Part shown: one piece after another, positions 1-64,000 of the stretch | Numbering within the stretch: the first letter of the stretch is position 1 | How the letters are laid out: the number at the start of each line of letters is the position of its first letter | Origin: Pseudomonas benzenivorans | Lineage (GTDB): Bacteria > Pseudomonadota > Gammaproteobacteria > Pseudomonadales > Pseudomonadaceae | Assembly (NCBI RefSeq): GCF_033547155.1 | Contig: NZ_CP137892.1 | Coordinates: 2,976,001 to 3,040,000, forward strand | Direction: 5' to 3' | DNA: 64,000 bases | Program-made: the position numbers and the translations under genes | Notes under the pieces: model-generated | Told to the model about the DNA's origin: nothing | Databases searched by the model: none | What the model saw: the letters and a program-made list of their open reading frames with translations, nothing else

Positions 1-25
1 CGGTCTGTGCACAATGACCGGCAGC

Positions 26-97
26 GTGAGGACGACCTCACCACTCCATGAGTGACCACCCGGGGACGGCCCCTGCCCTTATGCCCCGGAGGTCGTT
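26..97 (+). promoter_or_regulatory. Guanidine-II (mini-ykkC) riboswitch
   Basis: Two short hairpins carry the class-defining ACGR tetraloops: GTGAGG-ACGA-CCTCAC at 26-41 and GGGG-ACGG-CCCC at 62-73. They lie just before the GGAGG ribosome-binding site (88-92) of a SugE-type exporter, the usual target of this class. The 5' arm of hairpin 2 can instead pair with the ribosome-binding site: CCGGGG at 60-65 is exactly complementary to CCCCGG at 84-89. So guanidine binding, which stabilises the two hairpins and their loop-loop contact, would free the site and switch translation on. The hairpins and the alternative pairing are visible; the ligand and mechanism come from the known class. Confidence 0.9.
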
Positions 98-412
98 ATG
101 TCCTGGATCATTCTGTTTTTCGCCGGCCTGTTCGAGGTCGGCTGGGCCGTCGGCCTGAAATATACCGACGGTTTCACCCGCCCCCTACCCAGCCTGCTGA
201 CCATCGCCGCGATGGTCGTCAGCCTGGGCCTGCTCGGCCTGGCCATGAAGGAGCTGCCCCTGGGCACCGCCTACGCCATCTGGACCGGGGTCGGCGCGGT
301 CGGCACGGTGATCGCCGGCATCATCCTGTTCGGCGAATCCATGGCCTTGATCCGCCTGGCCAGCGTGGCGCTGATTCTCTGCGGCTTGCTCGGGCTTAAA
401 CTCAGCCACTGA
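98..412 (+). CDS. sugE: SMR-family guanidinium exporter (SugE/Gdx)
   Basis: A 104-residue inner-membrane protein with four predicted transmembrane helices, the normal length of small multidrug resistance proteins. It starts [16 protein letters not shown], with the essential membrane Glu of helix 1 in the FEVGW motif, and contains the typical [15 protein letters not shown] segment. SugE-subtype proteins work as dual-topology dimers that export guanidinium, and some export small quaternary ammonium compounds. The preceding guanidine-II riboswitch supports guanidinium as the physiological substrate. The start at 98 is preceded by GGAGG at 88-92. The gene stands alone and ends before a bidirectional terminator. 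Confidence 0.93.
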
Positions 413-425
413 GGCGCCCACAACC

Positions 426-452
426 AAAAGCCCGCCATCCGGCGGGCTTTTT
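426..452. terminator. Bidirectional intrinsic terminator
   Basis: An 11-bp perfect stem, AAAAGCCCGCC / GGCGGGCTTTT with an ATCC loop, has A and T tracts on the two sides. It lies between the convergent sugE and MFS/acyltransferase genes and can serve both. Confidence 0.88.
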
Positions 453-465
453 CGTTCCGGCTGGC

Positions 466-2343
466 TCAGCGCAGGTCGCCGCGCAGCTCGGCGACCTGCG
501 CCTGCAAGCGTTGGCGGTCGGCGCACTCGGGACCGAGCGGGGCGCCGGCCACCAGCTGGATGCGCGACCACAGGCGCCTGAACACCCCCTTGTCGGGGTC
601 ACGGCTGAAGAAGCTGCCCCACAGTCCCTTGAGCGCCATCGGGATCACCGGCACCGGGTTTTCCGCGAGGATGCGCTCGATGCCGCCCTTGAACTCGCTG
701 ATCTCGCCATCACCGGTCAACTTGCCCTCCGGGAAGATGCACACCAGCTCGCCGTTACGCAGGTATTCGGCGATCTTCTTGAACGCCGCGTCGTACACCA
801 GCAGGTCCTCGTTGCGCCCGGCGATCGGCACGGTGCCGGCGGTGCGGAAGATGAAGTTGAGCAGCGGCAGGTTGTAGATCTTGTAGTACATGACGAAACG
901 CACCGGCCGGCGCACCGCACCGCCGATCAGCAGGGCATCGACGAAGGACACGTGGTTGCACACCAGCACCGCCGCGCCGTCCTCGGGGATGGCCTCCAGC
1001 CCCCTGTGCTCGACCCGATACATGGAGTGACCGAGCAGCCAGATCAAAAAGCGCATGCTGAACTCGGGGACGATCTTGAAGATGTAGCTGTTGACCGCGA
1101 CGTTCATCAGCGAGATGGCCAGGAACAGCTGGGGGATCGACAGCTCGGCGACGCTGAGAAAGAGGATCGAGGCGATCGCCGAGACCACCATGAACAGCGC
1201 GTTGAGGATGTTGTTGGCGGCGATCACCCGCGCCCGCTCCTGCTCCACCGTGCGCGACTGGATCAGCGCATACAGCGGCACTATATAGAAGCCGCCGAAC
1301 AGGCCGATGCCGAGAATGGCACCGAGTACCCACCAGGCCTGGCCATGCCCCAGCAGCGTCAGCCAGTCATGGGGCGCGGCGCCCTGGACGAAACCGTCGG
1401 AGTGCCACCACAGCAGCACGCCGAACAGGGTCAGGCCGATCGAGCCGAAGGGCACCAGGCCGATCTCCACCTTGTGCCCGCTCATGCGCTCGCACAGCAT
1501 CGAGCCCAGGCCTATCCCTAAGGAGAACACCGTGAGAATCAGGGTCACCACGCTCTCGTCGCCGTGCAGCCAGTCCTTGGCATAGGCCGGGATCTGGGTC
1601 AGGTAGATCGCGCCGAGGAACCAGAACCAGGAGTTGCCCAGCAGCGAGCGCGACACCGAGACCGGCTGCTCCTTCAAGCCCAGGCGCATGATCCGCCAGG
1701 ACTGACGCAGGATATTCCAGTCCAGCGCCAGTTCCGGCAGGGCCGCATGGGCGCGGGGGATGGCGCGGCTGGCCAGATAGCCGAGCACGGCGACCACGAC
1801 CACGGAACCGGCGACGATCTGCGCGTAGGCGCTGCTGGCCATGATGATGCCGGCGCCTATGGTGCCGGCGAGAATGGCCAGGAAGGTGCCCATCTCCACC
1901 AGGGCGTTACCGCCGACCAGTTCCTGCTCGCGCAGGTGCTGCGGCAGGATCGAATACTTCACCGGACCGAACAGCGCCGACTGGGTGCCCATGCAGAACA
2001 GCACGGCGAGCATCAGCGGCAGGCTGTCGAGCAGCACCCCGGCGGCGCCGGCCAGCATGATCAGGATTTCGGCGAACTTGATCGCGCGGATCAGGCTGTC
2101 CTTGGCGAACTTCTCGCCGAACTGCCCGCCGAGTGCCGAGAACAGGAAGAACGGCAGGATGAACAGCAGCGCGCAGAGGTTGACCAGCAGGCTCTTGTCG
2201 GCGCCGGAACTGAGCTTGTAGAGGATGGCGAGGATCAGCGACTGCTTGAAGATGTTGTCGTTGAAGGCGCCGAGCAACTGGGTAAGGAAGAACGGCAGGA
2301 AACGCCGTTTACCGAGCAAGGTGAATTGCGAATCTGGGGTCAT
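466..2343 (-). CDS. MFS transporter / 1-acylglycerol-phosphate acyltransferase fusion (LplT-PlsC type)
   Basis: A 625-residue inner-membrane protein. Residues 1 to about 410 form a major facilitator transporter resembling the lysophospholipid flippase LplT (early FLTQLLGAFNDNIFKQ motif, about 12 hydrophobic segments). The C-terminal part is a PlsC-type acyltransferase with the catalytic H-x4-D motif (H464 to D469 in NHVSFVD) and the FPEG motif at residues 537-540. The likely role is flipping lysophospholipid inward and re-acylating it at the membrane. Some relatives also carry an acyl-ACP synthetase (Aas) domain; this one does not. The start at 2343 (MTPDSQ) is chosen because the transporter domain begins at once; an upstream in-frame ATG would add 26 non-homologous-looking residues. 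Confidence 0.85.
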   Translation of the reverse strand: MTPDSQFTLLGKRRFLPFFLTQLLGAFNDNIFKQSLILAILYKLSSGADKSLLVNLCALLFILPFFLFSALGGQFGEKFAKDSLIRAIKFAEILIMLAGAAGVLLDSLPLMLAVLFCMGTQSALFGPVKYSILPQHLREQELVGGNALVEMGTFLAILAGTIGAGIIMASSAYAQIVAGSVVVVAVLGYLASRAIPRAHAALPELALDWNILRQSWRIMRLGLKEQPVSVSRSLLGNSWFWFLGAIYLTQIPAYAKDWLHGDESVVTLILTVFSLGIGLGSMLCERMSGHKVEIGLVPFGSIGLTLFGVLLWWHSDGFVQGAAPHDWLTLLGHGQAWWVLGAILGIGLFGGFYIVPLYALIQSRTVEQERARVIAANNILNALFMVVSAIASILFLSVAELSIPQLFLAISLMNVAVNSYIFKIVPEFSMRFLIWLLGHSMYRVEHRGLEAIPEDGAAVLVCNHVSFVDALLIGGAVRRPVRFVMYYKIYNLPLLNFIFRTAGTVPIAGRNEDLLVYDAAFKKIAEYLRNGELVCIFPEGKLTGDGEISEFKGGIERILAENPVPVIPMALKGLWGSFFSRDPDKGVFRRLWSRIQLVAGAPLGPECADRQRLQAQVAELRGDLR

Positions 2344-2458
2344 CGTCCGTGTACCTGTCTGCTGTGACCGAGCGGGCCGTCCAGCATTGGACTGCAACAA
2401 CCCGCCGACAAGCCACAGCAATCGTCGACTTTTGCCGAGGTCACGGCAAAATCGCCGC

Positions 2459-2788
2459 TCAGATCGGCAGTTGCCCCAGCGCCCAGCGCAACAGGAAGAA
2501 CACCAGCAGGCCGCCGCCGATGGTCGCCAGCAGATGCCGGGTCAGCGCGGCGATGGCGATGGCCGCCAGTCCGCCCAGCAGGTAGGCGTTGTCCAGGCGC
2601 AGGGCCCAGTGCTGGCCGTCGGGCAGCAACATGCCCGGCACCACGATGGCGGTGAGCACCGCAGTCGGCACGTAGTGCAGCCCCTGACGCACCAGCGGCG
2701 GGAAGCTCAGGTTGGGGAAGGCAAACAGGCTGTAGCGGATGGAAAAGGTGATCGCCAGCATGCCGAGGATCAGCACCCAGTTGTCCAT
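2459..2788 (-). CDS. azlD: AzlD-family branched-chain amino acid export subunit
   Basis: A 109-residue protein with four hydrophobic segments, the size and pattern of AzlD. With AzlC it forms a two-component exporter of branched-chain and related amino acids in the inner membrane. Its ATG overlaps the azlC stop codon (TGATG at 2786-2790), so the two genes are translationally coupled. Family membership is clear; the exported substrate is inferred from the family. Confidence 0.87.
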   Translation of the reverse strand: MDNWVLILGMLAITFSIRYSLFAFPNLSFPPLVRQGLHYVPTAVLTAIVVPGMLLPDGQHWALRLDNAYLLGGLAAIAIAALTRHLLATIGGGLLVFFLLRWALGQLPI

Positions 2789-3498
2789 CAGACCACCTCC
2801 GCGCATACGGGCGCCTGGCGGCGCTCGAGCAGCACACCGACCACAATGCCGCTGAACGCGGCCGCCAGCAGGCCGAGCTTGTATGGCAGGCCATGGAAGG
2901 CCAGGGCCACCGCCCCGGCCACCAGGGCCGCGGCCACCTGCGGACTGTTGCGCAGCATGGGCACGACTATGCCGATAAAGGTCGCCAGCATGGCGAAGTC
3001 CAGGCCCCAGGCGGCGAGGTTCGGCACGCTCTGGCCGAACAGCACGCCGACCAGGGTACACAGCTGCCAGTTCAGGTACATGGCCAGCGCCGCACCGAGG
3101 AAGTACCAATGCTTGTTCGGCGAGGCATCCGCGTCCAGATAGCGGTGTTGCACCACGGCATAGGCCTCGTCGGTCAGCCAGAAGGCCAGCGGCACCCGCC
3201 AACGCTTGGGCAGGTGGCGGACGTACGGCTGCAGGCTGGCGCTGTACAGGGCGTGACGCAGGTTGACCACCAGGGTGGTGAGCAGCAGCACGGCCAGGCC
3301 GGTGCCCACGCCGAGCAGGCTGATGGCGATGAACTGCGCCGAACCGGCGAATACCAACAGCGACATGCCGAGGGTCTGCCAGGGGCTGAGGCCGGCGGCG
3401 CCGGCCAGGCTGCCGAAGATGATGCCGAAGGGCATGGCGCCGAGCAGCATCGGCAGCATGTCGCGGGCGCCCTGGGTGAATTCTTGCGAGCGGGTCAT
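2788..3498 (-). CDS. azlC: AzlC-family branched-chain amino acid export subunit
   Basis: A 236-residue inner-membrane protein with the AzlC signature near the N terminus (GARDMLPMLLGAMPFGIIFG) and later the conserved NLRHALYSAS and FWLTDEAYAV segments. It is the larger subunit of the AzlCD exporter. A strong GGAGGAG ribosome-binding site precedes the ATG at 3498. The AraC regulator encoded 82 bp upstream on the same strand is the obvious candidate controller. Confidence 0.9.
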   Translation of the reverse strand: MTRSQEFTQGARDMLPMLLGAMPFGIIFGSLAGAAGLSPWQTLGMSLLVFAGSAQFIAISLLGVGTGLAVLLLTTLVVNLRHALYSASLQPYVRHLPKRWRVPLAFWLTDEAYAVVQHRYLDADASPNKHWYFLGAALAMYLNWQLCTLVGVLFGQSVPNLAAWGLDFAMLATFIGIVVPMLRNSPQVAAALVAGAVALAFHGLPYKLGLLAAAFSGIVVGVLLERRQAPVCAEVV

Positions 3499-3580
3499 AG
3501 CACTCTCCTCCTTGAGCTGCAGCCTATGCCACCTTCCCGGGCGCTGTATTGAACAATATTGCGCAGTTGCACCCCTGCGT

Positions 3581-4411
3581 TCAGGCGCCGCAGGCCTTGC
3601 GGTATTCGCCGGGGGTGACACCGTAGGCCTGCTTGAACTGGCGGCTGAGGTGGCTCTGGTCGGCGAACCCCAGCTGCATGGCCACGGCGAGCGGCGTCGA
3701 GCCCCGCTGCAATTGCGCCCTGGCCTGCTGCAGGCGTCGCTGCCGCAGCCAGGCGTGGGGCGGCAAGCCGGTGGCGCGGCGGAACACCCGGGCGAAGTGG
3801 AACGGCGACAGGCTGACCGCCGCCGCCAACTGCTCGAGCGAGGGCGGGTCGGCCAGGCGACTGTCCAACAGCGCCTTGGCCTGCGCCACCGCCCAGGGCT
3901 CACGCCCCGGTTCGCGCGCCTCACGCACCCGTCCGTGGCGCTGGAACAGCAGCAGGATCGCCTCGCGCCAGGCGACCTGACACTGCAAGACGGTGGCTGG
4001 ACCGTCCAGCAGGCAATGCAGTTCGGCGAAAGCCCGAGTCAGTTCGAGGTCCTGTATCACGCTGCTGGCGAATCCGGGCAGACCAGCGGCATCCAGCTCC
4101 AGCTCTTGCAGCACACCCCGGATCTGCTGCGCATCCGGATAGCAGGCCCGATAGCGCCACCCCTGATCGCCCGCCTTGGAACAGGAGTGCAGCTCATCGG
4201 GGTTGATCACGATCATGCTGCCCACGGACGCCAGGTGACCGCTGCCGCGATGCTGAAACAGGTGGGCGCCCTGCTCGACCACGCCGAGCACGAAACCCTC
4301 GTGTACATGGGGGGAAAAGGTGTGTTCGATGTAGCGCGCATGCAGCAACTCGACCCCGCCCAACTGGGGCGCGCGCCAGAAATGCGTCTGCTCGTTCGCA
4401 CTCAAGTCCAT
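3581..4411 (-). CDS. AraC-family transcriptional regulator, probably of azlCD
   Basis: A 276-residue regulator. The N-terminal half is a cupin-like AraC ligand-binding domain (residues about 10-150, with FSPHVHEGFVLGVVEQG). The C-terminal half is the double helix-turn-helix domain (residues about 185-276), with LEQLAAAVSLSPFHFARVFRR and the second-helix signature FADQSHLSRQFKQAYGVTPGEYR. AraC proteins of this layout commonly sit beside AzlCD exporters and sense an amino acid or related effector; that link is inferred from position. The ribosome-binding site is weak, and the start overlaps the end of a possible small upstream reading frame. Confidence 0.85.
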   Translation of the reverse strand: MDLSANEQTHFWRAPQLGGVELLHARYIEHTFSPHVHEGFVLGVVEQGAHLFQHRGSGHLASVGSMIVINPDELHSCSKAGDQGWRYRACYPDAQQIRGVLQELELDAAGLPGFASSVIQDLELTRAFAELHCLLDGPATVLQCQVAWREAILLLFQRHGRVREAREPGREPWAVAQAKALLDSRLADPPSLEQLAAAVSLSPFHFARVFRRATGLPPHAWLRQRRLQQARAQLQRGSTPLAVAMQLGFADQSHLSRQFKQAYGVTPGEYRKACGA

Positions 4412-4548
4412 CGCTCAGCCCCCAACGCGCGGCCGTTGCCGGCCGCCACTGCCACACAGTGCGTGCGCCCCAGGCGCTCAGCGGCTAGGCCGCGATGCTT
4501 GCACGAAACGCCCGCCCCCTGCGGGATGAAAGATTGCAACGCGGACAT
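4402..4548 (-). CDS. Possible 48-residue leader peptide overlapping the AraC gene start
   Basis: A 48-codon reading frame starts with ATG at 4548 after a good purine-rich ribosome-binding site (GGGAGGGG, about 5 bases away). It ends inside the first codons of the AraC gene, overlapping it by 10 bases. The product (MSALQSFIPQGAG at its start, two cysteines, basic) is not recognised. Because the AraC start has only a weak site, translation of this frame could couple to it. The evidence is the ribosome-binding site and the overlap only; coding status is uncertain. Confidence 0.3.
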   Translation of the reverse strand: MSALQSFIPQGAGVSCKHRGLAAERLGRTHCVAVAAGNGRALGAERWT

Positions 4549-4757
4549 GACGCCCCTCCCTGGCCATTGACGCAAACGCATCACGCTATCAGGGCGATGC
4601 GCCGGGCACAAATGCCGGCGCCATAGCCCTCCACGCCCGGCGCCTGCGACCTTGGTCGCGCCTGACTGCGCCGGGCTTTGCTGCGACACTGTGCGGCCAG
4701 AAAGAGTATCGTCTGACTCTGGACCTGGTCCCCACATCCTTCGTCGCCGGAGTGTGC
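4549..4757. other. Divergent intergenic region between AraC regulator and sensor kinase
   Basis: About 210 bp separate the leftward AraC unit from the rightward kinase gene. It must hold promoters for both. No convincing operator or sigma-70 pair stands out by eye. Confidence 0.4.
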
Positions 4758-7700
4758 ATGTCGCTGTCCAGCGGGCTGATCGCCACGGTCGCCCTGATCT
4801 ACATGGCCATCCTGTTCGCCATCGCTTTCTATGGCGACCGCCGCCGCACGCCCCTGCCGCCGCGGATGCGCGCCTGGGTCTACAGCCTGTCGCTGGCGGT
4901 GTACTGCACCAGCTGGACCTTCTTCGGCGCGGTCGGCCAGGCCGCCGAGCAGCTCTGGTCGTTCCTGCCGATCTACCTGGGTCCCATCCTGCTGATGCTG
5001 CTCGCCCCCTGGGTGCTGCAGAAGATGGTGATGATCAGCAAGGAGGAGAACATCACCTCGATCGCCGACTTCATCGCCGCGCGCTACGGCAAGTCCCAGA
5101 CCCTGGCGATAGTCGTGGCGCTGATCTGCCTGGTCGGCGTGCTGCCCTATATCGCCCTGCAACTCAAGGGCATCGTCCTCGGCGTCAACCTGCTGATCGG
5201 CGCCGGGGCCGACGCCAACGGCATTCGCGCCCAGGACACGGCGCTGCTGGTCTCGCTGATCCTGGCGCTGTTCACCATCCTGTTCGGCACGCGCAACCTG
5301 GATGTCACAGAACACCACCGCGGCATGGTGCTGGCGATCGCCTTCGAATCGCTGGTCAAGCTGCTGGCCTTCCTCGCCGTCGGCGCCTTCGTCACCTACG
5401 GCCTGTACAACGGCTTCGCCGACCTGTTCCAGCAGGCCCACAGCGCCCCGGAGCTGAGCGGTTTCTGGGCCGAGGCGATGAACTGGCCGGCCATGCTGAC
5501 GCTGACCGGCATGGCGATGATCGCCATCGTCTGCCTGCCCCGGCAGTTCCATGTCACCGTGGTGGAAAACATCGAACCCAAGGACCTGCGCCTGGCGCGC
5601 TGGGTGTTTCCCGCCTATCTGGTGCTGGCGGCACTGTTCGTCGTACCCATCGCCCTGGCCGGGCAGATGCTGTTGCCGGCGGGGGTGACGCCGGACTCCT
5701 TCGTGATCAGCCTGCCACTGGCCCAGGCCCACCCGGCATTGGCCCTGCTGGCCTTCATCGGCGGCGCCTCGGCCGCCACCGGCATGGTCATCGTCGCCTC
5801 GGTGGCCCTGTCGACCATGATCTCCAACGACATGCTGCTGCCCTGGCTGCTGCACAGAAAGAACGCCGAACGCCCCTTCGAGGCGTTCCGCCACTGGATG
5901 CTCACGGCACGCCGGGTGAGCATCGTGCTGATCCTGCTGCTGGCCTACGTCTGCTACCGGCTGCTCGGCGAGGGCGCCAGCCTGGCAACCATTGGCCAGG
6001 TGTCCTTCGCCGCCATCGGCCAGCTGGGCCCGGCGATGTTCGGCGCCCTGGTGTGGAAGCAGGCCAACCGCCGCGGGGTGTTCGCCGGCCTGGGGGTCGG
6101 CTCGCTGCTGTGGTTCTACACCCTGATCATGCCGCTGGTGGCACGCAGCCTGGGCTGGCCGCTGAGCAGCCTGCCCGGCCTGCAGGCGCTGCTGCACGCC
6201 CCCATCGGCTTCGAGGTCGACCCCCTGACCCGCGGCGTGGTGCTGTCGCTGGCCGGCAATTTCCTGCTGTTCGCTTGGGTCTCCTACTTCTCCCGCACCC
6301 GGGTCTCCGAGCACTGGCAGGCCGGGCGCTTCATCGGTCACGACTTCGGCGCCAAGCCGAGCAGCCGCAGCCTGCTGGCGGTGCAGGTCGAGGACCTGCT
6401 GCTGCTGGCCAGCCGCTTCGTCGGCGAGGAGCGGGCACGGCAGAGCTTCCAGCGCTTCGCCGCGCGTCAAGGCCAGGACTTCGCGGCCGAGCAGCCGGCC
6501 AACAGCGAATGGATCGCCCACACCGAACGCCTGCTCGCCGGTGTGCTGGGCGCCTCCTCGACCCGTGCCGTGGTGCGCGCGGCCATCGAGGGGCGGGAGA
6601 TGCAAGTCGAGGATGTGGTGCGCATCGTCGACGAGGCCAGCGAGGTGCTGCAGTTCAACCGCGCCCTGCTGCAGGGCGCGATCGAGAACATCACCCAGGG
6701 CATCAGCGTGGTCGACCAGTCGCTGCGCCTGGTGGCCTGGAACCGCCGCTACCTCGAGCTGTTCGACTACCCCGAAGGTCAGGTCTACGTCGGCCGGCCG
6801 ATTGCCGAACTGATCCGTTTCAATGCCCGGCGCGGCCTGCTCGGCGCGGGCGACGTAGATATCGAACAAAGCGTCGCCCGGCGCCTGCACTGGATGCGCC
6901 AGGGCACGCCGCACACCTACGAACGCACCTTCCCCAACGGCCGGGTGATCGAACTGATCGGCAACCCGATGCCCGGCGGCGGCTTCGTCATGAGCTTCAC
7001 CGACATCACCGAATTTCGCCAGGCCGAACAGGCCCTCACGGAAGCCAACGAGGGCCTGGAGCAGCGGGTGGCCGAGCGCACCCGCGAACTGTCGCAGCTG
7101 AACCAGGCCCTCGGCGAAGCCAAGGCCGTGGCCGAGGCCGCCAACCAGTCCAAGACCCGCTTCCTCGCCGCCGTCAGCCACGACCTGATGCAACCGCTCA
7201 ACGCCGCCCGCCTGTTCTCCGCCGCCCTCTCCCACCAGAACGAGGCCCTGCCGCGCGAGACCCGGGAACTGGTGCGCCACCTGGACAGCTCGCTGCGCTC
7301 GGCCGAAGACCTGATCAGCGACCTGCTGGACATCTCGCGCCTGGAAAACGGCCGCATCAGCCCGGAGCGCAACGCCTTCGTCCTCGACAGCCTGTTCGAC
7401 ACCCTGGGCGCCGAATTCAAGGTACTGGCCGCCGAGCAAGGCATCGACTTCCGCCTGCGCGGCAGCCGCCTGCGCGTGGACAGCGACTGCAAGCTGCTGC
7501 GCCGGGTGCTGCAGAACTTCCTCACCAACGCCTTCCGCTATGCCAAGGGCCGCGTGCTGCTCGGCGTACGCCGCCGGGGCGGGCAGCTGCGCCTGGAGGT
7601 CTGGGACCGCGGGCCGGGCATCCCGGAGGACAAGCGCAAGGTGATCTTCGAGGAGTTCAAACGCCTGGACAGCCATCAGACCCGCGCCGAGAAGGGCCTG

Positions 7701-8240
7701 GGCCTGGGCCTGGCGATCGCCGACGGCCTGTGCCGGGTGCTCGAGCACAAGCTGGAAGTACAGTCCTGGCCCGGCAAGGGCAGCGTGTTCAGCGTCAGCG
7801 TGCCCCTGGCCCGGTCTGCGGAGGTCAAACCCAAGCCGACCGCCGCCGAGCTCAACGGCCAACTGCTCACCGGCAGTCAGGTGCTGTGCATCGACAACGA
7901 GGACAGCATCCTCGCCGGCATGCACAGCCTGCTGTCGCGCTGGGGCTGCCAGGTATGGACCGCGCGCAATCGTCTGGAGTGCGAGCACCTGCTCAGCGAG
8001 GACCTGCGTCCCCATGTGGCGCTGGTCGACTACCACCTCGACGAGGGCGAGACCGGCACCGAGCTGATGGCCTGGCTACGCACCCGCCTCGGCGAGCCGC
8101 TGCCAGGCGTGGTGATCAGCGCCGATGGCCGCCCCGAGCTGATCGATGCCGTGCACGCCGCCGGCCTCGACTACCTGGCCAAACCGGTCAAGCCGGCGGC
8201 CTTGCGCGCCTTGCTCAGCCGCCACCTGAGCCTGCGCTGA
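4758..8240 (+). CDS. Hybrid histidine kinase with N-terminal Na+/solute symporter (SSF) domain
   Basis: A 1160-residue membrane sensor. Residues 1 to about 500 form an SSF-type transporter domain with about 13 membrane segments. A PAS domain follows (about 635-760), then a coiled coil. The kinase has H808 in FLAAVSHDLMQPLNAAR, an N-box near residue 920 and G-rich boxes near 950-980 (DRGPGIPEDKRK, KGLGLGLAIADGL). A C-terminal receiver domain carries the phospho-acceptor D1091 in VDYHLD. The layout resembles CbrA plus a fused receiver. Such kinases may couple solute sensing or transport to gene control; ligand and response regulator are unknown. The ATG at 4758 is preferred over a GTG two codons upstream because CGGAG lies 6 bases before it. 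Confidence 0.9.
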   Translation: MSLSSGLIATVALIYMAILFAIAFYGDRRRTPLPPRMRAWVYSLSLAVYCTSWTFFGAVGQAAEQLWSFLPIYLGPILLMLLAPWVLQKMVMISKEENITSIADFIAARYGKSQTLAIVVALICLVGVLPYIALQLKGIVLGVNLLIGAGADANGIRAQDTALLVSLILALFTILFGTRNLDVTEHHRGMVLAIAFESLVKLLAFLAVGAFVTYGLYNGFADLFQQAHSAPELSGFWAEAMNWPAMLTLTGMAMIAIVCLPRQFHVTVVENIEPKDLRLARWVFPAYLVLAALFVVPIALAGQMLLPAGVTPDSFVISLPLAQAHPALALLAFIGGASAATGMVIVASVALSTMISNDMLLPWLLHRKNAERPFEAFRHWMLTARRVSIVLILLLAYVCYRLLGEGASLATIGQVSFAAIGQLGPAMFGALVWKQANRRGVFAGLGVGSLLWFYTLIMPLVARSLGWPLSSLPGLQALLHAPIGFEVDPLTRGVVLSLAGNFLLFAWVSYFSRTRVSEHWQAGRFIGHDFGAKPSSRSLLAVQVEDLLLLASRFVGEERARQSFQRFAARQGQDFAAEQPANSEWIAHTERLLAGVLGASSTRAVVRAAIEGREMQVEDVVRIVDEASEVLQFNRALLQGAIENITQGISVVDQSLRLVAWNRRYLELFDYPEGQVYVGRPIAELIRFNARRGLLGAGDVDIEQSVARRLHWMRQGTPHTYERTFPNGRVIELIGNPMPGGGFVMSFTDITEFRQAEQALTEANEGLEQRVAERTRELSQLNQALGEAKAVAEAANQSKTRFLAAVSHDLMQPLNAARLFSAALSHQNEALPRETRELVRHLDSSLRSAEDLISDLLDISRLENGRISPERNAFVLDSLFDTLGAEFKVLAAEQGIDFRLRGSRLRVDSDCKLLRRVLQNFLTNAFRYAKGRVLLGVRRRGGQLRLEVWDRGPGIPEDKRKVIFEEFKRLDSHQTRAEKGLGLGLAIADGLCRVLEHKLEVQSWPGKGSVFSVSVPLARSAEVKPKPTAAELNGQLLTGSQVLCIDNEDSILAGMHSLLSRWGCQVWTARNRLECEHLLSEDLRPHVALVDYHLDEGETGTELMAWLRTRLGEPLPGVVISADGRPELIDAVHAAGLDYLAKPVKPAALRALLSRHLSLR

Positions 8241-8376
8241 GGCGAGCAGCGCGGCCTCCCCGCCTGCCGGCTGCCGCCCGGTCGAGGTGCGAGGAGCGGC
8301 AACCCTGACCTCCGACAATACGGGACGAGCCCATCTGGCTAGACTGCCTCGATATGCTCCGGACTGAGATTGCCCC

Positions 8377-9633
8377 GTGCCCCCAGCCCTCGACACCCTG
8401 CTGAATTTCGCCAGCGCTCTGGCAGCCGGCCTGTTGATCGGCGCCGAACGTGGCTGGCAGCAGCGCGACGCCGAGGACGGCCGCTTCGCCGCCGGCATCC
8501 GCACCTTTGCGCTCAGTGCCCTGCTCGGCGGTTTCGCCCAGTTGCTGGGCGAGCACCTCGGCGTCACCGCCTGGGCGGTGGTCTTCGCCAGCTTCGCCGC
8601 CCTGGTGATCGCCGCCTATTTCGGCGAGCTCAGGCTGCAAGGCGACATGGGCATGACCAGCGAGGTGGCGCTGCTGATCACCTTTCTGCTCGGCAGCCTG
8701 GCGGTCGCCGGCCATCCGCCCCTGGCCGCCGCCGGCGCGGTGGCGGTGGCCCTGTTGCTGAGTCTCAAGCGGGTGTTGCACGGCTCGCTGCAGCGGCTCA
8801 GGGAGATCGAGCTGTCCGGCGCGCTCAAGCTGCTGTTCATTTCCCTGGTGCTGCTGCCGGCGCTGCCCAATCGACCCTATGGTCCCTGGCAGGTGTTCAA
8901 TCCCTACATCACCTGGTGGATGGTGGTGCTGATTGCCGGCCTGGGCTTCATCGCCTACATGGCGATGCGTCTGATGGGCACCCGTCAGGGGCTATTGATC
9001 ACCGCGCTGCTCGGCAGCGTCGTCTCCTCCACGGCGATGACCATCACCCTGGCCCGCCTCGACCGCGACGCCGGGCTGAGGTCCCTGCTGGCCTGCGGGT
9101 TGCTGATCACCTCGGCCCTGATGTTTCCCCGGGTCCTGCTGGAAGTCGGCCTGGTCAACGCCCGGTTGCTGCCGCAGCTGCTCTGGCCCTTGAGCGTAGC
9201 CGCGCTGGTCTATGCCGGCGGCGCGCTGGCCTATGCCCTGCGCCCGGCCAAGCAGCCGGCGGAGCCGGCCGCCCCGCCCCTGCAGAACCCCTTCGAACTG
9301 GCCCCGGCCCTGCGCTTCGCCGCGCTGCTGGTACTGATCCTGTTCGTCGTCGAAGGGGCCAGGCGTTGGCTCGGCGATGTCGGCGTGTACCTGGTGGCGT
9401 TGCTCTCCGGCCTCGCCGATGTCGACGCCATTACCCTGTCCCTGGCACGTAGCGCCCACAGCGAACTGAACGAGCAGATCGCGGTGCAGGGCATCTTCCT
9501 CGCCGTGCTGAGCAACAGCCTGGTCAAGGGCCTGCTGATCGCCCTGATCGGCGGGCGCGGGCTGGCCCTGCGGACCCTGCCGGTGATGGCGGCCGGCCTG
9601 CTCGCCGGGCTCGGGGTGTTGTGGCTGGCTTGA
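8377..9633 (+). CDS. MgtC/SapB N-terminal and DUF4010 membrane protein
   Basis: A 418-residue hydrophobic protein with a GTG start. The N-terminal third has the MgtC/SapB pattern (AAGLLIGAERGWQQR and GIRTFALSALLGG), and the rest is a DUF4010-type membrane domain with about seven further helices (including TALLGSVVSSTAMTITLARL). Proteins of this kind are conserved in Pseudomonas, and their function is not established; ion transport or stress roles have been suggested for MgtC relatives. It follows the kinase by 136 bp on the same strand and may be transcribed separately. Confidence 0.82.
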   Translation: MPPALDTLLNFASALAAGLLIGAERGWQQRDAEDGRFAAGIRTFALSALLGGFAQLLGEHLGVTAWAVVFASFAALVIAAYFGELRLQGDMGMTSEVALLITFLLGSLAVAGHPPLAAAGAVAVALLLSLKRVLHGSLQRLREIELSGALKLLFISLVLLPALPNRPYGPWQVFNPYITWWMVVLIAGLGFIAYMAMRLMGTRQGLLITALLGSVVSSTAMTITLARLDRDAGLRSLLACGLLITSALMFPRVLLEVGLVNARLLPQLLWPLSVAALVYAGGALAYALRPAKQPAEPAAPPLQNPFELAPALRFAALLVLILFVVEGARRWLGDVGVYLVALLSGLADVDAITLSLARSAHSELNEQIAVQGIFLAVLSNSLVKGLLIALIGGRGLALRTLPVMAAGLLAGLGVLWLA

Positions 9634-9675
9634 GCCGCCCGCCGCCGGCATCCGGGCGCAATCGACCTGCGCGCC

Positions 9676-11163
9676 CTATTCGCCCGCCTCGTCCAGCAGC
9701 GGCACAGCGGCGGCCTGCTCGAGCAGCTCGGCCGGCAGGCTCTTGCTGGCCCTGGCACCGAGCAGCTTGAGGTTCTCCACCCGGCTGATGATGTTGCCGC
9801 GCCCTTCGCACAACTTGTTGCGCGCCGCCGCGTAGGCCTTGTCCAGCTGCTGCAGGCGCCCGCCCATCTCGTCCAGGTCCTGGATGAAGGCGACGAACTT
9901 GTCGTACAGCGCGCCGGCGCGCTCGGCGATCTCGCGGGCGTTCTGGCTCTGCCGCTCCTGGCGCCAGAGACTGTCGATCACCCGCAGGGTGGCCAGCAGG
10001 GTGGTCGGGCTGACGATCACGATGTGCTGCTCGAAAGCCTCCTGGAACAGCCCGGGATCGGCCTGCAGGGCGGCGGCGAAGGCCGCCTCGATCGGCACGA
10101 AGAGCAGGACGAAGTCCAGGCTGTGCAGGCCCTCCAGGCGCTGGTAGTCCTTGCGCGACAGCCCCTTGAGGTGACCGCGCAGCGACTGCACATGCAGCTT
10201 CAGGGCCTGCTGGCGGGCCGCCTCGTCCTCGGCGGCGACGAACTGCTGGTAGGCGCTCAGGCTGACCTTGGCGTCCACCACCACCTGCTTGTCGCCGGGC
10301 AGCTGGATCAGCACGTCCGGCTGGAAGCGCTCGCCCTCGACGCTCTTCAGGCTGACCTGGGTCTGGTATTCGCGGCCCTTCTCCAGGCCGGCATGCTCCA
10401 GCACCCGCTCCAACACCAGCTCGCCCCAGTTGCCCTGGGTCTTCTGCCCCTTCAGGGCCCGGCTCAGGCTCAGTGCCTCGTCGCCCAGGCGCTGGTTGAG
10501 CTGCTGCAGACGCTCCAGTTCCTTGCCCAGGGAGAAACGCTCGCGCGCCTCCTGCTGGTAGCTTTCTTCCACACGCTTTTCGAAGGCCTGGATGCGCTCC
10601 TTGAGCGGGTCGAGCAGCTGGCCGAGGCGCTGCTGACTGGTCTCGGCAAACCGCTGCTCGCGCTCGTCGAAGATCTTTCCGGCCAGTTCGGCAAACTGCG
10701 CCCGCAACTCGTCACGCGAGCCTTGCAGGTCCGCCAGGCGCTGCTGGTGGCTCTCCTGCTGCTCGCGCAGCTCGGCGCTCAAGGCGGCCTTCTCGGCGCC
10801 CAGGCGACGCAGTTCGGCCTCCTGCTCCTCGCGCTGCGCCTGCCAGGCCTGGGCCGCCTCGCGAGCGACCTGCCGCTCGTGCTGCAGCAGCTCGGCCTCA
10901 CGGCGCAAGGCAGCCAGCTCGGCCTGCTGATCGGCCTTGATCTCGCCGATCTCGGCGATCTCCTGGCGGCAGGCATCGAGCTGGGCGCTCAAACCAGCCT
11001 GGGCCAACTGTGCGCCATTGAGACGCTCCTGCAGCAGGCTGCTCGCCAGGCGCGCCTCGCCGGCGCGACGCTGCAGCGACCAGGCCAGCGCCAGCAAGGG
11101 CACGGCGGCAATCGCCATGCCGAGCAGCAGGGCCGGCAGCATTGAGGGCAGATCGATGGGCAT
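9676..11163 (-). CDS. rmuC: DNA recombination protein RmuC
   Basis: A 495-residue protein with one N-terminal membrane anchor (residues about 8-28), a long coiled coil (about 40-240) and a C-terminal PD-(D/E)xK-like nuclease core around residues 275-300 (QPDVLIQLPGDKQVVVDAKV). Family features such as TQGNWGELVLERVLEHAGL and RVIDSLWRQERQSQNAREIAERAG are present. RmuC limits inversions at short inverted repeats and is predicted to be a nuclease. Length and order of domains match the family. It is followed by no obvious partner gene. Confidence 0.95.
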   Translation of the reverse strand: MPIDLPSMLPALLLGMAIAAVPLLALAWSLQRRAGEARLASSLLQERLNGAQLAQAGLSAQLDACRQEIAEIGEIKADQQAELAALRREAELLQHERQVAREAAQAWQAQREEQEAELRRLGAEKAALSAELREQQESHQQRLADLQGSRDELRAQFAELAGKIFDEREQRFAETSQQRLGQLLDPLKERIQAFEKRVEESYQQEARERFSLGKELERLQQLNQRLGDEALSLSRALKGQKTQGNWGELVLERVLEHAGLEKGREYQTQVSLKSVEGERFQPDVLIQLPGDKQVVVDAKVSLSAYQQFVAAEDEAARQQALKLHVQSLRGHLKGLSRKDYQRLEGLHSLDFVLLFVPIEAAFAAALQADPGLFQEAFEQHIVIVSPTTLLATLRVIDSLWRQERQSQNAREIAERAGALYDKFVAFIQDLDEMGGRLQQLDKAYAAARNKLCEGRGNIISRVENLKLLGARASKSLPAELLEQAAAVPLLDEAGE

Positions 11164-11227
11164 AAACGGCTCCGAGCAAGACTGCCGGGCAGTATAACCA
11201 GCCGTACCTTGGGCGGTCAGGCGCGGA

Positions 11228-11635
11228 TCAGAGGCTGTTCAACAGGCGCCTGGCTTCATGGGAGCCCTGCGTCGCGGCCAGCTCCAGCCAGTGCCGGGCC
11301 TGCTGCGGCTCATGGCTGCGCGGCAGACTATAGAACCGGCCCAACTCCAGTTGCGCCCGGCGATCTCCGGCACGCGCCGCCTGGCGCAACAGCTCCAGGC
11401 CGATGCGTCGGTCGCGGGTGTTGCCGCAATCCCGACAGAGCATCTGCCCCAGGCGGCTCTGCGCCTGCACCACGCCCTCGCGGGCCGGCTGCTTGAGCAG
11501 ATGCCCGGCGAAACGCTTGACGCTACGGGCATGGCCCAGGCGGGGGTTGTCCAGCAGCCACAGGGCGACACGCAGCGGCAAGCGCGGACGGGGGGAAGGG
11601 GTTTCGACGGGCAAGCGAGGCAAAGCGCGGGACAT
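11228..11635 (-). CDS. Sel1-repeat (TPR-like) protein
   Basis: A 135-residue soluble protein with about two Sel1-like repeats in its second half (GLELLRQAARAGDRRAQLEL and ARHWLELAATQGSHEARRLL). Sel1 repeats are protein-protein interaction units. A CRDC cysteine pair lies near residue 69. No signal peptide is seen and no ribosome-binding site is obvious before ATG 11635, so the start is less certain. Function is unknown. Confidence 0.72.
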   Translation of the reverse strand: MSRALPRLPVETPSPRPRLPLRVALWLLDNPRLGHARSVKRFAGHLLKQPAREGVVQAQSRLGQMLCRDCGNTRDRRIGLELLRQAARAGDRRAQLELGRFYSLPRSHEPQQARHWLELAATQGSHEARRLLNSL

Positions 11636-12185
11636 AAGGGAACAGCGGCGGTGGCAGCGGGAAAGGCGCGCACTCTACTCTTTTTTAGCGCGAGGTAAAG
11701 TCTTGCCAAGCACCCACTCCGACGTTCTAGAGCCGCTGCCGCCGACAATCCACAGAACCTGTGGATAACTCAGTGGACAACATGGGCGCAAGCGCCCCTA
11801 TCGCCTATGGCATAAGGCCTCGAGTCAAACTGACGATTTTTTCACCAAGCCAAAAAAATCATATTTTTCATTGACTTATGAAATCACAACGAAGAATCAA
11901 GGGTTTACATCGAACATTAATTCTGGCTTGACAAGAGGCTGCGCCATTGTGCACAAGTCTTGCGCCGAGGGCCGTGGATGCCCCGTTTCAGAGCGTTTCC
12001 GGGGCAAAATTGCTCTGCGCGCAGGCGCCCGGAGGAGCGCGCTCACCCACGCCTGGAGCCGCTGTCGCGCCTGAGCCACAGCCCCAGGGCCCCTGCAATA
12101 GACGAGGGCTCAGCTGCACGAACGACAGCCTCTGCGATAAATAGCCGCAGGCCTGCGCCAAGCCGGTGCACGGCACTCCATGCCC
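11636..12185. other. 550-bp intergenic region with DnaA-box-like words and A+T-rich DNA
   Basis: No supported gene lies here. At 11747-11780 there are three DnaA-box-like 9-mers, including a perfect TTATCCACA on the minus strand (11760-11768), followed by a markedly A+T-rich stretch at about 11835-11930, unusual for this genome. A 10-bp palindrome TTGTGCACAA lies at 11948-11957. A 67-codon frame from 11871 has no recognisable product or good ribosome-binding site and is not called. Confidence 0.5.
11747..11780. promoter_or_regulatory. Cluster of DnaA-box-like sites
   Basis: ATCCACAG (11748-11755), a 3-bp spacer and CTGTGGAT (11759-11766) form a perfect inverted repeat. Its right side gives a perfect consensus DnaA box, TTATCCACA, on the minus strand (11760-11768). 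AGTGGACAA (11772-11780) is a third, weaker box on the minus strand. The words are seen; DnaA binding is inference. Confidence 0.4.
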
Positions 12186-12938
12186 TCAGGCCGGCAGGGG
12201 CAAGCGGCCGTCGATCAGGTAGTCCGTCAGCTGGAACAGCCGCGGCGTGTCGGGCGCCTGAGCATTCTTGAAGGCCACATAGGCGGCCGTGGTTTCGCAC
12301 AGCCAGGGCAACAGGTTGCGCGGACGCTTCTCCGCCAGCGCCTGAGGGCTGTACAGCGCGACGTTACTGCCGCCGAGGGGGCAGCGTGCCGAGCGGTACT
12401 CGAAAGCCGCGACCCCGGCCGCGCGCATGCTCGCGCCCAAGGCCTGGCAGTGTCGATAGTCGCTCGGATGACACAGCTCGGGCTGGAACTGGCTGAACGG
12501 TGTTCGCTGCAAGCGTATGCCGCGCTCGACCTGATAACGCGCCTCGAACGAGGAATGCTCGGACAGCACGCGCCCACTGGGCGGAGCGCTGGCCATGCCG
12601 TCCCACAGCACGAAGCGGTAGTAGGCCGCCTCCGCCATCGCCGTTTCCAGGCGCAGCGCCGCATAGAACAGACTGGGTTCCTGGCGCGTGCCGAAGCGCG
12701 AGCCCCAGCGCAAGGGCGGATAGCGGAAGGGGGTTTTCAGCAGGTAATGCAGGGGCTCGACCTCCTGCGGCAACGGCGGCTTGCTGGTTTCCAGCAGCGC
12801 CTCGAGCAGCGCCTGCTCGGCCAGGGTATCCACCAGTTGCACAGTGGCGACCTGTTCCTGGCTCTCGACCAATCGCACCAGCCGCCCCCTCAGGGGGGCG
12901 ATCTGCTCGGTCCCGCGGCACTCATGCCAGATGTCCAT
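12186..12938 (-). CDS. RES-domain toxin (NAD+ phosphorylase family)
   Basis: A 250-residue protein with a RES domain, named for its conserved Arg, Glu and Ser. Here the likely pieces are the Arg of RWGSRFGTR (about residue 90), the Glu of TAMAEAAYYRF (about 113) and a Ser in the EYRSARCPLGGSNVALYSP segment (about residues 195-210). RES toxins such as Res of P. putida and MbcT of M. tuberculosis degrade NAD+ in the cytoplasm, stopping growth. It is encoded 88 bp downstream of an Xre/ParS-type antitoxin on the same strand. The protein is longer than the shortest RES toxins because of an N-terminal extension of about 80 residues. Confidence 0.87.
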   Translation of the reverse strand: MDIWHECRGTEQIAPLRGRLVRLVESQEQVATVQLVDTLAEQALLEALLETSKPPLPQEVEPLHYLLKTPFRYPPLRWGSRFGTRQEPSLFYAALRLETAMAEAAYYRFVLWDGMASAPPSGRVLSEHSSFEARYQVERGIRLQRTPFSQFQPELCHPSDYRHCQALGASMRAAGVAAFEYRSARCPLGGSNVALYSPQALAEKRPRNLLPWLCETTAAYVAFKNAQAPDTPRLFQLTDYLIDGRLPLPA

Positions 12939-13026
12939 GGCGGCTCTTCCTTATTCTTGGTTATCTGCGGCCCAGCGAGCCCGCTGCCGCAGCGAAGCCC
13001 GGCCGTATGGGGGCGCCACCCTCGAG

Positions 13027-13395
13027 TCAGACTTTGCCGCGAATCGCGTCCAGATACTCCACCACGTGCACCAACCCCTGCACCCGCCCCATCAACTCCA
13101 GCGGCACGCCGGCCAGGTGACGGTTGTCGGTACGCAGGAAATGCCGCATATCCTGCAGATTGCCGCCAAACAGGGCGAACAGGGCGCGATAAACGCGGAT
13201 CAACAAGAGCGCCAGCTCACCGCTCTTGCTTTGCGGACGCAGGCCCGTGTCTGCCCAACGGCTGATCGCCGTGCGGTGCACGCCGACGATGTCGGCCAAT
13301 TCCTGCTGCGTCAGCCCCAGCTGCTCACGGGTATTGAGCAGGGCCTTGGCCAACACCGCATCGGCGTCGGCAACCGGTCGAACTAGTGCGCTCAT
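13027..13395 (-). CDS. Xre/MbcA/ParS-type antitoxin of the RES pair
   Basis: A 122-residue protein with an N-terminal Xre helix-turn-helix (TREQLGLTQQELADIVGVHRT, residues about 20-40) and a C-terminal DUF2384-type toxin-binding domain (LLIRVYRALFALFGG to the end). It would neutralise the RES toxin by blocking its active site and would repress its own operon. Start 13395 is chosen; another ATG at 13410 is in frame and also possible. An inverted repeat upstream is the likely operator. Confidence 0.87.
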   Translation of the reverse strand: MSALVRPVADADAVLAKALLNTREQLGLTQQELADIVGVHRTAISRWADTGLRPQSKSGELALLLIRVYRALFALFGGNLQDMRHFLRTDNRHLAGVPLELMGRVQGLVHVVEYLDAIRGKV

Positions 13396-13417
13396 GATCC
13401 ACCGCCTCATCGCCTGT

Positions 13418-13447
13418 TTGCATCAATACTACTATCAAATGATGCAA
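13418..13447 (-). promoter_or_regulatory. Operator of the antitoxin-toxin operon
   Basis: TTGCATCA (13418-13425) and TGATGCAA (13440-13447) form a perfect 8-bp inverted repeat with 22 bp between centres, two helical turns. It lies 23-52 bp upstream of the antitoxin start, in A+T-rich promoter-like DNA. Autoregulation by the Xre antitoxin dimer or tetramer is the expected use. Confidence 0.7.
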
Positions 13448-13533
13448 AATCACAAACAAGACCAGAGCAGGATTGGCAGCCCAGAGTCCATGGGTTAACG
13501 TCCGGTAACCATTCCCGCTACGGACCCAGCCCA

Positions 13534-16134
13534 ATGCCCAGCCGGCACCTCTGGCTGCGACTCACCTGCCTGCTGCTAGTCCTGGCGCTGCTCGGCGGCT
13601 ACGGCTATGCCAGCTGGATGCAGCTGCTCGAACGCCACCACATCCAGCGACTCGACTGGCGAGGCCCCAGCCTGAGCCAGGACGGTCTGCACCTGGCCCA
13701 CCTCGGCCTGCATCAACAGGGGCCGGCAGGCGAGCTGCGCATGCAGGCCGAGCACATACGCCTGGGTTGGCAAGAGCTCGGCAGCGCCGCCCCCTTCTGG
13801 CAGCAGATCGAGGTCAGCCGGCTGGCCCTGGATTGGCGGCCCGCCCCCCAGCCCCCAGCCTCCGCCGAGCCGTCGCTGGATCTGCAGCGGCTCGCCAATG
13901 CCCTGCCCCTGGTGCCGCACAGCCTGCGGGTCGACCAGCTCACCGCCGAACTGCCCTGCGCCAAGGGCCGCTGCACCCTGCGCGGCGAAGCGTTGCAACT
14001 CGGCCGCTCCCAGACGCTGCTGAACCTGCGGCTCACCCTCCTCGATGCCGGCAACCGCCTGGCCTGGCGCACACAGCTGCGCAGCGCAGCCGATGCCCTG
14101 GAGGCACGGCTGGTACTGGCAATAAACGGCCGCCCCCAACTGGAGCTGCGCAGCAGCCTACAAGACGATGCCGATGGCATGCTCTGGCGCGGAGAACTGT
14201 CGGCCCCAACACTCGGCGAAGCCGCCGCATTGCGCGACTGGCTCAACGACTGGACCTTTACTCCAGACACCCAGCCCCCCGAGACGCCGCGCAACGCAGC
14301 ATTATCGGCAAGCTGGCAGCTGCAGCTGACGCCCGGCGCGCCGAACCTCAAACACCTGCGCCAGGCCAGCGGCCGCCTGGAGGCCAGCGGCACACTCCCC
14401 GAACCCTGGCCCATCCCCGGAATCGGCCAGCTACAGGGCGACTTCAGCCTGGCACTGCGCAGCCGCCAAGGCCAATGGCTCGCCGAGCAGCTGACCGCCG
14501 AGCTGACCCTGCAGCAACCATTCAACGACTGGCAACGCGCTCTACCCCAGGCCTTGCGCAGCGACTCGCTTCAACTGCGCATCGCCGCCAGCCCAGACTC
14601 CGGCGAGCTGCCGGACACTCTCGCCGGACGTGCCCTGCCCTTAACCCTCGATCTGCGCGGCAAGGGGCCGACGCCATTCGAGCTGCGCGGCAGACTGGCA
14701 CTGACCAACGCGCCGCCCTGGGCACTGCAGCTCTCAGGGGCTCAATTCGAAACCAGCAGCCCGAACCTGTACCTGGGCGACTGGGCGGCCCACCAGGTGG
14801 CGGCCACACTGCATTTCGACGCCTATCTGGATAGGCAGCGGCTGAGCCTGGACCTGGGGGCGGAGTCCCTACTACGCGCCGCTAAACTGAGCGGCCCCGA
14901 TCTGCGCCTGGAGCGCTTAAGCGCCGACCTGAGCGACCTGCAGCTGAATGCACAACTGTCGGACGACGCCTTACGGGACTGGCGCCTGGAGGGAACCAGC
15001 ACGCTGACCGCCCAGCGCCTCAGCCATGCCGCACTGCACCCCCAGGGCTGGCGCTGGGAAGGCCGACTGAACGCGACCGAGGAGCGACTCGAACTCGACG
15101 GCCAGGTAGCGGCGGATGTCGGCCTCAGGCTGCCCTTCCAGCTGCAATACGACGATGCCCGCGGCCTGCACGCCCACGCCCGGTTGCCGGAGCTGTTTCT
15201 GCGCGCCGGCAATCCCCTGGCCAAGACCCTGGAGGCCTGGCCGGCGCTACTCGAGCTGAACAAGGGCCGACTGAGCGCTACGGCCAGCTTGACTCAGCGC
15301 CCCGGCCACGACTCGCCCCTCGTTCGGCTCGAGCTGACCGGCAAGGGCCTCGCCGGCCTCTATGACCGAACCGCCCTCAGCGACCTGGATGCTCACGCCC
15401 AGGTTCGGCTCGATCACGGCGAACTGAACGTGGAACTGACCGAACTGCGTCTGGCCGAGGCGGACCCAGGCATCCCCCTCGGTCCGCTGCTGCTGCGCGG
15501 CCACTACCGCGCGCCTATCACCCGAATGAAGCAAGGCACCCTGCAGCTGCGCCGAGCCGAGAGCGGCCTGCTCGGCGGCAACGTCCGGTTGCAGCCAGGA
15601 CAATGGAACCTGAGTCAGGACAACCTGCTGCTGCCTCTGGAACTGCGCGGCCTGCGCCTGGAGCGACTGTTTACCCTCTACCCGGCCGAGGGCCTGGCCG
15701 GCAGCGGAGTGCTCGACGGCCAACTGCCGCTGCGCCTCGGCCCGTCCGGCATCCAGATCTCCCGGGGCCAATTGGCCGCGCGCGCGCCCGGCGGTCACCT
15801 GCAGTTTCGCTCGGAGCGCATGCAGGCATTGGGCCGCAGCAACCCCGCCATGCAGCTGGTCACCCAGTCCCTGGAGGATTTCCGCTTCACCACCCTACGC
15901 AGCCGGGTCGACTATGATCCCCAAGGCAAACTGCTCCTGACCATGCGCCTGGAGGGGCAGAATCCGGCGATCGAACAAGGCCGGCCGATACACTTCAATA
16001 TCAACCTGGAGGAAGACCTCCCCACCCTCTTGGCCAGCCTGCAATTGACCGATAAGGTGAACGAAATAATCAGGCGGCGGGTGCAGCAGCGCATGCTGGA
16101 ACGCCGCGCCGCAAACGCTCCGAAAGAGCCTTAA
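13534..16134 (+). CDS. ydbH: YdbH-family AsmA-like intermembrane phospholipid transport protein
   Basis: An 866-residue protein with an N-terminal signal anchor (residues about 5-25) and a long periplasmic body rich in beta strands, the AsmA/TamB/YdbH type. The C-terminal end (RSRVDYDPQGKLLLTMRLEGQNPAIEQ, split over about residues 789-815, then HFNINLEEDLPTLLASLQL) is typical of YdbH. In E. coli, YdbH is one of three redundant AsmA-like bridges, with TamB and YhdP, that carry phospholipid to the outer membrane. YdbH pairs with YnbE and needs YdbL. All three genes are here in order, which strengthens the assignment. Start: first ATG of the frame before the anchor. Confidence 0.88.
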   Translation: MPSRHLWLRLTCLLLVLALLGGYGYASWMQLLERHHIQRLDWRGPSLSQDGLHLAHLGLHQQGPAGELRMQAEHIRLGWQELGSAAPFWQQIEVSRLALDWRPAPQPPASAEPSLDLQRLANALPLVPHSLRVDQLTAELPCAKGRCTLRGEALQLGRSQTLLNLRLTLLDAGNRLAWRTQLRSAADALEARLVLAINGRPQLELRSSLQDDADGMLWRGELSAPTLGEAAALRDWLNDWTFTPDTQPPETPRNAALSASWQLQLTPGAPNLKHLRQASGRLEASGTLPEPWPIPGIGQLQGDFSLALRSRQGQWLAEQLTAELTLQQPFNDWQRALPQALRSDSLQLRIAASPDSGELPDTLAGRALPLTLDLRGKGPTPFELRGRLALTNAPPWALQLSGAQFETSSPNLYLGDWAAHQVAATLHFDAYLDRQRLSLDLGAESLLRAAKLSGPDLRLERLSADLSDLQLNAQLSDDALRDWRLEGTSTLTAQRLSHAALHPQGWRWEGRLNATEERLELDGQVAADVGLRLPFQLQYDDARGLHAHARLPELFLRAGNPLAKTLEAWPALLELNKGRLSATASLTQRPGHDSPLVRLELTGKGLAGLYDRTALSDLDAHAQVRLDHGELNVELTELRLAEADPGIPLGPLLLRGHYRAPITRMKQGTLQLRRAESGLLGGNVRLQPGQWNLSQDNLLLPLELRGLRLERLFTLYPAEGLAGSGVLDGQLPLRLGPSGIQISRGQLAARAPGGHLQFRSERMQALGRSNPAMQLVTQSLEDFRFTTLRSRVDYDPQGKLLLTMRLEGQNPAIEQGRPIHFNINLEEDLPTLLASLQLTDKVNEIIRRRVQQRMLERRAANAPKEP

Positions 16135-16146
16135 GGAGAACACGCC

Positions 16147-16338
16147 ATGCGCTTGCAGCGCTGTTTTGCCGTCCTGTTCATGGGCCTGCTGAGCGCAGCC
16201 TGTACCCCGACGGTGCAGCTGGCGATGCCCACCGAGCCAATCAACATCAACCTCAACGTAAAGATCGAGCACGAAATCTACATCAAGGTGGACAAGGCCC
16301 TGGACGACATGTTCAGCGAGTCCAGCGGACTGTTTTGA
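16147..16338 (+). CDS. ynbE: YnbE-family outer-membrane lipoprotein
   Basis: A 63-residue lipoprotein: signal peptide, lipobox LSAAC with the lipidated Cys at residue 19, then a mature part with the NINLNVKIEHEIYIKVDKALDDMF segment split around residues 34-58. YnbE is reported to form the outer-membrane partner of YdbH, extending its beta sheet to bridge the periplasm. A ribosome-binding site (AAGGAGAA) lies before the ATG, and the gene starts 12 bp after ydbH. Confidence 0.88.
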   Translation: MRLQRCFAVLFMGLLSAACTPTVQLAMPTEPININLNVKIEHEIYIKVDKALDDMFSESSGLF

Positions 16339-16349
16339 GGAGCACTGCC

Positions 16350-16700
16350 ATGACCCTGCCTAGACGCATCGCCAGCCTGCTACTGCTGCTCAGCCTGAGC
16401 CTGAGCCTGCCGGCCCTGGCCCTTAACCTCAACGAAGCCATGTCCGCCCTCGGCCCCGCCAAGGCCAGCGGCCAGCTCGGCGAGATGCCCAACGGCTATC
16501 TCGGCGTGGTGCAACCAGGCGGCCAGGCCGCGGAAATCGCCCGCCTGATCAACCAGGCCCGACGCGCCGAATACCAGAAACTGGCCAACGAGAACGGCAT
16601 CAAGCTCAGCGACGTGGAAGCCATAGCCGGCCAGAAGGCCATAGAGAAAACCCCGCCTGGTCAGTACATCCAATGGCAGGGTAGCTGGCGACGCAAATAA
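16350..16700 (+). CDS. ydbL: YdbL-family periplasmic chaperone of the YdbH-YnbE bridge
   Basis: A 116-residue secreted protein: cleavable signal peptide ending near PALALNLNEAM, then a DUF1318-type domain (GQLGEMPNGYLGVVQPGG, NQARRAEYQKLANENG) ending QWQGSWRRK. YdbL is thought to prevent misassembly of YnbE. The ATG at 16350 follows GAGGAG and is preferred over an upstream in-frame start inside ynbE. It is the last gene of the ydbH-ynbE-ydbL operon. Confidence 0.87.
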   Translation: MTLPRRIASLLLLLSLSLSLPALALNLNEAMSALGPAKASGQLGEMPNGYLGVVQPGGQAAEIARLINQARRAEYQKLANENGIKLSDVEAIAGQKAIEKTPPGQYIQWQGSWRRK

Positions 16701-16721
16701 CCGTTGCCCATCCAGGGCCCG

Positions 16722-16746
16722 AACCTCAGAAGGCTTGAGGTTTCCC
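16722..16746 (+). terminator. Probable terminator of the ydbH operon
   Basis: AACCTCA (16722-16728) and TGAGGTT (16736-16742) form a stem-loop followed by a short T/C run 20 bp after the ydbL stop. Confidence 0.5.
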
Positions 16747-16964
16747 TCGTTGGGCGCTCATGGAGCTGTCCACCGCCCGGCAACGCAGCGGCGGAGGGCT
16801 CGTAACAGAACCTCGGCCCGCTGAACCAACCGAGCCGACAGAGGACGATAGCCCCCTGAGCATGGAAGGCTCTCCGCAGAAGCCCAAGCCAGCCTGTGCC
16901 GGCACACGCCTCGGAATGAGCCGCCTGCCGGATACACCCTCGAGAACGCTACGTCCCAGAAACA

Positions 16965-17004
16965 CGAAAGCCCCTGATTTCTCTAGGAAATACAGGGGCT
17001 TTCG
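16965..17004. terminator. Strong hairpin, likely terminator of a lost minus-strand tRNA gene
   Basis: CGAAAGCCCCTG (16965-16976) pairs perfectly with CAGGGGCTTTCG (16993-17004). On the minus strand it would lie directly downstream of the tRNA-like fragment, as tRNA terminators do, although the T run is short. Confidence 0.6.
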
Positions 17005-17014
17005 TCTTGCGATA

Positions 17015-17038
17015 TGGCGGGAAGATAGGGATTTGAAC
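17015..17038 (-). pseudogene. 3' end of a tRNA gene (possible attachment-site remnant)
   Basis: Read on the minus strand, the piece gives a T loop TTCAAAT, the 3' T-stem strand CCCTA, a 7-base acceptor strand TCTTCCC, a G discriminator and CCA. Upstream of the T loop the match to a tRNA stops: the 5' T-stem strand CAGCG does not pair with CCCTA. This is what an integrase attachment site leaves behind. The G discriminator would suit tRNA-Ser, but the isotype cannot be fixed. Confidence 0.4.
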
Positions 17039-17159
17039 GCTGGTAGCGGCACGCATAGCCCGCTTGGGGCCTTGCCACCCCCTATTGTTTCTGGGCTCCC
17101 CGGACAGGGACGGTTTGCAGCGGTCTCGATTTTGCCCCCAGATTTGCCCCCAATAAAAT

Positions 17160-18195
17160 GGCTATGTCCCAATGATGTGTTGCAAGAACTAATCTGAAAG
17201 GCAGGCATCCGCTCGGGAGGTCTGCCGATCATGGATACTCAAGCCTTTCACCACTGGCTGGCTCAGCTAGGCCAGCTCAGCCCCCAGCAGAAATCCACGC
17301 TTCATCAAGCCCTGCAGAGCCCGCCCACAACAGCGGTGCTTGATGACCTGCCGGCGTTGCAGAGTTGCCCGCATTGCCAGGGCGCCGCGAGACATCTCGC
17401 GCCCTGGGGCTGGTCGCGTGGTCTGCGTCGCTATCGCTGCCGTAGCTGCCGGCGGACGTGTACCGCGTTGTCGGCAACCGGCCTTGCCCGCCTGCACTAT
17501 CCCGAACGCTGGAAAGACTATGCCCAGGCACTGATTAATGGGCTGAGCGTGCGCAAGGCTGCCAAGGTGTGCGGCATTAGTAAGAACACCGCGTTTCTCT
17601 GGAGGCACCGCTTCCTGGCGGCAGCCGCCGAGCATCACGCTACCCATGAGACCGGGATCGTCGAAGTGGATGAGACGTTCTTTCTGGAGTCATTCAAAGG
17701 TCAACGACGCTTACCGCGGCCGCCGCGCAAACGAGGCGGGGTCAGCGTGACCCGGGGCACGGGTAAAGACCAAATCCCGGTGATGGTGGTGCGCGACCGG
17801 GAGGGGCATACCGCTGACTTCACACTGGCCAAGCTCGATGCTGTGCATGTACGGAAAGCGCTAGCGCCGCTGATCGACAAGGAGTCCGTACTCTGTACTG
17901 ACGGGGCGGCGGTCTATGCCAGTTTCGCCCGGATGCAGGGCATCACCCATCAGGTCGTGCATGCCCGCCCCGGCCAGCGCGTACGCCAAGGCGCTTTCCA
18001 TATCCAGAACGTCAATGCCTACCACAGTCGACTGAAGAACTGGATGACCCGCTTTCATGGCGTGGCCACCCGCTACCTCCCGAATTACCTGGGCTGGCGC
18101 CGCATGCTTGAGCGCTATCAGCAAAGCATTCGGCCGGTTCACTGCATCCACGAGGCGGTAGGACGAACCATGCAACACGCTATTGGGACATAGCC
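17160..18195 (+). mobile_element. IS1595-family insertion sequence, complete, 1036 bp
   Basis: Terminal inverted repeats of about 25 bp begin GGCTATGTCCCAAT at both ends (17160-17184 and the complement of 18171-18195), with 22 of 25 positions identical. An 8-bp direct duplication AATAAAAT flanks it (17152-17159 and 18196-18203), the length expected for the IS1595 family. One intact transposase gene fills it, and its stop codon lies inside the right repeat. Intact ends, gene and duplication suggest a recent insertion. Confidence 0.95.
17231..18193 (+). CDS. IS1595-family transposase
   Basis: A 320-residue transposase. An N-terminal zinc ribbon (CPHC near residue 46 and CRSC near 70) and a helix-turn-helix ([20 protein letters not shown]) precede the IS1595-type catalytic domain. 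The first catalytic Asp is D147 in VEVDETFF, the second D224 in CTDGAAVY, and the third acidic or equivalent position lies in the [20 protein letters not shown] segment. It catalyses cut-and-paste movement of the element. It is full length with no frameshift. The stop codon TAG lies in the right inverted repeat. Confidence 0.93.
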
Positions 18196-18203
18196 AATAA
18201 AAT

Positions 18204-18753
18204 GGGGGCAAATCTGGGCACCGGCTGAACCCTATCAATCCGCCCCCCACTCAATCGGGCCGGCTCCATGCGCTGAAAGCACTCCTCTCATCAATAGAGG
18301 TAAGCTATTCAGGACGCTCCTCACGACACACCATAGCCAACCACTCAGTGTGGCTTGTATCGCCTAAGGATCGAGTCATCTATGACTGAGGCTCTGTTTT
18401 CAAGTAGCACTCGACACCAATAGGTGACGCAAGCCAGATCCACGTCAAGCCGGCGGAAGGCACCAATCTTTCCAGGATACGCACACCGAAAAAACCTCCC
18501 AGGTATGGTGCTGGTCGGGTGCTGGACAGGATTGAAATACCTGCCTCAACACTCAAGCCCTGGGAAACGGTGGGGCAGCGAGCAGACAAGAGCCATCAAA
18601 CATAATGGTGAAAGACTGAGGGCTTTCACTTCTTCGCCCATAAGAACACCTGAATGCCCAAGAAATTTAAATTAACATAACAACTGTTGCGCAAATTAAA
18701 GTCCACTGCTAGGCTCCGATTCACATAGGTGAAGACCCCCCGGAGAAAGCACC
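18204..18753. other. 550-bp tract between the IS element and the PhyH operon
   Basis: No gene is supported in 18218-18675. A 69-codon minus-strand frame (18380-18589) has no recognisable product. The last 80 bp carry the operator and promoter of the PhyH operon. Base composition here is lower in G+C than in the flanks, in keeping with accessory DNA. Confidence 0.45.
18676..18716 (+). promoter_or_regulatory. Operator-promoter of the PhyH/Rid/EthD operon
   Basis: The palindromic site CATAACAACTGTTGCG (18676-18691) fits CRtAAC-N4-GTTkYG. Its right half contains a -35-like TTGCGC (18688-18693), followed after 17 bp by a -10-like TAGGCT (18711-18716). The gene start is at 18754. A nearly identical arrangement lies upstream of the acyl-CoA dehydrogenase at 43490. 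A repressor bound here would cover the -35 element. Confidence 0.6.
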
Positions 18754-19587
18754 ATGCACGACTCTCTGCGCAAAGCGTTCCTAGAGGATGGGGCAGTCCT
18801 GATCAAAGGCCTGCTGAACAAGGAGCAACTGACCCGGTGTCGAGCGGCCTATGACTGGTCGGTGGAGAACCATGGCCCCCATGCCACCCGCATGTTCGAT
18901 GGGACGGTGCAGCAATCGCACGTCGACAACGCCAATCCACTGGCGAAGGAACGCCTAGAGGAGCTGGTTGCCTCCCTGCCCTTCGGCCAGCTGTTCGCCG
19001 ACCTCTGGGGTTCGAGCAATGTCTGGTATTTCGCCGAGGAAGTGTTCCTCAAGGCCGGCGGTCATGGAGCGCGTACGCTCTGGCACCAAGACACCTCCTA
19101 CCTGCCCTGGGCCGGTCAGCATTGGGGTAACGCCTGGATCAGCTTCGAATCGGTGCCCAAGCAGAACGCGCTGGAGATCATTCGTGGCTCGCACCGCGGC
19201 CCTCGCTTTGACGGGACCACCTTTTGCGATCCGAACGACCCGACCCAACCCCTGCATGGCCGCGGCGCCCTGCCCCGGCTGCCCGATATCGAGGCCGAAC
19301 GCAAGCTGAGCCCCGACGCCTACGACATCCTCTCCTGGGCCACCGAGCCCGGCGATGTGGTGCTGATCCACCCCGGCTCGCTGCATGGCGGCGCGCCTGT
19401 CGACCAGCACTTCCCGGATCGCCATACCTTCGTATTCCGTTTCTTCGGCGACGACGCAACTTTCCACCCACTGCCGGAGGAAAGCGAATCGGGCTATCCG
19501 AGGGAAGGCGTTCTGTTTACCGAGGAGCTGTCGAACCTGCAGCCGGGCGACCCGTTTCGCCACCCCACCTTCCGCCAACTCGTGTGA
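18754..19587 (+). CDS. Phytanoyl-CoA dioxygenase (PhyH) family Fe(II)/2-oxoglutarate oxygenase
   Basis: A 277-residue cytoplasmic oxygenase. The metal-binding facial triad is visible: H111 and D113 in WHQDTSY and H211 in HPGSLHGGAP. The 2-oxoglutarate-binding Arg is probably in HTFVFRFFG, downstream. PhyH proteins hydroxylate acyl-CoAs, ectoine, amines and other small substrates, so the substrate here is open. The gene is first in an operon with a Rid-family and an EthD-family protein. The ribosome-binding site is GGAG at 18742-18745. Confidence 0.87.
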   Translation: MHDSLRKAFLEDGAVLIKGLLNKEQLTRCRAAYDWSVENHGPHATRMFDGTVQQSHVDNANPLAKERLEELVASLPFGQLFADLWGSSNVWYFAEEVFLKAGGHGARTLWHQDTSYLPWAGQHWGNAWISFESVPKQNALEIIRGSHRGPRFDGTTFCDPNDPTQPLHGRGALPRLPDIEAERKLSPDAYDILSWATEPGDVVLIHPGSLHGGAPVDQHFPDRHTFVFRFFGDDATFHPLPEESESGYPREGVLFTEELSNLQPGDPFRHPTFRQLV

Positions 19588-19601
19588 TTGGAGATCTGCC
19601 G

Positions 19602-20018
19602 ATGAGTGTCCAAACCCCGAAGCGACAGCTGATCAATCCGCCACACACCCAGGTGTTCTACGACAACTTCCACTACTCCCAGGCGACACGCGTAGGGGAC
19701 ATGATCTGGGTGTCCGGTCAGGTCGGAATCGACGCCAGCATGACCCCTGGCAAGGATATCGAGGAGCAGGCGCACCTGGCGTTCCAGGCCCTGCAGACCA
19801 TTCTCGAAGCGGCTGGAGCCAGCCTGGCCGACGTCGTCGAGCTGATGACCTTCCATACCGAACTGCAAGCCGACATGCAGGGCTTCGCCCGGGTCAAGGA
19901 CCAGTATTTTCCCGACCGCTATCCATCCTGGACCGCGGTGGGCACCACGGAGCTGGCCCTGCCTGGCTTGCGCGTAGAAATTCGCGCGGTTGCGGTCGCA
20001 GGCTGCGGCGCGCCCTGA
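19602..20018 (+). CDS. Rid-family (YjgF/YER057c/UK114) protein lacking the catalytic Arg
   Basis: A 138-residue protein with the Rid fold: VGDMIWVSGQVGID near the N terminus, the AFQALQTILEAAGASLADVVELMTF core and RVEIRAVAV at the C terminus. In RidA the imine-hydrolysing Arg lies in a P-A-R-S motif. Here the matching segment is YPSWTAVGT, so Trp stands where Arg is expected. It is therefore probably not a 2-imino acid deaminase but one of the divergent Rid subfamilies, which often occur in catabolic operons. The start is preceded by GGAG at 19590-19593 and lies 14 bp after the PhyH gene. Confidence 0.85.
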   Translation: MSVQTPKRQLINPPHTQVFYDNFHYSQATRVGDMIWVSGQVGIDASMTPGKDIEEQAHLAFQALQTILEAAGASLADVVELMTFHTELQADMQGFARVKDQYFPDRYPSWTAVGTTELALPGLRVEIRAVAVAGCGAP

Positions 20019-20079
20019 TACACCTTCAGCCACAGCGCCTCATGCGCCCCGTTACATCACCAAAAACAAGGAACTACTC

Positions 20080-20376
20080 ATGGCCACCCTGATCGTCAGC
20101 TACCCCCTGACCGAAGGCTCGACCTTCGACCGGGACTACTATCTGTCCACCCATATCCCGATTGCCCAGGCCGCCTGGGGCGAATTCGGGCTGCAATCGG
20201 CCGAGATCCTCTTTCCAGCGTCTGCTCCGCAGCCCCTCGCAGGCCTGGTCATTCTTCGCTTCAAGGATCAGGCCAGTATCGATGCCGCGCTCAGCTCACC
20301 TGCGACGGCCAAGGTCATCGGCGACGTGGCGAATTTCACCAACATCGCTCCGCTGATCTTCCGCGCCAACGACTGA
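20080..20376 (+). CDS. EthD-family protein
   Basis: A 98-residue protein of the dimeric alpha-beta barrel EthD type (YDxDYYxxTHIPIAQ-like pattern: FDRDYYLSTHIPIAQAAW). EthD proteins are small helpers or enzymes in degradation operons, first named from ETBE degradation; precise activity is usually unknown. AAGGA lies 7 bases before the ATG. It is third in the PhyH-Rid-EthD operon, 61 bp after the Rid gene. Confidence 0.82.
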   Translation: MATLIVSYPLTEGSTFDRDYYLSTHIPIAQAAWGEFGLQSAEILFPASAPQPLAGLVILRFKDQASIDAALSSPATAKVIGDVANFTNIAPLIFRAND

Positions 20377-20415
20377 CCGATTGCGCGGCTGCCACACAAG
20401 CATTGCGACGCCCAG

Positions 20416-20437
20416 GCCCGCCCCGATCAGGGCGGGC
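20416..20437 (+). terminator. Stem-loop after the EthD gene
   Basis: GCCCGCCC / GGGCGGGC with a 6-nt loop forms a strong GC hairpin 40 bp after the EthD stop. There is no T run, so it is a probable but not certain terminator. Confidence 0.45.
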
Positions 20438-20571
20438 TCGGTGCCTCGCCAGCCGAGACGTCCTCCAGCGCGAAGCGGCGAGGATGCTTTCTGTAGGCAA
20501 TTTCCCTATGCTGGCGCCGGCGCAACGCTTCCCTGCCACGGATCAACGACTCAACTCGGCCCCTATCTGCT

Positions 20572-21285
20572 ATGTCCGACTCACAACTGCCCGCCTCCCC
20601 GACCAGTAACCGTAAAGCGCGCAAGAGCGAGTCGGAACCTGCGGCGCGCCGTGGACGCCCGGTGGGAGATCACAATGCCAAGCGCGCCGAACTGCTCAAT
20701 GCCGCCCTCAGGGTGATTGCACAGGAGGGCTACGCAGGCGCCTCAATGCGCAAGGTGGCACAGCAGGCCGGCTGCACCACAGGCGCCGTGACCTACTACT
20801 TTGCCAACAAAGAGGAAATGATCACCGCCGTGGCCCAGAGCCTGTTCGATGAGATCGACACCCTGCTGGAGATCAACCAGGAGCGGATCGACATCAAAGG
20901 GCTCGTTGGCCAGTGGCTTGACTCGATGGGCGGCGATGAACCGAACGGCTGGCTCGCCTGGCTGCAGTTGCTGGCCCACGCACGCCATGAGCCTGCCTTC
21001 GCCAGCGTCATCAAGCAGCGCTATGCACGCTTCCGCCAAGTGTTCACCGCGGTACTGGAAAAAGGCCAGAGCCAGGGCCTGATTCGAACCGATATCGCCG
21101 CTGACCTGCTCGCCGACCAGGTCAGCGCCATCAGCGATGGCTGGATGATGTTGATGCCGATCGAACCCGAGCGCTTCAGCGCGGAACGTGGTCAGGCCCT
21201 GCTCGACGCCCTGATCACCATGATCGCGCCGCCCAAGCCTGCACCCGCACGCAAGGTATCCGCCACGAAGGCCTCGGCCAAGTAA
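20572..21285 (+). CDS. TetR-family transcriptional regulator
   Basis: A 237-residue regulator. A basic, low-complexity N-terminal tail (about 40 residues) precedes the TetR helix-turn-helix (GASMRKVAQQAGCTTGAVTYYFANKEEM, split around residues 60-85). The C-terminal ligand-binding domain follows, and there is an Ala/Lys/Pro-rich tail. It is a single gene 195 bp after the EthD gene and before a polyamine-type binding protein. It is a candidate repressor for the surrounding amine catabolic genes. Start 20572 gives a long disordered tail; an internal start is possible. Confidence 0.85.
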   Translation: MSDSQLPASPTSNRKARKSESEPAARRGRPVGDHNAKRAELLNAALRVIAQEGYAGASMRKVAQQAGCTTGAVTYYFANKEEMITAVAQSLFDEIDTLLEINQERIDIKGLVGQWLDSMGGDEPNGWLAWLQLLAHARHEPAFASVIKQRYARFRQVFTAVLEKGQSQGLIRTDIAADLLADQVSAISDGWMMLMPIEPERFSAERGQALLDALITMIAPPKPAPARKVSATKASAK

Positions 21286-21300
21286 CCGGCGGCCCCCACC

Positions 21301-21328
21301 CAAGAGACCAGAGAGGCCCGGTCTCTTG
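21301..21328 (+). terminator. Stem-loop after the TetR gene
   Basis: CAAGAGACC (21301-21309) pairs perfectly with GGTCTCTTG (21320-21328). It lies 16 bp after the stop codon; no clear T run follows. Confidence 0.45.
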
Positions 21329-21493
21329 CTGTGAACCCTCCTAGAAAACCATAACACCGCACCCCATGAGCCGACGGCTCGTGAGGATCGCGCACGCCCC
21401 CTGATCAAGATCTACGGCAGGCTCAGGCCGTCCCACCGCGCTGAGGCATGCGCGGATAACGCTTTGCATGATCGCGAGGAGTACTGTATTTTG

Positions 21494-21526
21494 CATAACA
21501 GATGAGATAATAAATAAAACATCTGT
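21494..21526 (+). promoter_or_regulatory. Putative operator upstream of the binding-protein gene
   Basis: ACAGATG (21498-21504) and CATCTGT (21520-21526) form a perfect 7-bp inverted repeat with 22 bp between centres, ending 2 bp before the GGAGG ribosome-binding site. The left arm overlaps CATAACA (21494-21500), the half-site seen in the shared operator of this region. A regulator bound here could block transcription or the message could fold. Confidence 0.4.
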
Positions 21527-21537
21527 CGGAGGCCGAG

Positions 21538-22629
21538 GTGAGAGCAGAAAGGAAAACGCAGTCGCCGTCCCTGAACGTCAAGACGCTAATTGTCCTTGCA
21601 TTGGCAGCCATTTCGGCCCAGGCGGTCGCGCAGGAAGTCGTGCGTGTGCACAACTGGGCCGACTATATCGATCCGGCCGTCGTGCAGGACTTCGAGCGCG
21701 AGACCGGCATCCGGGTCGACTACTCCACCTATACGAGCGCAGCCCAGCTGGAGGCCGATCTGGATTCGGGCGAACGCTTCGACGTGATAGTTCCCTCCGA
21801 TCTTCAGCTCGATCGCTTGATCAAAGAAAACCGACTGGCCCCGCTCGATTTCCGCGAGCTGCCCAATCGCAAAGAGATCAGTCGCGAACTGCTGCTCAGA
21901 CTCAACTCCAGAATCAACGCGGATCTGTACGCCATCCCCTACATGTGGGGCACGGTCGGCCTGGTCGTCCACGAGCGTGAAGCATCCCGCGCACTGCAGG
22001 CCCCTGTACCGAACAGTTGGAGCGTCTTGTTCGACCCGTCCAACGTCGACAAGCTGAGGTCCTGCGGCGTGATGCTACAGAACGAACCGGAACACAGCCT
22101 TTTCCTCTATCTGACTTACAAAGGCAAGAACCTGAAAACCAGCAGTGCGCGCAGCATCCACAAGGCCGTTCACGAGATCCGCAGCCTGAAACTGGCGGAC
22201 AGCCCGCAGCCATTCACCGCCTTCATCTCGCAGCTGGCCGACGGCAAGGTATGTGCCGCAATGGCCTGGAACGGACTCGCTTCGCTGGCCAACGAGAACG
22301 GCGAGCTGCGCTTTACCATTCCGCAAGAGGGCAGCCTGCAGTTCATCGACAGCCTGGCCATTCCCGGCAACGCAGGCAACGTACCGGCGGCGTACCGCTT
22401 CATCGATTACCTGCTGAAGCCGGAAAACGCGGTGCGTAATGCCAGGGCAAGCCACTTCCTGCCCAGCCTGGACCTGGATCGGGACGGCAATCGACATCTG
22501 CTGCCAGAGCTGGCCATGCCAACCCAGGATGAGCGGCGGCGCCTTTACCTCGGACAGCCGCTGTCCAATGACGAGCGTCGAACCATCGAATTGGCGTGGG
22601 CCGAGTCGGACGCCGACCGCCAGGACTGA
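21538..22629 (+). CDS. Orphan polyamine-type ABC substrate-binding protein (PotF/SpuE-like)
   Basis: A 363-residue periplasmic binding protein with a signal peptide (TLIVLALAAISAQAVAQ). The mature part begins EVVRVHNWADYIDPAVVQDFE and continues with FDVIVPSD and IPYMWGTVGLV, all typical of putrescine/spermidine-binding PotF and SpuE. No permease or ATPase gene is nearby, so it must borrow a transporter or act in sensing. It starts with GTG 5 bases after GGAGG (21528-21532). It sits between a TetR gene and an amine oxidase-cytochrome c pair, which fits a polyamine or related amine ligand. Confidence 0.85.
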   Translation: MRAERKTQSPSLNVKTLIVLALAAISAQAVAQEVVRVHNWADYIDPAVVQDFERETGIRVDYSTYTSAAQLEADLDSGERFDVIVPSDLQLDRLIKENRLAPLDFRELPNRKEISRELLLRLNSRINADLYAIPYMWGTVGLVVHEREASRALQAPVPNSWSVLFDPSNVDKLRSCGVMLQNEPEHSLFLYLTYKGKNLKTSSARSIHKAVHEIRSLKLADSPQPFTAFISQLADGKVCAAMAWNGLASLANENGELRFTIPQEGSLQFIDSLAIPGNAGNVPAAYRFIDYLLKPENAVRNARASHFLPSLDLDRDGNRHLLPELAMPTQDERRRLYLGQPLSNDERRTIELAWAESDADRQD

Positions 22630-22982
22630 GCCGCGAGCCGGGCTGGCGGTGCTCCTCGCATCACGCTCAGGGCTGCTACTGCCAGCGCAGCCCCCTAAGC
22701 CGCCCAGGCGCGGCGGTGACCGCCTCGCCAGATTCGAGGTGAGCGCTGCCATCAGCTCAGAAGCATGCCAGCGCCCGCCCCGACTACCACCAATCGCGCC
22801 GCCAGCCGGCCTAACCCCGTCTGCGCTACCTGCCCGCATCGACACGCAGCAGTGTGAGCACTCGAACCCTGCCCTTGCCCCTCACGAACGCCGCTCGTTT
22901 TCGCTTGGCGCCGGTTCGATTTCGATGTATTTTCGTAACAATCGTTTTGTTAATTACAAAAACCAGCATGACAGAGGCGAAG
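22630..22982. other. 350-bp promoter region of the amine oxidase pair
   Basis: No gene is supported. The first 250 bp are GC-rich without visible signals. The last 70 bp turn A+T-rich and contain the shared operator CGTAACAATCGTTTTG (22934-22949). Confidence 0.5.
22934..22949 (+). promoter_or_regulatory. Shared-type operator upstream of the amine oxidase
   Basis: CGTAAC-AATC-GTTTTG is an imperfect palindrome of the same form as the sites at 18676, 43553 and 59041, in the same direction relative to its gene, 34 bp before the ATG. Confidence 0.5.
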
Positions 22983-24464
22983 ATGATTTCAGACAACGAT
23001 GAACTGTCGCCCCCCGAGCGCCAGCGACGCTTGCTGCTGCAGGCGATCGGCGGCGCGACCTTGGTCGGTGGCCTGGCGCTCAGCGGACGAGTTCTCGGGG
23101 AAACGACGACCCGCCCCGACGAGGATGTGCTGGACGTCGCGATCATCGGCGCCGGCCTGGCCGGCCTGACCGCGGCGCGTGACCTGCAGCGCGCCGGCTG
23201 CGAGGCCTTCGTCGTGCTGGAGGCGCGGAACCGCGTCGGTGGGCGCACCTATAACCACGACCTGGGCAAGGGGGTCGTCTCGGAAGCCGGCGGCCAGTGG
23301 ATCGGCCCCGGCCAGACCGCCATCTTCGACCTGGCGCGCGAACTCGAGGTCGACACCTTCCCGACCTACTACCAGGGCAAGAACGTCTACCTGGCAGGCA
23401 CAGCCAAATACGCAGAGGACGTAACGCAGGCCGCCCACAGCCCACTCGTCGGGAAATTGAACGAGCTCGCCCGCGGCGTGCCGAGCAAGGCCCCCTGGGC
23501 GGCGGTAGATGCGGCGACGCTCGACAAGCTCTCGGTCGGCCAGTGGCTGGCGCAACAGGGCATCAGCAACGAAGAGAAATTCAGCTTCGATACGTCCATA
23601 GGGCTGACCACCGGCACCCCGCCCTCGAACCTGGCACTGCTGCACTACCTGTCGCTGATCAACTCCTCCGACTGCGACATGGTGAAGCTCGAGGGCTTCA
23701 CAGGCGGTGCCCAGGAGACCCGCTTGGTTGGCGGCGCCCAGATTCTCAGTATCAAGATGGCGGATGCCTTGGGCGACAAGGTCAGATTGTCGTGCCCGGT
23801 GCGCAAGATCGTCGGCTGGGATCGCGATGTCGTCGAACTGCATACCGACCAGGGCATCATCCGCGCCCGCCAGGTTATCGCCGCCCTGCACCCTGCCCTA
23901 TGCAACCAGATCAGTTTCGACCCGCCACTGCCCGGAGGTCGTGCGCAGTTGCAACGACTGTGGCCGTCCCACGCGCCGATGCGCAAGACCGTGCATGTCT
24001 ATGAGCGTCCGTTCTGGCGGGAGCAGGGCCTGAACGGCCAGATCAGCCAGACCAGCGGACCGTTGATCCTGTCCTACGACAACTCGCCTCCGGATGGCAG
24101 CGTCGGCGTCCTCAGCGCCTTCGTCCGAGCCGGTCAACTGCCTCAAGACGCCAAGCGCGCAGAGACCATCCTCACGGAGATCTACGCCCAGGCCTTAGGC
24201 GACGAGGCGCTGCATCCCACCCAGTTTCACGACCATGACTGGGGCAAGGTCGATCCCTGGACGCTGACCTGCGTCGCATCGATACCGCCCGGTTTCCTTA
24301 CCCAATGGGGTCAGTACCTGAAACCTTCGGTTGGCCGGCTGATCTGGTCCGGTACCGAAACGGCCGAAATCTGGGCCAGTTCGATGGACGGCGCGGTTCG
24401 CTCCGGCCAGCGGGCGGCGCTGGAAACCCTCCAGGCGCTGCTGCAACGTCGGAGGAGCGCCTGA
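22983..24464 (+). CDS. Tat-exported flavin amine oxidase/dehydrogenase (MAO family), copy 1
   Basis: A 493-residue flavoprotein. A twin-arginine signal (QRRLLLQAIGGATLVGG) directs it to the periplasm. The FAD dinucleotide fold is IIGAGLAGLTAARDL with VLEARNRVGGRT; the C-terminal FAD motif is SGTETAEIW. Relatives include putrescine oxidase, MAO and the nicotine dehydrogenase NicA2, which passes electrons to a cytochrome c. The next gene, overlapping by one base, encodes a diheme cytochrome c, so this is probably an amine dehydrogenase rather than an O2-using oxidase. The aromatic-cage Tyr of the family (GYM-DGAV) is replaced: S466-S467 stand at GY. GAGG at 22974-22977 supports the start. Confidence 0.88.
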   Translation: MISDNDELSPPERQRRLLLQAIGGATLVGGLALSGRVLGETTTRPDEDVLDVAIIGAGLAGLTAARDLQRAGCEAFVVLEARNRVGGRTYNHDLGKGVVSEAGGQWIGPGQTAIFDLARELEVDTFPTYYQGKNVYLAGTAKYAEDVTQAAHSPLVGKLNELARGVPSKAPWAAVDAATLDKLSVGQWLAQQGISNEEKFSFDTSIGLTTGTPPSNLALLHYLSLINSSDCDMVKLEGFTGGAQETRLVGGAQILSIKMADALGDKVRLSCPVRKIVGWDRDVVELHTDQGIIRARQVIAALHPALCNQISFDPPLPGGRAQLQRLWPSHAPMRKTVHVYERPFWREQGLNGQISQTSGPLILSYDNSPPDGSVGVLSAFVRAGQLPQDAKRAETILTEIYAQALGDEALHPTQFHDHDWGKVDPWTLTCVASIPPGFLTQWGQYLKPSVGRLIWSGTETAEIWASSMDGAVRSGQRAALETLQALLQRRRSA

Positions 24465-25141
24465 TGAAACGAGCACTAGTGATAGGCGCAGTCCTGGCGA
24501 CAGCCGCCCTGGCAGTATCGAGCGCGATATATGGCCCGGAAATAGTCGCGGGATACCGCTTCATGGAAGCCCTCGACCAACACTATGCGGACTACCAGGC
24601 CGATGGCGGCGCCTGGCCGCAACTGCAGGACAGCTGCGCCCTGTGCCACGGCGAAAGAGGCCAGTCCAACAACGCCCAGTACGCCTCCCTGGCCGGCCTG
24701 CCCGCCGCCTACATCGAGTCCCAGTTGCACGCCTTCGCCGAAGGCCGCAGGCACAGCCCGCAGATGAGCCCGCTCGCCGCGAGCCTGAGCGACCAACAGA
24801 TCCAGTCCCTGGCCGCCTACTTCGCCCGCCGGACGGCGCAAACGACCGAGAGGCCCGCCGACGACTCCGCTCTGGCGCAAAGCGGGCAAGTCACGATCGC
24901 CGCCAAGGGTTGTGCAAGCTGTCATGGCGAAGGCCTGGCCGGCGGCCCCCTTGGCCCGCGCCTCGCCGGCCAGAGCGAAGGCTATCTGATCGACCAGCTC
25001 AACGCCTTCAAGCACGGCCAGCGCCAGGATCCGGCCCAGGCCATGAACGCCATAGCCAGCACCCTATCGGCAGAGGAAATCAGGGCCACGGCCCACTTCC
25101 TGGCCGGCCAAGCGCCAGCTTCCCCCCAGGCCGCCAAGTAG
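24464..25141 (+). CDS. Diheme c4-type cytochrome c, partner of amine oxidase copy 1
   Basis: A 225-residue protein with an N-terminal signal or anchor (RALVIGAVLATAALAVSSAIY) and two cytochrome c domains with CALCH (C58) and CASCH (C150). Each domain has a following Met-containing segment (SPQMSPLAASLSDQQIQ and PAQAMNAIASTL) that can give the distal ligand. The layout is that of cytochrome c4. It would accept electrons from the amine oxidase in the periplasm and pass them to a terminal oxidase. Translation is coupled to the oxidase (TGATG overlap). It is paralogous to the protein at 33889-34545. Confidence 0.9.
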   Translation: MKRALVIGAVLATAALAVSSAIYGPEIVAGYRFMEALDQHYADYQADGGAWPQLQDSCALCHGERGQSNNAQYASLAGLPAAYIESQLHAFAEGRRHSPQMSPLAASLSDQQIQSLAAYFARRTAQTTERPADDSALAQSGQVTIAAKGCASCHGEGLAGGPLGPRLAGQSEGYLIDQLNAFKHGQRQDPAQAMNAIASTLSAEEIRATAHFLAGQAPASPQAAK

Positions 25142-25237
25142 CCTGCCGCCATCGATTTGGGCATGGACGCCCCATCTGCCTCCCCCGCCTTATCCCCGCG
25201 TGTTAATTCGTCCGCCTGCTGACCGACCGATGACGCG

Positions 25238-25259
25238 GGGGCCAGCCGTTGCTGGCCCC
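25238..25259 (+). terminator. Hairpin after the amine oxidase-cytochrome operon
   Basis: GGGGCCAGC-CGTT-GCTGGCCCC is a perfect 9-bp stem about 100 bp after the cytochrome stop. It has no T run; it may be a terminator or a repeat element. Confidence 0.45.
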
Positions 25260-25309
25260 AAGTTGAGCTTCGGATAGATGGATTCTGTGGGCAGCGCTGG
25301 CCCTATTGC

Positions 25310-25351
25310 GGTCGGTGGTGATGGGCAGAGAACGGCCAGAAGGAGTCATTC
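25310..25351 (+). repeat. Left copy of the 42-bp imperfect inverted repeat flanking the YobI-like gene
   Basis: Begins GGTCGGTGGTGATGG and contains CGGCCAGAAG. It matches the reverse complement of 29417-29458 at 32 of 42 positions without gaps. The two copies bracket the low-GC ATPase gene. Confidence 0.6.
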
Positions 25352-25395
25352 AACCTACTTCTCCCGTACAACCATCTCCGCTAACAGGTTTCAGG

Positions 25396-28300
25396 TCAGG
25401 CAGTTTGGTTTCGTCTGCTGAATACGACGGTGCGTTTGGCTTCAAACTTCACAACCCCCACAAATCCTCGCCGCTTCAGCGCTTCAACCAGCCTACGATC
25501 CTCCTCAGTGGTTGGTAGGTGTGCTCGTTTTTTTCCAACGAGCGCACCGTGTTCCTCTCCTAAAAGAGGGAGTACTTTTGCAACATCAGCCCAACTGCAG
25601 TTCATCTGTAGAGCTTGGATGATCATCTCTGTCCGCTTCCGGGCGATCAAAGATGTATCAGCAATGCAGTGCATAATCACGGGCAAATAGCTGGAAGAGA
25701 ATGTAACTAGCTCCTTGTTCGCACGTGCGCACGCGTTTGCCAGCTCCTCGACCGCCCCTTCCAAGGCGCCGAACATCTCTTCAGTAATGCCCTGCCACAT
25801 CGTCATGGTATCCGCTAGGGATACGACACCAGAGCGACTCAGCGAGATAACCAACCGTAACGGTAATTCCGACAAATTTAGAGTGCCACGGGCTTCCCGC
25901 CAATGATGGGCGATATAGCGAGCTTCCAATGACGGAGCGTGTTGAGCGACAAGCTCTCTGATGTCTGAACTAAATGGGACGAAGGCAGCATTGGAGAATG
26001 AGACCCACCGCGCTGTTGGGACAGCCCCGTTCACTAACACGGACGGGGCCAAAACAACTGTTGAGAAAAGTGTCTTCAGTATGTCGCTGCTGACCTGCTC
26101 ATTTTGGATGAGGAAGGTCTGCAATTCCTCCTCGCCTTCAACGCCCCAAAGCTCATTGGCCAGGGTTGCTGCATTACGGGTTAGATACTCAACGAAGATA
26201 GGTATAGCAGTACTACCCAAGTCCGCTCGCGCAGGATCATTAGAGGAGCTGGTGCCGCTGTTGGGACTAACCACAACGCTGTTAAAGAATGTCCACACCG
26301 TATTCCCGGTGTGACTTAGGCGTCCAGACTGGAGGGCCGGCAACCACAGCACAGATGGAAGCTTATCCAACTCGGTCAGCATGCAGGTTGTACGCTCGAA
26401 CATTTCCAGCCGAAGGTCATCTTCGCCCTCAAGGAGAGCAAGCACTGCAAGTAGTGAGCCCTCTGTTTCGTCAAGGATGCCCGTCTGGCCCAACAGCTCC
26501 CCTACATACTTCGAGGGTGATTTTTCAACAAGGCCTTGGAAGCCCACCAACTCCAACTGGCTAAGCCGGTGATGAGAAACTGTTTCGACTTTGGTGTCTG
26601 GCTCCAAGGTGCTGCATAACAGCCTCAGCATGGGCATGGTGAGACTGATGCAGCCCCACTCGATCAAGGCTTTGAGTTCTTCCGCTGTCGTAGCATCACT
26701 GACATTACAAAACTGTGCAGGTTTGCTTTTCAGCCATGCCCAGCCCGTTTGGCCGGAGGCAAGTCCGGGAATCAGCCTTGAGACCTCATGCAGGTTGTTT
26801 ATGACCTTGAGCAGCGCCCCCCTACGCCCCTGCAGTTGTTCAAGTTGGTCAGCCGACAAGCTATCCAGCACCATAACTACCAGATCTTCGCGGGCAAGGT
26901 TTGCTTTGTCGTAGGAAAGGAGCTGATTGATGAGGTTGGGGTCGTTCCTGAAAAGTGCCTTGATGAAGGCGTTCCTACTCTCTTCTGGTAGTAGCTCAGC
27001 CACCTCAGAGAGACGTCCCATGTGGTGATGACTGCTCTTGAGAATTACTGACAGTTTTTCTTCCCTGGTTTCGACGTCATCCAGGTGCGGGCGAACGAGC
27101 TCAGTCATCAAGTGCACCAGCAGCCCCTTGCCCTTGTTGACTGAGTCAAGATCTAGTTTGCTAACGACTCGCTCCGGATTTCGTATCGGTGTACCGACGT
27201 CCAGCATTTCGCCCCGGGCGAGGGCCATCGTGAGTTTCTTGTCCGCCTGGGTCAACGTACCTTCGTAGAAGTACCCAAGGTAATCGGTGTAATCGGTGTC
27301 TAGGTAGCCTCGGTGCAGCAGGAAGGCGATAAGCCCATAATCTTTTAGCCGTGGAGAGAATGAATCTCCATAGCCGTCATTACACGCCTCCCTGAACGGC
27401 ATGGTCTTCAGCTTGGTAAGTTTTTGCTGGAGCTCACTTATCTCATCATCGATGTCATGAATTGACACCTCAAGGCCAGCAACTCGCTCATCGTAAAGCA
27501 GATCCTTCAGCACGACTTTGGGGCTCAGGGCTTCCCCTCTCTGATTTCCGTATCCAGAGACACATGGGTAGACATTTCTCTGTCTAGTCACCTGCTCAAA
27601 TACTTCATCTTTCACAAACTCCAGCGGCGAAATGACGGCACGGTTCTCTAGCCATAGTGTATTGGCGTTTTCGAGAGTGCCTCTGCGAAGGAGCTCAAAC
27701 CAGACACATGCTCGAAGGCTCGCCAGGTCAGTAGCGACTTCCGCCTCGCGCTTCGCTAGGCGCTCCCTCAACACTGTTATCGCAGCCTGATGGCGTTGAA
27801 GCTCCGATTTGATCCAAGCGGGATAGCCTTCGATGACTTCGTAGACCACACCTTTACGCTTGAGTAGATCCGAATACGCGTCAGGGTGCAGACTCCTGAG
27901 TGCTACCATCGCGAAAAGCTTGTTCGGAACAAGATCCAAACCGCTATTAGCAAGGGTATTGGCGTAGAGGTCGAACTCGTTCACGATGTTCTTGATCAGC
28001 CGCATCTCATCGATGTGATAGCCCACCGTCTCTAGCAGCTTGGGCGCGAGGCCTTCACTTAGCGCCCGATTGCCTACGTATCGCTGACCCAAAAGCTCGA
28101 TGAGCTTTTCACGCGAGTTCTCTGAATTCACCACCGGAATGATCGGGATGATCAGGTCAAAAAACTTTGTCTTATCCGTGACGGTAAACATCTCATCTCG
28201 CAGCGCGTAGATGAAGTGAATGGGGCGCTTGATCTGTGGGGACTGGCGAATGATGAAATTTATCTCGCGCAACCTGAAGAAAATCTCCTGAATGTCGAAT

Positions 28301-29187
28301 CTGTCGAGGTCTTCGATCACTACGACGTCGATGTCACTGCGCTCAAAGCAGTAGATGATTTCGTCGATGTTCTTATGCAGCACTGACCCATGATGGGCCG
28401 CCTCAAGCTTACCGCCCTTGATCGTAAGACCGTCGATGCTAAAGAGTGAGAGCAGCTTTAAGCCTGAATACAAGGCCCACACGCCGCCGACTACTACCAC
28501 TCCGAGCGCAAGAGATTCAGGCACCCACATTAGCCATTTCAGTGCCCAATCCGTTTCTACACCGGAAAGAGTTCGTAGCTTCGGCACTCCTAACCGTAAC
28601 GAGCAGAAAACGATTGCAGCAACGCACAGCGTACGCCAAAAAACTCGCAGCGTTGACGCATGAGAAATGCGTTTGAGCCGTGTTTTGGGAAGCTGCTTCG
28701 CTTGTACCGCGTACAGAAGCTGTTGGACGATCGTCTCTTCGATACGGTTGATTAGATCGGCATTAGCTGCCGAATCGCTATCGGGGGCAACCGATACAGT
28801 AATGTTTGCCTCCGGAGACTCAGCCAACTCATCAGACGATTTTGGCGCGATAGCCGTGGGAGCATTCGCTTTAGTGAACGTGGCCAGCGATATGAAGGTG
28901 TGCTTAAAGCCACGGTGGTGCTCGAAAAAAGTCTTCAGAACACTGCTCTTGCCCGCGCCATAGCCGCCTGTGATCGCAATGTTTAGCACTTCCTCGTTGT
29001 GCAATGCCCGTAAAAGCTCACGCTCGTATCGCGCGGCCCTATCGTTTTCCACAAACACGGGAGTCAGGGGCTCGAAAAAGCGATCTTCATCACTGCGCCA
29101 AGCCTCAAAGGATCGCCGTGTTGCACGGCCACCGGCGACAAGCGCCCACCAACAACGACTAGCGCTGCGCGTGATTCTGTTAAACAT
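25396..29187 (-). CDS. YobI-like membrane-associated P-loop ATPase
   Basis: A 1263-residue protein. Near the N terminus is a P-loop NTPase: Walker A GGYGAGKSS (residues 73-81, K80) and Walker B VVVIEDLDRFD (about residue 290). Between them lie two hydrophobic membrane segments (about residues 160-180 and 205-235), as in KAP/YobI-type ATPases. The rest is a long, mostly helical region without recognised motifs. The family is uncharacterised; its size, scattered occurrence and domain plan recall antiviral NTPases, which is inference. G+C content is clearly lower than in the neighbours, the gene stands alone, and imperfect inverted repeats flank it. Start ATG 29187 has only a weak ribosome-binding site. 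Confidence 0.78.
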   Translation of the reverse strand: MFNRITRSASRCWWALVAGGRATRRSFEAWRSDEDRFFEPLTPVFVENDRAARYERELLRALHNEEVLNIAITGGYGAGKSSVLKTFFEHHRGFKHTFISLATFTKANAPTAIAPKSSDELAESPEANITVSVAPDSDSAANADLINRIEETIVQQLLYAVQAKQLPKTRLKRISHASTLRVFWRTLCVAAIVFCSLRLGVPKLRTLSGVETDWALKWLMWVPESLALGVVVVGGVWALYSGLKLLSLFSIDGLTIKGGKLEAAHHGSVLHKNIDEIIYCFERSDIDVVVIEDLDRFDIQEIFFRLREINFIIRQSPQIKRPIHFIYALRDEMFTVTDKTKFFDLIIPIIPVVNSENSREKLIELLGQRYVGNRALSEGLAPKLLETVGYHIDEMRLIKNIVNEFDLYANTLANSGLDLVPNKLFAMVALRSLHPDAYSDLLKRKGVVYEVIEGYPAWIKSELQRHQAAITVLRERLAKREAEVATDLASLRACVWFELLRRGTLENANTLWLENRAVISPLEFVKDEVFEQVTRQRNVYPCVSGYGNQRGEALSPKVVLKDLLYDERVAGLEVSIHDIDDEISELQQKLTKLKTMPFREACNDGYGDSFSPRLKDYGLIAFLLHRGYLDTDYTDYLGYFYEGTLTQADKKLTMALARGEMLDVGTPIRNPERVVSKLDLDSVNKGKGLLVHLMTELVRPHLDDVETREEKLSVILKSSHHHMGRLSEVAELLPEESRNAFIKALFRNDPNLINQLLSYDKANLAREDLVVMVLDSLSADQLEQLQGRRGALLKVINNLHEVSRLIPGLASGQTGWAWLKSKPAQFCNVSDATTAEELKALIEWGCISLTMPMLRLLCSTLEPDTKVETVSHHRLSQLELVGFQGLVEKSPSKYVGELLGQTGILDETEGSLLAVLALLEGEDDLRLEMFERTTCMLTELDKLPSVLWLPALQSGRLSHTGNTVWTFFNSVVVSPNSGTSSSNDPARADLGSTAIPIFVEYLTRNAATLANELWGVEGEEELQTFLIQNEQVSSDILKTLFSTVVLAPSVLVNGAVPTARWVSFSNAAFVPFSSDIRELVAQHAPSLEARYIAHHWREARGTLNLSELPLRLVISLSRSGVVSLADTMTMWQGITEEMFGALEGAVEELANACARANKELVTFSSSYLPVIMHCIADTSLIARKRTEMIIQALQMNCSWADVAKVLPLLGEEHGALVGKKRAHLPTTEEDRRLVEALKRRGFVGVVKFEAKRTVVFSRRNQTA

Positions 29188-29416
29188 CTACCTGATCCTA
29201 GCTCTTGGCCTTCCGTGCAATGCCGAGCACACCCTCTTTCGAATGTTATGCCCGCGCAGTAGCCATTATGGAATAAATGACATCCGCTAATAATAGCTAT
29301 ATGCCACACGACTATGCTTGGCGCCAGAACTTGGTGCGGTTCACATCACCATTCCCGCAGCAACGATCACACGAATAAGGAGCGGAGGCAGATATATCTG
29401 CCATCCGCTCGCATTC

Positions 29417-29458
29417 GAATGGCTGCTTCTGGCCGCTTGTTGCCTGTCGCAACCGACC
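29417..29458 (-). repeat. Right copy of the 42-bp imperfect inverted repeat
   Basis: The reverse complement begins GGTCGGTTGCGACAGG and contains CGGCCAGAAG, aligned without gaps to 25310-25351. Similar words occur between genes in many proteobacteria, so this may be a dispersed repeat rather than a transposon end. Confidence 0.6.
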
Positions 29459-29536
29459 GGCTTGGCTCCATTCCGGCCCACCACGACCAGTAACGCCCAA
29501 CCGATCCAACGCTCCCCATAAGCAAAATCCGAGCGC

Positions 29537-29560
29537 AAAAAAACCGCCCCGAAGGGCGGC
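29537..29560 (-). terminator. Intrinsic terminator of the DUF1302-DUF1329 operon, copy A
   Basis: On the minus strand CCGCCC-TTCG-GGGCGG is followed by seven T residues. It lies about 40 bp after the DUF1329 stop. Confidence 0.88.
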
Positions 29561-29598
29561 TAAAGGAGCAGGCTTGTGGCCCACTATGGAGTAGTCAT

Positions 29599-30963
29599 TC
29601 AGCGAATGCCCGAGCTACGCAGCGCGGCAGCGGTGTACTCGGCGGCGCTTGAGCTGAAGCCGAACTGCAGCGGCTCCTTCTCCTCGTTGTGCATGCCGGA
29701 CACGATGTAGCGGCCGTTGATCAGGTCATACAGCGCCTCGGTACCGAGCCAGGGGATCTGCAGGTCGTACATCGGCGAGAGATGGCCTTCGGCAACGCGC
29801 CAGAGGGTGCCGCGCGCGTCATAGTGATCGGCCAGGGCGATCTGCCAACTATCTTCGTCGACGAAGAAGACCCGCTTGGCGTAGATGTGTCGCTCGCCCG
29901 GCTTGAGGGTCGCCTCGACCTGCCAGACCCGGTGCAGCTCGTAGCGGGTCAGCTCCGGGTTGATATGCCCGGGCTTGACGATATCCGCGTACTTCAGGTC
30001 CGCCCCGTCGAGCCGGTAGCTGTTGTAGGGGATGTAGATCTCGCGCTTGCCGACCAGCTTCCAGTCGTAACGGTCCGGCGCCCCGTTGAACATGTCCTGG
30101 TTGTCGGCGACGCGCTGGCCTTCGGAGGCCGGATAGGGGCCGTCGTAGGAGACCTGGGGGGCGCGGCGTACGCGGCGCTGTCCGGCGTTGTACAACCAGG
30201 CCAGACGCGGCTCTTTGACCTGGTTGAGCGTCTCGTGCACCAGCAAGACGTCACCGGATAGGCGCGACGGGGCGGTGACCAGCTGCTTGTAGTAGAACAG
30301 GACGTTGCCCGGGTTGGCCGGATCGAAGCCGGCGATGCGATCGCGGAAAGTGAATTGATCCTTGAAGCGCACCGGCACGAAGCTGCCGTTGGCCAGCGGC
30401 ACGGCCTGCACATGACTGCGCTTGACGCTGCCACCTCGGTAGCGGGTGAGATGGTTCCACACCACTTCCAAGCCATTCTGCGGAATCGGGAAGGGTATGG
30501 CGGTGGAGAACTCGGCCAGGCCATTGCCCCCCTCGACCATGGTGGTTTGGGTCGCGTTCGCCCTGGCGGCCTGGTAGACGAAATCGGGGGCATTGGCACT
30601 GCGGTGGCTGGGGTAGACGGATAGCTGGTAGGTGCCGGGATAGCGCTTGAACAAGGCCAACTGGCCTGGCGTGAGGTTGTCCTGGTACTGCGCCAGGTTC
30701 TGCGCCGTAATGATGAACAGCGGCTGCTCGCCGGCGAAAGGGTTGCTGAGGAAACCGGCGGCGTCCCGACTGCCTGCGTCCTTGGCCAGGCCGCCAGTCC
30801 AGGCGGGAATGGTGCCGGCGGCATTGCCGGCCATTTCGGCCCCCAGCGGCGTTAGTGCGGCGCCAAGCTGGCTGGCCTGTTCGGCACTGACTGCGGCGAA
30901 GGCGGCGCCGGCCAGGCCGAGGTTCAGCGCCAGCGAATAGCTCAGGATGACTGTCTTTTTCAT
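29599..30963 (-). CDS. DUF1329 periplasmic/outer-membrane lipoprotein-like protein, copy A
   Basis: A 454-residue secreted protein: signal peptide MKKTVILSYSLALNLGLAG ending near AAFAAVSA, then the DUF1329 domain (LTPLGAEMAGNAAGTIPAWTGG, RVRRAPQVSYD, DRYDWKLVGKREIYIPYNSY, KRVFFVDEDSW). DUF1329 is related in fold to LolA/LolB-like lipid carriers and is almost always next to DUF1302. Such pairs occur with genes for breakdown of hydrophobic compounds, so a role in uptake or export of a lipid-like molecule is inferred. Start 30963 begins the signal peptide; GTG at 30978 is an alternative. It lies 15 bp after the DUF1302 gene. Confidence 0.85.
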   Translation of the reverse strand: MKKTVILSYSLALNLGLAGAAFAAVSAEQASQLGAALTPLGAEMAGNAAGTIPAWTGGLAKDAGSRDAAGFLSNPFAGEQPLFIITAQNLAQYQDNLTPGQLALFKRYPGTYQLSVYPSHRSANAPDFVYQAARANATQTTMVEGGNGLAEFSTAIPFPIPQNGLEVVWNHLTRYRGGSVKRSHVQAVPLANGSFVPVRFKDQFTFRDRIAGFDPANPGNVLFYYKQLVTAPSRLSGDVLLVHETLNQVKEPRLAWLYNAGQRRVRRAPQVSYDGPYPASEGQRVADNQDMFNGAPDRYDWKLVGKREIYIPYNSYRLDGADLKYADIVKPGHINPELTRYELHRVWQVEATLKPGERHIYAKRVFFVDEDSWQIALADHYDARGTLWRVAEGHLSPMYDLQIPWLGTEALYDLINGRYIVSGMHNEEKEPLQFGFSSSAAEYTAAALRSSGIR

Positions 30964-30978
30964 GTGCAGGGACTCCAC

Positions 30979-32850
30979 TTAGAAGGACACGCCGAGGCTC
31001 AGGGCCACGAAGTCACGATCGATCGAGGTGTTGTACTGGCCACCGAAGAAGTCGGTGTAGGACAGGCTGGCGCTGTAGGTGCTCTGGTACTCGGCATCCA
31101 GGCCCAGGCTGACGGCCTTGGCCCCCTCGTTGAACAGGCCGTTGGGGCCGTAGCCCTCGACATCGTGAGACCAGGACAGGCTCGGCTTGAGCGTGACGCC
31201 GGCGAAGGCATTGGGGTATTCCCAGATCGCCCGCGCGCGATAGCCCCAGGCGGTGCTGGTGGCAAAACCGTCGTTCTCGCAGTACCGGGAGACATTCTCG
31301 GCATTCGGGTTGTTACCCAGGGACTGGCTATTGAGGATCGGGCAGGCGCCGCTCGGCAGCGGCCCCGGGCCGAACATTTGGTCACGTCCGTAGCGAACGT
31401 CACCGGAGTGATCCAGTCCGCCGACATGCACCACACCGACCTCGCCCAGCAGCGTCAGACGGGAAGCCCCCATGACCTGATCGAAGAAGTGAATGAAGGT
31501 AGTCTGCAGCTGAGTGATCTCCTTGCGTCGGTAGCCATGCAGATCCTGACCCGGTGTGGCGCTGAGGATGGAGGCGTTGTCGAACAGCGGGTCGACGGTA
31601 AGCGGCGTGAGGCCCGAATAGAGAATGTCCGTGGTGTTGATCTGCACCGGCGCATTCGGCCGATAGCCGATCTCGCCGCTCCAGGCGGTACCGCTGGGCA
31701 GCGTGGTGGAGAAGCTCAGACCGTAGAGGCGGATATCCTCCGGATACTCCAGGAAGTAGCTGGAATTGCCCGCCACCACCAGCGGCGCCGCAGGGCCGAA
31801 GAGATCGGCAACGCCGTAGGTGAATGCGTCCGGCGCCGTGGCGCTGAAGAACGGCGTGCGGCTGTGATAGTTCAGGAAGTAGGCGCCGAACTCGGTATCC
31901 AACGGCGCGAAGTAGTAGCGCAGCGCGGTCCCCCACTGCCCGCTGTCGCGCGCGTCCCGGTCACCGCCGCGACGCACGATCACGCCCTCGTCAGGTGCCC
32001 CCCAGCTGACACCATTGGCCTGTAGCGCAGGAATCACGCCCGCAAAACCTGCGTCGGCGAGCTGCTGCTGGGTCAGCAGAACGGCCAGCTCATGGTCGCA
32101 GCCGTCGGCCGCCACATCCTGCTGGGCGAAGAAGGTGCCGCAGTTGTCGACCACGGTCTGGTCCCACTCCAGCTGGTAGAACAGCTCGGCGGACAGGTTC
32201 TCGCTCAGGCTCTGCGAGACATAGAACATGTTCACCGGGATCAGGCCTTCCTTGATCTCGGCCCCCGGGCGTCGGAACGCCGCCACGTCGATCGGATTGA
32301 TCGAGTTGATGCTGTTGAGGATGAAAGTGCTCTCGCCCCAGCTCACCACCTGCTTGCCCAAACGTACGGAACCGGGCAGATCGTCGATGGCGTAGTTGTG
32401 GTAGAGGAAGGCGTCGAGGATCTGGGCACCCGAGGCCTGGGCGGCCTGCTTGCGGTTGGAGTCGTCGATGTCCTTGAACAGGCGCTGTTCGTCCTTCAGC
32501 TCGAAGTCGTACCAGTACTTGCCGCGGACGAAGGCTCCGCTGTCGCCATAACGCAGCTCGAGGTCGTGCACACCCTTGAAGATCTTCGAGAAGGTCTCGC
32601 CCCGCTTGAAATTCAGGTGGCCGTCGTCCGAGGACGGCGCCAGGCCGTCACCGCCATTGTTGAATGCGATCAGATCCGGATCGGCCCCGCGCACCGACCA
32701 GCTGGCGCCGACTGACAGTTGCGAGTCGAACTGCCCCTCCAGCTCGCCGATATTGAAGGTGACGGCATGCGCCGAAGCACAGGTGCCGGCGACCAGCCCC
32801 AGCGCACAGGCTATGCGGGTGGGTTGCCAGCGTGGTTGTTTCCTTCTCAT
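30979..32850 (-). CDS. DUF1302 outer-membrane protein, copy A
   Basis: A 623-residue protein with a signal peptide (ACALGLVAGTCASAHA) and a DUF1302 body of alternating beta strands, typical of an outer-membrane barrel. Conserved pieces include FNIGELEGQFDSQLSVGASW, VRLGKQVVSWGES and SGQWGTALRYY, and it ends with an aromatic residue (LGVSF), the classic barrel C terminus. It probably forms the channel partner of DUF1329. Copy B is at 55663-57339. It is first in a two-gene operon. Start 32850 is preceded by GAGGTAG. Confidence 0.85.
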   Translation of the reverse strand: MRRKQPRWQPTRIACALGLVAGTCASAHAVTFNIGELEGQFDSQLSVGASWSVRGADPDLIAFNNGGDGLAPSSDDGHLNFKRGETFSKIFKGVHDLELRYGDSGAFVRGKYWYDFELKDEQRLFKDIDDSNRKQAAQASGAQILDAFLYHNYAIDDLPGSVRLGKQVVSWGESTFILNSINSINPIDVAAFRRPGAEIKEGLIPVNMFYVSQSLSENLSAELFYQLEWDQTVVDNCGTFFAQQDVAADGCDHELAVLLTQQQLADAGFAGVIPALQANGVSWGAPDEGVIVRRGGDRDARDSGQWGTALRYYFAPLDTEFGAYFLNYHSRTPFFSATAPDAFTYGVADLFGPAAPLVVAGNSSYFLEYPEDIRLYGLSFSTTLPSGTAWSGEIGYRPNAPVQINTTDILYSGLTPLTVDPLFDNASILSATPGQDLHGYRRKEITQLQTTFIHFFDQVMGASRLTLLGEVGVVHVGGLDHSGDVRYGRDQMFGPGPLPSGACPILNSQSLGNNPNAENVSRYCENDGFATSTAWGYRARAIWEYPNAFAGVTLKPSLSWSHDVEGYGPNGLFNEGAKAVSLGLDAEYQSTYSASLSYTDFFGGQYNTSIDRDFVALSLGVSF

Positions 32851-33188
32851 GCGTTCTCTACCTCTTGTTGTTGTGTTCGGTATGTAAGCGCTTGCTTTTT
32901 TCGCGGACGACTGTTCCCCGTCCGGCACCATGGGATGCGGCCGGACCGTACTCGCGAAACCTGGGAGGGTTAGTGGCTGGGGGAATCAGGGAGGGATCAG
33001 CACTGTGTTCAAATCCATGAACTCCGTTGCCCCAATCACTCGGGGCAGGTCTTTCGACGCCGTTGATAACGACGCCATCGTTGTCACGCCGAAGGCGGAG
33101 CAGAAGGCGCCGGTCTTACAGCAATGAGCTGGAGCGAGAATGAGCCGTCAGGCGGCGACGGCTCACTCCCTGCGGATGCGCAACTCGA
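32851..33188. other. 340-bp gap between the nine-gene operon and the DUF1302 unit
   Basis: No gene is supported. It holds the end hairpin of the upstream operon (33141-33165), an inverted repeat AACGA-N5-TCGTT near 33068-33082 and a TAAGCGCTTG palindrome near 32886. The promoter of the DUF1302 unit must lie here. Confidence 0.4.
33141..33165 (-). terminator. Probable terminator of the nine-gene amine/acyl-CoA operon
   Basis: TGAGCCGTC (33141-33149) and GACGGCTCA (33157-33165) form a perfect 9-bp stem about 25 bp beyond the last stop codon. T run is weak. Confidence 0.5.
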
Positions 33189-33854
33189 TCAGCGGGACAG
33201 CACAAGGGACCCGGGCGCCCTCGCCCCTGCACGCTCCAGCGCGCCATAGGCGTAGTACTGCTGAACGATCTGGCAACCCCAGACGGTCAGGGCGTAGATC
33301 ATGAACACCATCTTGTCGTCGTCCCCCGGGATCGGAAAGAAGTCATAGACCACCGCGATACCCAAAGCCGCCGCCGCCGCCAGGGTATTGAGCAGGGCAT
33401 GCAGGTGCTCGCCGGCACGCAGCAGCCGCCAGCTGAAATAGACGAGAAAGACCGTGTAGCAGCACCACATAAGCAGGTAGAAGTACGGCAGCGGCCCCTT
33501 CACGAAGTCGGCCAGCACCAGCACGAAGGTGGCGGCGAAGGTGAGCGCGAAAATCACGATGTCCTTGGCAACCGACGGCTTGTAGTTATGGGTGACCGCC
33601 ATCAGCCCCAGCACGGCCACGATCGGCACGCCGAAAGCGCGGGAAAAAGCATCGAGGAAAAAGGAGACGCTGTAGCTAGGCCCAAACCCCGTTAGCAGGA
33701 AGAACAGAAGATTCGACGCGGAGAAGGCGACGATCAGCCACTCGAAACCCAGCAGGTAATTCTTCCGCACCCGCACATATTTGAGGCCGTACACCACGCC
33801 GCAAACGATCAGGAACACACTGGAAAGCAACGCAAGAGCTTCCTTAATTTCCAT
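33189..33854 (-). CDS. Uncharacterised integral membrane protein, last gene of the nine-gene operon
   Basis: A 221-residue protein with about seven hydrophobic segments (for example LLSSVFLIVCGVVYGLKYV, FALTFAATFVLVLADFV, LLNTLAAAAALGIAVVY) and short loops. I do not recognise a family. It follows the diheme cytochrome c gene by 34 bp, so it may anchor or assist periplasmic electron transfer, or move the substrate; this is inference from position. ATG 33854 is preferred to an in-frame TTG six codons upstream. Confidence 0.75.
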   Translation of the reverse strand: MEIKEALALLSSVFLIVCGVVYGLKYVRVRKNYLLGFEWLIVAFSASNLLFFLLTGFGPSYSVSFFLDAFSRAFGVPIVAVLGLMAVTHNYKPSVAKDIVIFALTFAATFVLVLADFVKGPLPYFYLLMWCCYTVFLVYFSWRLLRAGEHLHALLNTLAAAAALGIAVVYDFFPIPGDDDKMVFMIYALTVWGCQIVQQYYAYGALERAGARAPGSLVLSR

Positions 33855-33888
33855 AGCAATAGCCTCTATCAAATACTCAATCGATGGA

Positions 33889-34545
33889 TCACTTCGCCGC
33901 AGGGGGGAGCGCTGCGAGGTAGTGGGCCAGAGCCTGCCGATCGCCCTCGGAGAGGGTCGCGGCGATGGCCGTCATTGCGCCGGTCGGGTCCTGGCGCCGC
34001 CCCTGGGCAAAGGCATTCAGCTGCGCCAGCAGGTAGTCGTGCCCCTGCCCCGCCAGCCGCGGAAACTGGTCATGGCCCAGCAGGCCTGCGCCATGACAGG
34101 CGGCGCAACCGCCGTTCGCCGCCAGTTTTTCGCCCTGTTCGCGCAGCGCGGGGTCCGGCTTGAAGGAGCGGTTTTCCGTGGGCGGTTGCTTGGCGAAATA
34201 CGCCGACAGCTGCTCGATCTCGACCTCGGACAGGGTGATGGCCAAGGGGCCCATGTTCGGGTTGGCCCGCTCGCCACTGGCGAAACGCTTGAGCTGCGCC
34301 GCCAGGTACGGCGCGGGCTGGCCCGCCAGGGCCGGGTAACCCTGGTGTTGCGAGTGCCCCTGGACGCCATGGCAACCGATGCAGGCATCGGTCAGACGAG
34401 GCCAGGCCCCTCCATCGGCCTGGTTGGCCTCGCTGGAGGTCTCGACATGGCCCATCAGGCGATAGAGATCGAGACCATCGCGGCCATAAACCGCCAGCAG
34501 CACCGCAACGACGGCAACGACACCCAGTACTAGCAATTTCTTCAT
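33889..34545 (-). CDS. Diheme c4-type cytochrome c, partner of amine oxidase copy 2
   Basis: A 218-residue protein with an N-terminal anchor (LLVLGVVAVVAVLLAVYG) and two heme motifs, CIGCH and CAACH. Met ligands are likely in NPNMGPLAITLS and TGAMTAIAATLS. It closely resembles the cytochrome at 24464-25141, including the segment QADGGAWP just before the first heme. It is encoded 9 bp after amine oxidase copy 2 and is expected to take its electrons in the periplasm. Confidence 0.9.
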   Translation of the reverse strand: MKKLLVLGVVAVVAVLLAVYGRDGLDLYRLMGHVETSSEANQADGGAWPRLTDACIGCHGVQGHSQHQGYPALAGQPAPYLAAQLKRFASGERANPNMGPLAITLSEVEIEQLSAYFAKQPPTENRSFKPDPALREQGEKLAANGGCAACHGAGLLGHDQFPRLAGQGHDYLLAQLNAFAQGRRQDPTGAMTAIAATLSEGDRQALAHYLAALPPAAK

Positions 34546-34554
34546 CTTCGCCTC

Positions 34555-36027
34555 CTATGCCCGACGCAGGGCGTTGAGCGCCTGCAGGGCACTCTGGTGC
34601 CCCGAGCGCACGGCTCCGTCCATGTAACCGGCCCAGATGTCGGCGGTCTCGGTACCGGACCAGATCAGCTTGCCGCACGGGGGACGCAGGGCCTCGCCAT
34701 GGGTGGTCCAGAAACCCGGCGGGATAGCCGAGACGCAGGTGATCGACCAAGGGTCGTCGCGCCCCCAGTCCTGGTCGTGGTAGGCCACCGGCTGCAGCGC
34801 TTGGTCGCCCCAGGCGCGCGCGTAGAGCTCCATGAGCGTCTGCTTCGCCGTTGCGGGATCGGAGGGCAGGTTGGCGTTGGAGACGAAGGCGTTGATGATG
34901 CCCACCTCGCCATTGGGCGGCGAATTGTCCCAGGCCCAGATGACCGGCCCACCCAGCATCATGATGTGGCCATTGAGGCCCTTGTCGCGCCAGAACGGGC
35001 GGGCATACACCATGGCCGTCTTGCGCGCTGGAGAGTGGGCGGGCCAGGCGCGCTGCAGGGCGGCGCGGGCCGGCGGCAGAGGCGGCTCGAACTGCACCTG
35101 ATTGCACAGCGCGGGGTGGATGGCCACGATCACCTGACGCGCGCGCACCGGTCCCTGATCGGTATGCAGGGTGACGACCTCGCCGTCCCAGCCGGAAATC
35201 TTGCGCACCGGGCATGCCAGCCGCACCTTGTCGCCCAGCTGCTCGGCCATCTTGGTGCTGAGAATCTGCGAGCCGCCGACGAATCGGGTGCCCTGGGCGC
35301 TGTCCTTGATTGAGTCGAGTTTCTCGTAGTCGCAGCTGGCCGAGTTGATCATCGACAGGAAATGCAGCAGCCCCATCTTGGCCGGGGTGACGCCGCCGGT
35401 AAGGGTCATGCTGGCGTCCCAACCCGGCTGTTCCTCGGGCTTGATGTTCTGCTTGGCCAGCCAGTCGCCGACCGAAAGCTGGTCCAGCTCGGCGGCCTTC
35501 GGCGATTTCCAGGGCGCGCCCGAAGGTACATCGCGGGAAAGCTCGCTCAGCTTGTGCGCGACCTTCATGTCGGTGCCGAAGGTGCCCTCGAGATCGATCT
35601 CGAGGCGACCGTCGCCGCCGAGAATGACCGTGCTGCCTTGGTAGTACTGCGGGAAGGTGCCTACCTCCAGCTGGCGCGCGAGGTCTTCCACGGCGGTCTG
35701 GCCAGGCCCGATCCACTGGCCACCGACCTCGGAGACATGCCCGCCCTCAACCTCGAAGTTGAGGGTGCGCCCGCCGACACGGTTCCTGGCTTCCAGCACG
35801 ACGAAGGACTCGCTGCCCGCCAGCAGCAAATCGCGGGCAGCGGTCAGGCCAGCCAGGCCGCTGCCGATGATGGCCACATCGATCACACCATTCGCCTGCT
35901 CTTCGCTGGCGTTGGCCAGCCCCATTTTCAGGCCGAGGCCTCCCACGGCTGCCGTGGCGCCGGCGAGTTTCAACAATTGCCTGCGCCTCGAATCGAGGCC
36001 GGCTTCAACGCTGGGCTTCTTGGACAT
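34555..36027 (-). CDS. Tat-exported flavin amine oxidase/dehydrogenase (MAO family), copy 2
   Basis: A 490-residue periplasmic flavoprotein with a textbook twin-arginine signal (SRRRQLLKLAGATAAVGG). FAD-binding motifs are IIGSGLAGLTAARDL, LEARNRVGGRT and the C-terminal SGTETADIWAGYMDGAV, with Y468 in the aromatic-cage position. It is clearly paralogous to copy 1 over its whole length. The following gene encodes a diheme cytochrome c, so electrons probably go to the respiratory chain rather than to O2. It lies seventh in the nine-gene operon with a CoA ligase, dehydrogenase and thiolase; the amine substrate is unknown. Confidence 0.9.
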   Translation of the reverse strand: MSKKPSVEAGLDSRRRQLLKLAGATAAVGGLGLKMGLANASEEQANGVIDVAIIGSGLAGLTAARDLLLAGSESFVVLEARNRVGGRTLNFEVEGGHVSEVGGQWIGPGQTAVEDLARQLEVGTFPQYYQGSTVILGGDGRLEIDLEGTFGTDMKVAHKLSELSRDVPSGAPWKSPKAAELDQLSVGDWLAKQNIKPEEQPGWDASMTLTGGVTPAKMGLLHFLSMINSASCDYEKLDSIKDSAQGTRFVGGSQILSTKMAEQLGDKVRLACPVRKISGWDGEVVTLHTDQGPVRARQVIVAIHPALCNQVQFEPPLPPARAALQRAWPAHSPARKTAMVYARPFWRDKGLNGHIMMLGGPVIWAWDNSPPNGEVGIINAFVSNANLPSDPATAKQTLMELYARAWGDQALQPVAYHDQDWGRDDPWSITCVSAIPPGFWTTHGEALRPPCGKLIWSGTETADIWAGYMDGAVRSGHQSALQALNALRRA

Positions 36028-36048
36028 ACTGAGCGCCTCTCGCAGTTG

Positions 36049-36771
36049 TTAGGAAAGTTGATCGGCCAGCCGCAACTTCGGCCCACGCAGCAATTGCGCG
36101 CCGAACATCAGCAGCCACAGGGGGAAGATCAGGACGACCACGACCAACAGCAGATTGGTCAGCACGGCCAGGCTCTGAAAAAAGCCGGAGACGAAGAACA
36201 GGCCGAAGCACCAGCCGACTATGCTCAACGGCCACAGGATGGATTTGCCCCAGCCGGCGTCCTTGAGCTGCTTGCCGACGATCAGGCCCCAGAACAGCAC
36301 GACGGGGCCCTCGCACCACCACAGCCCTTTTTGACTGGCGGTGGCGATGCTGGTCCAGGCGGCCTCGGCGGCAGCCTTGGCGGCTTCGCCGCCTTCGCCA
36401 TGCAGGCTGGCGAGGGGGTTGAGCACCGCCAACTGAAGGCTGGCGCCGGCCACCCCGAGGATGACGTAGACAACGATGGCCAAAACCGCCATGTCGCCCA
36501 GGACCCCTGCCCTGTCGCGGAAACTGGCCCAGAAGTAACCGCCGATGATCAGCAGCGGCAGATAGAAGCCGAGGACGTCCGCCAGCATCGACCAGCGGAA
36601 GAACTCACGCACCTGCGCCGAGGCGGTCAACATGTAGGTGCCTTGCAGGGACAGATTCATGTCGCCCTGGGTGACCACCAGCATGAACCCGACATTCAGA
36701 TAGGCGAAGATTCCACCCAGGATGGCGGCCCAGGCCGTTAGCTGCACGACCTCTCTCGAGTTGGCATTCAT
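36049..36771 (-). CDS. Uncharacterised integral membrane protein
   Basis: A 240-residue protein with about seven hydrophobic segments (LTAWAAILGGIFAYLNVGFM, FYLPLLIIGGYFWASF, VVLFWGLIVGKQL, LLLVVVVLIFPLWLLMFG). I do not recognise a family with confidence. It lies between the FAD oxidase and amine oxidase genes of the operon (gaps of 42 and 21 bp). A transport role for the amine or its product is possible but unproven. ATG 36771 follows a GGAAG ribosome-binding site. Confidence 0.75.
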   Translation of the reverse strand: MNANSREVVQLTAWAAILGGIFAYLNVGFMLVVTQGDMNLSLQGTYMLTASAQVREFFRWSMLADVLGFYLPLLIIGGYFWASFRDRAGVLGDMAVLAIVVYVILGVAGASLQLAVLNPLASLHGEGGEAAKAAAEAAWTSIATASQKGLWWCEGPVVLFWGLIVGKQLKDAGWGKSILWPLSIVGWCFGLFFVSGFFQSLAVLTNLLLVVVVLIFPLWLLMFGAQLLRGPKLRLADQLS

Positions 36772-36813
36772 AGATTCAGCTTCCAAAGAAATGATCGAAG
36801 TTGGCCGCCAGGC

Positions 36814-38184
36814 TCAATACCCGGCGGCGCGCCGCGCCCTGCTGTTGGTCCAGCCGTCCATCCGGTTCGCCGCCCCGAGGGCGAGCTTGACGGCGCACCA
36901 CTGCAGGGGTTCGGGCAGCGTTGACGGCGTCTTGTGGCGCAACGCAGCCAGCAGCGGATGCTCGATGCCACCAATCCGTTCGGCGAGCAGCTGCCCCATC
37001 AGCGATTGGGTGGCGACGCCATGCCCCGAACAGCCGGCGGTATAGAGCACGTTGTCGTGAGCACCGGTTTCGCCAACCACCGGCAAGGCGTCGTAGGCCA
37101 TGCTGACGTAGCCGCTCCAGGTCGAGCGAATGCCCAGCCCGCGCAGGGTGGGAAAGCGCTCGTTCAGCGCCGCAGCCAGGGCGCGATAAGCGGCCAGGTC
37201 AGGCTCGTTCGGCGTCTGCCCGCCATAGGCATAGTCGAGTCGCTTGGTGGTGATCACCAGCGAGTTGCGGGCCGTCAGACGGTGGCTCTCCATCGTCCAG
37301 TGCGCGGTGATCAGGCCTTCCCTCCCCTGCCAGCCCAGCGTCGCCAGCTGCGCCGGGGAAAGCGGCTCGGTCTCGATCGCCGAGACGCGCAGCGGCACAA
37401 CCTTGTCCTTGAGCAGACCGAGCTGCGGGGTATAGGCGTTGGTGGCGAGCACCAGAAATGGCGCGCTGGCGAAGCCGCGCCGGGTCATGCAGCGGATGGT
37501 CTGCCCTGCGCTGTAGGACAGCAGCGGCGTGTTCTCGTACAGCTGCACGCCGGCCTCAAGCGCCGCGCGGCGCAGCCCCAGCACATACTTGCCGGGGTCC
37601 AGGGTGCCGCCGTGTTGCTGGGCATAGCCGAACAGAAACGCCGGCGGTATCCCGCGCGCGCGCATCTCGGCAGCGTCCAGGAACTGCGTCCGGGAGCCGA
37701 GTTCGAGACCGAGCTGCATGGCCTTGCGTAGTTTCCTCTCCTGCGAGGGATGCACCGCTACGCGGATATTGCCCGAGCGGTTGTAGTCGCAGTCGATGCC
37801 AAGCTCGTCGAGCCTGCGCTCCACGTAGCTGACGCCTTCGTCGTAGAAGCTGACGATCTTCCTCGCCTGCTCGATGCCGACACGCTTGAGGAAGAATTCG
37901 AATTCGATGCCCAGGCTGCCGCCGAGGTAGCCGGCATTGCGCCCACTGGCACCGAACCCGGCAAACTCCTGCTCGAGCACGATCACCTTGGCGCCGAGAG
38001 CCGTCAGCTCCAACGCGGTGGACAGGCCGGCGAAGCCGGCACCGACCACGATCACGTCGGCGCTGACAGCGCCCTCCAGCTCTGGCTGCAGGTCGGCCGG
38101 CTTTTCCAGCCACCCGCCGTGGCGACGAAATTGCCCGACTTCACTGCTGGTCCCGTTTTTCGTGCCGCGACGGAATGCTGACAT
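36814..38184 (-). CDS. FAD-dependent oxidoreductase, gamma-glutamylputrescine oxidase (PuuB/OrdL)-like
   Basis: A 456-residue cytoplasmic flavoprotein of the DAO family. After about 40 residues comes the FAD motif VIVVGAGFAGLSTALEL, then LEQEFAGFGASGRNAGYLGG, the signature shared with PuuB and OrdL. The C-terminal part has RSTWSGYVSMAYDALPVVG and YTAGCSGHGVATQSLMGQLLAE. PuuB oxidises an N-acylated diamine, so this enzyme may handle an amine or amino-acid-like intermediate inside the cell, whereas the MAO-type enzyme works outside. It starts 11 bp after the thiolase gene. Confidence 0.85.
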   Translation of the reverse strand: MSAFRRGTKNGTSSEVGQFRRHGGWLEKPADLQPELEGAVSADVIVVGAGFAGLSTALELTALGAKVIVLEQEFAGFGASGRNAGYLGGSLGIEFEFFLKRVGIEQARKIVSFYDEGVSYVERRLDELGIDCDYNRSGNIRVAVHPSQERKLRKAMQLGLELGSRTQFLDAAEMRARGIPPAFLFGYAQQHGGTLDPGKYVLGLRRAALEAGVQLYENTPLLSYSAGQTIRCMTRRGFASAPFLVLATNAYTPQLGLLKDKVVPLRVSAIETEPLSPAQLATLGWQGREGLITAHWTMESHRLTARNSLVITTKRLDYAYGGQTPNEPDLAAYRALAAALNERFPTLRGLGIRSTWSGYVSMAYDALPVVGETGAHDNVLYTAGCSGHGVATQSLMGQLLAERIGGIEHPLLAALRHKTPSTLPEPLQWCAVKLALGAANRMDGWTNSRARRAAGY

Positions 38185-38195
38185 GGCAGGCGCTC

Positions 38196-39434
38196 CTATC
38201 GGCTCAGAATGTGAACGGCCACGGCGCCTTCCTCGACGCCGATCAGGCCACCGCCGTTTTCCTGGATCGCATGACGCGCGCCCTCGACCTGGCGGGCGCC
38301 GGCTTCGCCGCGCAGCTGGGTGGTCAGCTCGAAGAGCTGGCCAATCCCAGTCGCGCCGAGCGGATGGCCCTTGGACTCCAGGCCGCCGGAGGGGTTGATC
38401 GGAATCCGCCCGCCCACGGTGAAATCGCCGCGCTCGGCGCATACGCCGCCCAGCCCCATCGGTGCCAGGCCGAGGTTTTCCGCCTGGATGATCTCGCCCA
38501 TGGCGGAAGCGTCGTGGACCTCGGCGACATGCATGTCCTGCGGGCCGAGGCCGGCGGTCTCGTAGGCCTGCAGCGCGGCCAGATGGCTGACGTGCTTGTC
38601 CGTCTCATCCATGCTGCGCAGGGTGAAGCTGCGGATCACGCTGGCGGCGATGCGCACGCAGCGTTTGGGGTCGGCGCCGATGCGCTTGAGGCCCGCCTCG
38701 GTGCAGATGATCGCGGCGGCGGCGCCGTCGGTCATGGGGGCGCACATCGGCAGGGTGATCGGATAGGTGATCGGCGGCGCCGCCAGCACTTCCTCGATGG
38801 TGAAGGGCTTGCGGAACTGCGAGTAGGGGTTGTGCACCGAGTGGTTGTGGTTCTTCGCGCACACCGCCGCGATCTGCCGCTGGGTGGTGCCGTAGGTCTT
38901 CATGTGCCAGCGGCAGAAGCCGGCATAGATGGACATGAAGCGGCTGTACGGGCGATCGGACTCCGAGCCGGGCGGCGGCACTACCCCATCGCCCATCTTC
39001 GACAGGGTGGCGAAGTTCTCCTCGGCGCGGGCGACGTCCCAACCGGCCTCGAACAGGGCGAAGGACTTCGCCTTGTCGGCTACCACCATCTTCTCGCAGC
39101 CCAGGGCCAGCGCCACATCGGTGGCGCCGGCACGCAGGCTCTGCACCGCCAGATGCACCGCGGTGCTGCCCGAAGCGCAGGCGTTCTCGACGTTGTAGGC
39201 CGGCACCCCTTCGATGCCGATCTTGCTCATCACCACCTGCCCCGGAATGGACAGCTGGCCCTGCAGCGCGCCGTTGGTGATACCGGCGTAGAACACCGCG
39301 CCGATATCGGCGCGCTGGGCGCCGGCATCCGCCAGCGCGCCGTTGAGCGCCTCCAGGGCCAGGTCCTGGAGGCTGCGATCCGGATGACGGCCGAACTCGG
39401 TCATCGCAATGCCGGCAATATAGATGGGTTCCAT
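38196..39434 (-). CDS. SCP2-type thiolase (lipid-transfer/acetyl-CoA acetyltransferase-like)
   Basis: A 412-residue thiolase-fold enzyme of the SCP2/lipid-transfer branch. The nucleophile is C86 in NACASGS. The usual NEAF motif of bacterial thiolases is replaced by EVHDASAMGE, and the GHPLGATG motif is present. This branch cleaves branched or bulky 3-ketoacyl-CoAs, as in steroid side-chain breakdown, and some members act with a partner as aldolases. The gene lies between the CoA ligase and FAD oxidase genes, 17 bp after the ligase. GAGGAG precedes the ATG. Confidence 0.87.
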   Translation of the reverse strand: MEPIYIAGIAMTEFGRHPDRSLQDLALEALNGALADAGAQRADIGAVFYAGITNGALQGQLSIPGQVVMSKIGIEGVPAYNVENACASGSTAVHLAVQSLRAGATDVALALGCEKMVVADKAKSFALFEAGWDVARAEENFATLSKMGDGVVPPPGSESDRPYSRFMSIYAGFCRWHMKTYGTTQRQIAAVCAKNHNHSVHNPYSQFRKPFTIEEVLAAPPITYPITLPMCAPMTDGAAAAIICTEAGLKRIGADPKRCVRIAASVIRSFTLRSMDETDKHVSHLAALQAYETAGLGPQDMHVAEVHDASAMGEIIQAENLGLAPMGLGGVCAERGDFTVGGRIPINPSGGLESKGHPLGATGIGQLFELTTQLRGEAGARQVEGARHAIQENGGGLIGVEEGAVAVHILSR

Positions 39435-39451
39435 CAGGAGACTCCTCGACT

Positions 39452-41011
39452 TCAGATCTGCCGGCTGGCGCCTTGCCAGTAGCGGGCACGCAGGTCCTTC
39501 TTCAGCACCTTGCCCACCGGGCTGCGCGGCAGGGACTCGACGATGTCGATCGACTTCGGCGCCTTCACCGAGCCGAGCTTGTCTTTGCACAGGGCAATCA
39601 GCGCTTCGGCGTCGATACTCTGGCCCTCGTTGAGCTCGATGACCGCCTTGACCGCCTCGCCCCACTTCTCGTCCGGTACGCCGATCACCGCGCAATCGCG
39701 CACCGCGGGATGGCCCCAGAGCACCTGCTCGACCTCGCTCGGATAGACGTTGAAGCCGCCCGAGATGATCATGTCCTTCTTGCGGTCGGTGATGTGCAGG
39801 TAGCCATCGGCATCGAGGTGGCCGATATCGCCGGTGTGCAGCCAGCCGTCGATGATGGTCTCCGCGGTCTTCTGCGGCTCCTTGTAGTAGCCCTTCATGA
39901 TCAGGTCGCCGCGCACGCAGATCTCGCCGGTTTCGCCCTGGGCGAGGATCTGGTTGTCGTCGTTCATGATCTCGACGCGAATCAGCGGATTGGGCCGGCC
40001 GACGGAGGACAGCCGCTCATCGCTGGCCACTTCGCCGTCGACGAAATGCTCGCCGGGTGGCAGATGGGCGATGGCGCCCGGCGCCTCGGTCTGACCGTAG
40101 CCTTCCATCATCACCGGACCGAACACCTCGATCGCCTGACGCAGCTTGTCCACCGACATCGGCGCGGCGCCGTAGAGGAAGTAGCGCAACGAGGAGAAGT
40201 CGACTTTCTTGTTCAGGTCCGGAATGTCCAGCAGCCGGTAAATCACGGTCGGCGGCAGGAAGAACTCGGTCACCCCATAGGTGGGAATGGCCGCCAGCAG
40301 CAGTTGGGGCTCCGGCTTGGTGATCACCACGACGGTGCCGCCCCTGGCCGTGCAAGGCATGGACAGCATGCCGGCGGTGTGGGTCATGGGCGCCGCCGCC
40401 AAATTCACCGGCCGGGCACCCGCCGGATACGGCGTATTGATCATGAAGTGGGCGAAGCTGGTCTGCACGCTGCGATGGGTGTTCATCACACCCTTGGGCA
40501 GGCCCGTAGTACCGCCGGTGGGGCCGAGCCAGATCACGTCGTCCGGATCGACGGCGACCCGCGGATCGGTGGCCGTCTGTTCCGCCACGAAGCTTTCCAA
40601 CGACTCGGCACCCTCCACCTCGCCGTCGATGCAGATCCACTCACGGATCTTCGGCAACTGCGGCCGCAGCGCGGCGACGGTCTCGGCGAACTCGCGCTGG
40701 TAGAACAGCACCTCGCAGTCGAAGGCATCCAGCACATGGCGGTTTTCCTCGGGCGCGTTGCGCGCGCCCACCGGAATCCAGCACATATTGGCGCGCCACA
40801 GGCCCAGGGCGCAGAGCCAGGCCGTCACGTCGTTGGCCGCCCAGACCGCACCCTTCATCCCGGACGAATAGCCACTCGCCAGCAACGCGTTGGCGATGCG
40901 GCAGGACATCTCGCCCGCTTCGGTAAAGGACGTGACCTGACCGTCCTGGATATAGGCCGCGCCGTGCGGATTGAGCCGCCAGCCACGGTCGAAGAAATCG
41001 ATGATTGCCAT
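39452..41011 (-). CDS. Acyl-CoA synthetase (AMP-forming)
   Basis: A 519-residue ANL-superfamily ligase that activates a carboxylic acid with ATP and CoA. Motifs: P-loop-like GPTGGTTGLPKGVMNTH, adenine-binding YGQTE (in MEGYGQTEAPG), HTGDIGHLD, hinge TDRKKDMIISGGFNVYP and the catalytic Lys in LPRSPVGKVLKKDLR. The substrate is not evident; the operon suggests an acid formed from an amine through an aldehyde, or a bulky lipid-like acid. The start at 41011 is 10 bp after the preceding gene. Confidence 0.92.
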   Translation of the reverse strand: MAIIDFFDRGWRLNPHGAAYIQDGQVTSFTEAGEMSCRIANALLASGYSSGMKGAVWAANDVTAWLCALGLWRANMCWIPVGARNAPEENRHVLDAFDCEVLFYQREFAETVAALRPQLPKIREWICIDGEVEGAESLESFVAEQTATDPRVAVDPDDVIWLGPTGGTTGLPKGVMNTHRSVQTSFAHFMINTPYPAGARPVNLAAAPMTHTAGMLSMPCTARGGTVVVITKPEPQLLLAAIPTYGVTEFFLPPTVIYRLLDIPDLNKKVDFSSLRYFLYGAAPMSVDKLRQAIEVFGPVMMEGYGQTEAPGAIAHLPPGEHFVDGEVASDERLSSVGRPNPLIRVEIMNDDNQILAQGETGEICVRGDLIMKGYYKEPQKTAETIIDGWLHTGDIGHLDADGYLHITDRKKDMIISGGFNVYPSEVEQVLWGHPAVRDCAVIGVPDEKWGEAVKAVIELNEGQSIDAEALIALCKDKLGSVKAPKSIDIVESLPRSPVGKVLKKDLRARYWQGASRQI

Positions 41012-41021
41012 TGTCGTCACT

Positions 41022-42155
41022 TCACAGCTGGGTGATGGTTGCGCGCGCCAGGCCACGCTGCTCGAGGAAGCCGAGCATGTAGCGGTGGCCGAAGGCCTTG
41101 GACGACGAGGCGAAGCCCACCTTGGCGGTGTCGTTGTCCAGCAACCTGGCCGCCGCCGCGGCATGCAGGGCACCGGTGGCGATGTAGGGGGTGATGCCGT
41201 GCACGGTGGCACGCACCGACGCCAGCTGGCCACGGCCGATGGCGAAATCCACGGTGCGCTGCAGGGTGCTGCGCTCGCGCGGCGGCATGCTCGGCGTGGT
41301 CGAATCCACCAGGTTCTGAATCACCGCGTCCTGCTGCTCCTTGGGCAGGTGCTTGTACTCGGCCTCCCACTTCTGCCCCAGGCCGTGGACCATCTTCATC
41401 ACCGGGTTGTCGTAGAAGCCGACGCAGGACATGCAGCTGCGCACGCGGCCGTCGTTCTGGAAGTAGATCGGCAGCGAGGTGCCGCCCCAGGGCAGGCAGA
41501 AAACCGACTCAAGCAGGCTGGGGCATACGACGTTGAAGCTGCTGTTGGGCGCGTAGGGAATCAGCTCCTTCTCCCACAGGTAGGCACCCGGGTGGCGGAA
41601 GCCTTCGAAGATGGTGGCGGTGGAGCCCACGGTCACGCCGGCGGCGCCGACACGCGGACCACGGGTCAGGGTCGCGGTTTCCAACGAGTCGACTCCGGGG
41701 GTTTCCAGGGCCAGCTCGGCGGCGATCTCGGCGTAGGTGTACATATAGGACAGCGACGGCGACAGCAGCAGGCCGGCCTGGCGATAGAGCTCGCCGAACT
41801 GGTCGCGCAGGGCACGAATGTGCTCCTGCTCACCGGCCGGATCCAGGTAGTGGCAGCCGGCTTTCAGCGCGGCCTCGGCGGTGGTCAGTCCGAAATTGAC
41901 GAACGGGCCGACGGTGTTGCAGACGACCTTCGCGCCCTTGAACACGGCGGTCAGGGCCTCGACCTCGTGCGGACACTCGATGATCTCGTAGGTGGCCGTT
42001 TCCAGGCCGACGACGCGCTGCGCCATCATTTCCTTGGCCCGCCCGGCGTTGCGCGCCACGGCCGTGAAGGGGATTCTCTGGTCGATCAGCCAGTCCATGG
42101 TCAGCATGCCGGTGTAGCCACTGGCGCCATAGACAACGACAGGATATTTGGCCAT
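41022..42155 (-). CDS. Saccharopine dehydrogenase-like NAD(P)-binding protein (DUF5938 type)
   Basis: A 377-residue protein with an N-terminal Rossmann fold (VVVYGASGYTGMLTMDWL) and a C-terminal part of the saccharopine-dehydrogenase-like family (VCNTVGPFVNFG, AGCHYLDPAGEQEH). Such proteins include trans-acting enoyl reductases and enzymes of C-N bond chemistry. An oxidoreductase role on an acyl-CoA or imine intermediate is plausible, but the reaction is unknown. It is second in the operon, 51 bp after the acyl-CoA dehydrogenase. Confidence 0.82.
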   Translation of the reverse strand: MAKYPVVVYGASGYTGMLTMDWLIDQRIPFTAVARNAGRAKEMMAQRVVGLETATYEIIECPHEVEALTAVFKGAKVVCNTVGPFVNFGLTTAEAALKAGCHYLDPAGEQEHIRALRDQFGELYRQAGLLLSPSLSYMYTYAEIAAELALETPGVDSLETATLTRGPRVGAAGVTVGSTATIFEGFRHPGAYLWEKELIPYAPNSSFNVVCPSLLESVFCLPWGGTSLPIYFQNDGRVRSCMSCVGFYDNPVMKMVHGLGQKWEAEYKHLPKEQQDAVIQNLVDSTTPSMPPRERSTLQRTVDFAIGRGQLASVRATVHGITPYIATGALHAAAAARLLDNDTAKVGFASSSKAFGHRYMLGFLEQRGLARATITQL

Positions 42156-42206
42156 TTCGAGTACCTCGTTTTGTTCTTGGATGAAGGTTCTGGTGGAGCG
42201 GGTGGA

Positions 42207-43490
42207 TCAGTTCTGCGCCCAGCCCTCGGCATAGAGCTGCTGCGCCAGCAGCCCCAGGCGCATGGTCAGGATGCGGTTCTCGCCGTCTTCGATCAGCGCC
42301 GACTGGGTGTCACGCAGCAGCTTCTCGATCGGGTATTCGAGGGTGGTACCGTTGCCGCCGAACAGGCGGAAGGCCTCCTGGACCACCGCCAGCGCCTCCT
42401 CGGTGACCGTGACCTTGGCCGAGGCGGTGGCATAGGGATGGGTCTGCGGCGACAGGCGCGCGAAGCTCAGCGAACGGCGGGCGACGGCGCGGGCGGTCTC
42501 GACGCGGCGCAGCATCTCGCCCAGGCGCAGGCGGGTCATCTGGTGGTCGATCAGCATGCGGCCACCCTGGCGGCGCTCATGGCAGTACTGCAGCGCCAGC
42601 TCGAAGGCGGCCCGGGCGACGCCGGTGAAGACCTGGCTCATGTGCGTGCCGGCATAGGACCAGGAGGAGCTGACGGCCCCGTAGTAGCCGTCCTTCTCGG
42701 CGATGGCGAAGCGCCGCGGCACGCGCACGTTGTCGAAGTAGATTTCGCCCTGGGGCAGCGAGCGCTGGCCGATCTTCTCCAGCGGCTTGCCCTTGGAGAC
42801 ACCCTTGATATCCAGCGGCACTATCACCGCGATACCGTTGGGCAGACCATCCTTGCCGTAGAAACCGTCGCCGTAGTCGGCGCACATCAGACCGAAGGCC
42901 ACCTGCGCCACCGCGCCATTGGACACCCAGGCCGAGCTCTGGCCATTGATGATGATCTCGTCGCCGACCACCTTGGCGGTCAGGTTGCCGATATTGGCCG
43001 GGGTGCCCGCCGGCCAGTCGCGGGCGATATCCAGCAGCTGGTTGTCGCTGCCGCGATCGGGCTGGGTGGCCATCCAGCAGCCGATCCGGCCCTGGCACAG
43101 TTCCACCAGCTCGGCGTTGCCGGCGGCTACCGCCATCTGCAGCGGGAAGCCGGCGCAACCCAGGGACACGCCGAGCCCGGAATCGCCCCAGCCCATCTCC
43201 TCGCCGATCATCGACTCGATGCGCACCGCCATCTCCGGCGGTAGCTCCGCCAACAGCGCCGGATCCAACCCCAGCTTGGCGAACTCAGCGAACAGCGAGT
43301 AGTACGGCGATCCCGGCGCGGCGACCTGCTCGGCGCTCATCCGGTCCAGTTCACGCCCCAGCGGACGCAACACTTCCTTGGCGAAGCGGTGCACCGAGGC
43401 CTGGATGGCCGCCTCTTCCTCGGTCAGCGGGGTTTCGAAGCCGGACAGCCCGGCAGCCGGCAGAGTCAGGGTGGGCTTGAGGGTAATCAT
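42207..43490 (-). CDS. Acyl-CoA dehydrogenase with Asp at the catalytic-base position
   Basis: A 427-residue flavoprotein of the acyl-CoA dehydrogenase family, with IGCWMATQPDRGSDNQ, a FAD-binding FRLFGGNGTTLEYPIEKLLRD segment and a helical C terminus. In most members the catalytic Glu lies in a Y-E-G-T motif. Here the matching segment is IEDGENRI, with D402 at the Glu position, so activity or substrate class may differ. It is the first gene of the nine-gene operon, downstream of the shared operator. ATG 43490 follows AGGAGGT by 7 bases and is preferred to a GTG three codons upstream. Confidence 0.88.
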   Translation of the reverse strand: MITLKPTLTLPAAGLSGFETPLTEEEAAIQASVHRFAKEVLRPLGRELDRMSAEQVAAPGSPYYSLFAEFAKLGLDPALLAELPPEMAVRIESMIGEEMGWGDSGLGVSLGCAGFPLQMAVAAGNAELVELCQGRIGCWMATQPDRGSDNQLLDIARDWPAGTPANIGNLTAKVVGDEIIINGQSSAWVSNGAVAQVAFGLMCADYGDGFYGKDGLPNGIAVIVPLDIKGVSKGKPLEKIGQRSLPQGEIYFDNVRVPRRFAIAEKDGYYGAVSSSWSYAGTHMSQVFTGVARAAFELALQYCHERRQGGRMLIDHQMTRLRLGEMLRRVETARAVARRSLSFARLSPQTHPYATASAKVTVTEEALAVVQEAFRLFGGNGTTLEYPIEKLLRDTQSALIEDGENRILTMRLGLLAQQLYAEGWAQN

Positions 43491-43500
43491 CTGACGCACC

Positions 43501-43829
43501 TCCTGGAGGCGTTTTGTTGTTTCGCCTCACTCTAACCACGCCCATAAATTTACGCAACACTTGTTATGCAAATCTTTTGTTATGTTAATTTGCCTGGATG
43601 TAACCCTTTGTGTTCCGCAGGCTCCGGCTGACCCGCAGATGCCGGCTCCATCGGATGTCGGCAGGCTGGGCTGAGCGCGGTCAGGTTGCGCGGGCGGGAC
43701 GACAGCGTGCACTGCCAGTCACGCGTAGCGGCTGGCGTTGATAGTTATCGGAGGGAAGGCAGGGGGAAGGCACGCGGGTGCCGGAACCACAGAGGGTAAT
43801 GCGGCCTCAGTCGTCGGCGAACGCCGCGC
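43501..43829. other. 330-bp intergenic region, promoter of the nine-gene operon
   Basis: No gene is supported. It holds the shared operator at 43553-43568 with its promoter. A second inverted repeat, GCAAAT-N14-ATTTGC, lies around 43568-43594. The rest is GC-rich without signals. Confidence 0.5.
43528..43568 (-). promoter_or_regulatory. Operator-promoter of the nine-gene amine/acyl-CoA operon
   Basis: On the minus strand CATAACAAGTGTTGCG (43568-43553) is followed so that TTGCGT forms a -35, with TAGAGT 17 bp further on as a -10. The palindrome and the following AAATT are almost identical to the site at 18676-18699, and the -35/-10 spacing is the same. This is the best evidence that both operons share a repressor. 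Confidence 0.65.
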
Positions 43830-44885
43830 TCAGTCCCGGCTCGCCGTTCGCGCGGCGCGGTAGCGGCCAGGACTCATGCCGGTCCATTGGCGGAAGGCCC
43901 GGTGAAACGCGCTGGGCTCCTGAAAGCCGCAGCGGATGGCGATCTCGCTGATGCTCAGGCTGCTGTCGTTGAGATAGTCGAAGGCCAGCGCCTTGCGCAC
44001 CTCGTGCTTGAGCGCCTGATAGGAGAAGCCCTCGCGCTCCAGTTGTCGGCGAAAGGCCGACTCGCTCATGGCCACATCCAGGGCCATCTGGGTCTGCGAC
44101 GGCCAGTCCAGCTCGGGGGAGGCCTTCAGACGGCGATAGACGCCGGCCGCCAACCCAGCCCGATTGCGAAAGCGCACCACCACCCCTTCCGGCGCATGGC
44201 GCAGGAACTGCTTGAGGCTGGCGAAGTTGCGCACCGTCGGCAGGGACAACTGGGCGGCGCTGAACTCCACTTCGGTGCGCGGCGCATCGAACTCGATCCA
44301 GGGCCCCCAGAGCAGCGGATCGGCGCCATGGGGCGGCTGCGGATGGCCGAACTGGGTGTGATCCAGATTGATCCGGCGCCCTACCAGCCAACAGGCCACG
44401 CCGATCACCATGCTCAGGTAGATCTCCTCGGCGACGCTGCGGATGGCCTTATCCGCGATGCGGTTCTGCAGCACTATGGCGGCACGATTGCCACGCAGTT
44501 CCAGGTGCGCGTGGATATCCCGCAGGAACAGGTTGAAGCCGGACAGGCACTGGCGCAGCGCTCGCCGCAGATCCGGCTCGTGCACGACGCTGCGGCAGAT
44601 GATGGCGAAGGCGCCGCGGGGCATGCCTCCCGAGTCGAAGGCGAAGAACTCGTCGCCCAGCTCCTCGGTGAGCAGCAGCCATAGCCGCGCGACCGCCTCG
44701 GCCGGCACCCGCTGCGACGGATCGTCGAGCCGGGCAGACTCGATGCCGGCCTCACGCAGCAGCGCCTCGGCGCGTTGCGGCGCATGGGCCAAGCGGTGCA
44801 CGGCCGCCTTGACGAAATAGACCGCCACCGAATCACCCTTGCGGACGGCTCGTTCGTCAGAGCGCCCCGTACTAGAGGTTTTCAT
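43830..44885 (-). CDS. AraC-family transcriptional regulator
   Basis: A 351-residue regulator. The first 220 residues match the Arabinose_bd-type sensor domain (SVVHEPDLRRALRQCLSGFNLF, IYLSMVIGVACWLVG) common in AraC proteins of lipid and amino-acid catabolism. The C-terminal helix-turn-helix pair includes QTQMALDVAMSESAFRRQLE and CGFQEPSAFHRAFRQWTGMSPGRYR. It is divergent from the thiolase gene at 45001, so thiolase control is likely; the nine-gene operon on its other side is a further candidate. Start 44885 is chosen; the frame continues upstream without a better start. Confidence 0.86.
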   Translation of the reverse strand: MKTSSTGRSDERAVRKGDSVAVYFVKAAVHRLAHAPQRAEALLREAGIESARLDDPSQRVPAEAVARLWLLLTEELGDEFFAFDSGGMPRGAFAIICRSVVHEPDLRRALRQCLSGFNLFLRDIHAHLELRGNRAAIVLQNRIADKAIRSVAEEIYLSMVIGVACWLVGRRINLDHTQFGHPQPPHGADPLLWGPWIEFDAPRTEVEFSAAQLSLPTVRNFASLKQFLRHAPEGVVVRFRNRAGLAAGVYRRLKASPELDWPSQTQMALDVAMSESAFRRQLEREGFSYQALKHEVRKALAFDYLNDSSLSISEIAIRCGFQEPSAFHRAFRQWTGMSPGRYRAARTASRD

Positions 44886-44898
44886 AACACTCGATATG
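44883..44898 (+). promoter_or_regulatory. Weak match to the shared operator between AraC and thiolase genes
   Basis: CATAACACTCGATATG has the left half-site CATAAC and the ACTC spacer of the site at 59041, but the right half is degenerate (GATaTG for GTTaCG). It overlaps the AraC start codon and lies about 100 bp upstream of the thiolase gene. Confidence 0.25.
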
Positions 44899-45000
44899 TC
44901 CAAATTCGTCAGCCGCACCTGCGCAATTCTGGCATAGGAGACGGCCGGCCTCACGCCCTAGACTCGCGGTCATTCCACTACCGAACCAGGAGCGTCTCGG

Positions 45001-46185
45001 ATGAACAGACCCGAAGTTTACGTCGTCAGCGCGGTACGCACCGCCATCGGCACCTACGGCGGCACCCTGAAGGACACCCCGCCCGCCCAGCTCGCCACGC
45101 TGGTCGCTCGCGCCGCCCTCGAGCGGGCGAGCTGCGACCCGCAGCAGGTGGAGCATGTGGTGTTCGGCCACGTCATTCCCACCACCCCCAAGGACGCCTA
45201 CATCAGCCGCGTGGCGGCCCTGCAGGCCGGGATTCCCAAGGAGGCGCCGGCACTCACGGTCAACCGCCTGTGCGGCTCGGGCCTGCAGGCCATCGTCAAC
45301 GCCGCCCAGGGCCTGCTGCTGGGAGATTCGCGCATCGCCCTCGCCGGTGGCGCCGAATCCATGAGCCAGGGTGGCTATCTGGTGCCCAGCGTACGCTGGG
45401 GCGCGCGCATGGGCGATGCCAAGATGCTCGACTACATGCTCGGCGCCCTGCAGGACCCGCTGCACGGCATCCATATGGGCATCACCGCCGAGAACGTCGC
45501 CCAGTTGCACGGCATCAGCCGCGAAGAACAGGACGCCCTGGCCCTGCAGAGCCAGCAGCGCGCAGCCCGCGCCATCGCCGAAGGGCGCTTCGCCGAACAG
45601 ATCGTGCCGGTGGAGATCCAGACCCGCAAAGGCGTTATCCAATTCGAGACCGACGAGCACGTGCGCGGCGAGGTGACCCTGGAGCAATTGGCGAAGATGA
45701 AGCCGGCCTTCCGCGAGGGTGGCAGCGTCACCGCTGGCAATGCCTCGGGCCTTAACGACGGCGCCAGCGCCCTGCTGCTGGCCAGCGGCGAAGCGGTGAA
45801 GGAACAGGGACTGCAGCCCATGGCGCGTCTGGTGGCCTATGCCCACGCCGGCGTCGAGCCCACCCTGATGGGCCTCGGCCCGATCCCTGCGACCCGTCTG
45901 GCGCTGCAACGTGCCGGCCTGAGCCTGGCCGACCTCGACGTCATCGAGTCCAACGAAGCCTTCGCCGCCCAGGCCTGCGCGGTGGCGCATGCGCTGAGCT
46001 TCGATCCGGACAAGGTCAACCCCAACGGCTCCGGCATTTCCCTGGGCCACCCAGTGGGCGCCTCCGGCGCCATCATCGCTACCAAGGCGATCCATGAGCT
46101 GCACCGGATCAAGGGTCGCTATGCGCTGGCCACCATGTGCATCGGCGGCGGCCAAGGCATCGCCGTCATCTTCGAACGCGTCTGA
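45001..46185 (+). CDS. Acetyl-CoA C-acyltransferase (thiolase)
   Basis: A 394-residue biosynthetic/degradative thiolase. All catalytic motifs are intact: C91 in NRLCGSG, N318-E-A-F, H350 in GHPVGASG and C380 in CIGGGQG. It would split 3-ketoacyl-CoA into acetyl-CoA and a shortened acyl-CoA, the last step of a beta-oxidation round. It is followed by a TetR gene and an acyl-CoA dehydrogenase on the same strand. CAGGAG lies before the ATG. Confidence 0.93.
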
Positions 46186-46306
46186 CGGGGCCGGTCGGGA
46201 AATGCGCCAGCACCCAACCCACGACGAGGGTTCTGCGCACCCGGCCGGCTCCTTCGGCGCGTCTCGAACACGCTGCTCCCGAACACCGTCTCTGAGGGGT
46301 TGCAAT

Positions 46307-46912
46307 ATGAACACAGCCAAGTGCATGGAGCCCATCTCGCGCCCTGCCGGAACCGGCTCGCGCTTCGAGCGCAACCGCCCCAGGGCCCTGGAACTGTTTG
46401 CCCAACGCGGCTTCGCCCAAGTCAGCCTGCGCGAGCTGGCCAGCCACCTCGAACTGACCGCCGGCTCGCTCTACAACCACTGTTCCAGCAAGGAGGAGTT
46501 GCTTCAGGAGTTCATTGAGGAACATTACATGGCGCTGTTGTCGCTGTTCGACCGTCGCCATCAGCGCGAATCGGCCAGTGCGACCCTGCAGGAGGTGATC
46601 CAGCGTCTTGTAGCGCTCCACGAGTCCCATCCCCTGCACTTCCAGCTGGCAACCCGCGACGCCGGCTGCCTGAAGCCAAGCCGACGGCAGTACATCGATC
46701 GGCTGCGTCAGCAGGTACAGCGCAAGCTCTACGCGCTGCTCGGCACCACCGGCTGCAACGCCCCCGATCAGAGCGTTGCGACCCTCGAGTTGTTCGAGCA
46801 CTTGCCGCTGTGGCTCTCGCGCTACCCGCTGAACGAGCGGCAGCGCTGCGAAACCCTGGTGCGCCTGCTGACGGCCACCACCCCCTTGTCGACTTCGGAG
46901 AACCGACCATGA
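46307..46912 (+). CDS. TetR-family regulator
   Basis: A 201-residue regulator with a TetR helix-turn-helix (FAQVSLRELASHLELTAGSLYNHCSSKEELL, split around residues 36-66). The ligand domain is TetR_C-like with many Leu and His residues. Its stop codon overlaps the start of the acyl-CoA dehydrogenase gene (ATGA), so the pair is cotranslated. It probably represses this thiolase/dehydrogenase unit in response to an acyl-CoA. ATG 46307 follows GAGGGG; ATG 46325 is a possible alternative. Confidence 0.85.
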   Translation: MNTAKCMEPISRPAGTGSRFERNRPRALELFAQRGFAQVSLRELASHLELTAGSLYNHCSSKEELLQEFIEEHYMALLSLFDRRHQRESASATLQEVIQRLVALHESHPLHFQLATRDAGCLKPSRRQYIDRLRQQVQRKLYALLGTTGCNAPDQSVATLELFEHLPLWLSRYPLNERQRCETLVRLLTATTPLSTSENRP

Positions 46913-48681
46913 GCAACTACCAGGCGCCCCTGCGCGATATCCGCTTCGTCCTTAGTGAAGTCTTCGACGTCGGCAGACAATGGGCCGCCTTACCAGGGCT
47001 CGCCGACAGCCTGGACATGGATACCGCCCAAGCCATCCTCGAGGAAGCCGGCAAGGTCACCGCCGGGATAGTCGCCCCGCTCAACCGCAGCGGCGACGAG
47101 GAAGGCTGCTCCTGGGAAAACGGCGCGGTGAAGACCCCGGCCGGTTTCCCCGAGGCCTACCGCACCTATGCCGAAGGCGGCTGGGTCGGTGTCGGCGGTT
47201 CGCCCGAATTCGGCGGCATGGGCATGCCCAAGGTGATCGGCGTGCAGGTCGAGGAAATGGTCAACTCGGCCAACCTGTCCTTCGGTCTGTACCCGATGCT
47301 GACCGCCGGCGCCTGCCTGTCGATCCTCAATCACGCCAGCGAAGCGCTGAAGGCGCAGTACCTGCCGAACATGTACGCCGGCGTCTGGACCGGCTCCATG
47401 TGCCTGACCGAACCGCACGCCGGCACCGACCTGGGCATCATCAGAACCCGCGCCGAACCCCAGGCCGACGGCAGCTACAAGGTCAGCGGCACCAAGATCT
47501 TTATCACCGGCGGGGAACATGATCTCACCGAGAACATCATCCACCTGGTGCTGGCCAAACTGCCGGACGCGCCGGCCGGTCCCAAGGGCATCTCGCTGTT
47601 CCTGGTGCCGAAGGTGATGGTGGGTGCCGACGGTTCGCTGGGCGAGAAAAACTCGCTGTCCTGCGGTTCGATTGAGCACAAGATGGGCATCAAGGCCTCG
47701 GCCACCTGCGTGATGAACTTCGACGGCGCCACCGGCTACCTGGTCGGCGAGGTGAACAAAGGGCTCAGCGCCATGTTCACCATGATGAATTACGAGCGCC
47801 TGGGGGTCGGCATCCAGGGCCTGGCCCTGGGCGAGCGCAGCTACCAGAGCGCCGTCGAGTACGCCCGCGAGCGCATCCAGGGCCGTGCGCCGACCGGCCC
47901 GCTGGCCAAGGACAAGGTCGCCGACCCGATCATCGTGCACCCGGACGTGCGCCGCATGCTGCTGACCATGAAGGCGCTGAACGAGGGCGGCCGCGCCTTC
48001 TCCAGCTACGTCGCCATGCAACTGGACACCGCCAAGTACAGCGAGGACGCCGCCACCCGCAAGCGCGCCGAGGAACTGGTCGCCCTGCTGACTCCGGTGG
48101 CCAAGGCCTTCCTCACCGACATGGGCCTGGAAACCACCATCCACGGCCAGCAGATCTTCGGCGGCCATGGCTTTATCCGCGAATGGGGCCAGGAGCAGCT
48201 GATCCGCGACTGCCGCATCACCCAGATCTACGAGGGCACCAACGGCATCCAAGCCCTGGACCTACTGGGACGCAAGGTTCTCGCCGATGGCGGCAAAGCG
48301 CTGGACGAATTCCTTACGGAAATCCGTCTCTACGCCCAAGAGCCCGGCGTTGAGCATCGCGATGCGCTGCTGGATGCAGTGCAACAACTCGAGGAGTCCA
48401 GTGAATGGGTACGTGACCGGGCCGAGCAGGACCCGCGCCAGGTAGGAGCCGCCTCGGTGGAGTACCTGCACCTGTTCGGCTATGTCGCCTATGCCTACGT
48501 CTGGTCGCGAATGGCCAGCACGGCAAAAGCCAAACTGGCCTCTGACCCGGGCTTCTACTCGGCGAAACAGGCCACCGCACGCTTCTTCTTCAAGCGCATT
48601 CTTCCCCGCATCGAAGGTTTGATCGCTTGCATGCGCGGCGGCGCCGACAGCCTCTATGAACTGATGGCGGATCAGTTCTAA
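46909..48681 (+). CDS. Acyl-CoA dehydrogenase, long (DmdC/FadE-like)
   Basis: A 590-residue flavoprotein of the long acyl-CoA dehydrogenase type that has a C-terminal extension of about 150 residues. Motifs: MCLTEPHAGTDLG, VSGTKIFITGGEHDL, ETTIHGQQIFGGHGFIREWG and the catalytic Glu in IYEGTNGIQALDLLGRK. Family members oxidise fatty acyl-CoAs or 3-methylmercaptopropionyl-CoA. With the thiolase it forms a partial beta-oxidation set. GGAG lies 7 bases before the ATG, which overlaps the TetR stop codon. A strong terminator follows. Confidence 0.92.
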   Translation: MSNYQAPLRDIRFVLSEVFDVGRQWAALPGLADSLDMDTAQAILEEAGKVTAGIVAPLNRSGDEEGCSWENGAVKTPAGFPEAYRTYAEGGWVGVGGSPEFGGMGMPKVIGVQVEEMVNSANLSFGLYPMLTAGACLSILNHASEALKAQYLPNMYAGVWTGSMCLTEPHAGTDLGIIRTRAEPQADGSYKVSGTKIFITGGEHDLTENIIHLVLAKLPDAPAGPKGISLFLVPKVMVGADGSLGEKNSLSCGSIEHKMGIKASATCVMNFDGATGYLVGEVNKGLSAMFTMMNYERLGVGIQGLALGERSYQSAVEYARERIQGRAPTGPLAKDKVADPIIVHPDVRRMLLTMKALNEGGRAFSSYVAMQLDTAKYSEDAATRKRAEELVALLTPVAKAFLTDMGLETTIHGQQIFGGHGFIREWGQEQLIRDCRITQIYEGTNGIQALDLLGRKVLADGGKALDEFLTEIRLYAQEPGVEHRDALLDAVQQLEESSEWVRDRAEQDPRQVGAASVEYLHLFGYVAYAYVWSRMASTAKAKLASDPGFYSAKQATARFFFKRILPRIEGLIACMRGGADSLYELMADQF

Positions 48682-48733
48682 CCCTCCTCCAGCGGGGCCG
48701 GTTCACCCTGCCCCGCGACCACGTTGAGCGTTC

Positions 48734-48758
48734 GCGCGGCGTAAGCCGCGCTTTTTTA
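48734..48758 (+). terminator. Intrinsic terminator of the thiolase-TetR-dehydrogenase operon
   Basis: GCGCGGC-GTAA-GCCGCGC followed by six T residues, about 50 bp after the stop codon. Confidence 0.92.
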
Positions 48759-48934
48759 TTCGATGCGCCCTGAACTCGGGGCGCCGGCCAAGTGATCGCC
48801 GCCATGTCGCCCCGGCTGCGCGGCTACACTGATAGCAGAGCCTGGCCAGCCCAGCCCGCGCGCCTGGCTACAGGCAGCAGCACGGCAGGAACCTCCCACT
48901 ATCGCGCCGCTGCATGACCGCTGGAGGAGCGACT

Positions 48935-51112
48935 ATGGCAGCTGTTCAGCTTCGTGCTATCCGCGCGCCTTTACCCGCCGCGGAGCTCGACAGCTTCGTC
49001 AAGCTGACGGCGCTCGCCTGCCAGATGCCAATAGTCATGCTGATTTTTCCAGTCCAAGACAGTGACGGGTGCGGCGCGCTGCTGGGCATGGCCGATGGCG
49101 AGCGTTACTGGCAAGGCGCGTTGAGCGCAGCCATCACCGCCGCCCAAGAACGGGTCCAGGTGGCCGATGCCTCGACCAACGAGCAATTGCGCCACTGCGA
49201 CCTGGTAGCCGGGCCGCCTTACATCAAGTGCTTCGCCAGTGTCCCCATCGCCCTGGCGGGACGCGACCCGGCCGGCGTGCTGGCGGTCGCCGACACCCTA
49301 TCGAAGGCCCTCGACGCCTCGCAGCTAGAGGCCCTCGAGCTGCTGGCCCGACAAATCACCGCCTCGATAGAGCAACGCAGCGACCTACGTGAGCTGGCGG
49401 ATCGGCTCACCCGGGAACTGGGCGAGCTCGATGGTCTCCGGGAGAGCCAACGCATCTTGCAGACCCTGATCGGCAACCTCCCGGGCGTGGCGTATCGCTG
49501 TCGCAGCGACCTGTCCTGGCGCCTCGAACTGGTCAGCGAGGGATGTCTGCAACTTACCGGTTATGCCGCTGACGATCTGATCGAGGGGCGGGTCAAGATG
49601 GCGGAAATTATTCACCCCGATGACCTTCCGGCGCTCCGCCGAGGGGTTGCCAAGGCCTTGAAGAGACAGGAGCCTTATCAGTCCACCTATCGGATCCAGA
49701 CGCCAGCAGGGCAGACCAAATGGGTCTGGGACAAGGGCTGCGGCGTCTATTCCGCAGATGGAGAGGTGCTGGCTCTGGAGGGCTTCATCACCGATATCAG
49801 TGAGCTCAAGTGCGCCGAAGAGCGCATACGGAGAATGGCCTATTTCGACGAATTGACCGGCCTACCCAATCGACTCTCCATGCACGAGGCCCTGAGCACA
49901 GCCATCGCCCGCTCCGGCGACTCGCACGCCCCACTGGCCCTGCTGCATGTCGAAGTCGACAAATTCAGGGAAATCAACGAAACCCTGGGTTACCACGAAG
50001 GCGACCGGCTCTTGCAAGCGCTCGCGGCCAGGCTGCAAGAGCGTGGAGGAGCCCTGGAAACGCTGGCGCGCATCGCCGAATCCTCCTTTGCCCTGCTGCT
50101 ACCGGGGCAGGACGCCAGTCACGCGATGCAAGTAGCACGCAATGTAGTGCAGACGCTCAATGCGCCGCTGGCCCTGGGCGAACTGCTGGTCCACAGCGAC
50201 TGCAGTGTCGGCATCACGCTGTTCCCCGGACATGGCAACGACCCCGACGCCCTGATGCGTCGCGCGAATGTCGCACGCTACGGCGCTAAACAGGGCACGG
50301 AGAAAGTGGCGATATACGCCGGCTCGCTGGATAGCGAGAACACCCAAAGGCTGTCCCTGATGACCGACCTGCGGCACGCCATTGATCGAGACGAACTGCT
50401 CCTGCTGTTTCAACCCAAGCTGCGCATGGGCTCGAAACGAGTCACTGGTGTGGAAGCCCTAGTGCGCTGGGAACATCCCGAACGAGGCCTGATCAGCCCC
50501 AGTCAGTTCATCACCTTCGCGGAGCGCGCGGGCCTGATCACCAAGCTGACCTACTGGGTACTGGCCGCCGCCGTTCGGGAAAGCTACCTGTGGCATGACG
50601 CGGGTCGAGCCGTTCCCATTGCCATCAATCTGTCCCCCCACGACATCCGCGACCCGCAGCTCATCGAGCAGATCTCGCGCGCCCTGCAAACCTGGGGAGG
50701 GGCCCCGGACTGGATTCAGTTCGAGCTGACCGAGAGCTGCATCATGGAAGACCTGGCGGCCGCCCGGCAGGTCCTCGTGCGGTTGCGCGAGGCGGGCTTC
50801 AAGATATTTATCGATGACTTCGGCACCGGCTACTCATCCCTGTCCTACCTGAGAAAGCTGCCGGTGGACTACATCAAGATCGATCAGTCCTTCGTCATTG
50901 GCCTGGGTAGCGACAAGGAGTCGGCGGCCATCGTCAAGTCGATCATCGAGCTGGCCCATAGCCTGGGCATCGAGGTGGTCGCCGAAGGGGTGGAATCGAC
51001 CGAGGCGATGGACATGCTTTCCGGCTGGGGCTGCGAGGAGGCCCAAGGCTATTGCATCAGCAAGCCGATCTCAGGGCGCGACTTCCAATCCTGGAATCGC
51101 GCCTTCGCCTAA
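48935..51112 (+). CDS. GAF-PAS-(degenerate GGDEF)-EAL c-di-GMP phosphodiesterase
   Basis: A 725-residue soluble signalling protein. Domains: GAF (about residues 10-150), PAS with PAC (about 185-300), GGDEF and EAL. The GGDEF signature is lost: A381-E-S-S-F385 stands in its place, so cyclase activity is unlikely. The EAL domain keeps its key residues: E507 in GVEALVRWEHP, FELTES, FIDDFGTGYSS and EVVAEGVES. It therefore probably hydrolyses c-di-GMP, with GAF and PAS as sensors. ATG 48935 follows GGAGGAG by 5 bases; the ATG at 48914 would place that site inside the gene. Confidence 0.9.
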   Translation: MAAVQLRAIRAPLPAAELDSFVKLTALACQMPIVMLIFPVQDSDGCGALLGMADGERYWQGALSAAITAAQERVQVADASTNEQLRHCDLVAGPPYIKCFASVPIALAGRDPAGVLAVADTLSKALDASQLEALELLARQITASIEQRSDLRELADRLTRELGELDGLRESQRILQTLIGNLPGVAYRCRSDLSWRLELVSEGCLQLTGYAADDLIEGRVKMAEIIHPDDLPALRRGVAKALKRQEPYQSTYRIQTPAGQTKWVWDKGCGVYSADGEVLALEGFITDISELKCAEERIRRMAYFDELTGLPNRLSMHEALSTAIARSGDSHAPLALLHVEVDKFREINETLGYHEGDRLLQALAARLQERGGALETLARIAESSFALLLPGQDASHAMQVARNVVQTLNAPLALGELLVHSDCSVGITLFPGHGNDPDALMRRANVARYGAKQGTEKVAIYAGSLDSENTQRLSLMTDLRHAIDRDELLLLFQPKLRMGSKRVTGVEALVRWEHPERGLISPSQFITFAERAGLITKLTYWVLAAAVRESYLWHDAGRAVPIAINLSPHDIRDPQLIEQISRALQTWGGAPDWIQFELTESCIMEDLAAARQVLVRLREAGFKIFIDDFGTGYSSLSYLRKLPVDYIKIDQSFVIGLGSDKESAAIVKSIIELAHSLGIEVVAEGVESTEAMDMLSGWGCEEAQGYCISKPISGRDFQSWNRAFA

Positions 51113-51134
51113 ACATGCCCTCCCCGCTGGCTAG

Positions 51135-52121
51135 CTAGACCGCTCTGGCGGTCAGCATTTCCTGGATTTTCTGGGTGGCCTCGCGCGTCCTGCCGGCGAG
51201 CTTCTTCACCTCGTCGGCCACCACGGCGAAGCCACGCCCTTGTTCGCCTGCCCGGGCCGCCTCTATCGCTGCATTGAGCGCGAGCAGGTTGGTCTGGTCG
51301 GCAATGCCCTTGATCACGCTCACCACCTGCGAAATCTGCTCGTAGGTGGTCTTCATGCCGGCCTGCTCGCGTGCGCGAATGGTCTCCGCGAGCCGTTCGT
51401 CCGAGATATCACGTACGGCACCGATAATCCGGCAGAGTTTGCCATCGCGATCCAGGACACCTTGGCCGCGCTCGCGGAACCACACCTCGCCCCGGCTCTT
51501 GTGTCTCATCCGATACTCGACCGTATAGGGTGAAGATATGTCGCCGGCTCGCAAGTACTCGGTAAACGCCGCTACGACTCGGTTCAGATCATCCGGATTA
51601 ACGATCGAGTAGTATCCTTCCAGGTCATTCTGGAAGTCCCGCTCCGAGTAGCCAAGCAGATCGCGGAACTGCTGTGACCACCGTAGCTGGTTGTCCGGGT
51701 GAGTCGGATCCCCGTCGACGATTACCAGTTCCCAGCAAACCTCCGTCAGCAGGTTTCTGGTCACCTCCCAGACCTCTTCCCGCTCTGCGCACGCGGCCAG
51801 GCGCTCGTCCAAGGCATGCAGCTTGTGCCGGCCGTCTTCGACGTCACCCCGCAGTTGCCCCAGCTCGTCTCGGGCGCTCTGCAGACACTCGCCCAACTCA
51901 CGGACCAGGTCACTCTCGTCATCGAGAGGGGTCATCACAGCAGCGGCCTCGGCCTGACGACCAAACCAGCGCTCCAGATTAGCGAAGCTATCGAGCAGCT
52001 CAGGATAGCGACCGATCAGGTCGCACCGATATGACGCCTGGTCCGACTGGCCGTTCAATAATGAGGATATTCTCAGGCTGACTTCCCCTGCCAAGCGTTT
52101 CAGTTTTCTTCCGGCAAACAT
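51135..52121 (-). CDS. Soluble PAS/chemoreceptor-signalling-domain protein
   Basis: A 328-residue protein without membrane segments. The N-terminal third is helical coiled coil (about residues 40-115). A PAS domain with PAC follows (about 125-245; [35 protein letters not shown]). The C terminus is the chemoreceptor hairpin tip, [20 protein letters not shown] and [18 protein letters not shown]. The signalling domain is short, as in cytoplasmic Aer-like or McpS-like proteins, and probably contacts CheA/CheW. It is convergent with the phosphodiesterase gene, with only 22 bp between stops. Confidence 0.88.
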
Positions 52122-52145
52122 AATCCCTCCGGTCTAGACAGTCGC

Positions 52146-52184
52146 AAAAAAAGGGGCCGAGCGTCGAATGACGGCAAGGCCCCC
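52146..52184 (-). terminator. Terminator of the DUF1329-DUF1302-RND-YCF48 operon
   Basis: On the minus strand GGGGCC and GGCCCC arms (52178-52183 and 52153-52158), with a further inner stem, are followed by a run of seven T residues (52146-52152). It lies about 80 bp beyond the YCF48 gene stop. Confidence 0.75.
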
Positions 52185-52262
52185 TGAAAAGGGTCAAACA
52201 ACAATAGGTTGGCGGATCGCAGCGCTGCGCGACCGGCGCCGGCAACAGCCGTAACTAGACCG

Positions 52263-53228
52263 TCACTGGCCCTGTGCGGCTATCACGCCGCGCCGGGAGA
52301 ACAGAACGGGTCGATCACCGCCAGCGAGCAGAGCGGCGGTCAGCGAGACCCCATCCACGGTGTCATTCCGCTGGAATGAGCGGCCCCCATCGCGGCTATG
52401 CACCAGCAAACCGTCGAGACCTGCGACCAGCACCTGGCGTCCCGCAGCGACTATGGAGGTGACCGAGCTCTTGCTCTGCAGGGGCACGCGCTGCCAGCTA
52501 CGCCCGTCTGCCGAGCCATGCAGCAGCGTGCCGCGCTGGCCACCGACCAGTAGCGAGCCATCGGCCAGCGCCGCGCCCGACCACAGGGTGCCCTCATAGC
52601 CGGTGTCCAGATAGCGCCAGCGCCTGCCGAAGTCGACGGAATGCAGCACCTGGCCGCGCTCCGCGGTGGCATACAGGCCGCCCTTGGCGTCGGCGAACAA
52701 CCCCATCAGGTTGAGGTCGGCCCGGCCATAGCCCGCCGGCGCCTCCAGCCTCTGCTCGCGCCAGGTCTGCCCGCCGTCGTCGGTGGTCAGCACCAACGAC
52801 CAGAGACCGACGGCGACCCCCTGCCGGGCATTGAAGAAGTGCACGGCGAACAGCGGGCGGTCCTCTTCGCTGGACAACCGCTGGATCTGCCAGGAGTCGC
52901 CGCCGTCGCTGCTGGCCAGGATCGCCCCCCAATGACCGACCGCCCAGCCATGCTGCGCGTCGGCGAAGCTGACCCCGGTCAGCGGCGTGGAAACCGGTAC
53001 CGAGCCGGCCTGGCGAAAGCTCTGGCCCTGGTCGTCGGACAGCAGCACCACGCCATGGTCGCCCACGGCTACCATGCGCCCGCCGGCCCAATCGGCATCG
53101 AGCATGGTCGCCGCGCTGGCATGGCTCGCCGGCACGGCCCGCTCGGCGCGCAGCGGTTGCGCCTGCACGCTGGCGAGCGGCAGCGCTGCCGCGAGCAGCG
53201 CACCCATCAAGAAAAACGCGTATCGCAT
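52263..53228 (-). CDS. YCF48/BNR-repeat periplasmic protein
   Basis: A 321-residue secreted protein: signal peptide (YAFFLMGALLAAALPLASVQAQ), then six to seven beta-propeller blades with YCF48/sialidase-like Asp-box patterns (SDDQGQSFRQAG, SSDGGDSWQIQ, TTDDGGQTWRE, SADGRSWQRV, SRDGGRSFQRN). YCF48-type proteins assist assembly of membrane complexes; here one is encoded directly after an MmpL-like pump, 11 bp away, and probably works with it. This gene neighbourhood is seen in clusters for breakdown of hydrophobic compounds. Confidence 0.88.
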   Translation of the reverse strand: MRYAFFLMGALLAAALPLASVQAQPLRAERAVPASHASAATMLDADWAGGRMVAVGDHGVVLLSDDQGQSFRQAGSVPVSTPLTGVSFADAQHGWAVGHWGAILASSDGGDSWQIQRLSSEEDRPLFAVHFFNARQGVAVGLWSLVLTTDDGGQTWREQRLEAPAGYGRADLNLMGLFADAKGGLYATAERGQVLHSVDFGRRWRYLDTGYEGTLWSGAALADGSLLVGGQRGTLLHGSADGRSWQRVPLQSKSSVTSIVAAGRQVLVAGLDGLLVHSRDGGRSFQRNDTVDGVSLTAALLAGGDRPVLFSRRGVIAAQGQ

Positions 53229-53239
53229 CTGCTCTCTCC

Positions 53240-55654
53240 TCAATGCGCCAGGGCGCCGATCATGCGCACCGGGCGCTTGCGCGGGAACACCCGCTCCAGC
53301 CAGACGGCGAAGGCCGGCAGTACGGTCATGGCCATGACCATGTTGACCATGAACATGAAGGCCAGCAGCTTGCCCATGTCGGCTTGGAACTTGAGCTCGG
53401 AGAACGCCCAGGTGGCGACGCCGATTGCCAGGGTGATGGCGGTGAAGATGGTCGCCACGCCGACCTCAAGCAACGCATGCTCGACGGCCTTGACGATCGG
53501 CTGACCACTGGCCTGGTGCAGCTGCAGGCGGTTGTAGATGTAGAAGGCGTAATCGACTCCGATACCCACCGCGAGCACCATCACCGGCAGGGTGGCGATG
53601 GTCAGACCGATCTGCAGCTCCTTCATGAACCAGTAGCCGATGAAGGTGCCGATGGTCAGCGGCAGGCAGCACACCAGCACGGCGCGCAGGTCCCGGTAGA
53701 CGACGAACACCAGAAGCGCGATGGCCGCGTAGACATACAACAACATCGGTGTCTCGCTCTTCTCCACCTCCTCATTGATTGCCGCCAGCACCCCAGCATT
53801 GCCCGAGGCCAGGCGTACCGAGACGCCCGGCATGGGGAACTCGGCGCGAAACGCCTTAGCCGCCTCAAGCACGCGGTTAATGGTCGTCGCCTTGTGGTCC
53901 GCCAGGTACAGGTGCACGGCAGTCATGCTGCAATCGGCGCGCATGATTCCCGAAATACGCGCGACCTCGGTAGCCAGCGAGGAGTAGTTCATGGCATCGA
54001 TGGGAACCGCACTCATCTTCGGATTACCCTCGTTGTAACCCTCATTGAACTGGCGCATGCCGGTGGAGAAGGAGGCGACCGACAGCACCCCGGGAATGCC
54101 CTGCATGGCCCAGACGAAGCGATCCTGGTATTGCCCCAGGGCAACGTTCTCGCAGGCGCCAGTAACCTCACCGGACTCATCCGGCGCGATCTCGAAGACC
54201 ACGCTGAGCCAGTCCAGACCGATGTCGTAGCTACCGGCGATGGACACCGCATCGCGGTTGAAACGAGCGTCCTCACGCAACTCCGGCGCACCGGCCTGCA
54301 ACGTACCGACGACCCGATCATGGCTCTGCCAAATCGCCGCTATGAACACCAGCAGGGCGGCGCCGAGCACCAGCAGGGCATTGCGCCATTCGGCGAGGCG
54401 CGCCAGCCCATGCAACCAGCGTGCACGGCGTTCACGGGAGACCTCCTCGGCGCTGGCGTAGCTCCCGTCGACCTTCAGCATCGAGGCCACCAGCGGCAGC
54501 ATCACCAGGTTGGTGACAATCTTGTAGGCCACGCCGAGCGACGCGGTGATGGCCAGCTCGCGCACCATCGGAATGGGGATCAGCAGCAGCGTGACGAAGG
54601 ATACGAAAGCCGTCACCAGCGCCAGGGTGCCCGGAATCAGCAGGCCGCTGAAGCTGGAACGGGCCGCCTCCTCAGCGCTCTTGCCGCAGGCGATCTCCCG
54701 CACGATGTAGTTGATCTGCTGCACACCGTGGGACACGCCGATGGCGAACACCAGAAACGGCACCAGCACAGCCAGCGGATCGAGGCCGTAGCCGAGCAGG
54801 CGCAGGCTGCCGAACTGCCAGATGAGCGAGGTCAGCGAGCAGCCGAGCGCCAGCAGGGTGAAGCGCACGGAATGGCAGTACCAGTAGACCGCCGCCGCGG
54901 TCAGCAGCAGCGCCAGCAGGCAGAACTCCAGCACAGCCGACGCACCGTCGGCGATATCGCCGATCTGCTTGGCGAAACCGATTATCTGGATCTCGAACGC
55001 CTCGTCCTCGAACTGCGCCCGAATCTGCTGCTCCAAAACCTGGTTGTAGGCCACATAGTCCAGCTGCTGGCCATTTTCATCGAGCTCGTTGAGTTCGGCG
55101 GTAATCATCGCGCTGCTCTGATCGCGCGCCACCAGGGTGCCGATGAAACCGCCCTGGGCCGTGGAGTTGGCGATCTTGTCGATGATCTTCTGATCGAGAC
55201 GCTCGGGCGTCACGGTGCCGGGGATCAAGGGGTCGGCGCGAAAGCCCTCCTCGGTGATCTCGTTGACGAAGGAGTTGGGCGTCCACAACGACTGCACGGT
55301 GCTGCGCGAGACCCCGGGCAGGAAGGTCACTGCCTGGGTCACCTCGTACAGCCGCTTGAGCCCGGCCACGCTCCAGATCGAGCCGTCGCGGGCCTTGACC
55401 ACTATGGTCAAGCGATTCGCCCCGATCAGGTCGGTGCGGTAGGTCTGGAAGGTCTCGACGTATTCATGACCTATAGGCAACTGCTTCTCGAAGCCCGCAT
55501 CCATGCGCAGCTGCACGGCAAACCAGGCCATGCCTAGAGTGAAGAGAGCGAGCAACACCAGAACCAGCCGGCGCTGGCGAAACAGCCAGCCCTCGAGGCG
55601 TGGCAGCACGCCACGCCCCCTCTGGTCGGACTTATCTACAACAGGAGTATTCAC
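53240..55654 (-). CDS. RND/MmpL-type transporter
   Basis: A protein of about 804 residues with the RND plan: one N-terminal helix, a periplasmic domain, five helices, a second helix-domain-five-helix half. Membrane motifs include VFAIGVSHGVQQINYI in the first half and VMVLAVGIGVDYAFYIYN in the second. It belongs to the shorter MmpL/HpnN-like branch that moves lipids and hydrophobic compounds rather than the AcrB branch. It is third in the operon after DUF1329 and DUF1302. The start is GTG: 55654 has GAGG 6 bases upstream; GTG 55666, overlapping the DUF1302 stop, is an alternative. Confidence 0.88.
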   Translation of the reverse strand: MNTPVVDKSDQRGRGVLPRLEGWLFRQRRLVLVLLALFTLGMAWFAVQLRMDAGFEKQLPIGHEYVETFQTYRTDLIGANRLTIVVKARDGSIWSVAGLKRLYEVTQAVTFLPGVSRSTVQSLWTPNSFVNEITEEGFRADPLIPGTVTPERLDQKIIDKIANSTAQGGFIGTLVARDQSSAMITAELNELDENGQQLDYVAYNQVLEQQIRAQFEDEAFEIQIIGFAKQIGDIADGASAVLEFCLLALLLTAAAVYWYCHSVRFTLLALGCSLTSLIWQFGSLRLLGYGLDPLAVLVPFLVFAIGVSHGVQQINYIVREIACGKSAEEAARSSFSGLLIPGTLALVTAFVSFVTLLLIPIPMVRELAITASLGVAYKIVTNLVMLPLVASMLKVDGSYASAEEVSRERRARWLHGLARLAEWRNALLVLGAALLVFIAAIWQSHDRVVGTLQAGAPELREDARFNRDAVSIAGSYDIGLDWLSVVFEIAPDESGEVTGACENVALGQYQDRFVWAMQGIPGVLSVASFSTGMRQFNEGYNEGNPKMSAVPIDAMNYSSLATEVARISGIMRADCSMTAVHLYLADHKATTINRVLEAAKAFRAEFPMPGVSVRLASGNAGVLAAINEEVEKSETPMLLYVYAAIALLVFVVYRDLRAVLVCCLPLTIGTFIGYWFMKELQIGLTIATLPVMVLAVGIGVDYAFYIYNRLQLHQASGQPIVKAVEHALLEVGVATIFTAITLAIGVATWAFSELKFQADMGKLLAFMFMVNMVMAMTVLPAFAVWLERVFPRKRPVRMIGALAH

Positions 55655-55662
55655 AGCATGCC

Positions 55663-57339
55663 TCACATCGAGTGCGAAATCGCCAGGCCAACGTAATCCC
55701 GATCACGCAGCAACTGGTCGTAAGGGGTATCGCCATCGTTGAACTTCGCGTAGTTCAAACTGACTTGCCAGTTACCCGGGTTGCGCACGAGGTTGAGATA
55801 CAGGTTCATCGCGCTGGAGTCCCGCGTATAGGTCGAATAGATCGATGGCGTGCGGCCGTTGCCCAGGGAGCGCTGGTAGTAGATACCCGGCGTCACAGTC
55901 CAGCCCGGGATCAGGGTGCTGTCATAGGTCAGGCTGAAGTCGAGGTGAATCCCCGAGGAGGTCGCATCGCCGTGGGCCTTGGGCGGGAACTGCGACAGAT
56001 CTTCCACCCAGGTGTTGCCTCCCGCAGCGACCAGCTCACCGTCGTAGCTGTCGTGCAGCCCCGGATACTTCACCAGCACCAGTTCCGACAGGAAGGTACC
56101 GGTGCTCGCCCCGGTGAAGTCGAGGAAGTCCGGGGAGTTGGCGTTGGTCAGGCTGTAGATACCCGTCAGGTGCCACTGGAATTTCTTGGTGTCCTTCCAG
56201 CACTCCCCTCCCCGCCCCGAACAAGGCGCTGGGCCAAAGGCGAGACCGGGCAAGGGGTTGAGCGGCACCGCCTCCTTGGGTCGATAGGACAGCTCGGTAC
56301 CCACGGCCCAATCGCCGACCGGCAGGTTGGCACTGATGCCATAGAGCATGCGGTCTTCCGGGTAGACCCAGGTGGGCGCGAACGTGGCCTGGTTGTAGCT
56401 CACCTGCGGCAGCTTGTCGTGATAGCGCATCACATAGAAGCCATAGTTGACGTCGCTGTCCTCCGGCTGCCAGCGCACCGAGAGTCCCCACTGACCGCTG
56501 TCACGGGCATCCTTGTCGTCGTAGCCGTAGGCTTCCAGGCCCTCGCCGATCACGTTGTAGGTCGACCAGTAGCTGCCCACTGGCGGCAGTTCGCTCTTGT
56601 TCCAACCGAACTGGTAGTAGGCCTCGACGTTCACGCCGTAACCGAGCCCGGTGGCGACGCTGAGCATCGGCGCCGGCAGCACGGCTTCCTTGAGCTGTAC
56701 CCCCGGGCTCGAGAGGGCCTGGAAGTCATAGGAGTTGGTGGCGTTGACGCCACCGATGGCGAACAGGCTCTCGCCCCAGTTGATCACCTGGTTGCCCAGG
56801 CGCGCCCGCACCCGGTGGTCTGCCACATCGAAGCTCTTGCTCACCCACAGGTCGAGCAGGCGCGCCTTGAACCTGAGCTCATCGCGCGCGTCGTCGGTCA
56901 GCCCGTCGCTGCCGATATCCGAGCCCATGGCCTGCCAGAACTGCGTTTCGGCACCCAACGCCCCCGTGGTGTCGGTGGCGGCGAAGTCACGCTTCCAGCT
57001 GCCACGCGCCATGAAGGTGAAGTCCTCGGGAAACTTCAATACCAGTTCGTGAACGCCCTTGATGTAATTGGTGAACAAGTCGCCCTTGCCGTAGTTGAGG
57101 TTGCCCTGATCGCCGATACCGGAGACGGTCGGATCCAGACATCCACCAGGAGCGCCGTGCCCGGTCGCACCGGCGTTGATCAGATCGCACCCCGGAGACT
57201 GGGTGCGCACCCCCATGCCCCAGCCAATGGTGGAATCGAACGAACCGCGGATATTCTCCGTCTCGAAGGTGAAGCCCATGGCCAGCGGTGCTGTGCACGC
57301 AATGACCAGACCTGATGCTTTAGAAATTATTCTTTTCAT
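55663..57339 (-). CDS. DUF1302 outer-membrane protein, copy B
   Basis: A 558-residue protein with a signal peptide (ASGLVIACTAPLAMG) and a beta-rich DUF1302 body: FETENIRGSFDSTIGWGMGV, VRARLGNQVINWGES, SGQWGLSVRWQ and GISANLPVGDWAVGTELSY. It resembles copy A (30979-32850) in order of motifs. Cys residues in the loops (GCDLI, GGCLD, PCSGRGGECW) may form disulfides. It is likely an outer-membrane channel or receptor for the substrate handled by the RND pump encoded next. GGGAG lies 7 bases before ATG 57339. Confidence 0.85.
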   Translation of the reverse strand: MKRIISKASGLVIACTAPLAMGFTFETENIRGSFDSTIGWGMGVRTQSPGCDLINAGATGHGAPGGCLDPTVSGIGDQGNLNYGKGDLFTNYIKGVHELVLKFPEDFTFMARGSWKRDFAATDTTGALGAETQFWQAMGSDIGSDGLTDDARDELRFKARLLDLWVSKSFDVADHRVRARLGNQVINWGESLFAIGGVNATNSYDFQALSSPGVQLKEAVLPAPMLSVATGLGYGVNVEAYYQFGWNKSELPPVGSYWSTYNVIGEGLEAYGYDDKDARDSGQWGLSVRWQPEDSDVNYGFYVMRYHDKLPQVSYNQATFAPTWVYPEDRMLYGISANLPVGDWAVGTELSYRPKEAVPLNPLPGLAFGPAPCSGRGGECWKDTKKFQWHLTGIYSLTNANSPDFLDFTGASTGTFLSELVLVKYPGLHDSYDGELVAAGGNTWVEDLSQFPPKAHGDATSSGIHLDFSLTYDSTLIPGWTVTPGIYYQRSLGNGRTPSIYSTYTRDSSAMNLYLNLVRNPGNWQVSLNYAKFNDGDTPYDQLLRDRDYVGLAISHSM

Positions 57340-57360
57340 GTCGGCTCCCAAAGTTCGCAA

Positions 57361-58785
57361 TTAGCGTTCGCTGATGGTCCGCAGGTTGTCGGAGGTGTAG
57401 AAGTCGCGCTTCATACGCGGGTTACCTTCGCTCTCGGTTAACCAGCGGTGATCCTTCTTACCCACGCCTATGGAGGTCATGTCGTACAGGTAGCGCCCAT
57501 CCACAAGGTTGTACTGGACCTGGGCCGCGACATCGCAGCTGCCGGTCTCGTAGACCGGGATCAGGTGACCTTCGCGCACCTTCCAGATCTGCCCTTGCTT
57601 GTCGTAGTCGACGGCCAAAAGGCCATTCCAGCTGTCTTCATCGATGTAGAAGACCCGCTTCGGCGCCTGGTGACGCATACCCTGACGAACCGTGGCCTCG
57701 ACGACCCAGACACGATGCTGCTCGTAGCGACGGTACTCGGGGGCGAAATAGTCGGGCTGGGCCACATCATCGATCTTGGCCGAGGTGTCATAGGCGCCGA
57801 ACGCGTTGTAGGGCACGATCAGTTCCTGCTTGCCAACCAGTTTCCAGTCGAAGCGATCCAGAGGGCCGTAGAAGATGTTCGACTCATCGATGGTGTACTG
57901 GTTGTCGAGACCGATCTGCGGCGCGTCGTAGGAGTAGGCGGGCATACGACGTACGCGACGCTGACCGGGGAAGTAGTAGAAGGTGGTGGTCTCCTCACCG
58001 GCCTTGGTGTTCAGCACACCGGCCTGCCCGGCCAGGGACACCGGGTCGTAGTAGCTGAAATAGGTGGCGGTTTCCAGCCGGTCATGGGACGAGAACAGCG
58101 AACTGCCCTTCTCCCCCCACGGGGTGTACATGTTCCAGTCCAGCGAGGTACGCAGCCAGTCACCACCGGCCTTGCGCGGCGAGATGCCGGAGATCGTCTT
58201 GGCCATGACGAAGCCCACGCCGCGGTAATGCATTTTCATGTTCCACATCACCTCGGCACCGGTGGTGGGCATGGGGAAAGGAATTCCCGGGACATGAGCT
58301 TCCTGCAAGGCCAGGCCATCACCGTCCAGGGTGGCGAAGCCAACGTTCTTCTTGGTGTTCTCGGCGACGAAATCCGGCACGCCACAGCTGCGGCGGGTGG
58401 GGTAGACATCCATGCGGAAGCCCGGGAGCTTCTTGAACAGCTCCAGTTGGGCGGGCGACAGCTTGCTCGAATACTGCGAGACATTGCTGGCATCGATGCT
58501 ATAGAGCGGCTTGTCATCCTTGAACTTCCAGTGCTGACCACGCACCTCGCCGTAGGTCCAGTCTCCGCCCTGCGGGCCAGGTGGAGTCCATGCCGGAATC
58601 GCCCCATCGGCGCTTGCCGCTGCCTCTGCTCCCAACGGAGTCAGCTTGGTACCTAGCAATGCAGGATCCTTCTCCGCAGCTTGAACCGCACAGATGGCGG
58701 CAGATGTCGCCAATGCCACGACCAGATGCCTTGCGCCAGTGAAGGTGGAGATACCGAGGCGCGAGTACTCAATTACTTCATTCAT
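57361..58785 (-). CDS. DUF1329 periplasmic protein, copy B
   Basis: A 474-residue exported protein; the hydrophobic signal (LVVALATSAAICAVQAA) starts near residue 21. DUF1329 motifs match copy A: LTPLGAEAAASADGAIPAWT, RRVRRMPAYSYDAPQ, DRFDWKLVGKQELIVPYN and KRVFYIDEDSWNG. It is the first gene of a four-gene operon (DUF1329, DUF1302, RND, YCF48), the order reversed relative to copy A. ATG 58785 follows GAGGA. A GTCAA-rich operator array lies 75-112 bp upstream. Confidence 0.86.
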   Translation of the reverse strand: MNEVIEYSRLGISTFTGARHLVVALATSAAICAVQAAEKDPALLGTKLTPLGAEAAASADGAIPAWTPPGPQGGDWTYGEVRGQHWKFKDDKPLYSIDASNVSQYSSKLSPAQLELFKKLPGFRMDVYPTRRSCGVPDFVAENTKKNVGFATLDGDGLALQEAHVPGIPFPMPTTGAEVMWNMKMHYRGVGFVMAKTISGISPRKAGGDWLRTSLDWNMYTPWGEKGSSLFSSHDRLETATYFSYYDPVSLAGQAGVLNTKAGEETTTFYYFPGQRRVRRMPAYSYDAPQIGLDNQYTIDESNIFYGPLDRFDWKLVGKQELIVPYNAFGAYDTSAKIDDVAQPDYFAPEYRRYEQHRVWVVEATVRQGMRHQAPKRVFYIDEDSWNGLLAVDYDKQGQIWKVREGHLIPVYETGSCDVAAQVQYNLVDGRYLYDMTSIGVGKKDHRWLTESEGNPRMKRDFYTSDNLRTISER

Positions 58786-58859
58786 TGGAAAGTCCTCATG
58801 GGGCTTTTACCGGCGACCCGAGCGTCCTGGCAGGGAGAGTCGGGCTGTGCCACACTTTT

Positions 58860-58897
58860 AGTCAATTGACTTGATCGCTTGACCAAGTCAATTGAAC
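58860..58897. promoter_or_regulatory. GTCAA/TTGAC operator array upstream of the DUF1329 operon, copy B
   Basis: A perfect 12-bp palindrome AGTCAATTGACT (58860-58871) is followed by TTGAC-CAA-GTCAA (58880-58892) and a second near-palindrome AAGTCAATTGAA (58885-58896). At least five copies of the half-site lie on one face or alternate faces of the helix. It is a likely repressor or activator binding region. Confidence 0.55.
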
Positions 58898-58987
58898 AAA
58901 GCAAGACACATGCCATCCAAGTTAACGAAATTACTCCTTATTTTTCATATACTTATGATTAATTAAACAGCACCGATGGCGATACCC

Positions 58988-59039
58988 AAATACCCAGAAC
59001 GCACCAATCCAGACCGCACCCGCACCATTCTGGGTATTT
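58988..59039. repeat. 12-bp perfect inverted repeat in the DUF1329/TetR divergent region
   Basis: AAATACCCAGAA (58988-58999) and TTCTGGGTATTT (59028-59039) are exact reverse complements separated by 28 bp. The right arm ends next to the shared-type operator at 59041. Confidence 0.7.
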
Positions 59040-59040
59040 A

Positions 59041-59056
59041 CGAAACACTCGTTACG
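59041..59056 (-). promoter_or_regulatory. Shared-type operator in the DUF1329/TetR divergent region
   Basis: CGAAAC-ACTC-GTTACG on the plus strand; on the minus strand CGTAACGAGTGTTTCG followed by TAAAT, which aligns closely with the site at 43568-43553. It could serve the leftward DUF1329 operon, the rightward TetR gene or both. Confidence 0.5.
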
Positions 59057-59194
59057 CTAATCTTGCAATGTCCGCTGTCTGCGAACCTGCACGCATGACT
59101 ACAGGGAAGGATTAGCACAACAGTTGATACATCTCGCCCCATTACTCGGCGGATACTGTTGCGGTAGCATCCGCCAGCGTTGAAAGCGAGTCCC

Positions 59195-59818
59195 ATGAAG
59201 ACAGTTAAGCAGGCAGCCAAAGGAGATCAGATAGCTATGGCCAGAGTGGGCGCTGAACTGCGCAGACAGGACTTTGTAGAAGCGACCGTCAAGGTGATTG
59301 CAGAGTATGGCGTTGCCAACGCCACGACTCGGCGCATCGCGGCTGCCGCAGATTGCCCTCTGGCAACGCTGCACTATGTATTTCACACCAAGGACGAGCT
59401 GTTCTATGCGGTCTACGAGTCTCTATTCAATCTGCCCCATCAGGCGTTGGAGCATGTGGCCGCCGGTTCAACCGCTGCCGATAGCGCGGCGGAGATGCTG
59501 CGCCATCTGATCACCTGGTTTACCGCGCATCCTGAACTGGCCAAGGCTCAAACCGAGCTCTTCTACTGGACGCTGCGTAACAATCCCGAGATGGCGAGCA
59601 AGATCTTCGCAGTTGCCTCCGAGGCCATCGAGCGCGAACTCGAACGAGCCATCGGCAGTCAACTCGACCCGGCGTTCTTGCAATCGACCAGCCGCTTACT
59701 CATTCAACTGGTCGACGGACTGATCATCGCCTGGGCCGCCCATAAGGACTCGGCGCGGCTCAAAGCTGAAACCGAGACGGCCTGCCAGGCGCTGAAGCTG
59801 TTCGTGGCAAACCGCTGA
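59195..59818 (+). CDS. TetR-family regulator, candidate repressor of the shared regulon
   Basis: A 207-residue TetR protein. The helix-turn-helix is TTRRIAAAADCPLATLHYVFHTKDELF (split around residues 45-70). The C-terminal part is an all-helical ligand domain (LRHLITWFTAHPELAKAQTELFYWTLR). It is divergent from the DUF1329-DUF1302-RND-YCF48 operon and shares its promoter region, which has one copy of the recurring operator, so autoregulation and control of that operon are likely. ATG 59195 lacks a good ribosome-binding site; ATG 59237, 11 bases after AAAGGAG, may be the real start and would still keep the DNA-binding domain. Confidence 0.83.
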   Translation: MKTVKQAAKGDQIAMARVGAELRRQDFVEATVKVIAEYGVANATTRRIAAAADCPLATLHYVFHTKDELFYAVYESLFNLPHQALEHVAAGSTAADSAAEMLRHLITWFTAHPELAKAQTELFYWTLRNNPEMASKIFAVASEAIERELERAIGSQLDPAFLQSTSRLLIQLVDGLIIAWAAHKDSARLKAETETACQALKLFVANR

Positions 59819-59992
59819 TCGCTCTGCGCTGACGCACTTACCCGCCTGCTTCAGCCTCTGGCGGCTTAGCCGCGGGACAATTTGCCCGACCAGTCACACT
59901 CGAGCCGAACCCCGCCAGGTGAAGCTGTCACCGGGGACCCGCAGGAGCCCGGTCCACCTCAGCCTCACCAAGCGACGGTGGCGTGACGCGCC

Positions 59993-61063
59993 TTACAAGC
60001 GCGACCGAGAAATGACTTGCAGGGCCGCCTGCTCCAGTACTCTGTTCATCTGGATGAACTCGGCGAAGCGCGGGTCCCGCGTCTGGCCATGGTAGAAGCG
60101 GTAGTAGATCTGCTGGACGATGCCGGCCAGGCGGAACAGGCCGTAGCAGTAGTAGTAATCCAGGTTTTCGATGGCCGGCAGCCCGGCCTGCTGCGCGTAG
60201 TAGTCGGCGAACTGCTGGCGGGTCAGCATGCCCGGGGCATTGCTCGGCTGGCGGCGGATCGACTGCATGGGCTGTGGGTCGCCCGCCTCGATCCAGTAGG
60301 CCAGGGTGTTGCCCAGATCCATCAGCGGGTCTCCGATGGTGGTCAGCTCCCAGTCCAGCACGCCGATGATCCGCATCGGGTTGCTCGGGTCGAGAATGAC
60401 GTTGTCGAAGCGGTAGTCGTTGTGCACGATGCCCGGCTTGTGATGGTCGGCCGGCATCTTGTCGTGCAGCCAGGCCTTGACCGGCCCCCAGGTCGGGGCA
60501 TCCGGGGTCAGTGCCTTCTCGTAACGGCTGATCCAGCCGCCGATCTGGCGCTGCACATAGCCCTCCGGCTTACCCAGGTCACCCAGACCGCAGGCCTGAT
60601 AATCGACGTTGTGCAGCTCGACCAGCTTGTCGATAAAGCTCTTGCACAGCGCGGTGGTCTGCTCGGGGCTGAAGTTCAGCTCCGCCGGCATGTCCGAGCG
60701 CAGGATGATGCCCTTGACCCGCTCCATGACATAGAACTCGGCGCCGATCACCGATTCGTCGGTGCAGTGCACATAGGCCTTGGGGCAGTAGGGGAAACCG
60801 GCATTGAGCTGGTTGAGAATGCGGTACTCCCGGCCCATGTCATGCGCCGACTTGGCCTTGTGGCCGAACGGCGGGCGGCGCAGGACGAACTCCTGCTGCG
60901 GGTATTCGATCAGGTAGGTCAGGTTCGAGGCGCCGCCGGGGAACTGGCTGATCCTGGCCTCGCCGGTCAGGCCGGGGATATGGGCCTTGAGGTAGGCATC
61001 GATAACGGCGGCGTCGAGTTCTTCGCCGGTGCGGATACCGATACTTTGGTCTGTCAGCGTCAT
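59993..61063 (-). CDS. APH-type phosphotransferase (ACAD10/LvaA-like acyl-CoA kinase)
   Basis: A 356-residue kinase-fold protein of the aminoglycoside phosphotransferase superfamily in the branch near the kinase domain of ACAD10/11. ATP-binding features are GGASNLTYLIEY and FVLRRPPFG. The catalytic loop is H214-N-D-YRFDN and the metal-binding motif is VLDWELTTIGDPLMDLG. Related LvaA and ACAD10/11 kinases phosphorylate 4-hydroxyacyl-CoAs so that the 4-OH can be removed, feeding beta-oxidation. That role fits the acyl-CoA genes here but is inference. ATG 61063 is chosen; the frame stays open upstream without a domain. Confidence 0.85.
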   Translation of the reverse strand: MTLTDQSIGIRTGEELDAAVIDAYLKAHIPGLTGEARISQFPGGASNLTYLIEYPQQEFVLRRPPFGHKAKSAHDMGREYRILNQLNAGFPYCPKAYVHCTDESVIGAEFYVMERVKGIILRSDMPAELNFSPEQTTALCKSFIDKLVELHNVDYQACGLGDLGKPEGYVQRQIGGWISRYEKALTPDAPTWGPVKAWLHDKMPADHHKPGIVHNDYRFDNVILDPSNPMRIIGVLDWELTTIGDPLMDLGNTLAYWIEAGDPQPMQSIRRQPSNAPGMLTRQQFADYYAQQAGLPAIENLDYYYCYGLFRLAGIVQQIYYRFYHGQTRDPRFAEFIQMNRVLEQAALQVISRSRL

Positions 61064-61152
61064 GCTCGTCTCATCTGTTGCGGGTTGTTGAACGGGACCT
61101 CCCGACCCGATGCGGCCGCCCACGGCCGCCGAGACGGAGGTCCAGGGCTGGC

Positions 61153-64000
61153 TCATGGTGCGCGATAGATCAGCGCATAGAGCACCGGCAGCACGACCAT
61201 GGTGAGGACGGTGGCAAACAACAGGCCGCCGATGATGGTAATGGCCATGGATACGAAGAAGGCGTCGAAGACCAACGGGATCATGCCGAGCGCCGTCGTC
61301 AACGCGGCCATCGCCACCGGGCGCAGGCGACTCGCCCCTGCATCGATGATCGCCGACAACAATTCCTTGCCTTCGTCGCATTCCAGATCGATCTGCTCGA
61401 TCAACACGATGGCGTTCTTGATCAGCATGCCGATCAGGCTCAGGAAACCGAGCAAGGCCATGAAACCGAAGGGCTGCCCGGTAAGCAGCAGGCCGGCGGT
61501 CACGCCGATAAGGGCCAGCGGGACACATAGCCAGATCACCAGTGGCTGGCGCAGCGTGTTGAACATCATGATGGTGATCAGCACCATGAGCGCGATAAAC
61601 ACCGGGATGGTCGCGGCAAGACCGGCCTGAGCCTTGCCGGCGTCCTCGTACTCCCCGCCCCACTCTAGGCTGTAGCCGGGCGGCAGCGGTAAGGCTTCGG
61701 CCTGCGGGCGCAGCCGCGAGAACAGCTCGTTCGCATTGCCTTCCCTCGGGTCGGCGTAGACGGTGAGCGTGCGCTTGCGGTCGCGCCGATGGATCAGCTC
61801 GTCCTCGAAGGTGGTCTCGAACGATCGCACCACCTGCTGCAAGGGAATCATCCGCTGCGCCACCGGGCTCCAGATCTGCAGATTCGCCAGGCCATCGATG
61901 TCGTTACGCGACGCTTCGTCGACGCGCACGATGATCGGCAGCAGCAGGTCCGCCTCGCGATGGACGCCCGCGGTCACGCCCTGGAAACCCTCCCGGATCG
62001 CCGCCGCCACCATGGCACGGGTGATGCCGTTGACGTTGGCCTGCTCCTCGGCCAGGGTCGCTCGCACCAGCTTTACCCGTTGCCGCCAATCGGTGCGCAC
62101 CGCCTTGGCGTCGGGATCTCGCCGAAAGATCTGCTGCACCTGGTCGCCGAGCCGGCGCAGCTCATCCGGATCAGGCCCGCTGAGCCGCGCCTGAATCTTG
62201 CCGCTCACCCCCGTGCCGAGCTCGAACGGCGAGGCATAAGCCAGCGCATCCGGGAAGCGGGTGGCGAGCTCGACCTCGACTTTCGCCATGAGGTCGGCGA
62301 TGACGCGGTAATCGTCCACGCTGACCAGAAACTGCGCGTAAGCCGGGTTGGGCTGCTCCGGCTGGTAGGTGAGCAGGAAGCGCAGCGCGCCCTCGCCCAG
62401 GGTGGTGGTCACGTGTGTCACCCCGTCCTGCTCCAGCAGCAAGTGCTCGACCCGCTCGGCTTCGGCGCGCGTGGCGTCTATATGCGTGCCTTGGGGAAGC
62501 CAGTAATCCACCATGAACTGGGGACGTGTCGAGCTGGGGAAGAAGCTCTGCTCGACCCAGGTAAAACCCCACAGGGAGACGGCGAACAGACCGGCCACGC
62601 TTGCCGTGCTCAGGTAGCGGCGCCTGATACAGGCACGCAGCAAGTCCTTGTAACGACGGTAGAAGCCGCCGCCGTAGGGATCCGCATTTACCTGATCGGC
62701 CGTGGGCGCTTTCAGAAACATGACACAGAGCAGCGGCGTCACCGTGACCGCGGTCACCCAACTCAGCAGCAGCGAGACCATCACCACTTGGAATAGCGAG
62801 CGACAGAACTCGCCGGTGGCGTCGTTCGAGGTACCGATCGCGGCAAAGGCCAGTATCGCGATCAAGGTAGCGCCGAGCAGCGGCCAGGCCGATTGCTTGA
62901 CGACGGTGGAAGCCGCCTGTTCGGCACTTTCGCCCTTCTGCATGCGGATGAGCACACCGTCGACCACCACGATGGCGTTGTCGACCAGCATGCCCAGCGC
63001 GATGATCAAAGCGCCTAACGAGATACGCTCGAGCGCGACGCCCATCGGTTCGAGAAACAGGAAGGAACCGGCGATGGTCAACAGCAGCACGAAACCGATC
63101 AGCAGCCCGCTACGCAGGCCCATGAACAGCAGCAGTACCGCAACGACGATGGCAACCGCCTCCAGCAGGCTCTCGACGAAGCCCGAGATGGCGGTGGTGA
63201 CGGCCTCCGACTGCAGGGACACGATGCCGAACTCCATGCCGACCGGGCGCTGCCCCTCGAGCTCCGCCATACGCGCCTGCAGCGCCTCGCCCATGGTCAC
63301 CACGTTGCCGCCGGAGACCGTGGAAATGCCGAGACCGATACCGGTCCGACCGTCGAAGCGGATTTCGGCGGCGCTTGGCTCCACATAGCCGCGCCGGACG
63401 CTGGCGAGGTCCCGCAGATGGAACTGCCGGCCGTCGCCGCCATGGATCAGCAAAGCCTCGAAATCGCCTACCGAACTGAGCCCACCCGATGGCGCCAGGG
63501 TGATGAAGGCCGAGCCCACCCGCGCTCGACCGGCATCCGTCGCCACCCCCTTCTGACGCAGTTCCTCGACTATGGCGGCGGGCGCAAGACCCAGCTGCGA
63601 CAGCCGGTCACTGTTGAACTCGACGAAGATGGCCTCGCGACGCTCACCGAAGGTGGTGATCTTGCCGACGTCCTGCACCAGCAGCAGCTCGCGGCGCAGC
63701 CCATCCACGTAGTCTTTGAGTTCGGCATAGCTGTAGCCGTCGCCGGTGACCACCAGGAACACGCTGTAGACGTCACCGTAGTCGTCGAGCACGATCGACG
63801 GCCCGGCACCCGGCGGCAGATCGCGCTGCACATCGTCGATCTTGCGCCGCAGCTCGTCCCAGACCTGGGGCAAACTCTCGCGGTCGTAGTTGTCCTTGAC
63901 GGTCACGGTCAGCGTCGACAGCCCACGCTCGGACTTCGAGCGCACGCGCTCCAGCTGCCCGAGTTGCTGCACGGCTTTCTCCAGTCGGTCGCTGACTTCC
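61153..64000 (-). CDS. AcrB-type RND efflux pump permease, 5' end outside the window
   Basis: At least 949 residues of a hydrophobe/amphiphile efflux (HAE1) permease; the frame is open at 64000, so the N-terminal about 80-100 residues are missing. The proton-relay position of helix 4, usually Asp-Asp, reads MLVDNAIVVVDGV, Asp-Asn. The conserved Lys of helix 10 is in GMLIKNAIVLIEQ. The two porter domains and the R-rich C-terminal end (LYALIYRAP) are present. It lies 89 bp upstream of the phosphotransferase gene on the same strand. A membrane-fusion partner gene would be expected beyond the window edge. Confidence 0.92.
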   Translation of the reverse strand, partial: EVSDRLEKAVQQLGQLERVRSKSERGLSTLTVTVKDNYDRESLPQVWDELRRKIDDVQRDLPPGAGPSIVLDDYGDVYSVFLVVTGDGYSYAELKDYVDGLRRELLLVQDVGKITTFGERREAIFVEFNSDRLSQLGLAPAAIVEELRQKGVATDAGRARVGSAFITLAPSGGLSSVGDFEALLIHGGDGRQFHLRDLASVRRGYVEPSAAEIRFDGRTGIGLGISTVSGGNVVTMGEALQARMAELEGQRPVGMEFGIVSLQSEAVTTAISGFVESLLEAVAIVVAVLLLFMGLRSGLLIGFVLLLTIAGSFLFLEPMGVALERISLGALIIALGMLVDNAIVVVDGVLIRMQKGESAEQAASTVVKQSAWPLLGATLIAILAFAAIGTSNDATGEFCRSLFQVVMVSLLLSWVTAVTVTPLLCVMFLKAPTADQVNADPYGGGFYRRYKDLLRACIRRRYLSTASVAGLFAVSLWGFTWVEQSFFPSSTRPQFMVDYWLPQGTHIDATRAEAERVEHLLLEQDGVTHVTTTLGEGALRFLLTYQPEQPNPAYAQFLVSVDDYRVIADLMAKVEVELATRFPDALAYASPFELGTGVSGKIQARLSGPDPDELRRLGDQVQQIFRRDPDAKAVRTDWRQRVKLVRATLAEEQANVNGITRAMVAAAIREGFQGVTAGVHREADLLLPIIVRVDEASRNDIDGLANLQIWSPVAQRMIPLQQVVRSFETTFEDELIHRRDRKRTLTVYADPREGNANELFSRLRPQAEALPLPPGYSLEWGGEYEDAGKAQAGLAATIPVFIALMVLITIMMFNTLRQPLVIWLCVPLALIGVTAGLLLTGQPFGFMALLGFLSLIGMLIKNAIVLIEQIDLECDEGKELLSAIIDAGASRLRPVAMAALTTALGMIPLVFDAFFVSMAITIIGGLLFATVLTMVVLPVLYALIYRAP

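Follow-up and report, generated by a model that had tools for sequence, protein, structure and literature searches.

The amine oxidases, PhyH-family dioxygenase and acyl-CoA enzymes spread over several operons in a 64,000-nucleotide stretch of Pseudomonas benzenivorans (NZ_CP137892.1; hereafter the window) raise the question of whether they are switched together and, if so, by which regulator. An earlier note on this DNA had proposed one regulon from four 16-bp sites of the form CGnAAC-N4-GTTnYG, at 18676-18691, 22934-22949, 43553-43568 and 59041-59056. All four lie at these positions, and each is the core of an extended 26-bp palindrome, ATTTnCGnAACAnTYGTTnYGnWAAT, which very probably serves as an operator. 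Scored with a matrix built from the four window sites only, the exact 26-bp matches are operator 1 (18671..18696, minus strand, score 43.8), upstream of the PhyH-RidA-EthD-TetR_A genes; operator 2 (22929..22954, plus, 43.5), upstream of amine oxidase 1; operator 3 (43548..43573, plus, 43.6), upstream of a minus-strand nine-gene operon; and operator 4 (59036..59061, plus, 40.4), between a DUF1329 operon and the gene for a TetR protein, TetR_C. The AAATT noted earlier as common to the sites at 18676 and 43568 is present and forms the outer arm of the palindrome. The further claim of a uniform orientation fails at 22934: there pattern and gene share a strand, whereas at 18676 and 43553 the match is to the opposite strand from the gene, and at 59041 both strands match.

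Within the window the 16-bp pattern gives 5 strand matches against 0.23 expected, and none of 100 shuffles reached 5 or more. Genome-wide it occurs at 10 distinct places, 4 of them in the window, with 5 per strand for the reversed-pattern control; the short form alone is not specific at this scale. The 26-bp form, at up to three mismatches, occurs at exactly four places in 4,500,624 bases, all in the window (control 0). A symmetrised 26-bp form matches without mismatch only the four window sites; two mismatches add 43564-43589 and one place elsewhere in the genome, with a control of 2 per strand. The same operator at several operons and rare in the rest of the genome is the distribution that a single-regulator regulon should show.

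The place added at 43564-43589 belongs to a second site (43563..43590, plus strand, score 19.3, 2 mismatches) that overlaps operator 3 and has one good half, TTGTTATGTTAATT. Its centre lies 16 bp from that of operator 3, a spacing also found in two other loci, L073 and L079. The two places at 21494 and 44883, previously described as weaker half-sites, are indeed weak: they score 12.1 and 14.7, where the four main sites reach 40.4-43.8. The former (21488..21515, plus) is asymmetric, stands upstream of a PotF-like binding protein with a geometry like that of amine oxidase 1 (distance 36.5), and corresponds to sites immediately 3' of TetR_A in relatives. The latter (44877..44904, plus) lies between an AraC gene and thiolase-TetR-acyl-CoA dehydrogenase genes; it may be compared with a site upstream of the ACAD2 orthologue in locus L056.

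The genes of the putative regulon begin with the PhyH family dioxygenase (18754..19587, plus; Pfam PF05721), whose closest solved relative is MysH, an Fe/2-OG dioxygenase. It is followed on the same strand by a RidA family protein (19602..20018; PF01042), a probable imine deaminase that scores 71.1 bits against TIGR00004, under the cut-off of 106.25, and by an EthD family protein (20080..20376; above the cut-off of NCBIfam TIGR02118). Beyond TetR_A lie the PotF-like, putrescine-binding type of periplasmic protein (21538..22629, plus; assigned by Pfam and by PotF among its PDB relatives) and flavin amine oxidase 1 (22983..24464, plus; PF01593 and PDB relatives), with an RR-containing, export-like N-terminus. 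Its partner is a c-type cytochrome ORF with two CxxCH motifs (24305..25141, plus; Pfam), the true start of which is probably internal. On the minus strand, order and strand suggest that nine genes (33189..43499; Pfam families for seven of the nine) form a single operon, encoding an acyl-CoA dehydrogenase, a DUF5938 dehydrogenase, an AMP ligase, a thiolase, a DAO protein, a membrane protein, amine oxidase 2, a cytochrome c and another membrane protein; neither membrane protein could be placed in a family, though both contain TM-like stretches. A flavin amine oxidase is likewise paired with a c-type cytochrome in nicotine oxidation by NicA2 and CycN of Pseudomonas putida S16; to our knowledge, that system includes no PhyH, CoA ligase or TetR_A-type regulator. 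Scanning the neighbours in actinobacteria and elsewhere against Pfam did not identify the pathway, and a literature search gave no match for the substrate.

The position of the palindromes within promoters suggests how they might act. The right half of operator 1 supplies the -35 element TTGCGC, followed after 17 bases by TAGGCT, in the PhyH promoter, and operator 3 contributes TTGCGT, likewise 17 bases from TAGAGT, in that of the nine-gene operon; both pairs had been pointed out before and were found in the sequence. At amine oxidase 1, the left edge of operator 2, TATTTT, fits a -10 element 17 bases past TTGGCG. The palindrome thus overlaps the -35 element in two promoters and the -10 element in the third, which suggests repression by blocking polymerase. 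Sites recur upstream of the orthologous operons in relatives, with the spacing and the -35/-10 overlap kept. The distance from operator centre to ATG is 70-73 in 21/21 PhyH promoters measured, comprising the window and 20 of the 21 Pseudomonas loci with PhyH; the locus left out, L086, has no site of score at least 15 near PhyH. For amine oxidase 1 the distance is 40-42 in 17 of 19 promoters, which were picked by hand.

TetR_A (20572..21285, plus), the proposed binder, belongs to the TetR family (PF00440, TetR_N, 52.2 bits against a cut-off of 24) and has a BetI-type C-terminal domain (PF13977, TetR_C_6, 61.8 bits against a gathering score of 27). Its predicted fold is all-helical (mean pLDDT 79.8) and matches TetR structures in the PDB. 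BetI represses the catabolic locus in which it lies through a palindromic operator, and repressors of the BetI/TetR_C_6 type share with TetR_A the N-terminal HTH and the type of C-terminal domain. TetR_A nevertheless differs from BetI in its gene set, the proteins scanned including none encoded by bet genes, and it scores 61.4 bits against the BetI equivalog, far below the cut-off of 201.3. The peptide YYFANKE appears conserved in the recognition region of TetR_A relatives, an observation biased by its use as a search pattern.

Does the operator travel with this protein? From 170 relatives of TetR_A the best 80 were kept, the last 13 of which were set apart as controls because their matches were weak, leaving 67 loci (L070-L136). 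Among these, 61 hold a total of 123 sites of score at least 20, whereas 100 column-permuted matrices on the same loci gave a mean of 0.25 sites and a maximum of 2; in the 13 control loci no site exceeded 13.0. Outside Pseudomonas, within the same selection from the best 80, 39 of 41 TetR_A loci have such a site, and loci with sites occur not only in Pseudomonas but as far away as Streptomyces, Nocardia and Cupriavidus. Many loci, actinobacterial and other, have the site immediately 5' of TetR_A, and often a divergent PhyH gene lies on the other side of the site. For most sites (95/123, against a background of 12%) a predicted ORF starts no more than 150 bp downstream, and 93/123 lie outside ORFs, the latter figure being approximate because the ORF set was crudely selected. 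A survey of the genus found TetR_A in 19 of 398 genomes, among which are all 12 genomes with PhyH; these and the other counts across genomes are not independent, because the genomes share ancestry.

This pairing has exceptions. Six of the 67 loci, from the best 80 relatives, lack a site of score at least 20; TetR_A has no site nearby in genome G347 and in Cupriavidus P-10, nor in the locus of G425, which ends at a contig edge. In P. benzenivorans itself, the site closest to TetR_A is the weak one (12.1). A pattern search of relatives at three mismatches matched 33 of 144 genomes, many of the matches being chance-like with control counts of similar size; it pointed to G057, G025 and G007, and wider stretches were examined in these and in G031, G042 and G045. 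G031 and G042, chosen for their pattern matches, lack TetR_A and have single sites (20.6 and 20.3) with none of the window's genes near them. Across species the operator accompanies this one regulator and, apart from these two genomes and the variant DUF1329 sites described below, is missing where the regulator is. A single operator, and with it a single regulon, for the amine/acyl-CoA genes has strong support from specificity in the genome, from conservation upstream of orthologous operons and from regulator co-occurrence. Genes like that of TetR_B, the TetR protein at 46307, were seen in two loci only, L094 and L135.

We consider it highly likely that the four sites are operators of TetR_A, from which a ligand would release the repressor to switch on the amine/acyl-CoA genes together; as judged from sequence and co-occurrence, the operator is very probably bound by one neighbouring TetR-type repressor. 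Binding, repression, ligand and substrate are what we infer. TetR_A, as a repressor with a BetI-type ligand domain, would sit as one dimer or two on a palindrome of 26-28 bp with the consensus ATTTaCrtAACAnnTGTTayGtaAAT. Since the operator carries the -35 element (PhyH, nine-gene operon) or the -10 element (amine oxidase 1), bound repressor would exclude RNA polymerase. The amine substrate or an intermediate formed early on is the probable ligand; it would free TetR_A, and release would turn on together uptake, periplasmic oxidation of the amine to cytochrome c, the PhyH and RidA steps and CoA-dependent breakdown. Because TetR_A is co-oriented with PhyH, RidA and EthD and lies downstream of them, it is probably self-controlled.

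The DUF1329-DUF1302-RND-YCF48 operon (52263..58785, minus; Pfam) is where the operator role is less certain. Operator 4 lies 263 bp from the DUF1329 start codon on the minus strand and 146 bp from TetR_C (59195..59818, plus; Pfam) on the plus strand. Nearer the operon are a sigma54-like promoter, TGGCATGTGTCTTGC (GG-N10-GC; 58901..58915, minus), about 130 bp downstream of operator 4, and a palindrome attributed to TetR_C, TCAATTGACTTG-N10-CAAGTCAATTGA (58862..58895, minus), so that further control by both is probable. The GG-N10-GC element is conserved at a fixed place, -122 to -137, in 26 of 29 DUF1329 orthologues (shuffled rate 0.0014), as expected of a sigma54 promoter. It is possible, on balance unlikely, that TetR_A runs the PhyH, amine oxidase 1 and nine-gene operons while the site at 59041 is mainly read by an activator of the sigma54-like promoter or by an undetected TetR protein. 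Its distance from DUF1329 and place upstream of the sigma54-like element would suit such a reader, and variant palindromes (16.8-18.4) persist at the DUF1329 position in three genomes that lack TetR_A, where a different protein may therefore recognise the DNA. Against this, operator 4 is a full match with outer arms, and sites of score at least 20 upstream of DUF1329 occur in TetR_A genomes only (16/17 genomes, 16/22 loci, against 0/7 without TetR_A), at -238 to -268 with one extra at -138; no sigma54 activator was recognised among the scanned window proteins, from 17 kb on.

Both the TetR protein at 20572 and that at 59195 had been named as candidate binders; co-occurrence retains the first, and the second is disfavoured because it is paired with a different palindrome of its own. 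That TetR_C is the shared repressor is very improbable, even though it adjoins the site at 59041 and is often found in one genome with TetR_A (15 of 398 in the genus). Sites of score at least 20 stand beside TetR_C in 9 of 16 loci in TetR_A genomes and in 0/6 in others, and G007, with TetR_A and no TetR_C match, still has its sites. TetR_C pairs instead with GACnTGGTCAnnTGATCAnGTC, which is present at DUF1329 in 20/20 genomes with both genes and in 0/4 DUF1329 genomes without TetR_C. Where a TetR_C locus has no TetR_A site of score at least 20, this sequence usually (11 of 13) precedes TetR_C as well. On these grounds TetR_C was rejected as binder of the 26-bp operator.

Slighter still is the chance that PsrA, or some other global fatty-acid regulator of the TetR type that recognises a similar core, acts on these sites. 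PsrA of Pseudomonas, also of the TetR family, has a motif given in the available part of its description as (G/C)AAAC-N2-4-GTTT(G/C) (PMC3510223), which shares the AAC-N4-GTT core and resembles GAAACACTCGTTAC at 59041. However, half-site position 6, T in that motif, is A or G in 95% of the Pseudomonas sites and 91% of the others, the TetR_A operator has extra outer arms and occurs at a single genomic locus, and the sites in Streptomyces and Nocardia adjoin TetR_A. TetR_A scores 30.5 against the PsrA model, below the cut-off of 300, and PsrA was rejected on this score and on position 6. That AT-rich intergenic palindromes were merely selected by eye has a negligible probability, for the six other genomic places of the 16-bp form are outweighed by the shuffle and permutation controls, the specificity of the 26-bp form and its conservation, which already refute it.

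Related gene sets have been reported, as far as the accessible parts of the sources go. AmeABCD of Castellaniella defragrans brings together DUF1302, DUF1329, COG4447 (YCF48-like) and RND genes, resembling the 52263-58785 operon in gene set; it is tied to monoterpenes, and no shared operator is described there (PMC6394551). The RGP10 cluster of a crude-oil Pseudomonas aeruginosa, termed a possible alkane cluster, likewise brings together genes for DUF1329, DUF1302, RND, PhyH and TetR proteins, a glycosyl hydrolase and an FAD oxidoreductase, with no operator or regulator assigned in that text (PMC7145413). A predicted regulon for aromatic compounds in Betaproteobacteria includes a DUF1302 protein, PF07044, COG1033 exporters, COG4447 and a COG5285 phytanoyl-CoA dioxygenase; the likeness is one of gene content, and the word TetR is absent from the available text (PMC6449761). 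In the portions of the literature at hand the operator and regulon were not found described, and the joint occurrence of repressor and site in distant bacteria points to a catabolic switch that is ordinary in type though as yet undescribed.

More tentatively, and with some doubt, the locus may represent an undescribed amine-to-acyl-CoA pathway for a hydrophobic amine, under one regulator in Pseudomonadota and Actinomycetota. Its parts would be exported flavin amine oxidases with cytochrome c, an Fe/2-OG PhyH enzyme, RidA, CoA ligase, thiolase and Ame-type envelope transport. The 26-bp operator would be almost the same from phylum to phylum and the regulator would move with its operators, whereas these enzymes, on plasmids of Burkholderiales, would do without both; the envelope operon would be under two gates, TetR_A and, on the sigma54-like promoter, TetR_C. 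The analysis makes of an orphan amine/acyl-CoA gene set a defined regulon that has a named candidate regulator, a precise operator and its own readout. The operator-promoter pairs could serve as a reporter for the inducer and so for the substrate of a pathway that numerous bacteria carry on chromosomes or plasmids. Two otherwise confusable TetR proteins are told apart, and a DUF1302/DUF1329 transport operon is tied to a regulator.

Plasmids of Burkholderiales carry a large part of the nine-gene set together at one locus; five of the eight plasmid records with PhyH and six of the seven with TetR_A were examined. Five plasmid loci with the same enzymes and no adjacent TetR_A have no site of score at least 15, and two of these five plasmids carry a separate TetR_A locus and a second PhyH, with sites.

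The palindromic operators of the window stand before four sets of genes. All four 16-bp sites reported in the earlier note are present, at 18676-18691 (PhyH operon), 22934-22949 (amine oxidase 1, AO1), 43553-43568 (nine-gene operon) and 59041-59056 (DUF1329 operon and TetR_C, a TetR protein at 59195-59818); the common orientation ascribed to them is wrong for 22934. Comparison of flanking sequence revealed that they are the cores of a longer palindrome, ATTTnCGnAACAnTYGTTnYGnWAAT, and the AAATT previously noted beside two of them is present as its outer arm. The proposed genome scan showed only moderate specificity for the short 16-bp pattern (10 distinct genomic places, 4 in the window; 5 per strand for a reversed control), whereas the 26-bp form, with as many as three mismatches allowed, has exactly four matches across the 4.5 Mb chromosome, all within the window. 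A symmetric version matches the same four sites without mismatch; with two mismatches it also picks up 43564, which overlaps the third site, and a single further place. In the flanking DNA, covering 20 kb ahead of the window and 36 kb behind it, a matrix built from the four sites gave no match scoring at least 5. At 43563-43590, and with equal spacing in other species (L073:17849; L079:6685), a second half-site lies 16 bp from a strong operator, where a further dimer may be bound.

This matrix, built from the window sites alone, was also scanned over relatives of TetR_A, the TetR protein at 20572-21285. Four aligned TetR_A orthologues served as the query and drew 170 relatives, of which the best 80 were taken as loci; 67 of these (L070-L136) counted as relatives, and the remaining 13, the weakest (L137-L149), were used as controls. 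The sites recur, with 123 scoring at least 20 in 61 of these 67 loci. Over 100 column-permuted matrices the count averaged 0.25 and was never above 2; top scores in the controls did not exceed 13.0. Outside Pseudomonas, 39 of 41 loci among these 67 carry such a site. Logos of 50 Pseudomonas sites and 73 others match, both sets having been picked with one matrix. For most sites (95 of 123; background 12%) a predicted ORF starts no more than 150 bp downstream. Orthologues of PhyH, amine oxidase, DAO or TetR_A follow sites in Pseudomonas, Marinobacter, Cupriavidus, Variovorax, Streptomyces, Nocardia, Rhodococcus and further genera. Strong matches also occur at L128:15504 and L133:15504 (40.7 and 38.5), the former upstream of a Nocardia FMN-dependent dehydrogenase gene, which suggests additional pathway members, and at L120:16630 in Vibrio proteolyticus, ahead of the gene for a winged-helix regulator that has a ToxS-like partner.

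Both TetR proteins had been named as candidate binders, and gene presence was counted in 398 genomes of the genus, including our own: TetR_A occurs in 19, TetR_C in 21, DUF1329 in 24 and PhyH in 12, every one of these with TetR_A. Among genomes with both DUF1329 and TetR_A, 16 of 17 (all but G422) have a site scoring at least 20 upstream of DUF1329, and none of the seven DUF1329 genomes lacking TetR_A does; by locus, TetR_A genomes have one at 16 of 22 DUF1329 loci, five of the others being second copies. Of the TetR_C loci, 9 of the 16 in genomes with TetR_A have such a site alongside, versus 0 of the 6 in other genomes. A site scoring at least 10 adjoins TetR_A itself in 17 of 19 genomes, weakly (12.1) in our own and G278, and was not found in G347 or in G425, whose locus is incomplete. 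PhyH was used to retrieve five plasmid loci of Burkholderiales; these carry much of the same enzyme set with no adjoining TetR_A and no site scoring at least 15. On two of these plasmids sites do occur in another cluster, which pairs a TetR_A homologue with a second PhyH. Sites at this threshold occur in five of six plasmid TetR_A loci, with none at that of Cupriavidus P-10. As judged from these co-occurrences, the site tracks the regulator and not the enzyme set. A counter-case comes from G031 and G042, which lack TetR_A and each contain a lone site scoring about 20, with none of these genes nearby.

TetR_C, by comparison of leaders, appears to have its own, different site. A separate palindrome, GACnTGGTCAnnTGATCAnGTC, stands between -103 and -109 of DUF1329 in 20 of 29 orthologues, differing at no more than two positions (58862-58895 in the window). 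It is present in 20/20 genomes with DUF1329 and TetR_C and in 0/4 that have DUF1329 but lack TetR_C. Upstream of TetR_C itself it occurs, at up to four mismatches, in 12 of 22 loci, the copy in L209 being that of the divergent DUF1329 leader. At two mismatches it recurs 12 kb beyond the window end (L226:16430-16453, G000:C1:3052430) and at one other place. The 26-bp operator and its regulon are real and conserved, and the regulon is very probably under TetR_A; within the one-regulon claim, the DUF1329 operon is the weakest component.

That operon (DUF1329-DUF1302-RND-YCF48, 52263-58785, reverse strand, divergent from TetR_C) has a sigma54-like element, TGGCA-N6-TTGC, at -122 to -137 of DUF1329 in 26 of 29 orthologues; in the window leader (58862-58915) the sigma54-like promoter is followed by the palindrome co-occurring with TetR_C. 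The 26-bp site is found farther upstream, at -238 to -268; in the window about 130 bp separate it from this element. Three genomes that lack TetR_A keep a variant palindrome at that position, scoring 16.8-18.4, and three that have TetR_A carry one at second DUF1329 copies. This sigma54-like promoter, distant site and persisting variants make multiple control probable. The variant GGAAACAnnTGTTAC(C/T) stands at about -238 of DUF1329 copies not tied to TetR_A (L181, L182, L183, L190, L191, L192). Repeated TGGTGCG-like elements at 58970-59035, which separate the sigma54-like promoter from the 59041 operator, are possibly activator sites.

Downstream of the other three sites are PhyH-RidA-EthD-TetR_A, flavin amine oxidase 1 with a cytochrome c containing two CxxCH motifs, and the nine-gene operon (acyl-CoA dehydrogenase, DUF5938 dehydrogenase, AMP ligase, thiolase, DAO, membrane protein, amine oxidase 2, cytochrome c, membrane protein); a PotF-like binding protein gene follows a weak site. 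In PhyH promoters from the window and Pseudomonas loci, the site lies 70-73 bp before the ATG in 21 of 22 (exception L086), its right half beginning with GTTG and supplying a -35 hexamer (TTGCGN in 17, TTGTGT in 2, TTGTCN in 2); exactly 17 bases on comes TAGNNT in 20 promoters, and L073 has TACGCT there. Among 19 hand-picked AO1 promoters, the left edge, TATTTT or similar, is compatible with a -10, and the distance to the ATG is 40-42 bp in 17. Such placement over a predicted -35 or -10 argues for repression. Amine oxidases 1 and 2 share 59% identity, and their export-like, RR-containing N-termini suggest that they oxidise amines in the periplasm and hand the electrons to cytochrome c.

An AlphaFold2 model of TetR_A (38-sequence alignment, mean pLDDT 79.8, pTM 0.67) is all-helical. 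Its first 15 Foldseek PDB matches are regulators with 20-24% identity, mostly labelled TetR, and the matches include entries with choline and benzamidine; an amine-like ligand would fit these matches. Searches of open-licence papers yielded no description of the 26-bp operator or regulon. AmeABCD is described in PMC6394551, DUF1302/DUF1329 proteins are needed by P. putida on Tween 20 (PMC10866462), a PsrA motif is given in PMC3510223, and predicted aromatic regulons with members including DUF1302, PF07044 and phytanoyl-CoA dioxygenase appear in PMC6449761; the RGP10 cluster of crude-oil Pseudomonas aeruginosa, with DUF1329, DUF1302, PhyH and a TetR among its genes, is treated in PMC7145413.

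An IS1595-like transposase gene (17231-18193) adjoins the PhyH operon, and a large YobI-like P-loop NTPase gene (25396-29187) lies between amine oxidase 1 and a DUF1302/DUF1329 pair (29599-32931). At 61153-63972 lies the C-terminal portion of an RND efflux pump that runs past the window end; Vibrio, Photobacterium and Marinobacterium have pumps 72-82% identical to it beside TetR_A, and in Vibrio and Photobacterium operators lie close by.
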